A stretch of 64,000 bases of DNA, taken from positions 5,311,001 to 5,375,000 of the forward strand of contig NC_092578.1 in assembly GCF_037975245.1 (NCBI RefSeq), given 5' to 3'. The notes below the pieces were generated by a model. That model was not told the origin of the DNA, did no database searches, and worked only from the letters and a program-made list of their open reading frames with translations. How positions within the stretch are numbered: position 1 is the stretch's first letter; each line of letters starts with the position of its first letter. This document shows positions 1-64,000 of this stretch, piece after piece. The translations under genes were made by a program, and so were the position numbers. This DNA is from Apostichopus japonicus (lineage: Eukaryota; Echinodermata; Holothuroidea; Aspidochirotida; Stichopodidae).

Positions 1-132
1 AATTTTTTAATAAAAAACAAAAAAATTGCTATGAATCTCTCTTATTATAAATTTTCTTAAACAAAACTATAGTATGACCAGTGTATTTATTATTCGATAT
101 CATCAAAACAGATGTGAAAAGACGAAACCTAC

Positions 133-612
133 CGGTTACTAAGAGTGAAATAATTTCGGAATAGTCCCCGTCTCCACTGGCGACATCGATGACGACTGTA
201 GCGGAAGAATTTCCTCCGGAAATTTGAAAGCAAGTCTCTCCGATGGTAAGGACCGGTAGATCTGCTTCCGGTGTGATGGATACTGGTACATCGACACTCC
301 TGGAGACGGTGACGCCATCTTCGTCCGTCACTGTTGCGTTCACAGTAACAGTAAATTCGCCGGAGAAATCCGGGATAGGGGTAAGAACTAAGTTTTGAGC
401 CTGTTCAGTCGGGATAATCCAGGCCTCTCCTTCGCCTAATTCTTCTCCCATGTTTGCCTCGAACAGTCCTGCGAGGTTTTCCAATCGGAGCTCAATGTCA
501 TCATTGAGAGTTGGATTCACCAGCTGGACAACCAGTGGGAACTGGAATGGCATGTCTTCCACACCGAACGCCGGTGAGAAACCAACAATCGGTGGTTCCT
601 TTGGTGGTGTGT
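133..612 (-). CDS. Exon 29: cadherin/VCBS-like domain (last exon in window)
   Basis: Encodes DTPPKEPPIVGFSPAFGVED, then SGEFTVTVNATVTDEDGVTV and ATVVIDVASGDGDYSEIISL. The Glu-Asp-Met/Thr-Pro-Phe opening, with Asp-Glu-Asp-Gly and Gly-Asp-Gly-Asp turns, resembles the VCBS/cadherin-like tandem domains of bacterial adhesins. Phase 1 in, phase 1 out (donor GTAGGT), so the gene continues left of base 1. Confidence 0.8.
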
Positions 613-3600
613 CTGAAATTTTTTAACACAAGTTGAAAATTATACAAATCAAGCTGTAGACACCGTAGGTAATATTTTATGAAGGGGCGTCGAGCCAAGT
701 CGGGCCCACATATTGAAGCCATCATTTCCCTTGAGTTTATTATGAAGATGGAATTAAAATATTCTGTGACACATATTTCCTCGGGCCCTCTAACTATGCA
801 GTTGACTCCGGGCCACGGTGGTGTAGCTCCCTGACACGCACCCCCTGTCCCCTCCCCCACATACGCAAACCACCTCAAGCCTGTTCTATTTACTGTTTAA
901 GACCAGTCACTGAAATTGTCGTGTAATGTTTTGACTGTGAACATAATGAAACCGGTGGGACAGTCCTCCCCCTCCAACTCCTTGGCCTGTTCTCTGTTTA
1001 TCTGGGTTTTGTGTTTGTCATGCTCCTGGTTTGGATAATTTAAGACTGTGTCAAACTTACCTTGACTGCAATCGTCTCCGTAGCGACCCTCAATACACTG
1101 ACATAAGTTATTGTTAGTGCAATTACCAGCTCCAGAACAGTTGTTGACACCTGCGCAAGACACTATTGGGTAACAAGGGGGGAGAAAAGCAACGTTCAAC
1201 TACTAATTTACTTTCCACAGCAGAGATTTTTCTATGATAAAAAGGCCTAGACGTGATCAACACAGGCAAAATACATGCGGAACTAGAAGAGTCTAATAAA
1301 GAAAATCGTTATGCAGGGAGTAGGAGGGGCAAACATGTGCACTATTTAACTTATATTGTACCGTTGCGTGGTACTGATCAACATCGATGAACCCCCGCGC
1401 TGGAAGGAAGCCTCTAGTTGCCGTGAAGTTCTGTGGTATATGACGTTACCGGAGCAAGTGAACTGCTTGGAAGCGCAGTAATGAGAAATGTAAGGGTGGA
1501 ATGATACAAATCTCTTGAGCGACGGCCATGATGGTGTACCGGCATTCTTGCATACAATTATGAAACTGTCATGGATAGACGTGCTTTAGATAAGCCGTGC
1601 TAAAGCATCAATGACGTCATCCTGAATGCCTTCATTATAGTATAGATACAGGCATATGTCAAATAGGATAATAACTTCAGCCTTAATTTATAAATAATTA
1701 TATATATATATTTAGAAAATACATAGCCTAATTAAAATTTAATTTAATTAATTAATTTTTTAAAAATTAAAAAATATAATTATAAATTCACGTAGAGGTT
1801 GACCAACCCGAGAAGTCAAGTTTCATGAGTTTTATAAATCAGACGACATTTACGCTTTTTAGTGTCGGCGGCTTCGACAAATACGGTTAGGCCCTATTAA
1901 TAAAATTACAATTCTCGATCTCCATTTTTTTTTTTGTGAAAGTGTAATAACGGAACAATTTACAGAACATGGTTTGCCTAAATGATAATAAAGGATTTCA
2001 AATCAGAGATGAAATAAAACAGGGTAGCGAGAGAGACAGAGAGAAAGTAATAGGAGAAAATCCAAATTATATGCACTGCTTGAAAGTGTGCTCATAAAGT
2101 CATGAACAAATATTTCAATGAGCAATATTTAGAGCAAGAGAACTCGTGAGTTTCGGACAGCGTACAGCGAATTTGTGTGAAAGTGGGAAAGAGTGTATAG
2201 GAAAAGCCAATAATGCATAGAGAAGGAAAATGTATTATTAATAGAATCATCGTTACAACAAGATTGAGTCCTATATAGATTATGTTTAGAAAGTGATGAT
2301 AAGAAATTTGATAAAACTAAGGTAAATTCCAAAATGGTCGGAATATCTCAGTTTTGATTTTGTCTTTAGGCTTATAGTGACCTGGAAAGGAATTGTTTTC
2401 GTTGGTTTTTGTGTAAACATGCACTTACCTTCCGCGAAGGGAAAGATGACCGTCAGCGATGACGCACCCGTAGCCGCCGACCGGAAATTACCGACGTTAT
2501 CTTCAGGTTGTAGGACAAGTTTATAAGTTGCACCACTAGGCACATCTAACACGACTGTCCGCTCGTTAGATGCACATGACTTCAAGAAACTGAGCTTTCC
2601 ATCTATATATAGCGGAGGAAACAAAAAAAATGCAAGTAAGTCATTTAGTGTAAAGTATAGGTTTCTAGCGACAAAGTTGAGCTAACAACTTGAATCAATC
2701 CTCACCTCTCGACATGCACATGCAGCATTTAGCAACTAATTCCAAGTTTGTACTTTACAGGCCTCTGAATGTTATAATCGGAAGTAGTATCAGCCTAGTG
2801 GTAGTAGTAGGTAAAGGAGACGTGAGGAGTGACGTCAATAATGTTATTTCGTTAAAGTTTGTTATTTTGATATGAGCCCATAAAAAAATCAATCAGACAA
2901 AATAAGGGTTCAGTGACCCATCAGTTATGAAGAGATGGAGAGAGTGACCAAATTGAACAGGATAAAGTAATGAAATCAGGAGGAGAAGATGGAACTGGCT
3001 AGGACATGTGCTGCGAAAAGACAGGGCAGGCAACAATTACATAGCCCTGGGATGGACCCCAGAAGGTTGAAGAGCAAGAGAAAGGCCTAAAACAACATGG
3101 CGGAGGACAGTAGAGAAAGAGAGGAGGAGAGCAGGCTGGAATAGTTGGAACGAAGCCGGGACAACAGCAGCGAACAGGAAGACGTGGAGGGAAGACGTCT
3201 CGGCCTTGTGTGCCTCTTGGCACAGAGAGCGTTAAGAACATGAAATATGATAATCGTAGTTCAATTCTGCATGTACATTCGCTTAACGATACATCATCAC
3301 AAACTATGAATGTCAAACGAATAGATAGTCTTGCTGCAAAACTGGAGACAATGTGCGTTTTAATTATTTATATAAAGTCTGGCAATTTTCGTGACATAAC
3401 ATGGTCTCATTTAGATGCGTCGAATGTTTCACTTATATAGTTTTAAGTCTACGAAATTGAAATGAATTGGTTGTGATCAACGTTACCGTTATCGGAGTAA
3501 ATGTTAGTAGTTTTTACACCGGCTCCTACGTCATTCAGTTCGAAAGAAAGCGCGAGAATGCCAGAGCTGATGACGTCATCGACTACACTGATATTGGATG

Positions 3601-3772
3601 CAACAGGAGAATCTCTGTCGATCTGATTAAAGGAAAGAGTACAAACTTGAATCAACTTGTCTTTGAAAGTTGCACTTCCTAACATAGACGGAGATGTAAA
3701 AACATACGAGAGATGGTAACACGTGTTATTATTTGTATACTATGAATCATGAATCATGAATGAATACTATGA

Positions 3773-3808
<36 letters not shown>

Positions 3809-6800
3809 TCATAATATACAAATAATAACACGTGTTACCATCTCTCGTATGATCGTATGACTCATAAGATACAAATAAGGAGTACTGTTTTAGAAATTAT
3901 ATTGGAATGTTCGGTCCACCTGGGACCTTCATCAGCAAAACTTGGCAGTGCCGAATGAAAAGTACAAAATGTAACAAAATTGAAAGTATGACGCTAGATA
4001 AGTGTGATTGGCACTGATGGAATTAGTACCAAATAAACCATGACTACACAGTAAGCGGATTAAGGAGCACAGAATAGGAAGAACGGATTACAAATATTTG
4101 TGGAACTAGTAGTTATTTAGTGCTCCCAAGTCTTTGCTGAGGCCGGTGATGTGGGACTTAATACGAATGATCCAAACCAATTCTTTCCGTACAGTTCCAG
4201 ACTTGAAGCTAGAAGCAATTTAAATACATTTTAGGTTGTTGAGAGAAATTATGTGAAGATTTAAATATTCCGAAAGGAGGTATTCTGTAAAATTTTCAAG
4301 AATTGACTAAAAATCAATTCGTTATTCTTTTGATTTTTTTAGGTGTATACACGTGTAGTTTCTTTATAATATATTATACTAATTAAATATTCAACTGATG
4401 ATAAAAAATGTAGATTGTCGAAAATATTGAATAGAAATACAAAATTATGTCATTAACATATCATTTCAAATCAGAACGAAATGTGTTGCTAGTGCATGTG
4501 CATCTCAGTATTCATACTTCTTCCGTTAATCTTCAATGTACATTACCGTGTTAAAGATAGCTTCAGTATCAATTGGATCGTTGTTATCAAACACTATCCT
4601 AGCCTCAGCGTCAATAACGTCGTACGTTTTGGACGACGAACGAGGCCGCACAGAGTACGTCACAAAGCCTTCTCCGTCAGTTCCATTTTCCATGTTTGGT
4701 GGCAGAAAACCGATTCCGGGATCGACTGGAGGCTGACCTGTCCATATATTGGTATAAAGTATCATTGAGTATCAATGTATCAATGAGTATCAATGAGTTT
4801 TAATTGTCTTTTAACACTGTAGTAACACTCACATTATGGATCACTTGAAACCCTCATTACATAGGCTACCATGTAGACATTTTGACGAGGCTGTTACAAG
4901 TTTTGCCCTTTTCGGGCAAAGGAGAAGGGAAGGAAGGAAGGAAGGTAAATGAGAACCAGAGCAATGAAGAGGGGGAGGGGAAGGGTATTGGGAGTCGAAG
5001 GAGATGCAGCATGGGTGCCTTACACATGCACGACTGATTTATCTACATGATTGGTGCTTCCAAAATCTTGAATCAGGAATCAAGTCGACAGTTACAAAAT
5101 CTATCAAAAGTTAGATTGGGAACGATAATTGTTTCTTGAGTCCGGGAAGCGAAATTATTTTTCCCACTTCGACGCGGCCACATGGGCGTGGCTTATGAAA
5201 TACGTCACAGGCCGGCAAGTTTGTGACTTCGACTTCGAGCTCTTACGTATATAGCTCTTTAATTATATACTCAGCTAATATACTCAGGCCCAATATACTC
5301 AGGCCTAAGACATGACTTCATGAGATCCATGATGATGTGCGACTGCTTCTCCCAGTCAATCGGGTCTTATGGAGCTCTTGAGGTAAATTCCATCACAAAA
5401 TCAAACTGTGTTTGTTTATTAGATGTGTTATGAACCTCCCGTGTCAGGAAAAGTTTGGAAAAGAACCTCCCGTGACAGCAGGCTCTGGAAAAGTTATAAA
5501 TGAACCTCCCGTGGTATTGATTATTACACTTCATATTACAGCAGGTAGGCCCACTGACCTTTCAATGCTAAAAACCTACAAAGATACGTGTATTGTATTG
5601 TGCCCCATATTGTTTTATCCATCATTCTAAATTATTTGTTCATTTATAAATGAACCCCCTTTTAAACGGCAGTAAGGAGCCTACGTGCTTTCATCATTAG
5701 TTTACGTACGCTACTGGGTATTGTTACGGACTTGAAATATTCTACCCATTTTATTAAACAGTTGTCACTTGCGTCTGTATTAACTATAACCAGGGAGCTG
5801 TTACTGTTAGAGTAGCAGCTCCCTGCTTTAACTATGACTAAATAGCAATGTCCCTCTGTACTATACTATTTATTATACTGGTACGTGTACTAGAATCCCT
5901 GACATGTAACTTAATTGAGAACTTTCAGCACCCAAACAAACACCCGAGAGATATCACTGCATAGTCTGTGACGTAGACCAATGAGCCGTAACAACGACCG
6001 ATAGTCCACGCCCATTATGCTAATATGGCCGCGTCGAAGTGGGAAAAATAATTTCGCGTCCGGGAATGGTGTTTTCAATGCCTTTTAGTTTTACTATTTT
6101 GATAGATATTTAAAGCTCATTCGCATATTCACAGGCCAGTTTCTGTTATAGCATATACAGTTGATCGTGCACCTAAAAAACTTAGCCGGAGCGTTTAATT
6201 ACACTGACCTGTGTCAGGATTCAGTGTTTGAAGTTCCCACGTAGCTCTTCTGTTGACAAAATCGAGTCCAGCCGTAACCCGAACGACATATTCTCGATCA
6301 TCGTCGAATTGGAGCGTCGTCTTAATAAAGGCAAAAGAGAAAGACAAATTATGAAGAAGAAGGAAAAATATCAGTTTACAAAAGAAATGAGCTTACACAA
6401 CAAGTGAAAATCCACTTTTCAGAAAATGACGTCACCTCGTGTGGTTATGGCGCATCAATAACATGCGACATGATTGCCGACATGATTAGGCTGCCCTGTT
6501 TGGCATTGGATGAGTACCAAAAAAACGTTCGCCCAATTTGCCATGTGAGTACGCATATATAAGAGTGAGTTATGTATGAATACTTATAACACTGACAGTT
6601 ATCTTATAGTGAGCAAACAGAGAAAAGGAAAACGCGTACAGGTATGCATGATCTAAAATCTGCAGATCTAATTTTTATTTTCGTGAGTCCTTCAAATCAA
6701 TATACTTTCATGCGAATAATAATTGTAAAACCTAAACGTCATTTACTCGCAACGCGGAAAAGAACATCGGTACGGTCAGAGCATTTAAAACAAAAATTAA

Positions 6801-9800
6801 TTGTGATGAAAATGCCATGATTATCTTATATTATAAAATACCTGTAATAACGAACTCGTAGAGCCGAGTTCGAATGTAAAGTTGCCAAAACCGAAATTAC
6901 CCAGACGAAACGTTGCTATGTCGACATCGTCATCCAAAAATGTGTCGATGGTCACCAGTTGGGCAGGTGCCGTTGCATTTGCCATGTTTTCAAACCTTAT
7001 ACGATATTCAAGAGTATCGTCCGCTGCAATGAATCGTGCATCGCCGAATCCAGACGGTCCTATAATGTCATTCTGCAAATGAAAGTATAAGAGTATTAAC
7101 TAAAACTGTGATCCGCTCACAGATTTTCTACCGGTCATAGCTATAGTTCATAATAATGGTGGTCTGTCGTTTCAATTTGTTCGATCGTTATAGGGCTGAC
7201 GTACATTGGTCAATAGTGTTGGGCTCCCGACCAACGGTATGTTGTCAGAGCTAGGAGCATATTGTAAGCACAAAATGGTCAGCTAGATTTCTATTTGTTT
7301 TGTAATGACATTCAGTTCTTAATGTAGTTTGTTGAAAAGAATTTATCTGTAGTTCTTCGAAACGACTAGGCCTATATGTGTTTTCTCTTTTCTGTGAATG
7401 TTACAGATCCTGTATAAGAATTAAGTATATCAAAGGAAATGATGGATGTCGTTAGTGAGATCTTCAAAGCAGCAACGTTCCGATGTTGAACATCGCTTGC
7501 AAAGTCTCGAAAACGGTACACAGGAACTTAAAGCAAATTTCAACTGAATGCACAGACTGTCAGGCTGCCTTACTCATAGGTCTTAAAGGGCATGAAGACT
7601 CGCGCAAAAAGAAACGTCTAATGCCGGTAATATGACCTAGTTTCGAACGAGGTGTAACAGAAGTGTTAGACACCACCATCGATCGCAGAAAATACACGCA
7701 CAGCATGCTACCGTCGGTAATTAGACACTAGTGTATACAGTCAGTACATACAGCTGCGGTCAATACCAACAGTACAGTGTACAAACGATACAGCGATGGA
7801 CATCTCGGGTCCAGCTAAAGATAACAAGGTATCATGTTTCATTACTGTCTGCATTTTGTTGCGACAAGAGAGAAACTTCACTTGCAAGCAACGGAAAGTT
7901 AACTTTTTAAAGACGGCGGCACGCTGTTTGGGGCGCGTCTTCAATGTCTTTAACCATTGATTTATCCTTTAATATACGAACATGAAGAAGAGGGAGAGCA
8001 CAGCATGGGTATTAATAGAAAGTTAAAATAGTTTACGGGATCATAAGAGCGAATCCAGCGAAGTACATCTTCAAATAAGTCTCTTCCATTGACACCCATC
8101 CTCCTCTCATCTTCTTTGTCAGGTTTCTTTCCTACAAGATACAAAATCACCATGCAACAATAATCAAATCAAGACGCCGTGGAAGACTTCATGCGTAGCC
8201 GCTTCATGCACGTTGGCTTTTTGCCCGTGTAGTTGCATGGTTTTAGTTTAGCTATACTGTCATTCTCTTGGCTCTGTTTAGAATATAATAAATGGTTTGA
8301 AATATACGCCTAATCATTACGTCCTGTAAAGAAAAGATAGCATTTCCAGTGTTGACCTATATGTCACTAAACCACGCAATGTCAAAAGGCATGCATAATA
8401 TTTTTTCAAAGAGACGATCTTTCTGAATGATATTATTAGTAAATATTTGCAACGTTTAAGGAACTGAGTGGTTCTTTGGTGTCAACATTTGAAAACAAAA
8501 CACGTTCCAAAAGTCCTGGCCACCTCGATAGTTTGAAATAAAGATGATATTATAACATGCCCATTTATTACAACATAACATGCAGTAGTTACCTGAATTC
8601 AAATGTGCTTCACCAATTTTCGCAGTAACTTTCGCCGCTGTTGACAAGTAGGATTTGGAAGTTGCTAACGAAGCTCCTCCACCAATCACTCCATGGCCAA
8701 TTGTTGAATATGGATTAAACTCTGCGTCAGAAAAAGTGGCTGTCAATCCATCTCCTATAGCATTTCCGACAAACTCTTCCGTAAACGTTTGTCCTCTTTC
8801 GGAACTTACTAATCTCCGAGCTCGAGAACCTACTCGACCAAAAAAGCGGCGTGTGGATCTTAAAAAGTTTGAATTAAATGCTCGTGTTAATGGCACCCTC
8901 GAAACGGCATTTCGCAATAACCCATTCAGCCTCGGAGCCAACCCGACAACTTTTCCAAGCGGTAGTCCACCTGTTACAGCAGCCCAAGCTGCACCTTCCC
9001 AAGTAAGGCTTTGACAGGATACTGTTTGTGAAACTGCGTAAGTTCCTAATCCAATAACCGCTCCAACAGCAGCTTTACCAATGGCAGGTAAGAATGGTAG
9101 AAGAAAAACCGGTAATGTTCCTTCTGGATCGACAAAGGAATATGGATTGTTCTTTGCATAGAGGTACAAATTTCTGGGAGATCCTTCGAAACCGAAGACA
9201 TCTGGTGAAACGAATCGCCCAATCTTTGCATTATATAGGCGGGTTCTGGTAAGATAAAGCCCACTTTCTCTCAAGGATAGTACTCCGAATTGACCAGAGA
9301 ACTTGAAGAGATTGTTAGATTTACCGGATCGTTGTATGATATTTCCGAATGGATCGTATGAAAATGAAGATACCACTGCACCACGTGCATCGACAATGTC
9401 TGCCACGGCTCTATAAAATAAAATATAAAACGTTCAACAACTAACCAGGGATCATTGCTACGAACATATTGTACTTCAATCATAATCAATGACAGAAGAT
9501 ATATGCAGGCAATTCTGCATGATAGCAAATGTAAATTCAAAGCAAACATTCACTTTCAACTTAATGTATAACGCATTGTAAGCAGTAAACTACTTTGAAC
9601 TAAAGGACTAAAACAAAAAGCATTTCTGTACTCATTATGTGTACTAAAAAAGACATCTTTTCTACCACCCGGCAGTCAGTGGCCGTTTTGCTCAATTACG
9701 CATTATACCTAATCGATCCTCTTTGGGTTGTGTGTCCCATAATGCTGTAACGTAGTCCCGGCACTGTTCTGTCCAAGGCCATTTCCCTCTTATATCATTC

Positions 9801-11955
9801 CAGGACGTACAACCTAGCTTCTTGAAGTACGCATTAGATGTGTATTTTGCATGTGGAATCGGAGACACCATTAGATATCACAGATATGAAGATAGAGTGT
9901 TTGGGAGCAAATAACCCACCGTAAGAGATAGTATACTAACCCCACGCCGTCGAAATTGTAGAAGAAAAAGTCACTCCCTTCTTGGTAGCCGACAAGACCA
10001 ATGTTAGATGCATGGAAATAGTTTATTGATTTATCTTCCGACACCTTGAAATGAAAGGCAACAAAAAGTTCACTGCTATGTCATTACGAAACAACAGGCA
10101 TGAAGTAAACTGTATTCTTGGAAAAATAATGTTGACATGAAAGGAAAGGGGTGTTTAATGTCACGAAAATTGTATGGTGATATGATCGTTAAAAGTATCA
10201 TATTATATTTTATTATATGGTGTCTTTGAGCAAAATCTAGGCTTATTTATAGTCCATGCATGGAAAAGATTTGAGCTTTGTTAACATTTATTTAGCTGTT
10301 CTGTTCTTCAAGATCATCCAGCTTTAATGTATGCTAAATCACTGTAATGCTCCATTACTGGTTAATTGATGACATATGTGCCCCAATAAAATGTTAATGT
10401 TCATCCATTGTCTTATGAATTATAAAAATTCAATCGAATCATGTTCTGATTCAAATATGAAACAGAGCCCCGCGCCCACTTTTATTCTCCTCTGGAGTTC
10501 TAAGAACATTCCTGCAGTTGATAGACTCTTAATTTCACATTGATAAAATAATTACCTCGATTAATACGTTCGCGTCAATTTCTCCAAACAGATCCATGTA
10601 GTAGCGTGTGCTTACCCCAGCGCAGATTGTTTCGTGTAAAACACCCATCGCGTTGTAATTATACACGCAATCTTCACCACCCATTTGGGATGATGCTGTT
10701 ATCTGATTGTACACATTAAATTCATAACTAGCAGAACTGATTGTGTCTTGCATTTCAATGATATTTCCATTTTCATCGTTCATAACTGCCACGTCTCCGA
10801 TCTGCTCATATTGGTTAAGACTGTTGACAACATATGAGGTTACATCACCATTTACATCCATGGATCGACGATTACCGGCACCATCATAAGCAATGCTGAC
10901 TTCATTTCCCTGAGGATCACTCCAGGAACGAATCTGATCAGCGCCGTCGTAGCGAACGTTCCATGTACCCTGGGTAGTATTGATTTCTTGTCTAAGAAAT
11001 CGTTGATTGTAGCCATAATCAAATTGAGAGACAACAGTAGATCCGCAGAAATTCAAAACTCGGGTAAGAATTGATCCACCTGTCTTATAGGCATAGGATG
11101 TTTCACATCCGTTTGGAAATGTTCGCTTAGAAATAGGACCACGCTGATCATATTCAACATTTACGAGGTTTAATCCAGTTTGCCCATCTGTAACATCGAT
11201 AACGCGATTGAGCGTATCATAGGAATACTTGGAATGGTAGCCCTCGCCATCACGGATAGCTATTCGTCTGTCCTGATCATCATAATCGTAGGTGAAGGTT
11301 TTGCCGTCTGGGTACTGCACCGTTCTTGGCGCACCAGAAGATGTATATGTTATCTTGATAGTGCCGACACCATTTGTGGCTTCAGTCACTAAACCTCTGT
11401 CATTGTACATGAAGAAAACATCATCGTCTTGCTCGTTGGCTCTTTCAACGGTAAGCCCTTCCTCGTTTACTTGAAAGGATGATGTTAATCCGTTTCGATC
11501 ACGCCCTCCAACCAAAAATCCGTTTTCGTCGAAGGTTCTGTTTTCAAAAGTACCATCTGGATAAACAATTGATGCAGTATTCGTTTCCTCGTCAAGATTG
11601 TATTCATACCGGTTATTATTCCCATCTATATACTCAGTAAAAGGCTGGAAAGATGTTCTAGTGAATGTAATTACGTCGTCATTACCATCGTAGACACGAT
11701 GGATATTTTGTTCGATATCGTACTCGCGTCTCTCGGCAACCTGAAATATTGAAGAAGAAAAGGTATTCACAATTATTTGTAGTTCATCAATGAATTGTCT
11801 AATTTAATGGTGCAATATTGTTTTTTATCAGTTTAGAGTTTATTTATTTTTCAACAAAGATAAAAACAAATATTGCTAGTTGTAATATTATGAAAGTATA
11901 AATTGCTTTGGTTTATGCCTTAAAGGAAAGACATAGCTAGAACAAAAGCTTTTTT

Positions 11956-12006
<51 letters not shown>

Positions 12007-15000
12007 ATCGTAATGAGTTGGAAAATCAAGAACAGTGAAAAAACTTTCAGCCTCCACCGGGATTCGAACCACGGGCCTCCCGCTCTGTACGCGGACACCC
12101 TAACCACTAGGCTATGGACGCTGATTGTATGTCCAGAGGTTCGAAACCGGTAAGGAAGATCGTAATTCCACTGTAGGCGTTTGTCACCTATATCGAACAA
12201 TACTAGTTCTGTTTTTGGTGACATATATATATTCGTAACATTTACATATAACATTTGTAATTGTTTACGACTATTTTTACTCACATGATCACCTATAAGA
12301 GTCGCAGAACCCCCATTGTTATCTTGAACTACCCTCACAGCACTTTCGCCTCTGATGTGAATATAACCAGTGTTACCCGAGATATCGTAGGTGAAATCTG
12401 TAGTCAGGTTGCTTGGATAGTCGATAACATTCACTCTCCCGTCTCGCAAGTCCGTTATAATCGACTCGGCAAAAATTTCGCCATTGGGATCCAGGACTTT
12501 CACACTATCTAAAATACCATATGCATTGTAAGAATAAGCTGCCTTTACACCATTTGCGTCGGTAAATGATGAAACAGCGCCGTCACTTTCGTAGGTATAC
12601 GATACTGTGTCGCCATTGACGCTAGCCGATAGTAGGAAGGATTCAGTAAGGTCGTAGGTATAGCTGTGTTAGAAGCATAGAACGATTATCATTACGTGAA
12701 GAAGCAAGTTGGATTGCTAGATAAGAACTGTTCTACTAGATATACGGAGTATTGTGATCAACCTATGACTATAATTGATCGAATTATGGTTTCCGTTCTT
12801 TCAGTCAGGCCGGGTCTTTAATCACTATTGATCGCACGGAAGCCCAAGATTAAATTCATTTCAATTATTAAGAAATGTTATTTAACTAAAGATTGCAACA
12901 TGAAATACAACCAATCAATTTACTGTAACATGTTCTATAACTTGAGTGGAAAATACATCTAGAAATCACACATTCTGTCGCCTAGTTAACGCCTGTTACA
13001 TTTGCAGAACCTGCAAGCGTCACTGCATTTAAATGGATTCTATGTGTTCTATTCGCAGAATTTGGAAATCTGAAATTATTTGGACATTATTTTGAACTAC
13101 TAACCTAGCCGAACTGTACATATTACCGCGACGGTCCCAAGCCTCTACTAGTTGTACGAAACCAGACGCAGTGTAGGATACGGTTAATGAAGAGCCAAAA
13201 GATGAAATCACTTCGACCGGTCTGTTGTCTCCATTGCACTCAAAGGTTAATCGGGTATCGTCCTCGAAGGAGGCAATGTACTTCAAGGCCAGAGTTGTGG
13301 AATCGAATGCATACAAATACCCACCTAATGCAATGGCATCAATGTAAAGGAAGTCTGAAAGGGAATCGTGAAAGATGGAGTAAGTATTAATCAAAACTTT
13401 GGGAGAAAAGGCTGTTACAGACGTTACGATATATCTTGGAGGTTATATAAACGCATTTCTATTTATATGCACCAAAAAATGTTTGGAAGTCATATAACGA
13501 AAAGTATAAAGTAACATAATATCATTTTCCTTTAAAAAAAGGGATAATAACATCGTTCAGATAAGTTTCTCAACACATTCTTTCAGCGGTTCAACCACCC
13601 ATCTGTAAAGTGAACCGGGCATACTCCATTAGTTAAGTAGTTATGCATATTCACCACCACCATACTTGTGTTTGAAAGAGAACGTCCGAGTTTCGTGGTC
13701 CATGATTAAAAGCTTGGGCATATGGCATTACTAACAGTACCTTTTATAAAGATCAAGTATACATTCAATATGAAAATTATAAAAAAAAATATGTAAGAAT
13801 AAAAAGAGGCTGTAGGTGTGGATTAATTATTCCTAACGCCGTAGACTTCGTCTCAGCTTGCAGCGTGCCGTTCATTCTGCGAGCAAACATCCGAAAACTA
13901 TAACACAACATTTCAGAAGTATACTTATTCCCCTCCCCCTTACCCTTTTTCTCAGAAACACAGTTTATTTGTACCTGTTCCGTTAAGAATAATGGAGCCC
14001 CTGCTGCTGGTATATGGTCCATCGTTATTCTCTCTCTCGAACTCAAAAAAATTATTTTCCTGCTCCAAGATCAAAGATTTTTCTTCCACGGATACTATCT
14101 TTAAATTCCTACGATAAAAAAGATAACAGTTTACATGGGTTCAACACATTTTAAACTTCGCGTGCAATTTTAAACAAGTACGTACAGTTCCTTACAGACT
14201 TACAATTCCTTTCAATGGACTATATGTCTATGAACTTTGGGACAATATAAAGTGCAAATGAAATAGACAGTGCAAACGAAAATCTAACTGTATAATTATA
14301 TTTTATAATCAATGACACAAACAGGTTTTCGTGGCTTTGTACGTGTGGCCTAAAAGCATGCCAAACGCAGCTGAAATTCATCTGACCAATATCACTTAAT
14401 CATGTTTGTCATTTCAAAAAGGTAGCTAATTCCAAGTTGTCTAACTACAGCTATAATTAAATAAGCTAAACTGATAGGATTCAGAGTTACTTCTGAGAGT
14501 CACATGGAAGGCATTTCAATTAAAATCCATAGCAGATAATCATAGCACAAGTGTTATTTTTTTAAAGAATGGTCTTCATGATCTCAATGAATGTTACTAA
14601 TCTACATGCCCAAAAAATGTTGAAAAAAAGATAGAAATCTAATTACCACCACAATGACTTCCAGCCTCTTCCAAATGCTCCAACAACTGCTCGACTTGAC
14701 AAACGCGAGTCAAACGTTCTGGTATACTCTAACGTCAACAGCCCCTTTTCATTTCGAAGTTCCTGTATATCTACTATGTCAACATCAACAGCACTGAGAT
14801 CCCCAAAACCGTCGATTAAATCAAGTTGATATGTCATAGCCTGCTCCAACAAAGGAGCTCTGCTTCCGGTCACGGAAAGTTGGTTCAGAACATTAGACAT
14901 TTGCCGCATAAAACTTGCATGAGATGGGCCTGTGGCTTCAAGAAATATATCCCACACCCTGTTCCAGCGTTCATCACTGTACATTAATGGACGATAAAAA

Positions 15001-18000
15001 TCTTTGTCGTCGGCGTACAAATTTGGTATCGATTCGTCGTCAGAAGATATTGATGAAATTTTAACATTCACCGTTCCCGTTGCATCCAACAACCGCACCT
15101 GAAAGGTGTACCTTGCAAAAGATCCAGGAATTAAGACACCAGCAGGGCCTTTGCTAGGAGAGCCAAAGAAAACGTGAGAGGGTGACCAATCAGCAGTTGG
15201 TCCTCCATTTATTAAAAGCGCTTCTCCGGGGGTTGTAACACTTAGAGTTAAAAGAGGGGAAAGAACATCTGTATTGCCGGTATTTGAAATAACAACATCA
15301 ACAATGCCAACTTCAAAGGGCCTTAAACTAGTCGGATTGTTTACAGAAATTGTCGTTGTGCCCTGTGTTCCATTGATCATTTCTAATGCTTCGGGAAATT
15401 CGGCCACGTTGTTCAGAATTAGATCAAAAGATGACCCGACGTCTGTAGTTGACAGGTCAAATGTTGCAAACAGTTCCTGAGAAGAAAACCGGAAGACTTC
15501 AACTGCGTCTAATTCAAATCCGGATGCCCTATTTCTAATTTTAGCATAAATGTCTTCTGGGAATACAGTCCCTTCCACTGAAATGGTCACCATACCGAGA
15601 GGGGCGACTTGTCTTGGCTTAATGTCCATAATTTCAAACGCTGCAATTTTTGCAGAAAGCGTTATGGTAGATGGGTTGTAAGATTCTCTGTTATCTAATA
15701 CACCGTTATTCTGCACTAAGAGGTAATACTCTCCTTGCCTAGTCGGAGTGAGAACGACTGTTTGGTTGGCAGAGAGTTGCCCTTGGCTTGCAGAATCAAA
15801 AAGATGCGGAGAAGCAACATCATTGAATCGAAGAAACAAGGAGTTCACGCCAAAATTAGATGTGCTTTCTAAACTCACTATCAGGGTTTCATCAGACGGT
15901 ACTGATGGAATGCGGTATGCTAAGCGCTGCATGAATTCAAGTTGGGCAGAGAGGGGTACCTCAAGCTCCAGGAGCGGTAGAGATACAATCACTACGTTGT
16001 CGTCAATTCCGATGTTGTTCTCTAAACGCAGGTCTCTTACATTGCTACGTGTTCTAACAATTGTGTATAATTCCCCGGAAGGGACGAGTGGTACTTGGGC
16101 TTCGAGTGAGACGATATCTGTGTTCAAGGGAACACTTGACAATCCATCAAGTAGAAATGAGTTACAAATACGCCCGACTTCATAATCCATGATGCTCCAT
16201 TCTTCATTATCAGACAAGTAAACCGTGTCACATTTGTAGCCCCGCACCATTTGAAGACCAAGATTTTCCACAACCCAGTCAATGGCAATCGATGCCCCAA
16301 ACGAAGCTGTCACTGGAGCATTTACTGAGGTAACTGCAAGGTCAGACGAAAATCCGCCACGTATATCAAACGTCATTTGGTCTATGTTGTTATTCTCATC
16401 TTCTTCAAATACTTCACCTCTGCTATCTATATCAACAATAAGATAGTACGTCGCCGCAGGGAGGTCGAATGGAAGGAACACTTCTACGTTTTTCTGGAAT
16501 GTGTCTCCAGACGCCAACGTTGCACTAGTGGGTGATGATGAAAGTCTAGTATCGAATGGATCAACACTTGAATCTTGGCTGAGATAAATGGCATCAATCC
16601 ATGCGTTCTCAATGGTTGCAGGTCCAACGTTTGTCACATTGTACCGAAAAGTGAAAGGTTCACCAGAACCTAAATCCAAAGCGCTAGAAGATATGGCAGC
16701 TACAAGATCACCCCTTGGTCCTTCGTAGAGGTTAAACTGGCTGCTAAGTTTAACATTGTTTTCACGATTTGACTCTCGTTCCTGCAATGTCACGTCAGTG
16801 GCAACCTGAATTTGTGCCAAACCGTTCAAAGCAAAGGGGATTCTAAACCCGACAGTGGTAATATATTTGTCTTTGGTGTCTAAAACACCAATTCGTGTGG
16901 ACTTTACAACTAGTTCTTCAAAGAACGGTTGAACCAGGTAAATACAATCAGTCCAAGATGACGATGTCGTTGAAGCACCCATGTTTTGAACCTCGTAACG
17001 AATTGTGATAAAAGACCCAAATGAAACATTCAAAGGAAATCCAGTTATATTAGTTACAGCAAGGTCAGGTATACCAGGTTCTGGAAGCGTCAAAAGCACT
17101 CTACTTTGGGCTACAGCTGTGCCTAGTGGTAACGGTTCTCCAGGGACTAATTCGTATGTACTTGTGACAGCAACGGATACAGTACCAGCAGCATTTTGAG
17201 GAACTGGAAGTGTCTTGGAAGTGCTGTAAGACTGTCCAGTTTCCATCTGCCCAATAGTAGGAAAAACGCCAAGGCTGAAGGAATTGTCTGTACCCAAACT
17301 TATGTCGGAAACTATAGTAACTTCGTCATACCATTCGGATTCAGCAATCATTGTATTTCCTACATTTGTCACCCGCCAACTGACAAAGATGGCCGTTCCA
17401 GACTGTAAGATTTCCCAGCCGACGTCGGAAACCTCTAAGCTAGGCGTTGGGGGCGGATTAATGGAATATGGACCAAAGTATACTGGCGAAACAGAGACAC
17501 AAACAGACTCATCCTGTTCGTAAGATACGGTAAATGAGACAATACCATTCACAGTCAGTGGAAGACGAACCGAAATATTAACTTGTAAAGAGTCACTGGG
17601 AACAAGAGCAGATGTCAATAGCACATTACGAAGAGGATGGCGTTTTTGAGATACTAACGACACAATCGCAGTTACACTGTTGGTTAACGCTGTGAGGTTA
17701 CCAACATTAACAGTAAACCATGTTAGTTTAATGTCTTCTCCTGCAGTGAAAGAGTCTAACTCATCAAATGCGTTAGAAATTGTCAAGTTACGTGTTTCCA
17801 ACAGAGGTGACAAACATGGTATGGTGAGGAAAATATCGATCACGTTACTACCAGTCCCGCTTTCCAAACCATTAAACGATGTGGTAATTTCAATCCTAAT
17901 GTTTCCACTAATTTCACTCGGGATAGGAAATTCTCTATTTGCTACGTTGTAATTGGATTCTGGAAGAAGATTCGTCATAGTAACAACGCTTTCAAGAGTT

Positions 18001-21000
18001 CTTCGTACGCACCTGCCATTACATTGTATCACTACCACTGTATCTATGATGCGATCGCCGCCAGTCGCCCCTGGCCCAACATTTGTTACAGTCCAGTTCA
18101 GTACGAGGACAGATTCCCCACTGATAAGGTTCAGGCTAACTGTACCATTTGCATCCGAAATTACTAAATCCGCCAAGTTTTGGACAATTTGCATATTCTG
18201 GGAGGCCTCGTTGTTATTCTCATATTCAAATTCAAAGACTGTATTGGTTACATCTGTCGCCACTTCAATTTGATACATTCCAGTTGTCCAAATGTCACGT
18301 ACGAAGAATGTCGTCGATCTTTGATAAGACGAGGATGGAGATAAGTCTTCTGATATAAACCGATAACCAAATGTCTGCAATACTCGACCATCTGCTTGTT
18401 TTATCACCTGCAGATGAAAATGAAATGAGATTTGATTCAGTACTGATAATCACGGCCCATGAGTGTTGCAATTACTTGTTGACGCACCTATACGTTACTT
18501 ACTACACAATGAATATGGACTACATCGATGTTAGCAGAAAAAGAAAGTAGAGAACAAGTCGACAGTACAAACAAACAATACAGCTTTACTAGGAGAAATA
18601 CAAGAACAAGTGTCACCTACCACTGAATCGTACCAAAAGCTAGAATCTGGAAGTCCATTTCCAGCATTTCGCACTTCCCAGCTTACGTTTACAGCTTCTC
18701 CCGATTGTGCTCTTTTAGGCTGAACAGTTACGTTGGTGACAGTGAAATCAGCAGGGGGACTCAGAATGACAGAAATATTCTTAGGGAGTGGAAAAAATAA
18801 AGAGATGCCATTATAATCATTCTGATGACATTAATTCTCATATGAAAAAGTGTAAACCATATAGTCAGTGGTTTGGTGCTTACTGCAGGTTTTTGATAGT
18901 CTAAATGTGACGCCATTGAGGCTGACACTTAGATATGTACACCTCCATGGTAACAGTCGTACAGTGTAGGTACTTAGTAACTACTCAAGAGTGGATTCAT
19001 TTATCTGTTGTTGTTGTTACTATTAGTTGTTAAACTATCTTTCATTTAAACTGTTCTCTTTGACCTTAGAAAAGTTAGACCTTCTGAACTTCACACTCAC
19101 CCGAACCCCCCCCCCCAACCTTCACCTTGTTGTGTTAGCAAGGGTAACAACATGGACTGAGTGAAATAAACAATTTCTGTACAAGTAACGGATGATTGGC
19201 AGGGATGATAACAAGACGTCGTTTTGCCAGTGAGAACCGTAATAGCAAATGACAGAATCATATTAAATTTGTGGAATATTGTTTCTTTTTCACGGTCTTC
19301 TTTGTGTTGCACGTATCGTGATGGACAATTGACAGGAATGGAGCACAGAAAGCCGTCTTTGCCTATACATGGTAGAAAGAAAAAAGTAGATTACCATGGA
19401 GTTCAGTTCATTGTTGTTTTCAAATACGTGCTCGTAAATAGAACTGAATACGTCAGTTTCTACGATGACTTGGAAGGTTCCAAACACACGTTCTGGGATC
19501 GTCACTGTAGCAATACCGCTGTAGCCGCTTCCAACAGAGAGGATACCGTCGTGTCTGACCGTCGCAAGTCGATGGTCTTGTCTGTCCAGAACCCCATCGG
19601 AGGAAAGGGAAATTTGATCAAACCATACGGCGTCTCTGGTGACACCAAAGCCGACATTATCCACAGACCATCTAACTTCGATTTCCAGTCCTGATGAAGA
19701 ACAATATGTGGCATAACCATTTTTGACGAAACCGATACGTATAGTTACTCAATTTTTTTCAGAATTGGTGAAGAAAATTGAGCTTTCTTGTTGTTATTCA
19801 TTAAAGTTCCAACACTTCAGTTTCAGGAAAACACAATTTTAACACTATTAGAGTGACTATTGGCGGTAATTAATACAATATTATTATCATTATGCCGATA
19901 TAATCGAATGTTATATATTCCTACCTCTATACGTTTTACGTTTTGGTAGTGTTGACTGGAAGCTGTTTAAGGCAATGAGTGTTTTAAAATTGTTGCGAAA
20001 AGAAAAAATTCAATTTATTTCTCATATGTACATAGGTCACTGACAAAAGTAGTTGTAACAAAGAAGACAAACAAATTACTGTTTAGATCTAGAAATATGA
20101 AGAAACTTACCAGAAAATGAAGAAGATGGTACAATTACGTCGGATACCTGTAGGTCTGGGGGTGGCGTTAAGCGTATCTCAACCGTACCGTCTGAGCGTA
20201 TTAAGTTATTTGACCTATCGATGTCTTCCACTGCTCTGCTTACATCAGTTTCAACAAAAACAAAGTAGGTGCCAACCAAGTCTTCTGGAAGTATCCACGT
20301 AGAGGTCACAATATGTCCATCACCCGGATCAACAAATCTTTCCACAGATTCAAAATTCGAAAAGTCTAAATCAATGGGGTCTGGTAATAACGAAAAATAG
20401 ACGTAGTCTAATCGGCCAGTTCCAGGTACTCCCATTTGCCCAACATTGCTCACCTCCCATGAGATCGCAATCGCTTGGCCTGAAAACGCAAAATCTGGTA
20501 TGACGATCTCACCGACAGTTAAGTCAGGAAAGCTTCGAGTGATGAATCCCCAGATAGGACTTGGTACAATCGTGACCTCACCTGCGATAACGTATTCCAC
20601 TTGCCATAGCATCCGTGCGCCATGCGGATAGGGAGAGGAGGGTCGATACATCAGTTCAGTTGTTTCTTTTGCGGGTTCCATTGGACGTTCATCTTCATAA
20701 CGCCAAATGTAAACTCGATGGCTTATTGCACCTGGATAACTAGGCCAACTTAAAAAAGCTGTCAGAGCCACATTAGCTTCTCCATTAGCGGGTGATTCTG
20801 GTAACACCAGTTCAAGTATTTGGATGCGTTGTTGTGCTCCAACTACATTACCACAGTCATCCATAACCGTCCAAAATCGTGTGAATTCAGAGCCACACTG
20901 CTTCACGGCAACATCATCAGAGAAGGTAACTCGAAGAGGATGACCACAAGGGTGAAAGACCGTGGTTCCGACCTGTTGTGGGTTCAAAATATCTAACTCA

Positions 21001-24000
21001 GATTCCAGATTATCGTCACACGCCAGTAATCTAAAGGTTGGAATATTGATCTGCGGTGGTAAAATGATATCGATGACAAGGCTTTGACGTGAAGTAGCTG
21101 AGTTGCCTGCAGCATCGGTTGCTTTCCAAACGCGACTGATGGAACAGTCAGGTGTAAAATCGTCGACGAACGTTAGTAACGGAGCAAAGTCTTGGTTATC
21201 GGTGACGATCGGAACACCGGTGATATTTGGATGAGTAGGTGCTCCACATGTTACAAAAGCGGTAGAAAGATTTGAAACAACTGGTGCTTCGTTATCTGAA
21301 AGAAAAAGCCAGGCGTATTATATTCCAAACCATCAAGGTAGCGTTCATGCCATGCAGAAACAAAATTCATGAAGGCAAGATTATGCCTCTAGCCATTGTA
21401 ATAGGTCACGACGTTACACGTCAGTCTTTAAGATAGGATACGTCCAAGAACTTTACCTGTTGTCATGAACCTTCTCGCAAATAAATTGTTTACACGGCAC
21501 AGCAAAAATATGATTTTTCATTAAAACATGAAAATTAGACGTCGTTGCAGTCTTTAAAGGAAATCCGTTTAGATAGTTATGAATCTTTCGCATACTGCTG
21601 TGTAAAGTCACTATAAAGATCGTGTTCTTAATGTTGAGAATAAAATGCTCACAAAGAAAGCACATAATCGCAACATCATTAAAACAAAGTCTTGTTACTA
21701 ATCGGTGAAATCAAATGTGCGACACATTGTTCTCCTTTTAATGTTTGTCCCTTCATCTTATATACATATCGAACGAAATACGCTAAAAGAAGCCGATATT
21801 TTGCAAGTGGAATTCAATTCCAAGCTCAGTGAAACTGATGAACTCACCCACAATCCAGGTGATGGTGACTTCTTCACCAGTATTACCAACATCATCGGTA
21901 GCGATCAGTGAAAATTGATACTGAATGTTATTGATCAATCCAAATATCATGTACGGACTTGTACAAGGATGATAGGTAGGCTCAAAATTGGAACTGTTAT
22001 AACCACATACGAATTGGCAAGTGTCCCGGTAAGAAGCGCAACGGAAAGAAAGTAGTTCGTTGGTATTGTTGGAGAAATCCGTGGGCCGCATTAGTATTTC
22101 AACCTCTGGTGCAGTTGTATCTACAAGACAGATTAGATAAAACAGTTTTATCATAAATTCTGTCTGGGATTTAACGCTGTCATCGTTATTATACGAATGA
22201 TACCATTGCCGTTATCATTTCTCCCTGCACCTTTCCAAACGATTTTTTTTTTTCAAATTCCAAACATTAATTGATTAATTTCTTCTTGACATCATTTGTT
22301 AAGTGCAGCAATGCAGCTCATATGGCAGTGAAGTTTCACTAAAAATAACGAAGGAAAAATGTCGCCAATTTTTATTTCAATTTTCTTTTGACAGATTACT
22401 AATACGAACAAGTATCTGGGGGGGGGGGGGGGGGCGAACTGCTTCGAATCAAATAAAATACATTATTTACTTTCACTGAGTGAGGAAAGCAATACTTAGT
22501 ACAATGATGTTGGTCAGGGGTGCAAAGCTGCATCGTAAAGTCATTTGGCAGAATCCATTGTGTCGTTTCTCCTCTGTCCACAGCAGTAACACTAAGTAAT
22601 CCTGTGTAATACATACCAACGAACCAAGTGGTCTGCCTAGTCGTGCCGATATTTCCAGACGTATCCGTGGCGGTAACATAAAGCGTATGGAAACCCTCTC
22701 GTAGACTATCGCCTCGCCATGACTGACCACAAAAGACAAGACTTGTCCCACTAGGTGATGATAAGGTACAGGTGCTATTTGCTGGTTCATTAACGCTCCA
22801 TTCAATGGTAACGTTTTCATTTGATCTAAATGGTACATTGTTGAAAACAAGCACCGGCGGTGTCACATCTCCTGCGAATGACAAGTTTAAATGCTTATTT
22901 GGATGTAATGTTCCTGTCTTAACAATTCATTCATGTCCAAGGAGCAACTCCTTGCAAATACCTAACACGTAAAACATAAAACAACTGAGCACAGTCTGGG
23001 AAAAATTGTGAAGGAGCAAAGATATCTTAAGGATAACTTCCATACCAGAGCCATCATAACTTAAAGCCATGAGTTCACTAAGTGATTTATCTACCACTTA
23101 GTTATTAAATGAAAAATGAGAGGGAGGGGAGGGGGAGGAGAGGGAGGATTGTGGGTGGAGGGAAGCCTGAGGTTCCTTCTGTGAAAGTACAAGAAGCACT
23201 TACTTATCGTGAACGTCCAGAGGGTAACGTCTGTGATTTGTGGTGATTCAACGCCACAGAATGATGTAGATTTTGCAACTCCGGGATCCATTAGAATATA
23301 GTAGGTAAGTTTCTCTACAAGGACTCTCCGTGGGATGAAAAATGCAACATTACTGTCATCGAGAAATTCAACTTGTTGAGAGAATTCAGCATCCAGTTGG
23401 TAGACGAGCGAATCAGTTTCGTCATAAACTGAAATATAGGTCGGTCTTGTGGGTCGAACAATCTATAGTGCATGTAGGCAAAACGCACATGATTACCATA
23501 GTGAAGTGTTGGGGATCAAACTTAAGTATAGTGAATTTCAGTGCTTTCATTGCTTTCGGGAAATGATGGTTTGACTATCGATAAGCTTAGAGTGTTTCAA
23601 AGTTATGCAAATTAGGTTATGAATATTTTATATATCAGGACAATGAGGTTTCATTTATTTAGCCTGATGTGTTCATTATGTAGTAGAAGACGAGTGAAGC
23701 CATCAAGTCTTACCTGTTGGTCAAAAGTAAATGCCAATGAAATGTCATTTGGAATGAGTAAAGCTCCATTCGGTGGTTCCAAAGATGTAAAGTTTATTTC
23801 TGGCGGATTAGCTGGAAGAGATATAACAAAGAAATATATGTTTATGCTATACATTCATGATACAAGAACCTGTTGAATATTTGAAGTTTCATATAAAATG
23901 TGTCAATACGACGCATAGGAAATACATATGAAAACAGTCTCAACCTGAATGGCTTGTGAATGAAGTTTAGTTTGCTCCTATTCAGTCTTTTTTCGTTACA

Positions 24001-27000
24001 TGTGAAAGCGACTGTGATATCAAAACAACTTACTCCCAGTGACCAAGGTGATACAGGATTGTATTCCCACGGATCTGAAATTACAAAGATATTGAAGATG
24101 TAAAAGTCATGCACGTTGTCTGAACGTTTTAGGGTACCTCGTCGTCTTCGGTTTGTAAAGAGAAATATTATGCTATACCGCAGTACAAACTAACATAAGT
24201 AAAACAAATCAAAGAAAAATCAAACCCAGCTGGTAGATGCAATAGCAGAGCCTAACGAAATCACACGAAGTAGAAGTATTTTTTATTTCTATTTGAGTTC
24301 GTTGGGGGGGGGGGGGGGGCTTAGCAGGGGTCTATATCTGTTAGTTCTATAGCTCTAATTGCCTCAGTCGTCACCTGATTCACAAGCGTGTATAAATCAC
24401 AGTATTCCATAATATGATAACGTAAACAATAGTAATGAGAAACGACATAACACATCCGTACAATGAAATAACTTATTAACCGATGTAATTGACGCTGTTA
24501 AATGGACAACAACAGACACATTTTAACACATGTCACGTATATACTACATATAGGCTGCTTACAGACAATCATTTAACAGTAGTTATAATCACTTACCAGA
24601 AAGTCACGTGACTTGGTGATTTCTTGCCAATATGAGAAGAAACTTTAGATACAAGATTCTAACGAGCTGAATTGCTGGGCATAAATGGCAAGTCTTGCAG
24701 AATTGAGTAATACTTACCTATGCAAACAGGGTCGAAGGTCAAACAAACTTCACTTCTGCATAATAAGCCTTATTATGACTGTAACCAACAATTGACATTC
24801 AACGACCTTCGACCTCCATGGAAAACACAAGAGCCCAAGGGCACTATGGTTCCTTGCTTATAAAGACTAAGCTCTATCCTAAAATTGTTATTTCCGGGTT
24901 TAATGTACACAAACAATACGACTGCTATAAATATCACAAATCAATGATTGGCCATTTTGTTAATCTGTTGACTTTTGTTAGATTTGTTTATAGACTGTAC
25001 TTAATAACTTTGGTTGCACATTTACCCATGGACAAGTTTGGTTACTCATGGACCCATAGTTTGGTTACCCATGGACAATTACAATATGGCCACCAAAATT
25101 CAAATATTCAACTTAAAAATAACTAATACAGGTCACTGGAGGCGCTATTCCAAGGTTATGTGAGGTCAACAGAGGTCCACCTCTCAAAACCAAACAAAAC
25201 CTTGACCTCTGCTAACGTTGCACATGAAGATCGCACAGGGGCCAACCATGGACAATTTTGATCAGTTTTTAGGAGATTGAGTTTTTGACCCATAATTGAC
25301 CTTTGTTGACCTTGGATCACATAACCGTTATGTTCGGAAACAATCGCTTACCCTATTCACAACTAATCCCAAAATGTCAATCATGTCGGACCCCTTGAGT
25401 GGCAGTTTCACCAGTTATTGCCAAAAAAAACCACACATTTTGAGCCATAATTGACCCTTTGGTGACCTTGGATAACATAACGGTTATTTTTGGAAAACTT
25501 CATTCACAACTTGTCCCACTATATCAGCCATGTCAGACTTCGTCACTGGAAGTGGTTGCAAATATTAGCATGTGGGCATTTTTTGCCCATAAGCGACCTT
25601 GAATCACCTTAGATGGCATGACGGTTTTTATGAAAAATGTTCCCCTTGATGATGTGCACTCGATCCTAAACTTGTTATACACTCAACCCATGGACAATCA
25701 TGATCGGAAGACCATTTGCGATCTGAATATGGCCACAAAAATTCAAAGAAACTAATACAGGTCACCAAATGTCAACCTTAGGTCAAAGGTTACAAAGATG
25801 CGGGTCGACTAATGGATTACAATAGCGTAACTCCCAACCTTGAAGGACATTTCATTCTCAAGTTTTCTCAAAAATACTAGTTTTTGACCTCTAATTGACC
25901 TTGTTGACCATGGATCACACGACTGTTTCATTTGAAAACGATCCTCTACCCTATTTACAACTAGTTCCAAAATAACAAAACATCTCGGACCCTTTCAATC
26001 ATGGGAGTTATTGCTTTGTTTATTATTTTGGTTTTTGGCCCCTAACAGACCTTTGGTGACCTTTATAGGCACCGAAAACAATAAGACACACCTTCTTACT
26101 ATGGCGCATGTAAATACCAAGTTTGAGTGAAGTTCAACATTTCCTAGCTGAGTTACAGTGTACCCAAGCAAGTGTTACAGACACACACACGCACGCCAAG
26201 TTGACTACATGTTCCTTTTGCTAAAGCAAGGAACCAAAAGGGATCATTTGCTCACCAAGGGCTACCAACATACAAAGTTTAAAGTTCAAGAAACTTCAGT
26301 TCTTGCGATATCATGCATACAAGTTTTTCAGACTTTGACCTCTGGTGACCTCAAATGACTTTGAACTCCATGAAAAACACTAGGGATCATCTGCTTACCA
26401 AGGGCTACCTACAAACCAAGTTTAAAGTTCAAGCAACTTCCACTTCTTGAGATATCGTGCTGACAAGGGTTTCAGACAAACTTTGGCCTCTGGTGACCTC
26501 AAATGACCTTTGACCTCTATGACAAACACTTGGGATCATCTAATTACTAAGAGCTACCAACATACTAAGTTTAAAGTTCATTCAACTTTTACTTCTTGAG
26601 ATACCATGTTTACATAGTTTTCAGCATTTGACCTCTGGTGACCCCACATTACCTTGGACCTCAATGAAAACAATAAGGATCATCTAATTACTAACAGCTA
26701 CCAACATACTAAGTTTAAAGTTCAATTAAATTTTACTTCTTGAGATATCATGTTTACATGGTTTTCAGCTTTTGACCTATGGTGACCTCAAATGACATTG
26801 ACTCCCATTCAAAACCATAAGGTTTACCTGCTTACAAGGGCTTTCAACACACTAAGTTTAAAGGTCATTCAACTTTTACTTCTTGAGATACCATGTTTAC
26901 ATAGTTTTCAGCCTTTGACCTCTGGTGACCCCAAATTACCTTTGACCTCCATGAAAAACAATATGGATCATTTGCTATCCTAGGTCAATCCCCAGTTAAA

Positions 27001-30000
27001 GTTTAAAGTTCAAGCATTTTGTAATTCTTGAGATACCGTGTTTACATTGTTTTCCGCCCATGACCTCTGGTGATCTCTCAAATGACCCTTGACCTCCATG
27101 AAAAAATAGAGAACATCTACTTACTAAGGGCTACCCACATAATAAGTTTGAAATTCAGAAACTGCTACTCCTAGAGATATTGTGCTTACCAAGTTTTTCA
27201 GACTTTCACCTCTGTTAACCTCAAATGACCTTTGAACTCTATACAAAACAACAGGGATCATCTACTTACTAAGGGCTACTTACACACCAAGTTTGAAGTT
27301 CATTCAACTTAAACTTCTTGAGATATCGTGTTTACGAGCCAAGCGTCACATACACACACACGCATACACACTCGCGCCATCACCGTCGCATAGATTCCTT
27401 CGGCCTTCGGCAAGGAATCAAAAAAGTACTTTCTACCTAAGGTGTGATACTGTGTGACTATGGGGTCACGGCACACCCAACATACTTCCTTTCTATACCT
27501 AATTCTACGCGTAATGGAAAATTGAGTCCGTCACATGTAGCTTGCTTTCCAGTTATTAATGATTTTCCCAGAAAAATTAACATGAAGTACCTAGTATAAC
27601 AAGATATAGATTGCCTTCACTACAGGGGTTTTGTTTGAGCAACGAATGCCTATATCAACCGTAATGGTGTGGATGTCTATGTCATCTACTTGAAATGCGC
27701 GAACGGAAATTACCTTTCAGGGTATCTCACGGCCTAAAACCTATAGTATATATATGCAGAGTACAACCAATAGAGATAAAATATACTTACCCAACGTTAT
27801 CACGTGGAGTGAAACATAGTATTTCCTCTACACCAATGGTTTGAGGTGTCCATGTTACATTCACATGATAGTCAGTCGGTAGGCCACCAGGATAAGGCAA
27901 GACACCTGATTTTAGCACTCCTGGTGGTGATACTGTGTCAATATCTGCAATACTGTCATAACGAGAAATATATCATACCTTTGTAAAATGGTTTTTATAC
28001 ACCTCACTGCAAATGAAATTAATAAAAATATATATATTATCATTAAATTTACTCTTTTCAGCAGCAAATCAGCTTAATGTGTTTTTCCGATCAGTTTGGG
28101 TGTTTGTAGGCGATATATTTTCGTGTTTGTATTGTGTTGTGCGTGTATTTGTTTCTCCCTTTTGTTCAGGGAGTGATCTACTCCTGCATGCATGTCTTCC
28201 TGTCACATGACTGCTTCATGTTCTTTATACCACTTCGTTTCTGTGTGATACGATGAATCAATTGAACTGAGTATACCTGACGTCTTCAGAACCAGTTCTT
28301 GCAACAATCGGCTCATGGTAAGTACTGTTTGCAGGTACGCCTACACACGATCCCGAACTTCTTGTCGGAGGAATAAAAACAGGCTGAGAGACACACGATT
28401 CATCGCTAGAAAACAAATCAACCAGGAACTGCAAAGGTATCTCACTGAGAACCTCTGTTGAAGATTGGGTGGCAAAATCCTTAATTTCAAGAGCAACTCC
28501 GTACAATCCAAGAGAGGTGGATGTATCGACATCCCAGACGAGTTCACAAGTTGTCTGTAACATGATTGCAGGACTGTGTAAAGAGTTGTGTTCAAGAATT
28601 ACAAGGAAAACGCACGTTAGGGTATCAGTATAGGACGTTACTATATATCAGCGTGTGAGGACGAAATGGGGGGAGGGGAAGATGCCGCAAATATCAAAGT
28701 TATTTTGAATTTCTATATATTGAGTGCGACATTAAAATTATTTTAGACACAGACCAGCTGCCCCTTTATTCATGCATATATAGATGAAAGGGGAAAAACA
28801 AGGGTAGGTTTATTACCTCAATCACTTCGAACCCACCTCGTTAGTTCAAACACTATTTGTTTCGTGCTAATGAGCAATTACTGTTTCAACAGTTAAGGCC
28901 AGTTTAAACTAATTCATCCATTAATTTGGGCACAACGTTAGAGATAAGATTCACAAAGACTTAAGCAATTTATCACCTAGCAAGGTGCTATAAACGCATC
29001 TCTCGGCCAAAGGGAAGCCACGTCATGGTGTAATGACATTTAATTAGAAATTAAATAACATATACTGCGTAGGGAAGGTCGTGGCCGATTGTTTCAAGAT
29101 GATAATTCTGTGCACACTGCAGGTGTCGAATCGCATTTCATGTTTTAAAAGGTTAGTTAAAACTAAAGTCATCGTGTGCACTGCTTATTTAATTCCAACT
29201 GTACCCTTTTTTGCTTGTTTTGGGGGATTTTTTGGGGGTTTAGGGTGTTCCTTTTTTTTTGTAACTGGGGAACTGCCTGTAACAATACATTTGATTCTGC
29301 GTTTCCAAGTATATAATCTGGGTGTTTACTTTGTTATTACCCTTGAATAAAATACTATTCTGAACTGAAACCATGCACTTCCTTTGCACCGTTGGAAGAC
29401 AATAAAAGCGTCGGGTGTCACGGTCTACCAACGAAATCAATTACGGTAACGTAAAGTAAATGACACGCTGTATAGTTGTGAAAAGGCTTCATAACCCTTA
29501 AAAAGATACTACTTAACCTTGAATTTCGTGGTTGACAAAGACATGCAGTTACTTTTAACAACAATGATGCCTCAGTGCTCTCTATAAACCTTATTGAACC
29601 CGTCTGTTTGCTTTAATTGGTTTGAAAAAAATTGTTTACCATTCGAAACTAAAATCTCACAACAGCACAATCTTAAGCGCTATTTGTTCGTCATGCCATA
29701 TAATGAAGAAAACTCCCCCCCCCCCAACCAAAAAAAAACAAGTGTTGTATGATGAGTCCAGTACTAGGTGATAATTTCTGTAGGTGACGATATGTCATAA
29801 GGTAGAATGAAATCATAAGACTTTTTCTATTCGTTTGGTGACAACATCTTGCTTGCCGTAGATGGTGATCATACACTAAAAGTTTCTCTACACATGCATA
29901 CATATATTAATGCATACATAACACTGTTGACTGGCAGTGACTTCAATGTTGTAACTTTAACCTGAATGGTTAGCGACCATACATACATGAAGGCATTTGC

Positions 30001-33000
30001 GCAACGCCACTCAGCCTAGGCCTATATATAGTCTAGAGCAGAATTTGACATATCCACCAAAACTTGTGTAACACGCACTGCATTATAAATGAAGACCGAC
30101 AGAGTGGAGAAGGAGGAGGCTCTTTTGTATACCCATGGAGCTATAAACAGCTCCATGGTATACCCAAGTACCGAAACCTCGTGTTTCATTAGCCGCCGCC
30201 CATCGTGGGCGGCTATATTGTGCTTATACAAATGGCTTCTTTGTGAACAACACGGCACATCGCTGCTCACAAGACAAAAGATATTACATACTTCATTCAA
30301 GACCGCTCCTGGTAAACGGTTGCAGATACCCCCGCATCTTCTTGTGGCCCAGAAGCACCTTACGTCATCTCCATCCGGATCATTAACTGACGCAGATAAA
30401 AAGAAAATATATTGTGAAAGGTTACCCAAATATTCTTCTCTTAATAAAGTGCCGGAGAAGCTTGTGTCTTAAAAGCTTGGTTTTTTCTTAGGTTGTACGA
30501 TTATGCAAACGGTGGGAAAAAAAAGGAAAATAGGAAGATAATATAGCTTTTTGACACGTTTGTCGGATTTTTTTTAATTAGAAGTTGAGAAATATTGAAT
30601 GAGCACAGTGTACATGGGGCGTAGAAGGGATAGCGACAGCAATAAGTTGATTTTACAGGGTGAGCGCAACTTATGGGAATCAATATGCTTTCGGGAAGTC
30701 ATTCTAACAAGTGTTTCCACACAACACCTCATCTCTTTCAAAATGTGCACGAAATGATACGAATAATATGTCACAGCTACATTTGTAAAGAAAATCTCGG
30801 GGTGTGTAAGGTAAACACCCAAGTTTAAGAATATATTACTCCAGTTTCACAGAAACCCGTAGAGCGTTGTAACTTGTTCTTTTATTGACATAGGCCTATG
30901 CAAACGTGATATAGCTCCTGGACAGTTATAAAAATGCAAAAACAGTGCAATTTAAACTGCTCGATGTATCTAACTTATTTCCATATTACAAAAGCTTGAG
31001 TATAGTCCTTTTGTGAGAGAACTCACGTTATCATAAATAGAAAGGCTGATTCTCGAAAATACCAACGTGTCCTTTAAACGTTAAGGCTGTGAGTATTCCC
31101 CCCCCCCCCTTCCCTCCACCCGGCCACTCTTTCTTGGGATGGAGACATTCAACATACAAAAAGTTAGTCCCAATTATGGTAAATTTATGTTAAGATTCAT
31201 TATATGTATAATGCTTAAAATGGAATATGCATTTTGAGTTGGACTACATAGTCTATAGCTTGATCACATTGTCCTCCTAAATCCAATCAATTTATTAGTT
31301 ATACCCTCAATCAAGCTAATTTGCTTGTCACTGGTTTACGAATTAGTAACTGGTTTGATACATCCCACTAATTTTAATGCATTCTTTCATTGAAAAACAA
31401 GTATGCCAATTTTAACATCTTTCGTGTGGTTGTGGTGAAAAGATTACATCTTCAGATACATGCAGGTCTTGTCTTAGAAGTTAAATAACGTACGGTACGT
31501 GGTAACGGCAGGTTTGTAGTAAATCCAACACAAAAGGACACTATTATAGTGGTTTCGCGAATATTTTATAAGTAACCGCAGACGGAAATGCGAACCGACT
31601 ATAACTGAGCCATGCAATGAAGTCAAGTTTACGTGTCTTTACAAACATAAAGTTGTTAGTAGCTGGTGTTTTGGGTAATGTAAGTATTTCGAAATAATTT
31701 GCACATAACCCAACGCATCGATTATACGTATTAAAGATATAAACTTTATGCTGGATATTAAAATGTCCTAGGAGGGTCATATCTGATTTCCTAGTCGAAA
31801 TGTACAAAGATTAGGCAGATTAATGGTCATCTTCAAATATCAAAATTAAATTAAAATAAAACAACAACCATTATCCAACAGCTTATCCACTTGTGTGAGC
31901 CTGTGTACGAGAATTAACCTATCAGTATTCTGTGCTTGTATTTTGTCCCTTGTAGTTTATGATACTTGTCATTCAGCATCTGAAGAAGATCCTGGTAGGA
32001 TCGAATCATCAGGCCAACTCACTTTTACAAATCTTCAAATATCATATGATAATGATATGCGGATGTGAATAAAATACTCGGCTGTAGAATACCTCACATG
32101 CAGTAATCGAAGAATTAAAGTTGCTTTAATTTCTAAACATCTGTTAAACCAGGGAGGATTTAAAAATGAAACATGCATGCATGCAAACCTAGCTTTCTTA
32201 TTCTTTATAGGTTAAACAACAAAGCGTTTCCGAGCCTACCAGTGTTTACTTACTGGTCAAATGTAACTAGAACATTTTAATCGGTGGCTTAAAACACCTC
32301 AAAATAATTCGCATTCCGGCGCTATAAGATAAATACCATCGATGCAAATATTTCGTGAACATAGATTAAAATATTAAAGTGTTATGCAAAGTATGTTTAA
32401 CGGTCCAATAATTTCTTTGACGCTCTACCAATATTAGCTTGCGAATTTAAGAAACGCGGTTTTACCTGGTATTGTGATGGAGTTATTGCATTCACGTTGA
32501 AATCGCACAATAGGCATTGTGGTTGTAGTCGGTGATGAGTTGATACGTCCGGTGTCGTTTCGAATCGTTAAATCGATTATGGCACCTAGATTCCAACCTG
32601 ACCCACCATTTCGTAAGGAAATCCAACAGCAGCCTGAAAACCTAATGAAATCGTTCACTTACTAATGTACTCTGTAGTCAGTAATTCTGTCAGCGGTTGG
32701 GATACGCTGTTAATGGCTGGGTGCAGGGGCCCACCAAGAGGACAAAACGCTGGTGTGTGTTTAGTAAGGGGCCAACTCAACAAAGTTGATCAGCGTTTTC
32801 AGCTATTCATGTTTTATTACAGAAAACGTATGCATCACGCTGTACGATTGATGTTAACTCGCGAGCGATTTATAAACAGAACATGACACAGAAGCAAGGA
32901 AGAATAACATAAATAGTGCAGTAACCGTACAAAGAATAGCTATATTTGAAGCAGCAAAGTCTCAAGTTCTCCTGCAAATTGTCAAAATTGTGTAAGATAA

Positions 33001-35216
33001 GGAACCTTATTATCAAATCACAACATAATTGGTTTTGCCAATTAGTTTTCGCAAGTCACTGATTTTGTTTTGTTTTGCCGACCTCGGTTAACCTTAGACA
33101 GTTAGACCTGTTCATCTTAATCTGTAAAACGTAAGTAAGATCCGTTATATTACAACCTGTAGAACTATGAAACTGATACTTTTTAAACTAAGACTAAAAC
33201 TAGGACATGGAAAAAAAGCAAAAAGAAATTTAAAGAAGAGTAACATAAATAGTGCAGTAACAGTATAAAGTATAGCTATATATGAAGCAGCCGTTATAAC
33301 TCTATTTCATCTTTACATTACGTTTCCATTGAAAACCACTGTTAGAAACTGTTAGCATATCACATCTGTTTTATACAAAAATAAATTTGATGAAATAACG
33401 TAACGATGTTATGCTACTATATACAACGAGATTTGTTGGCTATATAATTATACTGAAAACTTATTTAATATACGCTTCAATTATTTCATCTAGTTATGTT
33501 AAATGTAATACTTACCATACTTCGAATGTTGTTGTCGAGGGCTGGTACTGAAATGAATTAATTCCAGTAGACCAGTCTTCTGTGCTACTGAAATCAGTAC
33601 AGATATAAGTCAATCTCTGAGAAAGACCAAAACATGTACATGACAAGCCTCCTTCCCCAGATATTACTTCACGGTTGGCAATGCTTTCGTCAGTGCAAAA
33701 ATGTCCACCAGCACTCCGTCTCCACGCCATACGGTATGAGACTTCGATCTATTCAGACAAGAAATGTAAGCATTTTGTATAAAATGTGACTACTTTAAGA
33801 AACTCACTTAACTCAGAAGAATATCTTGAACGGAAGCCCGTCTTCGAAATAAAGCTCTCCGTGTATATGATTCACACAAGTGCAACCATTATATATTGCT
33901 ACTATCTGCAGCACCGCAAGTTAAACTAGATTTATATCAGAAAATGCTTTTCCTGAAAGAGGAGTCACATAAAGTGAGGAATTCGTAATTGATACTTTAT
34001 AAGTGCGGAATACATATAATTTTATTTTAACTTAATTAAAAATTTTCGTCTAGATTTATATAACATTTTCTGAAAATGTTGAAATGATTAGGACTAATAC
34101 AATAAGTTCAACTGTTTGCACCAAAATGGTAAGATATTTTCGCTTTTGTAATTAATCAATTAACGACAAAATGATTATCTCACACAATTAAGTGATTGTC
34201 TCCTGCAAACTGCAAATTATTAAAATTTCGAAGTTTTTTTTTTAGGTTACAGTGCAAGATAAGGAACCGTATAATCAAATCACGGAGATTGTGAATTGAA
34301 GGAAATAGGTTTGGCAAATAGTTTTCGGAAGTCACTGTTTTTTTTTTTGGCGACCTCGGTTAACCTTAGACAGTTAGACCTGTTAATCTAAATGTGCAAA
34401 ACTTAAGTGAGATCCGTTATATTATAGCCTGTAGAACTATGACCTTTTGCAACTGATACTTTTTAAACTACTGTAAGACTATTAAAACTAGGACATGGAA
34501 AACTATAACTTTGAAACCTGTGGAACAATGGCTTATAAAACTAGTACTTGTCGAGCTAAGACCCTTAACTAAGACTGTTAAAACTAGGACCTGTTAAGCT
34601 AGGAATTTCAAAATTTCTGAAAACATGGCTTACAAAACTAATACTTGTGAAGCTAAAAAACCTGGAAAACTCATGCTTCCAAAACTAGGACCTGTAAAGC
34701 TAGGAACATTAAAACATGTGAGACCATGGCTTATAAAACAAATATACTTGTTAAGCTAAGACCCGTAAACTCAGACTTTTAAAACTAGTGCCTGTGCAGC
34801 TAGGAAATTTAAAACCTGTGAACCCATGGCTTATAAAACAAATATACTTGTTAAGCTAAGACTCGTAAAACTATGACCTGCTAAGCTAGGACATTTAAAG
34901 ACAAATATCTTAAATTTGTTCAAATAAAAGTACTATCTTTAAGCCGTAAAGGGTGAATGTAACTATGATTGAGATTTGAGATTTTCCCGCCATTCAACAA
35001 TATGGACCCTATGTGACTTAAATATGGCCTAATTTTTAAGAATAAGAGAAACAGTCACGATTCACTTACCAGTGGTAGAACATTGGTCTGATTGTTGTCT
35101 GATTGTATCAATGGCCGCCATGATATAATTCCACCTCTGAAATGAGAAGCTCCTGCCTCATTCGCGAAAAGAGATATCCACAAAACGAAGACACATGTAA
35201 CCCCACTGGACACCAT
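133..35216 (-). CDS. Giant secreted RHS/YD-repeat, CARDB and Ig-like protein (29 exons, 3' end off window)
   Basis: Twenty-nine GT-AG exons join into one open frame of 11,809 bases (about 3,936 residues) that leaves the window in phase 1, so the stop lies left of base 1. Order of parts: signal peptide (1-23); cysteine-rich N-terminal domain opening with SHFRGG (24-370); SbsA-type Ig-like domain (about 378-497); Ig/HYR-like domains (497-760); CARDB repeats (from about 940 through 1,950); a pre-peptidase-C-like beta segment and further Ig-like modules; RHS N-terminal region (from about 2,460); YD repeats (2,600-3,150); RHS core (about 3,210-3,260); hydrophobic Gly/Ala-rich post-core; Asp-Pro-Asn-Asp module; EGF-like; cadherin/VCBS-like domain. 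No membrane segment is seen within the window apart from post-core hydrophobic stretches. In known families CARDB and Ig-like folds are adhesive and RHS repeats form a closed beta-barrel shell. A secreted or surface adhesive role is inference. It is not a teneurin: the NHL, transmembrane and EGF-array order of teneurins is absent. Confidence 0.85.
1061..1162 (-). CDS. Exon 28: EGF-like domain
   Basis: Encodes VSCAGVNNCSGAGNCTNNNL then CQCIEGRYGDDCSQ. Six cysteines in the spacing C-x5-C-x5-C-x5-C-x-C-x7-C make one complete EGF-like domain in its own exon between phase-1 introns, as typical for metazoan exon shuffling. It is eukaryotic in style, unlike the RHS part. Confidence 0.88.
1163..2428. 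other. Intron 27, no recognised element
   Basis: Intron between exons 27 and 28. It contains a strongly AT-rich block near 1680-1790 and otherwise nothing recognisable on either strand. Confidence 0.5.
2429..2602 (-). CDS. Exon 27: Ig-like domain closing segment
   Basis: Encodes DGKLSFLKSCASNERTVVLD, VPSGATYKLVLQPEDNVGNF and ends TVIFPFAE. The 'G..Y.....eDnvGN' close is typical of Ig-like modules in this protein (compare exons 10 and 11). Phase 1 on both sides. Confidence 0.75.
2969..3235 (+). mobile_element. 3' end of a non-LTR retrotransposon ORF (reverse transcriptase C-terminus)
   Basis: The plus strand reads RRRWNWLGHVLRKDRAGNN, ALGWTPEG, then after one in-frame TGA, RPKTTWRRTVEKERRRAGWN and TWREDVSALCASWHRER before TAA. 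The Trp-Ile/Leu-Gly-His-Val-Leu-Arg-Lys-Asp and Arg-Pro-Lys-Thr-Thr-Trp-Arg-Arg blocks are the classical C-terminal tail of RTE/Nimb-like non-LTR elements. The copy is 5'-truncated and opposite to the host gene. Confidence 0.85.
3487..3622 (-). CDS. Exon 26: Ig-like strand set
   Basis: Encodes IDRDSPVASNISVVDDVISS and LALSFELNDVGAGVKTTNIY, the opening of a bacterial-type Ig-like domain after IFNT. The acceptor TTAATCAG gives the right phase. Phase 0 in, phase 1 out. Confidence 0.72.
3703..3851. repeat. Fold-back palindrome with (AT)n centre
   Basis: Two inverted arms of 48 bases (3703-3750 and 3804-3851), matching at all but one position as read by eye, surround an alternating AT tract. The arms contain the internal palindrome CACGTG. 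It lies just upstream of exon 26 in transcript orientation. Confidence 0.9.
4547..4737 (-). CDS. Exon 25: GFLPPN segment of the module
   Basis: Encodes GQPPVDPGIGFLPPNMENGT, then GEGFVTYSVRPRSSS and EARIVFDNNDPIDTEAIFNT. The Gly-Phe-Leu-Pro-Pro-Asn and Ala-x-Ile-Val-Phe-Asp-x-Asn-x-Pro-Ile-x-Thr motifs close the module. Phase 1 in, phase 0 out at GTAATG. Confidence 0.82.
5140..5148. repeat. Left target-site duplication
   Basis: GTCCGGGAA, identical to 6058-6066 on the other side of the 909-bp element. Confidence 0.9.
5149..6057. mobile_element. Non-autonomous DNA transposon, 32-bp perfect TIRs, 9-bp TSD
   Basis: The ends 5149-5180 and 6026-6057 are exact inverted repeats starting GCGAAATTATTTTTCCCA, and imperfect inverted similarity continues inward (TGGGCGTGG, ACGTCACAG). 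The flanks 5140-5148 and 6058-6066 are both GTCCGGGAA, a perfect 9-base duplication. A 9-bp TSD with long TIRs points to a Mutator-like element. The 909-bp interior has no transposase; it has three GAACCTCCCGTG repeats near 5430-5520. It sits in intron 24 of the giant gene. Confidence 0.9.
6058..6066. repeat. Right target-site duplication
   Basis: GTCCGGGAA, identical to 5140-5148. Confidence 0.9.
6209..6320 (-). CDS. Exon 24: continuation of the module
   Basis: Encodes TTLQFDDDREYVVRVTAGLD and FVNRRATWELQTLNPDT, the second half of the same module ('V.v.aglD...r.a.W.l.tlDP.Tg'). Phase 0 in, phase 1 out at GTCAGT. Confidence 0.75.
6842..7072 (-). CDS. Exon 23: DPNDIIGP module
   Basis: Encodes NDIIGPSGFGDARFIAADDT, LEYRIRFENMANATAPAQLV and TFRLGNFGFGNFTFELG. 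The block D-P-N-(D/E)-I-x-G-P...Ile-Arg-Phe-Glu-Asn...Ala-Pro-Ala-Gln is, from memory, widespread in large bacterial secreted proteins next to RHS or CARDB domains. 77 codons, phase 0 on both sides. Confidence 0.82.
7587..7949. mobile_element. TTAA-flanked MITE, copy A
   Basis: A 363-bp unit flanked by TTAA at 7583-7586 and 7950-7953, with short inverted ends (AGGGCATGAAGACTCGCGC against AGACATTGAAGACGCGCCC). TTAA targets are the mark of piggyBac and Kolobok superfamilies. A second, inverted copy lies at 50351-50703. No coding capacity. Confidence 0.8.
8037..8131 (-). CDS. Exon 22: linker to Asp-Pro-Asn-Asp module
   Basis: Encodes GKKPDKEDERRMGVNGRDLF and then EDVLRWIRSYDP, charged and probably a linker after the post-core region. 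Using the GTAAAC donor gives SYDP|NDIIGP with exon 23; reading through would give a stop 24 codons later, so a shorter isoform ending here is possible. Confidence 0.7.
8593..9410 (-). CDS. Exon 21: RHS core domain and post-core region
   Basis: Starts GAVADIVDARGAVVSSFSYD and PFGN, then the RHS-associated core: GLYLTRTRLYNAKIGRFVSP, then LYLYAKNNPYSFVDPEG (about 9116-9262). The Arg-Phe-(x)-Ser-Pro-Asp and Asn-Pro-x-x-x-x-Asp-Pro-x-Gly elements are intact. About 175 residues follow, with Gly/Ala-rich hydrophobic stretches such as AIGKAAVGAVIGLGTYAVS and GAAWAAVTGGLPLGKVVG. No effector fold is recognised there. Phase 2 in, phase 1 out. Confidence 0.88.
9941..10044 (-). CDS. Exon 20: RHS segment before the core
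   Basis: Encodes VSEDKSINYFHASNIGLVGY and QEGSDFFFYNFDGVG. It is equivalent to the 'Y.HD.lGs...' segment that precedes the RHS core in bacterial proteins. Phase 0 in, phase 2 out, donor GTTAGT. Confidence 0.75.
10556..11740 (-). CDS. Exon 19: YD-repeat array
   Basis: A 395-codon exon that is almost all YD repeats: YDIEQNIHRVYDGNDDVI, YNLDEETNTASIVYPDGTF, YDDQDRRIAIRDGEGY, YDTLNRVIDVTDGQTG, YDQRGPISKRTFPNG, YDGADQIRSWSDPQGN, YDGAGNRRSMDVNGD, and YNAMGVLHETI. In characterised RHS/Tc/teneurin proteins such repeats wind into a hollow beta shell. Phase 0 on both sides. Confidence 0.9.
11958..12002. repeat. (TA)n microsatellite
   Basis: About 45 bases of alternating TA next to the tRNA-like sequence. 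It may be the tail of that SINE-like unit. Confidence 0.9.
12050..12121 (-). repeat. tRNA-like SINE head or tRNA pseudogene (Cys-like anticodon ACA)
   Basis: On the minus strand a 72-nt cloverleaf-like sequence: acceptor GCGTCCA against TGGAGGC (6 of 7 pairs), A-box-like TAGCCTAGTGGTTAG, anticodon stem TCCGC/GCGGG with loop GTACAGA, and B-box GGTTCGAATCC. The T stem has two mismatches and the anticodon ACA is unusual for Cys, so it is a SINE head or pseudogene, not a working tRNA. It lies in intron 18 in the same sense as the host gene. Confidence 0.7.
12285..12663 (-). CDS. Exon 18: RHS/YD repeats
   Basis: Encodes SYTYDLTESFLLSASVNGDT, SYTYESDGAVSSFTDANGVK, SYNAYGILDSVKVLDPNGE and FTYDISGNTGYI. 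Repeating Tyr-x-Tyr-(Asp/Glu/Asn) every ~20 residues is the YD-repeat signature. Phase 2 in, phase 0 out, donor GTGAGT. Confidence 0.82.
13105..13354 (-). CDS. Exon 17: RHS repeats
   Basis: Encodes AFDSTTLALKYIASFEDDTR, NRPVEVISSFGSSLTVSYTA and LVEAWDRRGNMYS, strands with the RHS spacing (..L..i.d..G...v.Y...G.l..v.D..G). The donor is GTTAGT; phase 1 in, phase 2 out. Confidence 0.75.
13975..14108 (-). CDS. Exon 16: RHS N-terminal region
   Basis: Encodes WNLKIVSVEEKSLILEQENN and ends TSSRGSIILNGT. It fits the RHS plug/shell opening that follows the Phe-Gly-Arg-Gly-Trp motif. Phase 2 in, phase 1 out. Donor GTACAA is weak but its phase fits the next exon. Confidence 0.65.
14647..18407 (-). CDS. 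Exon 15: 3.76-kb exon with CARDB array, PPC-like segment and RHS N-terminus
   Basis: An intron-less 1,253-codon exon. It finishes one CARDB (IEVATDVTNTV...FEYENNN), then carries about six more: starts near ADLVISDANGTVSLNLISGE, NLTISNAFDELDSFTAGEDI, SLEVSDVGWEILQSGTAIFV, PDLAVTNITGFPLNVSFGSF, GDLVAAISSSALDLGSGEPF and SDLAVTSVNAPVTASFGASI. A following segment (ETLIVSLESTS...GEYYLLVQNNG) resembles a bacterial pre-peptidase C-terminal domain. FEIMDIKPRQVAPLGMVTIS resembles an IPT/TIG start. The last part, TRTFDSRLSSRAVVGAFGRG, is the classical RHS opening with Phe-Gly-x-Gly-Trp. Such a long exon among small ones is notable. Phase 0 in, phase 2 out. Confidence 0.85.
18621..18779 (-). CDS. Exon 14: CARDB domain, first half
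   Basis: Encodes NISVILSPPADFTVTNVTV and then SGEAVNVSWEVRNAGNGLPD. The 'G...V.WEV.N.G.G' core is diagnostic of CARDB. It is completed in exon 15. Exactly 53 codons, phase 0 on both sides. Confidence 0.8.
18780..19394. other. Intron 13 and adjacent short introns, nothing recognised
   Basis: A 615-bp intron with a C9 run near 19108. The neighbouring introns 18408-18620, 19691-20110, 21296-21847, 22121-22616 (G18 run near 22420), 22872-23203, 23463-23713 and 23812-24033 also show no further elements. Confidence 0.5.
19395..19690 (-). CDS. Exon 13: CARDB domain
   Basis: Completes the CARDB domain begun in exon 12: GLEIEVRWSVDNVGFGVTRD, ending VIVETDVFSSIYEHVFENNN, the typical Glu-x-Asn-Asn-Asn close. 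The donor is GTAATC, weaker than the others in the gene, so the 3' edge is the least certain part. Confidence 0.75.
20111..21295 (-). CDS. Exon 12: HYR/Ig-like, FN3-like and first CARDB domain
   Basis: Opens DNEAPVVSNLSTAFVTCGAP and SRVWKATDAAGNSATSRQSL, a hyalin-repeat-like unit. A middle SPANGEANVALTAFLSWPSY and SHRVYIWRYE resembles a fibronectin-III strand. The end is a CARDB domain (PDLTVGEIVIPDFAFSGQAI, SWEVSNVGQMG, FVFVETD...IDRSNN) and the start of a second (PPPDLQVSDVIVPSSSFSG). 395 codons; phase 1 on both sides. Confidence 0.82.
21848..22120 (-). CDS. Exon 11: second phase-1 Ig-like domain
   Basis: Encodes DTTAPEVEILMRPTDFSNNT, then SFRCASYRDTCQFVCGYNSS, closing ATDDVGNTGEEVTITWIVG. 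It has the same length, closing strand and flanking intron phases (1,1) as exon 10, so exons 10 and 11 look like an ancient tandem domain duplication. Four cysteines suggest disulfides. Confidence 0.8.
22617..22871 (-). CDS. Exon 10: Ig-like domain
   Basis: Encodes RDVTPPVLVFNNVPFRSNE and then NVTIEWSVNEP, with Cys in NSTCTLSSPSG and VFCGQSW, and closing TATDTSGNIGTTRQTTWFVG. This is a one-exon Ig-like unit in the bacterial Big_3/Ig style, bounded by phase-1 introns as expected for a shufflable domain. Confidence 0.8.
23204..23462 (-). CDS. Exon 9: SbsA-type Ig-like domain, second half
   Basis: Continues the fold with RPTRPTYISVYDETDSLV and later YYILMDPGVAKSTSFCGVES, ending TLWTFTI. The 'LDPGV...FTI' close is characteristic of Big_5/SbsA Ig-like folds. 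Phase 0 in, phase 1 out at a GTAAGT donor. Confidence 0.75.
23714..23811 (-). CDS. Exon 8: SbsA-type Ig-like domain, first half
   Basis: Encodes TNPPEINFTSLEPPNGALL followed by IPNDISLAFTFDQQ. The Pro-Pro-Asn-Gly-Ala-x-x-x-Pro...Phe-Thr-Phe pattern is that of bacterial SbsA/Big_5 Ig-like domains. Phase 1 in, phase 0 out. Confidence 0.75.
24034..24074 (-). CDS. Exon 7: micro-exon closing the Ig-like domain
   Basis: A 41-base exon encoding GSVGIQSCITLVTG. Joined directly to exon 6 it reads DNVGSVGIQSCITLVTG, the expected closing strand with its cysteine, and joins exon 8 as TNPPEINF. Acceptor TTTCAG, donor GTAAGT. Confidence 0.75.
24830..27422. repeat. Degenerate tandem repeat block rich in TGACCT half-sites
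   Basis: Intron 6 holds two mixed repeat types. From about 25,280 to 26,070 a ~170-bp unit recurs (anchor TTGACC...GGATCACATAACCG). From about 26,230 to 27,330 a ~145-bp unit recurs about eight times (anchors CTACCAACATACTAAGTTTA, TTCTTGAGATA, TTTTCAG, TGACCTCTGGTGACC). Most units carry TGACCT direct repeats at spacings of 4 and 1, e.g. 26494-26516. The block ends in a CA-rich run and CCTTCGGCCTTCGGCAAGGA, an end common in marine-invertebrate repeats (from memory). Confidence 0.8.
27791..27952 (-). CDS. Exon 6: YHVNVTWTP beta-sandwich segment
   Basis: Encodes SIADIDTVSPPGVLKSGV and then YHVNVTWTPQT and EILCFTPRDNVG, the end of an Ig-like or fibronectin-like fold. The acceptor TATGACAG keeps frame, while the next AG downstream would introduce a stop. 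Phase 2 in, phase 2 out. Confidence 0.8.
28277..28554 (-). CDS. Exon 5: N-terminal domain, beta-sandwich segment
   Basis: The acceptor is the TTACAG just before ACA ACT TGT, giving TTCELVWDVDTSTSLGLYGV. The pattern continues with ALEIKDF, SEIPLQFLVDL and a Cys-Val-Gly-Val-Pro motif. Phase 0 in, phase 2 out. An alternative upstream acceptor (ACACAG) gives the wrong phase. Confidence 0.8.
28555..30291. other. Intron 4, nothing recognised
   Basis: 1.74 kb between exons 4 and 5. It contains GT-rich and T-rich tracts near 29190-29270 and a C10 run near 29717. No coding or RNA feature is supported. Confidence 0.5.
30292..30386 (-). CDS. Exon 4: NDPDGDDVRC segment
   Basis: Encodes VNDPDGDDVRCFWATRRCGG and then a CNRLPGAVLNE end. 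The Asp-rich DPDGDD loop suggests a calcium site, as in cadherin-like or Ig-like folds (inference). Phase 1 in, phase 0 out, donor GTATGT. Confidence 0.8.
30387..32465. other. Intron 3 with a fragment of the 36-38 kb repeat
   Basis: 2.08 kb. The stretch 31877-32035 resembles the fold-back part of the 1.58-kb tandem unit (GCTTATCCACT...GAGCCTGTGT and GAAGAAGATCCTG.TAGGATCGAA, CAGGCCAACT..CTTTTAC). The rest shows nothing recognisable. Confidence 0.5.
32466..32641 (-). CDS. Exon 3: FSGCCW segment of N-terminal domain
   Basis: Encodes FSGCCWISLRNGG followed by a RNDTGRINSSPTTTTMP segment; the Cys-Cys-Trp and the Arg-Ile-Asn-Ser-Ser-Pro blocks look like the conserved core of this N-terminal family. 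Leaves in phase 1 at a GTAAAA donor. Confidence 0.8.
32940..33215. repeat. Dispersed duplicate, copy 1
   Basis: Shares long stretches with 34215-34497 in the same orientation, such as GACCTCGGTTAACCTTAGAC, GATCCGTTATATTA and TGATACTTTTTAAACTA. Copies lie on either side of exon 2 (33516-33748), suggesting a segmental duplication around that exon. Confidence 0.8.
33516..33748 (-). CDS. Exon 2: cysteine-containing N-terminal domain
   Basis: Opens IEVSYRMAWRRS and contains Cys pairs in a GGLSCTCFG stretch. The acceptor follows a TGAATAG; the donor is GTAAGT. It enters in phase 0 and leaves in phase 2, and the split codon with exon 3 gives Trp (FEVW|FSGCCW). Confidence 0.8.
34215..34497. repeat. 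Dispersed duplicate, copy 2
   Basis: Second copy of the segment at 32940-33215, running directly into the minisatellite that starts near 34490. Confidence 0.8.
34490..34905. repeat. Minisatellite of about 100-bp units
   Basis: Four to five diverged tandem units with anchors ATGGCTTATAAAAC (near 34528, 34624, 34726, 34826) and TTAAGCTAAGACC. It lies in intron 1 of the giant gene. Confidence 0.8.
35070..35216 (-). CDS. Exon 1: signal peptide and start of N-terminal domain
   Basis: The ATG at 35216 opens a typical secretory signal (MVSSGVTCVFVLWISLF, then NEAGA) with a likely cut after residue 23. The mature chain starts SHFRGGIISWRP, a start shared, from memory, by many uncharacterised marine-invertebrate proteins. 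The exon has 49 codons, ends in phase 0 and has a consensus GTAAGT donor. No upstream in-frame alternative is needed. Confidence 0.85.
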
Positions 35217-35252
35217 TTTGTCTGACGAGTGTACGCATGTTGAAGATATACG

Positions 35253-35264
35253 GATATATATATG
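35253..35264 (-). promoter_or_regulatory. TATA-like tract upstream of the RHS-type gene
   Basis: An AT alternation (read on the minus strand as CATATATATATC) lies about 40 bases before the ATG. It could be a TATA element, but the 5' untranslated leader would then be very short. Low confidence. Confidence 0.2.
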
Positions 35265-35501
35265 TCTTCTTAAATTTACAAATATTTGTACGGTCCTGTG
35301 AAATCAGTCGTGCGTGGATGAATACTTTTTAGTCGTAAAGTAGTTCGGGCCATGCGTGATTGAAAGAACTTGCTCAACTCAACTTAATTATAAACATTAC
35401 GGCTATAACTCACACCACAAGGAAGCCGAAAAGAAGGAACTTTATGTCAAAAGGCATATATATATAAATATTAACAGTTGGAAGTAGGTCTGATCAGTGG
35501 C

Positions 35502-38500
35502 ATTATACGAGAGGCGCATCAATTTTTCTTCATAAGAAGTTAAGCGTTGACTATATAGGCAAACTTAAGTTTTATCAAATATGTTGAAACCGAATCCATC
35601 GAACACAACAATAATCATTACAATAGCACGAACGGGTGGTAATTCTCCCAAATTTTTAGGTTTTATTAAATTATTATATTTTTTTACCCAAAATCAGAAC
35701 CATTATGAAGACTCAATCGACTGGGAAAAGAATGCAGGAACAATTGTTTCGAAGTAGCCGTTGGCATACTTTAAATTAATGGAAAATCAATCAGCTTATT
35801 GAATTAAAGGTGTAAACAATGGGCACGTTAAATTTCGCAACAGCTAATTAACTAATAAGTGGCGTGCCCAAAAGGAGTGAGGGAGAGAGTGGGGCATGCC
35901 CCACCTCAAACGTCAGTGGGGGGGGGGATAGTTCAGTAGGGCTCTCCTTTCTTGGCATACAATAGAGAAAGATAATAGACCGTTATACTACAACGGGTGT
36001 ACACCCCCCCCCCCCCAACACTCCTCCGACCCCTTCCCTTTTGTCAATCTCACACAATATTTATTAGCACAACCTTGCGTTTAGAACTACTTATATAGAA
36101 ATACTCTTTGGTCTAAATCTGCCTCTGAACGAACCATTTGATGTCTATTTTTATCTGGGGAAGGTCTCTCCCCCCCCCCCCCACAAGTATGCAATGACCC
36201 TAGGCCAGCACCTACACCTTCATAGGATCCTGCAGAATTAACCTAGTATGGTTCTTCCATAAAGGTTAAGTCACCTACTTCAAATCAGTTGGGGGAGAAC
36301 TTTGAACCCACCTCCTCTCTATCTCCTTTTTCAAAATGAAATAAAACTGTTAACAAACTGCTTATCCACTAGAGAGCCTGTGTAGAAGAATGTGTAAAAG
36401 TAAGTTGGCCTGACGTTTCGATCCTATAGCAGGATCTTCTTCAACGGCTAAAAAAAGGTTCGAAACGTCAGGCCAGTTTACTTTTACCATGGAGGTAAAA
36501 ACAGAGTTTCACCTCCATGATTTACACATATATCCTGTTTAGCAATCATGTGAATGCCACTGTAAATGGCTGTTTTCCGTTATTACTATTTATTTATTTA
36601 TTGCAGAAATAAGTGTTAAAATGAACTCTTTGCATTTGCGGTTGTTCTGAAAGGACAGGCGGGTTGGAGACAAATGGCATATTTCTTTTTAAACTTGTGA
36701 TCAAGTTGCATGTAACGCAGCAACGCTAGACAACGTGATGTTTGTCACGTCATAACATTCTCGTAACTTGTCAACTAGACCAATATCATACCAATATATT
36801 TTGACGTGTTTTCAACACTTTAACAAATTTCGTCAAGATATGACGTTAGCGTTATTTCTAAATTCAATAAAAATCATATTTTTTGAAACTTTTTTCAAGT
36901 TATGTACAACGCAGCAATGTGACAGATTTCATAAGGATGTAACTCGTCAACTCGACAAAACTATGCAAATTTGTCGTTTTGAACAAACACGAAAGAAGTC
37001 TGCCACTTAATTACTTACATGTCTACTCGATCGGAACCACCGTATGCATTTGAATGTTGTCGTTCGGACATTTTACACATAAATATATTGGCATATACGA
37101 GAGGCGCATCCAATACTTCTTCATAAGATTATACAGCGTTGACTATAGGCAAACTTTAAGTTTTATCAAATATGTTGAAACAGAATCCACCGAATACAAA
37201 AACAACCGTTACAATAGAACGAACGGGTGGTAATTCCCCCAAACTTTTTAGGTTTTATTAATTTATTATATTTTTTACCCAATATCAGAACCATTATGAA
37301 GACTCAATCGACTGGGAAAGGAATGCAGGAACAATTGTTTCGAAGTAGCCGTTGGCATACTTGAAATTATTGGAAATTCACTCAGCTTATTGAATTAAAG
37401 GTGTAAACAATGGCACGTTAAATTTCGCAACAACTAATTGACTGATCAGTGACTTGCCCAAAGGGAGTGAGGGAGAGAGTGGGGCATGCCCCACTCCAAT
37501 CGTCAGTCGGGGGGGGGGGTAGTTCAGTAGGGGCTCTCCTTTTTTGGCATACAATAGAGAAAGATAATAGACCGTTATACTACAACGGGTGTACACCCCC
37601 TCCCCCCCGACCCCTTCCCTTTTGTCAACCTCACACAATATTTATTAGTACAACCTTGCGTTTAGAACTACTTATATAGAAATACTCTTTGGTCTAGATC
37701 TGCCTCTGAACGAACCATTTGATGTCTATTTTTATCTGGGGAAGGTCTCCCCCCCCCCCACAAGTATGCAATGACCCTAGGCCAGCATCTACTCCTTTAT
37801 AGGATCTTGCAGAATTAACCTAGTATGGTTCTTCCATAAAGGTTTAGTCAACTAATTCAAATCAGTTGGGGGAGAACTTTGAACCCACCTCCTCTATATC
37901 TCCTTTTTCAAAATGAAATAAAACTGTTAGCAAACTGCTTATCCACTAGAGAGCCTGTGTAGAAGAATGTGTAAAAGTAAGTTGGCCTGACGTTTCGATC
38001 CTATAGCAGGATCTTCTTCAACGGCTAAACAAAGGTTCAAAACGTCAGGCCAACTTACTTTTACCATGGAGGTAAAAACAGAGTTTTTACCTCCATGATT
38101 TACACATATCTCCTTTTTGGCAATCATGTGAATGCCACTGTAAATGGCTGTTTTCCGTTATTACTATTTATTTATTTATTGCAGAAATAAGTGTTAAAAT
38201 GAACTCTTTGCATTTGCGGTTGTTCTGAAAGGACAGGCGGGTTGGAGACAAATGGAATATTTCTTTTTAAACTTGTGATCAAGTTGCATGTAACGCAGCA
38301 ACGCTAGACAACTTGATGTTTGTCACGTTATAACATTCTCGTAACTTGTCAACTCGACCAATATCATACCAATATATTTTGACGTGTTGTCAACACTCAC
38401 AAATTTCGTCAAGATATGACGTTAGCGTTATTTCTAAATTCAATAAAAATCATATTTCTTGAAACTTTTTTTCAAGTTATGTACAACGCAGCAACTTGAC

Positions 38501-39024
38501 AATTTTCATAAGGATTTAACTCGTCAACTCGACAAAACTATGCAAATGTTGTCGTTTTGAACAAACACGAAGAAGTCTGCCACTTAATTGCTTACATGTC
38601 CACTCGATCGGAACCACCGTATGCATTTGAATGTTGTCGTTCGGACATTTTCCACATAAATATATTGGCATATACGAGAGGCGCATCCAATTTTTCTTCA
38701 TAAGAAGTAAAGCGTTGACTATAGGCTAACTTTAAGTTTTATCAAATATGTTGAAACAGAATCCACCGAATACAAAAACAACCGTTACAATAGCCCGAAC
38801 GGGTGGTAATTCCCCCAAATTTTTAGGTTTTATTAATTTATTATATTTTTTACCCAATGTCAGAACCATTATGAAGACTCAATCGACTGGGAAAGGAATG
38901 CAGGAACAATTGTTTCGAAGTAGCCGTTGGCATACTTGAAATTATTGGAAATTCACTCAGCTTATTGAACTAAAGGTGTAAACAATGGGCACGTTAAATT
39001 TCGCAACAACTAATTAACTGATTG
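35502..39024. repeat. 1.58-kb tandem repeat, two full copies and one partial
   Basis: The anchor GAGGCGCATC occurs at 35511, 37101 and 38678, giving spacings of 1590 and 1577. Copy 1 is about 35502-37091, copy 2 37092-38668, and copy 3 breaks off near 39024. Each full unit carries G/C homopolymer runs and a hairpin. It starts about 290 bp upstream of the start codon of the giant gene and has no conserved long ORF. Confidence 0.9.
37972..38063. repeat. Hairpin in the 1.58-kb unit
   Basis: Arms 37972-37995 and 38040-38063 are 24-bp inverted repeats (TAAAAGTAAGTTGGCCTGAC...), with a loop carrying GATCCTATAGCAGGATC, itself a smaller palindrome. A diverged equivalent sits at about 36395-36485 in copy 1. 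Confidence 0.85.
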
Positions 39025-39797
39025 CATCTGCACCCGGCGGCGTACGTCGCCAGTTTCGATTGGGTGTATAGCGGCTTCGAAACCGAATAGCTCTTTTGAA
39101 ACCCCAATGCATAGGCTGACCGAGCAACCTTTTGAAAAATACTCCAACAACACCGGCAATTTGTTTTATCATAAAGCTGTTGCATTTATAAAAAAATATA
39201 TATATTTAAAAAACTGTTGCATTTATAAAAAATTAAAAAAAAAAAAAAACTGTTTCTCAGAGCTCTAGTGGCGATCCAGGGGCAAAGCCATCGAAGCTGC
39301 AGCAATGTTAAGCATTTCTTGTTCTCTGGCAGCGAGTTTAAGGGTCACCAGGATTGCTTCCAAATATGCTATAAATTCAGATAATGGTCACCCATGATCA
39401 AATTTCAACAAGCAGTTTACTGTCCACTTTATAACGTAACTTTACATTGCGACATTGAATGGTCCTTATTAACACATTCCTGAATATCTGTGAATAAAAG
39501 TAGAAGAATCAGAAACTCTAGGCAAGTATGCTGTTGTAAAATTCTAGCAATTCTTAGCGTGCTAAAAGTTTAGGGCCAATGCTGATAAACTTTTTAGCAC
39601 AAAAATACATGATAGAAACAGAAATTCAATCTCTCTGGAATTAAAGTTCAAAGCCGCTGTGGATTTTCTTCCCCTTGATTTTTGCTTTATTACACTTACG
39701 TTCATCGGTGTAAGACCACGCGGAATTTGGCTACGATTTTGAGATGGCCCGGCATCGATTTGAGACCAGCTTTGATTTTCATTGCGGCGACGGGGAG

Positions 39798-39806
39798 GGG
39801 CGGGTA
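39798..39806. repeat. Left 9-bp target-site duplication
   Basis: GGGCGGGTA, identical to 40821-40829. Confidence 0.9.
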
Positions 39807-40820
39807 GCGAATATTTTTTTCCCAAACTGAACTGACACTGAAATTATTTCCTCGATTCTGATTGGTTATCAGCGAGCACGTGATATACTTTAGTTTTCAA
39901 CATGGATCCTCCATAATCTGTCGATATCAGTATGATCAACACAATCAAATTCAAGATATTCACATTAGCAACTTTGCAGAACTTTTGGTAGGTATATTTG
40001 AACGAAAGTATACAGTGAAGCAACTATTCCCAACTACTGCGCCCATTATAGGCAGTCCTCGATCGTTTGTTTACTCGCTTGACTCCGCTCTACACAGCAC
40101 ATACATGTAATGTAACCTACTGTACTGTGTATAGTATACAACACAATAAAACACACGTATTTGTAATTGTATACATAATGTAGCCGATGTACATATGTAC
40201 CGTGGTGTTTGTGTACATTCGGGGTTGCGATACTTTTAGTTTTATAATCATAAATTCAAAATGCATTCAGTCAATGAATCATGATAGGCCTAGTCGAATA
40301 TGTAGTGGCCATGAAGACGCGCGAGCGAGTGTGTGTCAGCCATTGAGTGTACACAAACATGGCATTTGACGATATGTCTGTGTCTTTTGACTTGTTAACT
40401 AGTTGTATATAGCTTATAACCTATACGTACGTAACCACATATGTTTACCTGCACAATCAGAAGTTCTTATACATGGTGACATAGTAGGCCTGCATTAACC
40501 GTATATACGTATTCGTACTAGTTCGAGATCTCAAATTCACTAATATAGGCCCTACCGCCCTTACAGTAGCTCTTGATAACTGGAAGCCTCACATTGTATC
40601 TACATGTAGGCACACTTAGGCCTACATACTTTAACTTAGCCTGTATATGGCGTGACACGTATTTTTGACATGATGCGGCCCATGATGATTGGTATGATCA
40701 ACACTAACAGTGTCACATACATTCATTCATAAACGCCGACTACCATTCCGGTATTGATCAGCCAATCAGAATCGAGGAAATAATTTCAGTGTCAGTTCAG
40801 TTTGGGAAAAAAATATTCGC
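39807..40820. mobile_element. Non-autonomous DNA transposon, 59-bp perfect TIRs, 9-bp TSD
   Basis: Ends 39807-39865 and 40762-40820 are exact inverted repeats starting GCGAATATTTTTTTCCCA. The flanks 39798-39806 and 40821-40829 are both GGGCGGGTA. The element is 1,014 bp. The TIR start resembles that of the element at 5149-6057 (GCGAA..TT..TTTCCCA), so they belong to one group. The interior has no transposase. Perfect ends suggest recent insertion. Confidence 0.92.
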
Positions 40821-40829
40821 GGGCGGGTA
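40821..40829. repeat. Right 9-bp target-site duplication
   Basis: GGGCGGGTA, identical to 39798-39806. Confidence 0.9.
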
Positions 40830-41019
40830 CCACAATGCATCCACCTGTCGCCTGTATGTACGCCCCTGGCTGGGTCGTATCGAGAAAACCCGTTTTACTT
40901 CGTTGTCGTTCAGTTCATTTCGCTTCAACGATCATTTGCATTTGTAGTTTAGTTACTATGTTGCTTAATTACAATATAACCAACGGATCAAAGAGATCAC
41001 TATACCATGCAGCTGTCTG

Positions 41020-41070
<51 letters not shown>

Positions 41071-43105
41071 GCTACCTATTATATCGTTAAGTAAGCTACC
41101 CTGTCATGCACAGTCTATCATTGCAACACATTCACATGGTATATATAATTTTTGGATTTCCAATAGGCTACTTCCCCCTTTGAAAATATATGCAGTCAGT
41201 CACTAAATATTGCAAAGTGTCATATTAAAGGTTCATTGGTGACATCCAGATAATCATTATACAAATTTATACGAACATCACAAACAAGCGGTTGCAACTT
41301 TCTGCTTACCCCCCCCCCCCACACCCCCTCTCCATTTTACATCATAAACCAATGGAGTCTGTGTTATGCAATATGTCAAGACTTCAACAATTAAAAGAGA
41401 CCAGTCCTGTCCTGTCCTGTCTTGATCTGTGTTTGAATATGGCCTACGACGGAACATTCCTCCATCAACATGTTTGGTTCGTCTAGGAATACTCTCCTTT
41501 GCGTTGCTATGCCTTGTTTCTTTAAATTGTATTAATAAATGTACTCCGTTGTGATTGAATGGCAGAAATAAACGAGACGAAACGAAAAATGTAAAGAGAA
41601 GGCTCCATAATTTCTTTCACTAAAATGTAAAATATGTTTCGCTATAACCGATTGTTTCGCTCGAAGTTCCCCAAAGCTCCTCCATTCGAATGGTTCAGGA
41701 TTGAATGAGATTTAATGTTGGCAAGTTACAAACCCAGCCGGTTGAACAATGACGGAGAACAAAAAAGAAAAAAAAAATGGAAAACGTGAAAGAAAACCAA
41801 AGAATGAATAAGTGTAAGAAATCAGAATATTCAAGTTGTCTCTTCTTATTTCTTTGTCTCAACAACTGTATATAACATTTATATATAACTGGAATATTAA
41901 CGTTAATCCTTTACAGTGATACATTTAATTACTTATTGTGCCTTGCAGCTTGGTGATTTACTTCTGGTGAACATTTATGCCTTTCTTCTTCGTCTTCTGA
42001 AGACTACGGAATGTTACTCAAAATGAGATTACAATTTAGCAACCTCAAACAAAACTAGATATATTTACCAAATGAATATAAGTGAACAAGCACTCAAATG
42101 TCACCACTATGTGCCTAAACTTTCTGAAAGCTCTTTAGATTTAATCGTCATACCCTTCCGGAAGTACCGACAGAGTTATTCCCCGATATCAGTTAAGGAT
42201 CGTTTAAATTTGAGAATGTGACGGTGAAGATGAATACTTCGAGAGTGGGGAGGGGTGGTGGGAGGGGGGGCATGGGTTTAGAAGGTTAAGCATGAGTACA
42301 TGTCGATTATTCGACTTTCTAGAATATTCAATGCGACCAATGAAGTTGACCGCTCATTTAATTTAAAATCGAAGCTCAACATTTAGACGCCCAGACTAGC
42401 ATGAATGACAAGCAAATAACTCATAATGTGAGGGGAAAACATCGTTATTTGAAATGCTGCTTGACTATAATGAAGGTAATGAATGAATTGTTTGTTTTGT
42501 ATGATTTTAGAAATATATGGACTCAATTTTTATCAACATCAACTCAAACAGATATGTCAGCACAAAGGAATCTGTGTTATCGTTAAAGACAGAGCAACTA
42601 GCTATCGTAAAGACTCAAGTTGAAAGTTTCCTAATCGAACGAAAACAGAAAACAGAAATGCATTAGAATAATTTAACAAAACATGTCTTCCAAGTGGTAT
42701 ACCAATTAACGTTGTATTTTTCGTGATTAATTTCAGCCCTCTGTTCTACTTTTTCTTCTCTCTTTTTCAAATATATTTAGTAATTGATTCAAAGAAACAT
42801 ACTTTGGACGGTCCAAGTGAGTTAAGTGTACACCTCGGCTCATGCCAGAGTTGTTCGGCAAACTTGTCACAGCAAAGTTCATCATGGGTAAATTGGGAAA
42901 ACACACTCGCAACAGATTTCGAGTAGGCATATAGTCTGAAGCGGTTCATTAAATCCTTGGCATTTTTGTCATGGACCTAGATTATTAAACGGCAAGATGT
43001 AACATGTCGAACAGAGATGGATGAATCTACCAAATGAATGACCACATTGAGTATAGTGAACTATAATAGTTGTATATCTTGTCCTGTCTCTCAAACTACA
43101 TAACG
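40830..43105. other. Intergenic, microsatellite and homopolymers only
   Basis: A (TA)n tract of about 45 bases lies near 41022-41067, a C10 run near 41311 and a G-rich stretch near 42247-42272. Short ORFs here have no recognisable composition or splice context. No gene is supported. Confidence 0.5.
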
Positions 43106-43249
43106 TCAGTCCATCTTTAGTGTGCGTGACAATGCTTTCAGTCTCTGCATCAGTTGTTGCTTCTGCTGAAGTAAGTTTTCTTCCAATGCCTTTGCTTCTG
43201 AAAGAAGTTTGTCGACACGATTTGGGCAAAAATTCTCAAATTCTTCACT
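43106..43249 (-). CDS. TEX12: TEX12-like exon 4 with stop
   Basis: Encodes SEEFENFCPNRVDKLLSEAK, ALEENLLQQKQQLMQRLKAL and SRTLKMD then TGA. This is the segment that most resembles TEX12. Confidence 0.6.
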   Translation of the reverse strand, partial: SEEFENFCPNRVDKLLSEAKALEENLLQQKQQLMQRLKALSRTLKMD

Positions 43250-46200
43250 CTCCCTGTTTTAGCAAAAAAGATTTTGTTTCAAATTTATTTGTACCAGATG
43301 TGATCAAGTGACATAAGGTTGTTTACAGGGATTTACAGAAAGAGACTTAATTTTAATATTTGTCGCATCAACATGAAGTACTTCATATATTTTCAAACAA
43401 TCCTCGACATTGACGGGCGTTAGGGGAAGAGGATTCAGGGGACAGATGCCCCCACCTTGAGTGGGGGTGGAGGGCTCAGCCTGGGGATTTATTTTAATAT
43501 TCATTGCAACAAAATGTATTCTTCAAGTAAGCTAAATGAAGATATTCTATATGGTCTTAGTCTGTAAAATTAAAGAGTGAAGGAGTAATCAGTGATGATG
43601 CCATGTTAAGTACCTTCCTCTACACGAACTTAATTATCATTAATGAAGTAATCACTGTGAATAACATTATATTTAGTAACAGATGGTGTTCTTATTCCAC
43701 TAAAAAAGAATTTCAAGAATCTTGTTATTATTATGTCACTTTTAAAGCAACTTTTTAACTTTGTTGTCATTTGTACTTTTTCGTTCTCGGAAAGTTGCAT
43801 AAACAGTTGCATAAACATACTAAATCGATGATACTCTAGCAATTATTAGATCATTCACAATTTTTTTTTAAAAAGTCCTATTGAAAACATTTGATATGAC
43901 TTACTTGAAAACATGTATCCACTGAAGGCATCCAGATTTCAAATCGTTACCAGCATCTGTTATTGCCATTGAACATATAGAAATGGGTTTGAATGAATCA
44001 TTTCGTTAAATGTAACTCTTAACTGAAGACCTTCTATTCCCCGTAGACCATACTTTCAGGCGTGTAATTCAGAATTTTATATATCATACTTTTGTCATTT
44101 CATTGAATCGAGAAGCCAAACTTATCAGTATCGTTACTAAACAGTACAGAATTTCAAGATACCCCTGGAACAATCACCAACAGCGAATTTATGTACATGC
44201 CCCTATTCCATTTTGTTGTCCTTTGTATACATTCTTAAGTGCAATTAGGAGGCAGAATTGCTATTGCTCTAAGACATAAAAGAGTCCCATCAGAATACAA
44301 TCATTGAATTAACATAGTGTGATGTATTACTCATATTCAGAAACAATATTATCTAATCTGACTAAACCACTGTATGTACCTTGTCACCTGTTACCTTTGT
44401 CTTAATGGTTTGCCCACAGGGTCAACTCCTGACCCCTCTAGACTCCTGCTAAGTCTGATTATCTATCATGCGTTATACTCTCTTACATGGGCGGGATTAC
44501 GGGGGGGCAAGAGGGGGCATTTGCCCCCCCACTTTTTCCCAGACCTTAGTTGTTTTTTTTTTGTCGTTTTTGCAGACAAATGTGCACAACCCTAATCGAA
44601 ATTATTCCCCCACAACAGCTCTATCAAAATAGGCCTATTTGATTCAAATCTAAGTCGAATTTGTGATTAACATAGTAGCATGAAGCATGCAGAATAACTG
44701 GAGCTAGAGCTAGCTCATGGTTCGCAGCACAGGTTACGAATCCTGGAGCTAACAAACTAGCGATTCAATTCTGCATGTGATGAATCCGCGGAATGTGCTA
44801 CAGTGCTAGCTTCAGGAATTGATTTGAGATTGAGATTTGAATTGAGAAACGATTTACGAAAGCCAAATTTGCATATTGGGTATATCAATAATTAAATTCA
44901 ATATACTGACACATGACATCCCCCCCCCCCCCCGTATCATTCAACAATATGCAATGGCAATGCCGATGTAATTTCTTTACTGCTCGAAATCCTGGAATGA
45001 TGCATGCAAATCGAATAATGTAAATTACAAATTGGCACTAACACAGCAACACATTAAATACATTGTTACAGTATACAGAACTCGGCAGTTTCGGTAGGGC
45101 CGATAAAATAATGTGTGGCTTCGAGTTCCGTTTTCGGATCTATTCTCGATGATGAATGAAACACTTACGTTTGGTTTTGCATAAAAGTGGGGGGGGGGGT
45201 GAAGGTATGTTCAGCCCCCAATATTTGCCAAGTGCTCCAAGAAGTGGGGACCGCGGGAAGAATTTCGAAGTGGGTGCTGAACATATTCTTGATCGGTCCA
45301 ATGCACAATACACTAATAATTTTAGGGGGAAAGAACTGTCTAGATGTGATTTATTGTTACCAGAGGTGTCATATTTGCTGATCTAGGATTTCCTTTTTGC
45401 TTAAATTTCGACGCTCCTTGCCAACCGATGATGGCGCTCCGCTTAGATAGTGACGTATAACAAAAGTTGTACATCACCATCTGACCATATGTTATACTAT
45501 CAATCCTCTTCAAATATTTAAATGATAATTAACTATCTGGATACAATTGCAGACATGAGATCCATATTTCAAGGATGGGTACATGCAGCTTAGAGCACTC
45601 GGGAAGTGCCGTTTCCGGCCATCTGGAGGGTTTGTAAAGCCAAAAAATTTCTTGTACGCTCCGCGCCGACGGATGGTGGCGCTCCGCTTAGATAGTCTTG
45701 ATGGCAGGTTTGCCCCCCCACATTCACAACTCAAATCCCGCCCCTGCTCTCTTATAAATTTACCATCATTATATATAAGTAGTCTAGATCTGGATGCTGT
45801 GGAAGAAAGACATTAAAACAGCACAAACCTTCTACCATTTGTCTGTGTCTCCAATTTAATATTTGCGTGCAACATCACACATAGTACTTTGCGTTTATAC
45901 TGCACATTATGCTGCAACTTATTACTTAGACACAGCAGTCACTTTTCAATGGTTCATAAACGCTCAGAGAAGTTGATATAATCTTCAAGTTGAGCACGAA
46001 AAAGTTTCAAAGCTATGAAAACAGTTTCTTCAAGTACTGGTATTCAAGCATGATGCTAAGATCTATTTCTCTTACCTTTTAACACTGATTCAAGCATAAC
46101 TTCAGATTGGTCTGGTCTCATCCTGCACAGAGATTTCTTTGCAACGACGTTGTCGCCGCTGATAGATGTGTCCATTCTTTTCAGTTCCAGATTAGCTCTG

Positions 46201-46880
46201 GAGGAGCTGTATGGTATCTTGAAATCTCCAGAGGGGCCTAATTCCATTAATGTTCTGTGATCCTGTTTGTAATGATCCAATCATAGCTTAACAAAAGACG
46301 GAACTGATTGGCTGTAAGGGTTTGTATCAAATCATATTTCGACTGGATGGAATTAAGAATAATGATAACTTTGTAACCCATATATGCTCTCCTGACAGTC
46401 AAAATTATATGATAAAGTTAAAAGTGATATGTTATAGTCTACATTAAAGTTTTGGTGCTCTATTTTCCAGATCATTTTCTCTACTGATGTTGTTGGTTAC
46501 TCACATCGTCAGTACTGCAATGGGTAACAAGTGTCTAGTGATACATAGTTGGTATAAAAATTAGATTACTTTTACAAAAGCAAACGTTACAATTTGCAAA
46601 GATCGCCCATTGGGAGAATTCAGACTTAAAATATTAACACCTTTAAGGTTATTGCATTGAATCTGTAGCTTGGTGCACTTTCAGTTAATCCTCTAGTAGC
46701 AAGATCGACTTAGTAATATGTCATGAAATATCCTATTGTGTATACTTTGGGGGAAGTACTAACCATGGTAGACTCTGTTGACATTTGCTCTGATAGTTGA
46801 GATTCAGTGATGGTACGGTTAGCAGTTTCATTATTCAGTTGCACCCTCTCGGAGCTGGTTTTCTTATCCATGTCAAGCAT
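43106..46880 (-). CDS. TEX12: TEX12-like synaptonemal complex central-element protein
   Basis: Four exons in phase: 46764-46880, 46076-46262, 43777-43835 and 43106-43249, 507 bases, 168 residues. The N-terminal 100 residues are polar and Ser/Thr/Asn-rich, probably disordered. The last 65 or so form a heptad coiled coil: VMLESVLKEYHRFSMFMQLF, then NRVDKLLSEAKALEENLLQQ and a QRLKALSRTL end. From memory this matches the human TEX12 C-terminus in spacing and pattern (hydrophobic-Asp-x-Leu-hydrophobic-x-Glu-Ala-x-Ala-hydrophobic-Glu-x-x-Leu-hydrophobic-Gln-x-(Lys/Arg)). TEX12 pairs with SYCE2 in the central element of the meiotic synaptonemal complex; human TEX12 is about 123 residues, so this N-terminus is longer. 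The third exon's donor (GTACAA) and the fourth exon's acceptor (GGGAG) are weak. Other coiled-coil proteins remain possible. Confidence 0.6.
43777..43835 (-). CDS. TEX12: TEX12-like exon 3
   Basis: Encodes EYHRFSMFMQLFMQLSENEK, which continues the coiled-coil heptad. It is the least certain exon: acceptor GCTAG lacks a strong pyrimidine tract and donor GTACAA is weak. It was chosen because phase and heptad register agree on both sides. Confidence 0.45.
44478..44485. repeat. Left 8-bp target-site duplication
   Basis: CTCTCTTA, repeated at 45747-45754. Confidence 0.9.
44486..45746. mobile_element. hAT-like non-autonomous element with perfect 8-bp TSD
   Basis: The ends are CATGGGCGGGATTA (44486) and, inverted, CAGGGGCGGGATTT (45746), close to hAT termini (CAGGGGCGG). 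The flanks 44478-44485 and 45747-45754 are both CTCTCTTA, a perfect 8-base duplication as hAT elements make. The 1,261-bp interior contains G/C runs and two related copies (near 45408-45452 and 45653-45702) of a block ending GGCGCTCCGCTTAGATAGT. No transposase. It is inserted in intron 2 of the TEX12-like gene. Confidence 0.92.
45747..45754. repeat. Right 8-bp target-site duplication
   Basis: CTCTCTTA, repeated at 44478-44485. Confidence 0.9.
46076..46262 (-). CDS. TEX12: TEX12-like exon 2
   Basis: Encodes DHRTLMELGPSGDFKIPYSS, then KKSLCRMRPDQSEVMLESVL. Acceptor ACAAACAG, donor GTAAGA; phase 0 in, phase 1 out. This exon is well supported as coding, apart from the identity question. Confidence 0.65.
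46764..46880 (-). CDS. TEX12: TEX12-like exon 1 (coding part)
   Basis: The ATG at 46880 gives MLDMDKKTSSERVQLNNETA and more; the second Met (46871) is an alternative start. The exon begins at 46887 after a GTAACAG acceptor, so a further 5' untranslated exon lies upstream. Donor GTTAGT, phase 0. Confidence 0.6.
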
Positions 46881-46887
46881 AAGTGCT

Positions 46888-49800
46888 CTGTTACTTCAAA
46901 TGCTACATGGAAGGAAACAAAATGAGAGACATCACTCATGACATACAATCAATGAATGGGTGACAGGTTGAACATTTACTTTTGAATTAAAAATGAGCCC
47001 TAAGTTTACCATAATCCAAATGTTCATTCCTAAACTGTGGCATCAGACACCTATGCTGAAATCATAACGTGTTGGTGATGTTACTCTAGAACATACATGA
47101 TATTGGGAAATGTAATTTTTTTTACTAAAAGCGGGCTGTAAACATTGTTTGCATCATAATGGGCCAATATTAAACCATGTGACAAACTTTTACCTATCAG
47201 GCTCATTCAAACGGTTAACAACTAACTGATAAGGCAGTCACATGGCTTATCCTAACTTTACTTTTTTGGTCAACAAATAGCCCAGCCTATGTTGCCAAAT
47301 CTATGTGCATTGACTATGTCTATTGAATATTTTCTTTTCTGAATTCTAACTGCTGAATTGGGCCTAGCCTAGGCAAATCATAGTACCATTACGTAGTCTA
47401 GTACTAGTAAACTGTAGTATAGCCCAGCTAGTGCAAGGAATCTTAGTGTTAGGCTAATTTGCTTTGTTGTCCTTTTCCAACATCGTATTTTGATAGATTT
47501 TTACCGATTCACTGTTATTTCGACCGACGACAAAATCGCTGTTTTGCATTATTACTAGAACCAAGTTGTATTGTACATTCCGGTCCCTATGCTACTGCAG
47601 TGTATGACTATTACTACTACTAGTGAGGTCTACCATCCGTTTTAACTTCAAAATCTTATCTTACTGTGAATGTGATGGTTGGTCAAACGTTAGGCCTAAC
47701 GTTAGGCTAAGCTAGGCCTAGTAATTGAACAACAATGTTCGCTCGTCTGTGCCCAAGCAACCACAACAAGAATGTCTTAATATTGAATATCGAACTGGTC
47801 TACCTGAATGAATAGCGTAAGTGTTGTACAGTCTAACTTTAGTCTACGTTACTGTAATCAAATATACTCGAACGTTTTTACTTGCAGTTACTACTAATAC
47901 AGCAGGATTCCGTGGATACAAGTTTCGTCTGATCTGAACGTTGGGGCAATGCACCCAGCGCAGCGCAGGTACAGGTACGTAGGCATTTTCAACGTATATG
48001 GAAGGCCAGAAGAACATTGTGACATAAATTATGTAGCTCGAATCCGGGCACATTCCATTTACTTTCGGATGGGACAAGCATGGACTCAATATATATTTTC
48101 TAGTCGGATTGCGCTCACAATATTAGACGAGAGACTCAAACATGCCCTGGGTCTCCGAACATTACAAATTAATTTGCGTCCTCACACTAACATTTACAAC
48201 AATTTCATGATCGCATTATCCATCGAAACAGTGATTATATCTGTTGGTTTTTAATAGAAGATCACAGATACCAGTGATACTGACATTTTGGTTTATCCCA
48301 AGTCATACCACATGCTCTGTAGAATCAACCAAACCAAATCAATGAGAATATTTTTACATGGTCTCATAGACAAAGATTTTTCGGGGACGAAACGGGGACG
48401 GCAGTGTAATCTGCTCCTCACTGCGAAGGCTTTCTTCATAAGCCATATACTTATCATAATGCGAGGTTTCCATGAACAAGTTAACGCTGATTAAGTGATT
48501 AATTGTGGTCTTAAATAGTAAACTCGTACATCGCACTAGTATTTGTATGTTTGGATCGTTAATATTTACACGGCTCTGTATTGGCCACTGGGAGCATGGG
48601 AACACGTGGCCTCTCCGATCTCATCCCCTCAATTTTTCTTCCAGATGACTTACACATTAAAACGATTTAATTTGATATCTGTCTGTTTTGTTGTTTTTTC
48701 GTTATGTTTCGATATCATGGTACTCAGTTTGACTTTGATGCCACTATTGTTTGTACATGCTGCGGTTGAGTTTATACAGCGCAACTTAAGTTCTCACGCA
48801 ACAACGACAACTTGTTATACTTTTGGCGTTCCATACGTAATAACTTTCATCACTATCGTTCAAAGATCCTTGGCCAAATCTTACCTAGGCAAGAGATGGG
48901 ATTCCTAGGCTCTGTGGTACTTTATATAACATTTTTTACTACCAGAATTATGGCTGTTTGTGATGTAACATAACAGCCCCGTAACTTTTTAAGAAATTCG
49001 TAAAGGCCAAGGCTAGTCCTGGATATGCATAGCCCTAACTTGTTATTCCTTGAGGCTTGACCCTATACAGTAATATTTTTTCTAGTCAAGTCTAAGCCTA
49101 ACGTTAGGCGAGAGTATGGTCGAAATTGATCGTGTTATCATTCATGATGAATCCATTAAGGGTTTGATAATATATTAGAATATATACCAGTGTTTGCACA
49201 AGGTGACCATAGTATTTTATGTGACTTGTGAGACAAACTTTAAGGCTTCACAACATGTGAGCATTACATTATTCCCTGTGTTATTGTATAGGCCTGCATG
49301 TAAAAATAATATTATAATAAACATCAGAAAGTTACAACTTACATTTATCATGGGGGTCATCATATTTGGAACAAAATAAAAGGTAAGATCAACAGTCGTG
49401 ACAGCCCTGTGACCAAATTTGGCCAGTGGAATTTAAATTTGAAGATGACATTTAATGTAGCAATTCTGGTGGCGGCTTTCATTCACCGTTTGATTTCAAT
49501 GTTGGATGAAAATTAAATATTCCTCTGAAAGAGGCAAAGTGCTTCGCTATCCGTAATCAATAATCATGCTCCTCAGTGGATCTCTGAGAGATAATGCCTG
49601 AATAAATGAAATAAAATGATAGTTAGGCTATAGCCTACAGGGACTCAATCACTGAAGTCATTCACTCCCCTGGAGTCTTCAATTGTACTAAACAACTGCA
49701 GCTTGATTTTGCACTTAAAGGTTTGCTGTATAGACCCAACTATAGCAGGCTATCATGGAAAAGTTTCTTGAGCTTATGTCATCGACCTGCCTTGGTCGTA

Positions 49801-50350
49801 AAATGACCTCTTTTACCAACTTAGTCTGCAACGCCTGCCACATCTTTTTTTCTTGTATGAGAGTCTGTGCGAACGCTGTATGATTAACTACACTGTAGAC
49901 ATGAACATATTTCCACACAGTGTTTACACAAAGAGCCTAATGGTGTTAAGAAGCTATGCAGGCGAATTGAGGTCGATTTACGACAGTGGCAGTTCGATTA
50001 CATAATCACAAAACTTTCCTAGCTATAGCAGGCTATAATTGTAGCCAATAAAGCAGAGCTTTAAGCTAATCGATGACTATAGGCATAACAACCTTGATTA
50101 TTAAAAACCACTGCTATGAGTCAACACTGCATTTATAACACAATTTTACTTTATTTTTTATTTTGGGAGAATCAGCACAATTTAACTTAATAGGAAATTG
50201 CAAGATTTTCACTGCCTTGACACCTTACAGGGGGTCAATAAAAACAATGGACTAATATCGAATTTCAGTTAGGAACGGACTCAGGAGCCAATCACAGATC
50301 TAGCTGTGTATGAAGTAGCACTCTGAATACTTAGCATACATGTACTTTAA
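46888..50350. other. Divergent intergenic region between TEX12-like and METTL6
   Basis: Both genes point away from this region and both need untranslated first exons that should lie here; I cannot place them. Repeats of GCCTAACGTTAGGC type occur near 47690-47715, 49090 and 58860. Short ORFs (for example 48543-48908, hydrophobic) have no support as genes. Confidence 0.5.
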
Positions 50351-50703
50351 AGGCATTGAAGACTCTCCCCAAACCGCGTACCGCGCTCTGAAAAAGTTAA
50401 CTTTCCGTTGCTTGCAAATGACGTTTTCTTGTCGCTACAAAATGCAGACAGTAATGAAACGTGATACCTTGTTATCTTTTGTCTAGACCTGAGATGCCCA
50501 TCGCCGCTATATGTACACTGTGTTGTGGATATTGACCTTAGCTGTATGTATTGACTGTACACTAGTGTCTAATAACCGACGGTAGCAAGCTGTGTGTGTA
50601 TTTTCTGGGACCGATGGTGGTGTCTAACACTTCTGTTACACCTCATTCGAAACTAGGTCAGATTAGCATCAGACGTTTCTTTGTGCGCAAGTCTTCACAC
50701 CCT
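50351..50703. mobile_element. TTAA-type MITE, copy B (inverted relative to copy A)
   Basis: 353 bp, matching 7587-7949 on the opposite strand over nearly its whole length (e.g. AAAGTTAACTTTCCGTTGCT, AATGCAGACAGTAATGAAAC). TTAA is present at 50347-50350; the right-hand one has decayed to TTTG. It sits about 100 bp upstream of the first METTL6 coding exon's acceptor. Confidence 0.85.
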
Positions 50704-50828
50704 TTTGAAAAGTTAGTATCTTGAAAAGTGGAATCGCTTTATATAGCGGCTATGATCTTCTGCCCTCGTAATAATTATATTACTTTTATTATTTTTTTTT
50801 AGGCTTCCTGAGATGTCATCTTAAACCA

Positions 50829-51083
50829 ATGGAAGAGAAGAACAAATTTCAAGATGTTAGCAGACAGAATAGTTCAAGGGAGGCAAGAGCGCTGACTGTT
50901 GAGGAAACAGAAAGACTGAAGAAAGATGACGTTTGCGTTTCAGAATTCAAACAGAATAAATTAGAGAAAGAAGCCAAGAAGAATTGGGATCTTTTCTACA
51001 AAAGGAACAGCACAAATTTCTTCAAAGATCGTCACTGGATATCCAGAGAATTCGCTGAACTGCTTTCAGGAGCATCCGAAAAG
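50829..51083 (+). CDS. METTL6: METTL6 exon 1 (coding)
   Basis: Preceded by a T-rich acceptor (TTTTTTTTAG at 50793-50802) and 26 bases of leader. It ends GCA TCC GAA AAG before GTTAAC, a weak donor, but joining to GTT GAG CCC AGT at 51690 restores the family alignment in phase 0. Confidence 0.92.
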
Positions 51084-54000
51084 GTTAACTACTGTAGGAA
51101 TCATAGAAAATTGGCAATACCAGTCGTTAAAATGTCATAGTTTACCATAACAAACCACAATCAGCCTGAAATGTCACCTGTAGTGTTTGGGAAACACCTT
51201 GTCTAGAAATTCCTTAAATAACAGAAAAATTCACTTTTTTCTGTTGAATTCTAGCTTGGGCAGGATCAGCTGTTTCAAGGAGAAATAACTTTGCAGGGAA
51301 ATAAACAACTGGTTTTTATTTTTTTTAAAGTTGGATTATAAAACCATTGAGAATAAAGTTAATTGTATAAGTGGGTGTTATTGTATGTTGTCACTGTGTG
51401 ATCAACTAAATAGTAATGTCAAATCAATTGTGTAGAGGTTCTCATTGCATCAGTGAAAAATAAAAGAAAAGAGTTTGATTTGTGATGTTCATGTATAACA
51501 TCACAAACAATGTTTTTCCAATTGGCCATATTTGAATAAAATGAGTAAATTGTCAGCTTTGACCTCAGCAACAGAATGAGCTATCAATATGGGATGTGTT
51601 TCTTTTTACTTGCTCTGTAAATAACGATGTTTGAAATTTTAGACATATCTTTCCTTTGATATTTATACATTCCTTTCATTCTTTGTCAGGTTGAGCCCAG
51701 TGAAAGACTGACTCTGCTCGAAGTTGGGTGTGGAGTCGGCAATCTCGTCTTCCCTATTTTGAAAGAAAATCCGCTTCTGTTTGCATACGCTTGTGACTTC
51801 TCACCGAGAGCCGTGCAATTTGTGAAGGTAAGGTATTAAGAAATTGATGAGCAATAGTTTTGGAGATGACATAATCAGGACGTTGTTCTGTGTATGCCTT
51901 GAAATTAAAACTTCAGCACGTAAGGTATATTATGGTTCATATTGGTATCTTTAATAGGTTGTAAGAGAGGGATGGATATGTGGTGGGATTTTTGGGACAG
52001 TAGTTGGGCCACCCAGTACATAATCCTGTCAAAAGACCTGGGTGGATATGAGTCTGTTTTGACACCAATCCATGTCCACATATGTGTTAATATGTATGGT
52101 AGCGATATCCAGTGATTTAGTAATGGTACCATTACTTTTACTTCAAAATCTTAAATTACACAAGCACTCTATAATAGCTCCCCCCCCTCCCCAACCCCTT
52201 AAAAGTAGTTTTCAGTATTTATTATTGCAGATCAAATAAATGAAAGCGTTTTGTACTCAGATAAACATTTGGTTTGGCTAATGGCTATAAACTTAATGTA
52301 TGTTCAAAATGTGCAGGAAATTACACATTACAGTAAAACTCCATCAATCGCCTGATATTGTAATATATTTATTGTAAAGGGGACATTTGTTAACATTGTG
52401 CAAACGTTAACATGGCTCAATGTTAGTCACAGTTCAGACTATTGCATGACAAAATTGATGAGCCAGGTATGTAAAATTGGTTGTTTGAAATCTTCATTTT
52501 TCTGTTAACACCATGTATTAAGTTTCTACTAAAGAACAAAATCCAGCAATCTAAAAGAAATTTTGAAGGCAAAAATATAAGTCGTTCCTGAATCATGTAT
52601 ACGTAAATATGTAATATGATATTTGTCCGTGGAGCATCCAGTGGACATAATTTGCTAACATAAAGGGTGATAACATTTCATAATTTGGTCCTGGGGAGCC
52701 CCCTACCCTACAAAATCTGGACTCTATATGATGTAATAGTTCTACTAAAAGTAATGCAAAAGTCACACGCTTTAAGTTTGGTCACATGATCTCATTTTAA
52801 CTACACAGTATTACCTCATTTCTGGTCTGTCAAATACCCTGATACAGTGATGTGTATATGATAATGATGTATGTTTGTATTTACAGTATATATATTTTTT
52901 TGATTGTCAGGAGAATGAAGACTACAAACCTGATAGAATCAAAGCTTTTCAATGTGACCTGACAGAAGATGATCTGATAGAAGAAATCCCCTCTGAATCT
53001 GTCGACCTGGTTACCATGGTGTTTGTTCTGTCCGCAATTCATCCAGATAAAATGCTTTCATCAATTCAGAATATCTCTTCAGTGAGTGTATTTATGCTTG
53101 CCTTGTCCTTGAGTAGACACGGGCAAATCATAGGTGTATTATTTATCGGCCTGTACCTGCTATTAGTGTATTACCAATGAGTAACATTAGTTGGTGCATT
53201 AGACATTTGTGAAATGTATTAATCATGGCAAATGCAAGGCGTATAAATACAAAAAATAATAGACTAGACTTATGCTTTAGTCCTAAGGTATCAGGCCTTT
53301 GATATAATCCATGGTATGTTTAAGAAACATTGCTAACTGTTCTCAAAATTTCAATTTAACGTGTTGTTCAAATTGTGACCATTTGGGTATTTTCTGTCAC
53401 ATTCTATTTGTGATTGACAACATGTTATAGCATAGTCAGTATTGCTGACTTTGAACTTGGATTTTCCGTAAACTAATTATGGTTTCGGTCACGATTTCTT
53501 TGTTTATTTTCTAAATTTTTTACAGTTAAGTTTTATTTTACATTTGAAAGGGTTTAATTTCTAATTGGAAAGCCGTTGAAGTGTGGCTAAATAAGCACAA
53601 TTAATGGTATGCAGGCATCACTTTGGTGTGATATTTAAACGCAGTATGCTCCTTTTAACCCAGGTGGTTGAGTCTAATATCAGTACTAACACCAATTAAC
53701 AGTTGATATCTCATACACATCTTACAGATTGACTATTTTTCTGCATTTACAGGTTTTAAAACCAGGTGGTAGAGTGTTATATCAGTAATCACCCATTAAC
53801 AGTCTCAGCGTATAATCGGTGCTCAATTACCATGGTTAGAGTACTTGTATCATGACAGGGTCTGCAATAAATTGAAACAAATCGTGCAAGACCCAACACA
53901 CCCTTTGTTTGAGCACTCTGGACTGCGTTTATGCCCACCACGTACACTTAGGGGCAGCTACAGATACTCATTTGTGCCTAATTCTATCCATATATTTAAT

Positions 54001-55133
54001 TCACAAGTGAGAAGATAATTTTCTTATTTGTAGGACTTGCTGTATATTTGTATTACTGTATACATGTGTATCGCAGTCTATTGAAACTTGTACTATTGCT
54101 TTCCTTTTTTTTCTTTTTGTTTACGACCTGTGTAACAAAGTGTAATCAAGAAAATTACACAAGAGTTTCATCATTGTTCTAGGCAGTTAATTGTGGATAG
54201 GTCACAGGGTCAATTCAAATTCAATTCAACACCACTCACAGTTTTGATGATTTTTCTGCACCTTCAGGTCTTAAAACCAGGTGGGATGGTTTTATTCAGG
54301 GACTATGGACTGAATGACCATGCCATGCTGCGTTTCTCCAAAGGACACAAACTGGCAGATTCCTTTTATGTCAGGCAGGACGGTACTCGGGCTTTCTTCT
54401 TCTCATTAGGTGAGTCCCGAGAGGACAGAATCCATCAGACTAACGTACATAAATTGCAAATTTTTAAAATATAGCTAAAGGAGCGAAATAAATCCATTTA
54501 CTCTACCGGCAATAACTAATTAAATCTAAAAGTTGTTATTTTAAATTGACTGACACTAGATTTTTACAAGAAAAAGAGGATTATATATGGGTATTTGTAA
54601 GTTTTTAAGAGATGATAGTGTTATATGACAGGAAAACGTTTGTTTGCAGGGAAAAAATGTTGATTCTTTGTCTTGTACATTGTTATTACATCCTTGTGGC
54701 CCGTTTGGGGTATTCACCAGCAATTTGTAGTTTATTGTGTATACTACGTAAGGATGAATCACGAACGGTATGCAACCAGGTGGAGCACTGCCCAAAGAAA
54801 GATAGAATAAAAATGGTGTCGAGTCGTGGAAATAGTTTGTTCGTTGTTGTACTGATCAAATGTCATCTGTTTGCAGTGACATTTTTTCCACGCTCGTTTC
54901 ATTACCCATCTCGGCTTCTGTTCAGAAAGTGTTAGTGCATCACCGCCTATGTGTGTGCAATTTATATTCCCCTTTTTCATCTTAAACCTTCAGTTTTTCT
55001 CGCTAAGCTCTTCAGCGACGCCGGCTTTGAGGTGGCAGCTAACGAGTATGTCTTGAGAGAGACGGTGAACAAGAAGGAAGGGCTGTGCGTGCCGAGGGTG
55101 TTTGTTCAGGGCAAATTCATCAAGAAAGGGTGA
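50829..55133 (+). CDS. METTL6: METTL6, tRNA-Ser N3-methylcytidine methyltransferase (5 coding exons)
   Basis: Exons 50829-51083, 51690-51827, 52911-53081, 54268-54409 and 54994-55133 join in frame to 281 residues, against about 284 in the human protein. METTL6 transfers a methyl group from S-adenosylmethionine to C32 of tRNA-Ser. Visible family marks: [20 protein letters not shown] near residues 55-75; the SAM-binding motif [15 protein letters not shown] (about 92-105); [65 protein letters not shown]; and [20 protein letters not shown] at the C-terminus. All donors except the first (GTTAAC) are standard. An acceptor at 50802 shows that at least one 5' untranslated exon precedes it. Confidence 0.96.
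51084..52910. other. METTL6 introns 1 and 2, nothing recognised
   Basis: Apart from exon 2 (51690-51827) and a C-rich run near 52182 I see no features. Confidence 0.5.
51690..51827 (+). CDS. METTL6: METTL6 exon 2
   Basis: 46 codons, [20 protein letters not shown] onward, carrying SAM motif I; donor GTAAGG. Confidence 0.95.
52911..53081 (+). CDS. METTL6: METTL6 exon 3
   Basis: 57 codons starting [20 protein letters not shown] and including [11 protein letters not shown]; acceptor GATTGTCAG, donor GTGAGT, phase 0. Confidence 0.95.
53655..53788 (+). pseudogene. Decayed duplicate of METTL6 exon 4 start
   Basis: In intron 3, CTGCATTTACAG is followed at 53753 by codons for [11 protein letters not shown] and then TAA, copying the acceptor and first codons of the true exon 4 ([22 protein letters not shown]). 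A second, weaker copy of the stretch (CCAGGTGGT...ATATCAGTA, CAATTAACAG) lies about 100 bases upstream at 53655-53700, so this is a short tandem duplication. Confidence 0.75.
53851..54018 (+). mobile_element. 3' end of a second non-LTR retrotransposon ORF
   Basis: An open 55-codon stretch ending in TAA reads [40 protein letters not shown] and [15 protein letters not shown]. The His-Pro-Leu...Leu-Pro-x-Gly/Arg-Arg...Arg-Tyr-x-x-Ser-Phe-Val-Pro-x-(Ser/Ala)-Ile-x-x-(Phe/Leu)-Asn pattern is the C-terminal tail of L2/CR1-group reverse transcriptases. 5'-truncated. Confidence 0.7.
54268..54409 (+). CDS. METTL6: METTL6 exon 4
   Basis: Encodes [20 protein letters not shown] and [15 protein letters not shown]. 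Phase 0 in, phase 1 out (donor GTGAGT). Confidence 0.95.
54994..55133 (+). CDS. METTL6: METTL6 exon 5 with stop
   Basis: Encodes [20 protein letters not shown] and ends [10 protein letters not shown] before TGA at 55131-55133. The final residues vary in the family. Confidence 0.95.
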
Positions 55134-55190
55134 GAGAAATATCCCAGATCAGAGAGTGAGTCAACCTTTTTTATTCACCTTTCTTACCGA

Positions 55191-55196
55191 AATAAA
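55191..55196 (+). terminator. METTL6 polyadenylation signal
   Basis: AATAAA 58 bases after the stop codon. Confidence 0.6.
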
Positions 55197-58100
55197 AATC
55201 TCTCCTCTTCTGACTGTTATTGTTTAATTCAATGGGTCTGAATCAAGTTGGTGTGTGTGGGTGTCTGTGTGTATGTGGTGCCCTAGCTTGTAAACACGAT
55301 ATCTCAAGATAGGTTATCATATTTGGCATGTGGCTTCCCATAATTAGTACAAGAACCCTATTGTTTTGGGTGGAGGTCAAAGGTCAAAAATTTCAAAAAA
55401 ACTGATTTTCTCCAGAAAAGCTCCAGAACCTGAACATCAAAGGAGCTCATATATGTATGGTAGTCAAGCCTTATTTTGTGTAAAGTTTTTACATTGTTCT
55501 GTACTACTGTTGCCTAATCTAGTATAATAGGTGGTTGTCATAGTGGTGGTGGTTATATTCCCATTTCTATATCACATTCAACAATGAGGATAGTGTACAT
55601 TACAAAATTCAATGTCAAACAGGGTTCAAGCAGTCCACACATATACAAACGCTTTAATGTGTGCACGGAAGTTACAAGATACAAGTTGTAAATATTTGTT
55701 CATCAACAGACCACAGAGATCTTAATAGTATGGAATACTTTAAAGGCCATCAGTATTGTTAAAGTTAAGCATATTTTGAGCTGCAAAGGGCTTTGAAATC
55801 TATCAAATCTCCAAATTGTTTCCAGATTGTGTGAGATTTTATGAACACCTGTCTTTCTCAGTCCTTACTAAACAAAACAAATGCTGGTGTTGAAAGCATG
55901 GGGACATTCTTTGACAGCCGTGCAAACAACAATGGGCTATTGTTCTGGATGAAAGGCATTCAACAAATATAATATCGGACCTGCTAGCCTTGCATACTAT
56001 TTATTATATTGTAGTTTCTGAGGTTCAACTAGATAAAATTCTCGATTATTAGGTGTTCATCAAATTATGATAATATTATACTTGGGCATTTGGTTTCCAT
56101 AGTTACTAGTGTCAGATGGCTTTTCATTCTTTTTCATGATCTAGTTTAGCTTACAAAAGTTTCTACAAATTTTGTTAACTTTTACATCACAGTTAACTGG
56201 TTAAATCATGACATTGATACAGTAAAGAGCAAAATGTAGACTCATAGATGCAGGCTCTCTCCATACAGTGTTTATAATCAAATAATGAGGTTGAAGTAGA
56301 TATATCTCAGCATGAGTTTAATTTTTAATTTTGGTAAACTTACAAAAGTAGTTTTTCCTGTCAATAATTCCTTGTGAAAGGTGAAGTGTTGACTTTGGCT
56401 TGCAAATTATAATTATTACTCTACCATACAACCATGTCATAATCCTAATATTCCACTTTTATGAAAATGTTTGAATTTTATCCCCATGTTTCCTCTGCCC
56501 TGGTACTTGGAAGTCAAATTTTTCCCAGTTTCTTCACTGCTTCATCATACTTCTATTAAGGCAATAATGATGTTTGTGTCCAACAATGACAAATTTTTGT
56601 TTACTTTTTGTTCCTCTTATTAACTAGAGGCAGAAGAAGCAAAATCCTATGCTAGTGGAAGGACCCTAGCAGATTGAGAGTCTCTTTGTGAGAAGTCTCC
56701 CACGCTGAGGGACAGCTCTCAAGATGAAACATCAGAACATGAAAAGCTTGATGCATTAAGAGGCAACGAACTGCTCAACAGGAAGAGACATACTCCAGAA
56801 AGCGCACTTCACATACACATGCAAAGTCTGTTTTGCTGACCAATGTTTTGATGAGCAATTAATGATACAGTTAGACAAAGAGTTAATGCTTTTGTAAAAT
56901 TTTATACATATATTTAAATGAGAGAGTACAGTTTTGAAGAGTATGTGCAATGGCTGACATCACAGACCACACACTGTGGTCCACTGGGGAATAAGGAATG
57001 CCTGAATGTAAGTCAAAATAGTTTACGTTCACTTTCAACACATCTCTTGGAAAAAAGCGACAAGGGAATTTTCAGGAGTTGCAATTCAACAATGTTTGCC
57101 ACTGGATTTATACCCATTTAAAGACTCTTCAGAGTCTGAAAATAGAGTCACAACTTCCAAGATGGTGCTTTCAAGAAACTTCTAGCTGTGGTGGTATGCT
57201 AAAATTGGAGCCAGTACTGATAACCTTTAAGCTCAAAAATGTGATGTGTGATACTCTCTCCTTGGGTTCATATTATCAAAGTTACATTGTGTTCATAACA
57301 AATTGTAATCAAGAAAAATGTACAAGAGTTTCATAGTGTATGCGTAGTTTGCTCATTGTTCTTGACAGTAAATTGTGGTTATGTCACAGGGTCATACTTC
57401 ATACTATAATAAATCAAAATATTAGTAACAGACTCTCAACTGCCCATCCTGCCATGCATGAAGTACTGTATGTTAATAACCAACGTTACCGACGGACCAT
57501 AACGCATATTTTGGAAAACAGGTCTTTTCAGCAATCTATTGTAGTTGTATCACATGACCATGACGTATCATTATTTTGTACAATGAGAAGACTTTAAGAA
57601 ACAATAACCTTAAACTAGCAATATGATTGGTTATAGTCTTGGCCAAGATGGAAGTATGTGGAGGGAAAAAATAAGGAGCTACATGTCATTTCCTTTGTCG
57701 ATTTCACTGCTGTACTGAAGACCTCATAGCTTTCATGCTGTATTAGAAAATGACTGATTTCTGATTTACATTAAAAAGAATTTAAAAAAAAAAATTGTTT
57801 TCTTCTTTTCTCTTTTGTTGCCTCTCATTTGAAGATTGACATAGAATTACATTGAAAGCAATTTATTTTTTACGTTAACACATATATATTTGTGCTATGT
57901 CTCGTGCACAAGTTGTGCAGGGCGTCCCACTCCATATGAATCTTCACAGACTCGACAGTGTTGTAATTCACCAGGCCCCATTTTTTTGTCAGTCTTCATT
58001 TTTCATTAAGTATATTATAAAAATTATGATATGTTATTCCTTATCTCATACTTCTCTGGGCTCCATAGTTGACCCAGGGGTTGTAAAACCCTCTGGTATT

Positions 58101-59463
58101 TCCTACCCCGCCTCCCTTCTTGTCAAATTTAGTCAATCAGAAGTGGAAATGAGCATCTTAATGTCTAATCTGGTTTGTAGATGAGGATAAGTGCCCCCCT
58201 GCCTCTTGAAGAAAAAACTCAGTTACGAGCTTTTTACTTCACCCATGAAAGAAGTCACCCCGCAGAAGAAGACATACTTTGAGTTGTAGTCTAGAAGCCT
58301 GTGGCTCAGCTGGTGGAGTCAGCCTGGGAATGAGTACCAGTCATGAGGGGAACATAACAAATGCCACCAAAGGAAATTGCCCTAATATGGTCAGGGGGCT
58401 CTTGGAACCCAGATGTACACTTCTGCAATTGCTGGAATGCAACTATGAATCGCACATTGAAAAGGCCCTTACATTTTCAACACCGATTTCCCAGCTAGCT
58501 AATTGAACAGTTGTTGCGTATGTATTTTATCTTGAACATGTGCTAATAGTACCGTCGATATGTTATTACGCAACAACCCTGGAAAACTAAAACGTTTTTG
58601 ATTGGTCAATTTGTGACACACCTCTTCAGAATTTCTGGGATTTTCCCTGTAACTGTTAGTAGGTGCTGCGGCTGAAATGAAGTGTTTGAAGAAATACCAA
58701 CTTGTTCCACGTAAGTCTTCTACCTAATGCACAAAGTTTGAAATTAATGCTTATCAAAGGACTGAAGAAAGGCACATCGAAACGTGCTATAGGAGATATG
58801 TACGTTGCTTCTGGATTTGGTCGCCCATAGTATCTCCACCGAATTTCTACTCTGCAGCCTAACGTTAGGCTTTAACGTTTAGGTTTATACTAACAACGTC
58901 TTTTCTACGGCCTAATGTTATCAATTTGCCAGCATTGGCATACTACAGTACAGAGTTAGTGAATGTTTTAACGACCATTTTTGATGCTTGGTTACATTGT
59001 GTATGTACAGTATGTCAAATCATTGACATCAACTCAAAAGCATCACGTCCACAGACCAGTAGGCTTACATTGTGATGCAATCAGACCAGTTTGACTTGAG
59101 ACAGTGATGACACTAAAACACAGACATGCAAAAGAGGTTACACCAGTACAAACTTTTGTAGATTGATTTTCTTTTCGTTTTTTTGGGGGAACATTTGTAC
59201 AAAGAACAGTGCATGTTTCTTTGCTTTGGAGGTCTTCAATTTGGATCTACCTACAGTAAGAAGAGAGGTGTTCATTTATCCCCCTCCTCGCCCCCCCCCC
59301 CCAAAAAAAAACAAAAACAAAAGCACCACAAAATTAATGCAGCTACTATAGTACAGTCATTCTGCTCTAGATGATTTTGTTTTAATCTCACTAATGGACA
59401 TTGCTGAAGTAAATTTCCTTTTATACCACATAGATAAAGTATTATCAATAACACAAGTTCAGT
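55197..59463. other. Intergenic region between METTL6 and OSGEPL1
   Basis: Contains a relative of the intron-6 repeat block in the opposite sense (about 55250-55640, with AGGTCAAAGGTCA at 55375-55387). A stretch at about 57300-57400 resembles 54135-54215 next to METTL6 exon 4 (GTAATCAAGAAAA, ACAAGAGTTTCAT, GTCACAGGGTCA). Homopolymer C/A runs occur near 59290. No gene is supported. Confidence 0.5.
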
Positions 59464-59666
59464 ATGAAGTTTCTGAGAAGTGACATATGCGGCCAAAGCC
59501 TTCTGTCATGGTCCCGCATCAGGTCACTGTCTGCATCAAGGAGCAGAGGGAACCGACTGATTCTCGGCATTGAAACTAGCTGTGATGAGACGGGAGCAGC
59601 AGTTGTAGATGAGAATGGCCGACTGCTCGGAGAAAGTTTGAACTCTCAAAAGAGGATACATGTAAG
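59464..59666 (+). CDS. OSGEPL1: OSGEPL1 exon 1: presequence and ASKHA start
   Basis: Start MKFLRSDICGQSLLSWSRIR, the only in-frame Met upstream of the conserved LGIETSCDETG. Ends in phase 2 at GTGAGC. Confidence 0.93.
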
Positions 59667-62600
59667 GTGAGCTAAATTCTGAACTGCACCCAGTAGGTGT
59701 ACTTCCCCCACCCCACCCTCCCTTTTCAACAAAAATTAAAGGTAGTTATTAGCAAAACCTTGCATATATAGACCTAATTTATCGCATAGAATTCCTCAGA
59801 ATGCACAATTTCACCTCTAAAATTGTAATTTGTTTCTGAGCAAGGGCTTGCATACCCTCCAACATGGCAGTTGGTCTCAACACTCCATGACCACAAACCC
59901 CCTTCCCCCTATTTTAAAATCCTGGATTGCACATGTAGGATGGCTGAATATTAAAAAGGCTTAAATGTAACTTCAGTTGTTCAACGGTTGATCTTCTTTG
60001 GCTCCAAGGACGGCAGTGAGTCATTTCTTTGTCTTTAGTTCTGATATGAGTCATTCACTAAGCTTTATCTTCTGATTCCCACTTAAGTTGGATCCATGTT
60101 AACTCAATAAGCATAATTTTTCAAGGTCGAGTAAGACACTTTTTGAATGTATATATGTGCAATTGATGTTTTTGGTGCTACACATATGTGTAGCACCAAA
60201 AACATCAATTGCACATATATACATGTAGCTGATGTTTTAGTTGGGGTGTGACAGAACATAAGTACAATGCACACTAACCAGAATTGGTACAGTGATTGCA
60301 GATAAATGTAACGATCGTTGGAAGGCATTACAGCAGCAGAAAATTTATATAATAAAATAAATAATTAATGCAGCTCTCTCCAAAAAAATTTGTGGTATTA
60401 TATTGACTTTATCAAATTCACAAAATATTGGAAGATCTCAGATATTTTAAATAGGAATTAATATCAAAACAGCAGATTAACCTCAGACTACCTTTTTTCA
60501 TGTGATAGAATGCAATGCTTATAAGCACCTTACCGATAGCAATGGATGTTTATACATAACACACATGTTCATCTTTTTTGTTATCAGAAATGGAGGTGTG
60601 ATACCTTCATTGGCCCAACACTTACATCAGCAGTCCATTCGTGATGTTGTCCAATCAGCATTAGCGAAAGCAAAGACGTCCTATCAGGTAACCTTGAATG
60701 ATTATATGTCACATTAACAACACTGTCCTCACTGGGCAAAATAATAATGTACACTGTAGGAGAGATGTGTAGGTTTGTTCGATAGAATACCAGCTTTGGG
60801 CCAGTAAAACTCCCCTTTGGTTGGATCAAACTAGGCCTACAGTACCACTATATATATTGTTTTATTTCAGTATCTACAAAGTGATGGGTTTTATACCAAT
60901 GTATCATCTTACCTATTTGGGGGAATTAAGTCGAAATGCAATTTGAATTTTATGTAGGCAACCAGTCGTCTGTTGGAGGACTAAGTAAGTTGATTTTGGT
61001 CGTCTGAACAGAAATTTGGTCGTCTAGGATGATCAGACGACCAATAAAAATTTACCATGTCTCTCTCCATGATGACTACAGGGTTTAGAGTAAGTATAAA
61101 AACATTGAACACTTACCCCAATTTGTAATCCTTGGATCATCAGGGCTGAAAACAATCCGCTGTACTCCTTGGCTTGGCTGACCCTTAATTCCAAACACCT
61201 ACCCTGAGAATTAGCTTGTTATAAAGTAAACACAACCAAGTGGAAACTAAACATTGAATCCCAAAGCAGGGGACTGACTGGTCCCATTCTACAAAAGCTA
61301 TGCCTCTTAAAATAGGCATTTGGTAACATAATTAACTTCTGCTCTTTGTCAGAGAATAAAGTACAAAGTGCTGTCATGCAGCAAACTTTGATAGGTTTTA
61401 AGCCTAAGTCTAGTTGTTGTCCCTGCAAGGTAGGTCTACTAGCAAGTAACTTTAATATGACTAGCTAGACTAAGGTCCTTAAATCAATATGACATTATTT
61501 TGATGTAGTAGAAAAGTGATAATTATAAAGATATATTTCACTTGCCCTAGAGCAGTCAAATGATAAAGATTCAACATCTTTCCAACAACAGGATAAAAAG
61601 CCATGTGCTTCTCTTATAACTCTGAGCAAGCATATATATACTACATGTACAGAAAGAGAAATTTTCCACCATGAATATTCATGTATCAGTTTTTAATATT
61701 ACAAGTAGCAGTCATGAATATTCTAATGATCAAATTAACATTGGAAAAGATATTCATGAAATTTTTAAGGAATTCACTACAAGGGAATAATTTTCTTTGG
61801 TATATATCTCAGCAATATGCTGGGGAAAAGATAGCCAAGGTTGTAACAAATTTGGAGAAATTTATAGCAGGTTTTGCATACAAAATCCTATTATTCTCAC
61901 CATTAGATGGTAAAAATAAAGTTTCTGAAACCTCAAAATCTGCTGTGAAATTTGTACATCCTCATTTTCAGGTTTGAATGCATTATAATCCAAGTAATGA
62001 GTAACATGACTTTGAATCTGAACATTGTAAAACTATAGCCTACTTTCAAAATAGGTCATTTTAATTTAATACTGCAAACTTCATTTACTCAAACGTTGGT
62101 GTGTTTGATATCCCAGGACCTTTCTGCTGTTGCCACGACCACCAGACCAGGTTTAGCTCTATGTTTACAAGTTGGCTTGGATTATACCAAGCAGCTGGTG
62201 GCGGAGACTGGACTTCCTTTCATTCCGGTCCACCATATGGAAGCTCACGCTCTGACTGCACGCATGGTGGACAACAGGTAGATATTTCTGAATATTCTTT
62301 CAATTATTTAATTAGTCTCCGACTCGGTTTCATTTACCGAGCATTGTCTTGATGTTGCAAGAACAATGTTTGATCCATAATGGGAAGTCTTGGAAGATGC
62401 TGGTGTTAGAGAACTGAATGTGTTGTGAACCCTAGACCTTCAAATTAAATAAACGTTGTTCAAAAGAACATACCTTTTGGACATAACTTTCTAACATGGT
62501 ATGCCAAATACATTTAATACATAAACTGTTAGCATGTAATGTCTGTTAAAAGTGTACAATTTCTTATCATTTTTTAGCAATTTTAAGATGCCGTCTGCAG

Positions 62601-64000
62601 TTTGTTTTAATTGCACATTAACTTGAGAAAAATGAAGTCAGAAAGAAATCCACAGTTCATTGTATATAGAATTATGATTATAAATTTCTTCTTATGGATT
62701 GCAAAATCATGTAAATTAACTTAAATTGTATATTAAATGTAAAGAGCCAGTGATTTGGAATGTTCATGGAGGATGGGAGATGGACAACGTTTGGAGACAG
62801 CTGGTGGAAGAGGGATGCAAAAAATATCAATTTTTTTTTTTTTCTGACAGCGTGTCATTCCCCTTCCTGGTACTTCTGGTGTCTGGAGGACATTGCATTT
62901 TAGCTCTCGCCAGAAATGTTGGAGATTTTGTTATCTTGGGTGAGACTCTGGATGGAGCACCAGGAGAGGCATTTGATAAGGTAAAAAATCTCAACAGGAT
63001 TTTATGGTGGGGGGGGGCAGTGGCGGAGTGTCCATACAGTCAGGGGGGCGGATGCCCCCCCCCCGACTTACTCAAATGGACTGCTGGCACCCTTTTCAGC
63101 TTTTTTTACCACATTTTACTTATTGCACGATTATTGACTTTTTTATTGCGCTCTCATCTACCTATTGACATTTGTCACATTTTGTTGGTGTAATTTTCTG
63201 ACAAAATGCTCTAAAGGCGGTCTTTAATTTATCCGCACTTCCGTTGTAAGAAACTATTTCCAAGCGCACGTACTTTCAACACCCATATAAACTTCCAAAT
63301 TGTCACGAATGGCGATGACACCTATTTATTCTTCATTTATCTGCAAATTAGCCAGGCCTGGAAAGGATAATTTCCGGCGATCTACGGAGTATCTTTACTC
63401 AAAAAATTTCTGTACGCTCCGTGCCAACCTGTGGTGGCACTCCGCTTAGATAGTGTCAAAGCGCCCCTACAGACCATTCTCACCCCCCTGACCAATACCC
63501 CTAGCTCTGCCACTGGGGGGTGGGGTGGGAGAAAGGGTCAGGGGGTCTTGAGTGGGGAGGCTGAGGGGTGGTGTCAGGAGGTCTTTGGAAGCACAGATGT
63601 CTACTGTTGTACTTTCTGGTCTTACTAAATGTAAGGTTGCTCGGAACACTTCATATTTTTCAACCTTTGATTGTCAGTCCAACACCTGTTTGGATCAAAT
63701 GTCAGAGATGTGACAGATCATCGTTTTCGTAGTCGGTTGATAACTTTCCAAGAAAACTTTCTCATGTTGTTACAAAATTAAAACTTGTCCTAATGAACAT
63801 CTGATAGCTGCAAATAAACTGACGATTTATCAGCCACCTAGTGATTTATGGTTACTATGGTGATAACGACCATTGACATCGACATTTCTAATTGTAATTA
63901 TGCTTTACAGATAGCAAGGAGATTGAAACTGCAAGAGCACCCTCAATGTAAAGGTATGAGTGGTGGTCAGGCTATCGAAACATTGGCAAAGGAAGGGAAC
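59464..64000 (+). CDS. OSGEPL1: OSGEPL1, mitochondrial tRNA threonylcarbamoyladenosine synthase subunit (partial, 3' end off window)
   Basis: Exons 59464-59666, 60588-60687, 62117-62277, 62851-62980 and 63911-64000 join in frame to 228 residues, with the gene continuing past base 64,000. The protein is the mitochondrial Qri7/TsaD-family ATPase that installs N6-threonylcarbamoyl on A37 of ANN-decoding tRNAs. The first 30 residues are basic and Ser-rich, free of acidic residues after Asp7: a mitochondrial presequence. Family marks: LGIETSCDETGAAVV (phosphate-binding ASKHA motif, about 34-48), NGGVIPSLAQHLH, TTTRPGLALCLQVG, the metal-binding HHMEAH (His-x-x-x-His), LLVSGGHCILAL, and GETLDGAPGEAFDK followed by ARRLKLQEHPQC and MSGGQAIE. 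All splice sites are GT-AG. Confidence 0.96.
60147..60224. repeat. Perfect 78-nt palindrome without a loop
   Basis: Centred between 60185 and 60186 (CACAT|ATGTG). I paired every base outward to 39 on each side with no mismatch; the next pair (60146/60225) fails. It lies in intron 1 of OSGEPL1. Confidence 0.95.
60588..60687 (+). CDS. OSGEPL1: OSGEPL1 exon 2
   Basis: Encodes RNGGVIPSLAQHLHQQSIRD and a helix ending KAKTSYQ; donor GTAACC, phase 0 out. Confidence 0.93.
60688..62116. other. OSGEPL1 intron 2, nothing recognised
   Basis: 1.43 kb; ORFs inside are short and unsupported. Introns 1 (59667-60587, with the palindrome), 3 (62278-62850) and the rest of intron 4 also show no other features. 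Confidence 0.5.
62117..62277 (+). CDS. OSGEPL1: OSGEPL1 exon 3 with metal-binding histidines
   Basis: Encodes DLSAVATTTRPGLALCLQVG and VHHMEAHALTARMVDN. The two histidines of His-Met-Glu-Ala-His bind the catalytic metal in TsaD-family proteins. Phase 2 out. Confidence 0.95.
62851..62980 (+). CDS. OSGEPL1: OSGEPL1 exon 4
   Basis: Encodes SVSFPFLVLLVSGGHCILAL and GETLDGAPGEAFDK; the acceptor has a T13 tract. Donor GTAAAA, phase 0. Confidence 0.94.
63018..63515. mobile_element. hAT-like non-autonomous element in OSGEPL1 intron 4
   Basis: Ends CAGTGGCGGAG and, inverted, CAGTGGCAGAG; 498 bp. The 8-bp flanks are G-rich (GGGGGGGG against GGGGGTGG), so a duplication is likely but not clean. The interior block at about 63406-63455 (GTACGCTCCGTGCC...TGGCACTCCGCTTAGATAGT) is related to that in the element at 44486-45746, making them one family. 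Confidence 0.85.
63911..64000 (+). CDS. OSGEPL1: OSGEPL1 exon 5 (cut by window end)
   Basis: Thirty codons, IARRLKLQEHPQCKGMSGGQ and on to AKEGN, open to the window end. Confidence 0.93.
   Translation, partial: MARRLKLQEHPQCKGMSGGQAIETLAKEGN

Follow-up and report, generated by a model that had tools for sequence, protein, structure and literature searches.

The standard example of a bacterial RHS toxin that was turned into an animal cell-contact protein is that of the teneurins. The animal RHS proteins known to us from the literature are the teneurins (PMC13018210, PMC6297184), the mosquito protein SGS1, a secreted RHS-shell protein thought to derive from a bacterial endosymbiont (PMC9935623), and SGS-type RHS proteins recorded in crustaceans and insects (PMC3482391). 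According to PMC9935623, the YD repeats of solved RHS proteins make a hollow shell that is plugged by the core, the hydrophobic helices of SGS1 lie inside it, and two aspartates of the core have a catalytic role.

We analysed 64,000 nucleotides of the Apostichopus japonicus genome (hereafter the window; C18:5311001-5375000 of the host genome, which was searched as 671.6 Mb in 35 contigs), whose minus strand encodes what we call the RHS gene. This gene resembles each of the described systems in part. Like teneurins and bacterial teneurin-like proteins, it combines a putative YD shell and a bacterial RHS core in an animal extracellular protein, but teneurins are described as type II membrane proteins with TEN_YD-shell and Tox-GHH/TCAP (PMC13018210, PMC6297184). 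With mosquito SGS1 and SGS4 it shares a large, probably secreted RHS shell, the autoprotease site of the core and a hydrophobic, helical-looking segment behind it, whereas the SGS proteins are Tc-like, with beta-propellers, Tox-SGS and a presumed endosymbiont origin, and CARDB and DUF7619 are not mentioned for them in the accessible sections of that paper (PMC9935623). The core of the RHS gene scores 29.8-32.5 bits against the SGS structures PDB 8fjp and 9on3, and the two pieces of the protein that were scanned had no Tox-SGS or beta-propeller Pfam match at E 0.05. The polymorphic RHS toxins, as PMC3482391 describes them, also have a conserved shell and core followed by a variable segment behind DPxG, but there it is a C-terminal toxin accompanied by an immunity gene, whereas here DUF7619, an Ig unit, an EGF-like motif and a tandem-95-like repeat follow. 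The closest likeness is to bacterial CARDB/PPC/IPT-RHS-DUF7619 proteins (L039, L035, L034, P0018 and P0019, with P0006 for the front part), which have the same main units in the same order over about 2,800 residues and differ in being single open reading frames with other N-termini. Our literature search, in which subscription journals were thinly covered, found no description of an animal gene with CARDB and RHS, and the words RHS, teneurin and CARDB are absent from the main text of a 2026 compendium of transfers to animals (PMC13342648).

We consider it reasonably probable, taking the explanation as a whole, that a bacterial gene was transferred as a block, was fused to animal modules, and now encodes a secreted cocoon protein, for which we favour a part in adhesion.

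Gene structure and domain content

Minus-strand open reading frames of 1,268, 413, 422 and 243 residues have matches to CARDB, HYR_4C and RHS_repeat. A gene finder combining codon scores and splice-site weights returned a single minus-strand chain of 29 exons from position 35216 to position 133, with at least one further exon to the left of the window edge. The resulting 30-exon model encodes 4,020 residues, or 3,992 residues, with no stop, when an alternative junction between exons 6 and 7 is used. The codon scores were trained on five large open reading frames of the same gene, so the chain is not blind, and the second copy of the locus described below is therefore the stronger check: it contains all 30 modelled exons with AG/GT borders, exon 1 begins at an ATG, and the last donor is ambiguous. 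The first-choice junction between exons 6 and 7 is frameshifted in that copy by an 8-base insertion; the other junction, with a weaker donor score, leaves it open over 3,991 residues and the window gene over 3,992. The 29 exons and 3,936 residues of the original prediction, made from the letters of the window, thus agree with the chain to within this junction. Its span of 133..35216 contains the 29 exons in the window, but the gene does not stop at 133 and its exons run into the neighbouring DNA, where the two copies gave no agreed position for a 3' end. The features are as follows.

133..35216, minus: part of the RHS gene inside the window, 29 exons, about 3,920-3,950 residues (gene-finder chain; exons found in the tandem copy)
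35070..35216, minus: exon 1, with start codon, signal-peptide-like stretch and beginning of the SHFRGG module (by eye; chain)
28277..33748, minus: exons 2-5, SHFRGG module (exon matches across the genome)
24000..27952, minus: exons 6-7, which join either from 27791 to 24145 or from 27804 to 24074 (the second option keeps the tandem copy open)
20526..23811, minus: exons 8-11 and the first part of exon 12, with Ig units of the Big_13 and HYR_4C-like kinds (Pfam) and what looks by eye like an fn3 unit
15987..20525, minus: CARDB array in exons 12-15, nine units by eye, ends approximate (Pfam CARDB; bacterial matches)
14647..15986, minus: end of exon 15, PPC, IPT-like, Ig, WxxVWDxF segment and the first part of DUF6531 (aligned with P0002 and P0006; Pfam sub-threshold)
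14645..14646, minus: donor site GT of exon 15 (the P0002 reading frame stops at the aligned residue)
9920..14108, minus: exons 16-20, end of DUF6531, YD repeats, first part of the RHS core (RHS_repeat 57.1 bits)
9121..9410, minus: first part of exon 21 (end approximate), end of the RHS core with both Asp, SPD and DPEG (TIGR03696 68.5 bits)
8046..9120, minus: exons 21-22, hydrophobic cargo segment of about 204 residues, helical-looking by eye (between the RHS core and DUF7619)
3608..8045, minus: DUF7619, beginning late in exon 22 and reaching exon 26, boundaries approximate (PF24595 64.3 bits)
2429..3607, minus: exons 26-27, Ig unit behind DUF7619 (alignment with P0019; weak in the segment-by-segment test)
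1061..1150, minus: exon 28, EGF-like cysteine motif, sub-threshold (EGF_PEAR1L 18.1 bits, cut-off 37.5)
133..612, minus: exon 29, tandem-95-like repeat, sub-threshold (NF012211 20.4 bits, cut-off 90)

Between exons 6 and 7 (window 26239-27335) there is a tandem array whose repeat unit measures about 145 bases. Further left on the minus strand, at window -47000..-31000 (L015-L017), are exons with what look by eye like repeated vWD-like domains; we rejected these exons, some 21-47 kb further left, as part of the RHS gene, because a GPCR-like open reading frame on the opposite strand (plus strand, window -14956..-14087) intervenes.

Matches above curated cut-offs identify the RHS core (TIGR03696, 68.5 bits, cut-off 32.5) and the YD repeats (TIGR01643, 34.1 bits, cut-off 15.8) in NCBIfam, and in Pfam RHS_repeat (PF05593, 57.1 bits, cut-off 22), DUF7619 (PF24595, 64.3 bits, cut-off 27), CARDB (67.7 bits in the large exon and 61.2 in the N-terminal piece, cut-off 22.7) and Big_13 (29.9 bits, cut-off 27). 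Chance is excluded for the matches to the RHS core, RHS_repeat, DUF7619 and CARDB. The intact RHS core and the long YD-repeat array of the original prediction are thereby borne out, and among the model hits it expected, PF05593, TIGR03696 and CARDB were obtained but PF13205 was absent from the joined protein at E 0.05. It had counted about eight CARDB domains; CARDB passes its cut-off, but we see nine units by eye and Pfam passes three stretches in the large exon and one over the border of exons 14 and 15, possibly overlapping. PPC (16 bits, cut-off 25.9) and DUF6531 (17.1 bits, cut-off 24.1) fall below the Pfam cut-offs in the animal protein, and both calls are backed by alignment with P0006, where they pass. 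HYR_4C reaches 29.5 bits on the exon's reading frame alone and 19.8 in the joined piece, under the cut-off of 27. The predicted EGF domain stands as a cysteine motif in exon 28 with a score below its cut-off. The part called VCBS-like has some resemblance to tandem-95 repeats, but far below the NCBIfam cut-off, and Pfam at E 0.05 has nothing for it. The first reading gave no name to DUF7619 or to the Ig unit behind it, which were added by the Pfam scan and by alignment. The N-terminus reads by eye as a cleavable signal peptide. For the N-terminal Ig units, an animal and a bacterial source are both conceivable.

Two copies of the locus and the segment behind the core

The locus occurs twice, head to tail, on C18 (window -8033..68281 and 68285..140792), in units of about 72.5-77 kb that are 98.9-99.0% identical over the middle and 85-98% in other blocks, with identical exons 1-6. 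There are no gap letters (N) in the 164 kb examined, and the two copies may reflect either a genuine tandem duplication or two haplotypes assembled one behind the other. The RHS gene has been kept under purifying selection: 70 synonymous and 85 replacement changes separate the tandem copy from the window gene, with a dN/dS of 0.37 over 3,992 codons (p 2.5e-9 for the difference between replacement and synonymous rates, computed with the other version of exon 7). Between the copies, dN/dS is 0.14 in the YD repeats and core and 1.08 in the cargo, where 28 replacement and 9 synonymous changes compare with 57 and 61 elsewhere (p 0.0043, a comparison picked after the table was seen). The cargo is likely under weak or diversifying constraint. 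A tract from about 7750 to 9100 diverges by 3-9% in 150-base windows; it starts just behind the DPEG of the core and spans the cargo, in exon and intron. Because the introns diverge too, by 5-7%, an older tract spared by gene conversion, together with relaxed constraint, could explain it.

RHS autoproteases have two catalytic Asp, and the window core keeps both (in SPD and DPEG). By analogy with the Rhs, Tc, teneurin and SGS1 proteins, the YD repeats and the RHS core would form a hollow shell, which we regard as probable, and the roughly 200 hydrophobic residues behind DPEG may sit in this shell or thread through it, as in SGS1. Cleavage behind DPEG is predicted because both Asp are retained; this prediction of self-cleavage, by analogy again, is tentative, with the doubts slightly outweighing the hopes. 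Secretion of the product is most likely; its CARDB units may serve as a stalk, and the CARDB array and the C-terminal domains may provide contact surfaces. A role in extracellular adhesion or recognition is the one we favour, if with more doubt than confidence.

The animal might also have retained the logic of the polymorphic cocoon, that is, a self-cleaving conserved shell with an exchangeable, fast-changing cargo, secreted for recognition or defence, but we think this unlikely. We judge much the same of a retained toxin carrier, whose cargo would be released behind DPEG and act on microbes or foreign cells. Such a carrier would account for the conservation of both autoprotease Asp, for a cargo unlike that of the eight bacterial relatives discussed below (none of the eight has a match to the segment between the RHS core and DUF7619), and for the excess of replacement changes just given. 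It fits poorly with the rest: no toxin domain is recognised in the cargo by Pfam, DUF7619 and further units lie behind the cargo, which is therefore not the C-terminus, and relaxed constraint fits the ratio equally well, the comparison being post hoc and the tract including introns.

Bacterial relatives and animal modules

Searching 5.8 billion proteins with the large exon, with 8,000 candidates scored, gave 17 matches; P0006, which carries CARDB, PPC, DUF6531 and RHS repeats, is 29% identical to the animal protein over 689 columns from CARDB to DUF6531. A search with the C-terminal part gave 283 matches, and in the nine that rank highest among the 120 listed, RHS repeats occur together with DUF7619. 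Both P0018 and P0019 match the profile from PPC/IPT to DUF6531 (P0019 from IPT on), followed by YD repeats, RHS core and DUF7619 in this order; the N-terminus of P0019 matches WD40 families and it has, by eye, a dockerin-like end, and DUF7619 is absent from the listed domains of P0027. We treat P0006, P0018, P0019 and P0027 as bacterial relatives, their contigs bearing no organism label. The PPC-DUF6531 profile was further matched in 16 of the 392 genomes around a Planctomycetaceae record (the planctomycete-group, with the genome of L018 as search centre). L018 itself, the sole locus from a scan of genome contigs, was discarded as a relative: its match lies in reading frames unrelated by eye, and its genome has no DUF7619 match.

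The most complete evidence comes from L039, an intron-free reading frame in a planctomycete-group genome, which is 2,760 residues long and runs off the start of its contig. It aligns with residues 1927-3276 of the animal model, unbroken from CARDB to the RHS core (24% identity over 1,447 columns, 246 bits), and again at DUF7619 (residues 3467-3704, 36%, 138 bits). Segment by segment, it has CARDB, PPC, Ig, YD repeats, RHS core and DUF7619 in order, an order that thus exists intron-free in bacteria. IPT, DUF6531 and the last Ig unit were not found in L039 by this test, which found IPT in P0006, P0018 and L032, and DUF6531 in L034, L035, P0018 and P0006. The animal series is complete in none of the eight bacterial proteins that we compared; in several of them PPC, IPT and DUF6531 give a weak match or none. 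Since the order of segments and the alignment with L039 match, residues from about 912 to 3,730 of the animal protein can be read as one bacterial architecture, though no single bacterial protein has all its segments. These roughly 2,800 residues look like one transferred bacterial gene, and bacterial kinship extends, beyond the RHS core of the original prediction, to the whole series from CARDB to DUF7619.

Several transfers, or a domain-by-domain assembly in the animal, might have produced the same series. The parts do occur separately in bacteria: L032 and L033, giant bacterial proteins (L032:5131-16869, L033:6212-17254), have CARDB, PPC and DUF7619 with no RHS match, and are 45% and 41% identical to the animal protein at DUF7619 and the Ig unit. 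In the place of RHS, L032 has CarboxypepD_reg-like repeats, an indication that bacteria exchange what stands ahead of DUF7619. Against a piecemeal origin stand the unbroken alignment of L039 and the host genome, where searches with CARDB, the large exon and DUF7619 found nothing beyond the RHS gene and its tandem copy. (PF05593 gave none of 14 candidates at E 0.001 over the 672 Mb, missing the RHS gene itself, so that this result is no evidence of absence; a repeat of 38 residues is probably too short for 672 Mb.) We thus find a piecemeal origin quite improbable; the series most likely came as one block, and a bacterial origin in this form is, in our view, very probable.

The ends of the protein have a different character. 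EGF and HYR had no match in the three relatives scanned (L039, L032 and L035). The SHFRGG module, for which no Pfam match at E 0.05 and no family name were found, gave 51 exon matches in the genome; eight fall in the RHS gene and its tandem copy, the other 43 outside them, on C1, C3, C8, C11 and C18. Because these 43 lie elsewhere in the genome, the module is an animal multigene module, which agrees with the fusion that had been predicted at the N-terminus. Clusters of SHFRGG exons are seen at C3:13.59-13.77 Mb, at C18:6.6-6.7 and 19.45-19.49 Mb, and on C11, C8 and C1; five copies on C3 are 54-69% identical by exon to the module in the window.

The process we propose would have involved 1) the uptake by an animal ancestor, in one transfer, of a bacterial gene with the CARDB array, PPC, IPT, Ig, DUF6531, YD repeats, RHS core, DUF7619 and Ig; 2) the gain of introns by the transferred gene; 3) exon shuffling, which would have joined the SHFRGG/HYR module at the N-terminus and the EGF and tandem-95 units at the C-terminus; and 4) retention of the fused gene by selection.

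Teneurins, repeated adoption and age

The RHS gene does not appear to be a teneurin. First, the genome has its own teneurin at one locus on C14 (the PF25023 search scored five candidates and gave two matches, both on C14), which reaches 242.8 bits against solved teneurins and has no DPxG behind its core. Second, the 400-residue core of the window gives 181, 170, 179, 152 and 148 bits against P0018, P0019, P0027, L039 and L035, and 23.4, 11.5 and 22.8 bits against three teneurins. Third, the C-terminal piece has no match to TEN_YD-shell (PF25023) at E 0.05, and behind the core there is no Pfam match to Tox-GHH/TCAP at E 0.05; DUF7619 sits there instead. Several of the nearest RHS relatives have DUF7619 behind the core and PPC/IPT units ahead of it, and we know of no teneurin with CARDB, with DUF7619 behind the core or with PPC/IPT units before it.

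For the phylogeny, RHS cores were extracted by HMM (114 of 123, nine dropped), replacing a narrower regular expression (29 of 65), and the tree used 71 rows, namely those ranked P0085 or better together with L034, L035 and L039, from a total that includes four reference rows. The window core groups with P0018, P0019, P0027, L034, L035 and L039 at 100/99, and a second tree of 35 rows hand-picked from these 71 recovers the grouping with bacteria at 99/97. The core phylogeny thus answers the original prediction in part: the best tree places the gene with six bacterial rows, but the AU test does not reject a single clade of the window and the teneurins (p 0.30 with 71 rows, p 0.39 with 35). The teneurin branch amounts to 2.2 changes per column, and long branches lead to the animal rows in both the core and the PPC-DUF6531 trees. 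Taken by itself, the AU test is compatible with a sister relation. The separation from teneurins, which had been predicted, rests on scores, architecture and gene location. A divergent teneurin, or one transfer common to the gene and the teneurins with CARDB and DUF7619 added later, would be compatible with the AU test, and the EGF-like motif weakly matches the teneurin EGF model (15.9 bits, cut-off 65); the separate C14 locus, the core scores, the lack of a TEN_YD-shell match and the architecture of the bacterial relatives all speak against it, and we rate it as very unlikely.

The original prediction took the gene for a second domestication. This is overstated, as the SGS proteins of mosquitoes already add a case to the teneurins. 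Since SGS1 and the SGS-type proteins of crustaceans and insects are already recorded, the RHS gene is at least a third adoption, and animals seem to have adopted bacterial RHS shells at least once more than in the two known cases. If true, this is an independent further case, in which animals took over nearly all of a different bacterial architecture, and RHS shells would have been adopted repeatedly. It would also allow a direct comparison of what animals keep (the shell and the core Asp) with what they change (the cargo), and the gene offers a probably secreted shell protein with a testable cleavage and cargo.

An assembly artefact or bacterial contamination, to which the nearly identical head-to-tail copy could point as two haplotypes in a row, is hardly credible given the introns, the animal module, a contig of 20.4 Mb without N in the stretch examined, and two further proteins: P0001, which comes from a different data source and is 99% identical, and the diverged relative P0002. 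The latter, on a contig of 305 kb, is 30% identical over 97% of the largest exon. A profile of the window exon and P0002, searched against 5.8 billion proteins with 8,000 scored, gave no third sequence among the 25 listed that covers the large exon as P0002 does. In the PPC-DUF6531 tree, which left out P0001 and matches with under about 150 profile positions, P0002 and the window exon pair at 100/100 against 20 other rows. The last residue of the P0002 reading frame, a Trp, aligns with the TG|GTAA donor of the window, and P0006 continues through this point. The natural reading is that P0002 and the window share an intron at the end of exon 15, and we infer from this shared exon end that P0002 comes from a eukaryote. 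Because this 30%-identical relative covers nearly the whole exon and ends at the same splice point, the RHS gene is probably old.
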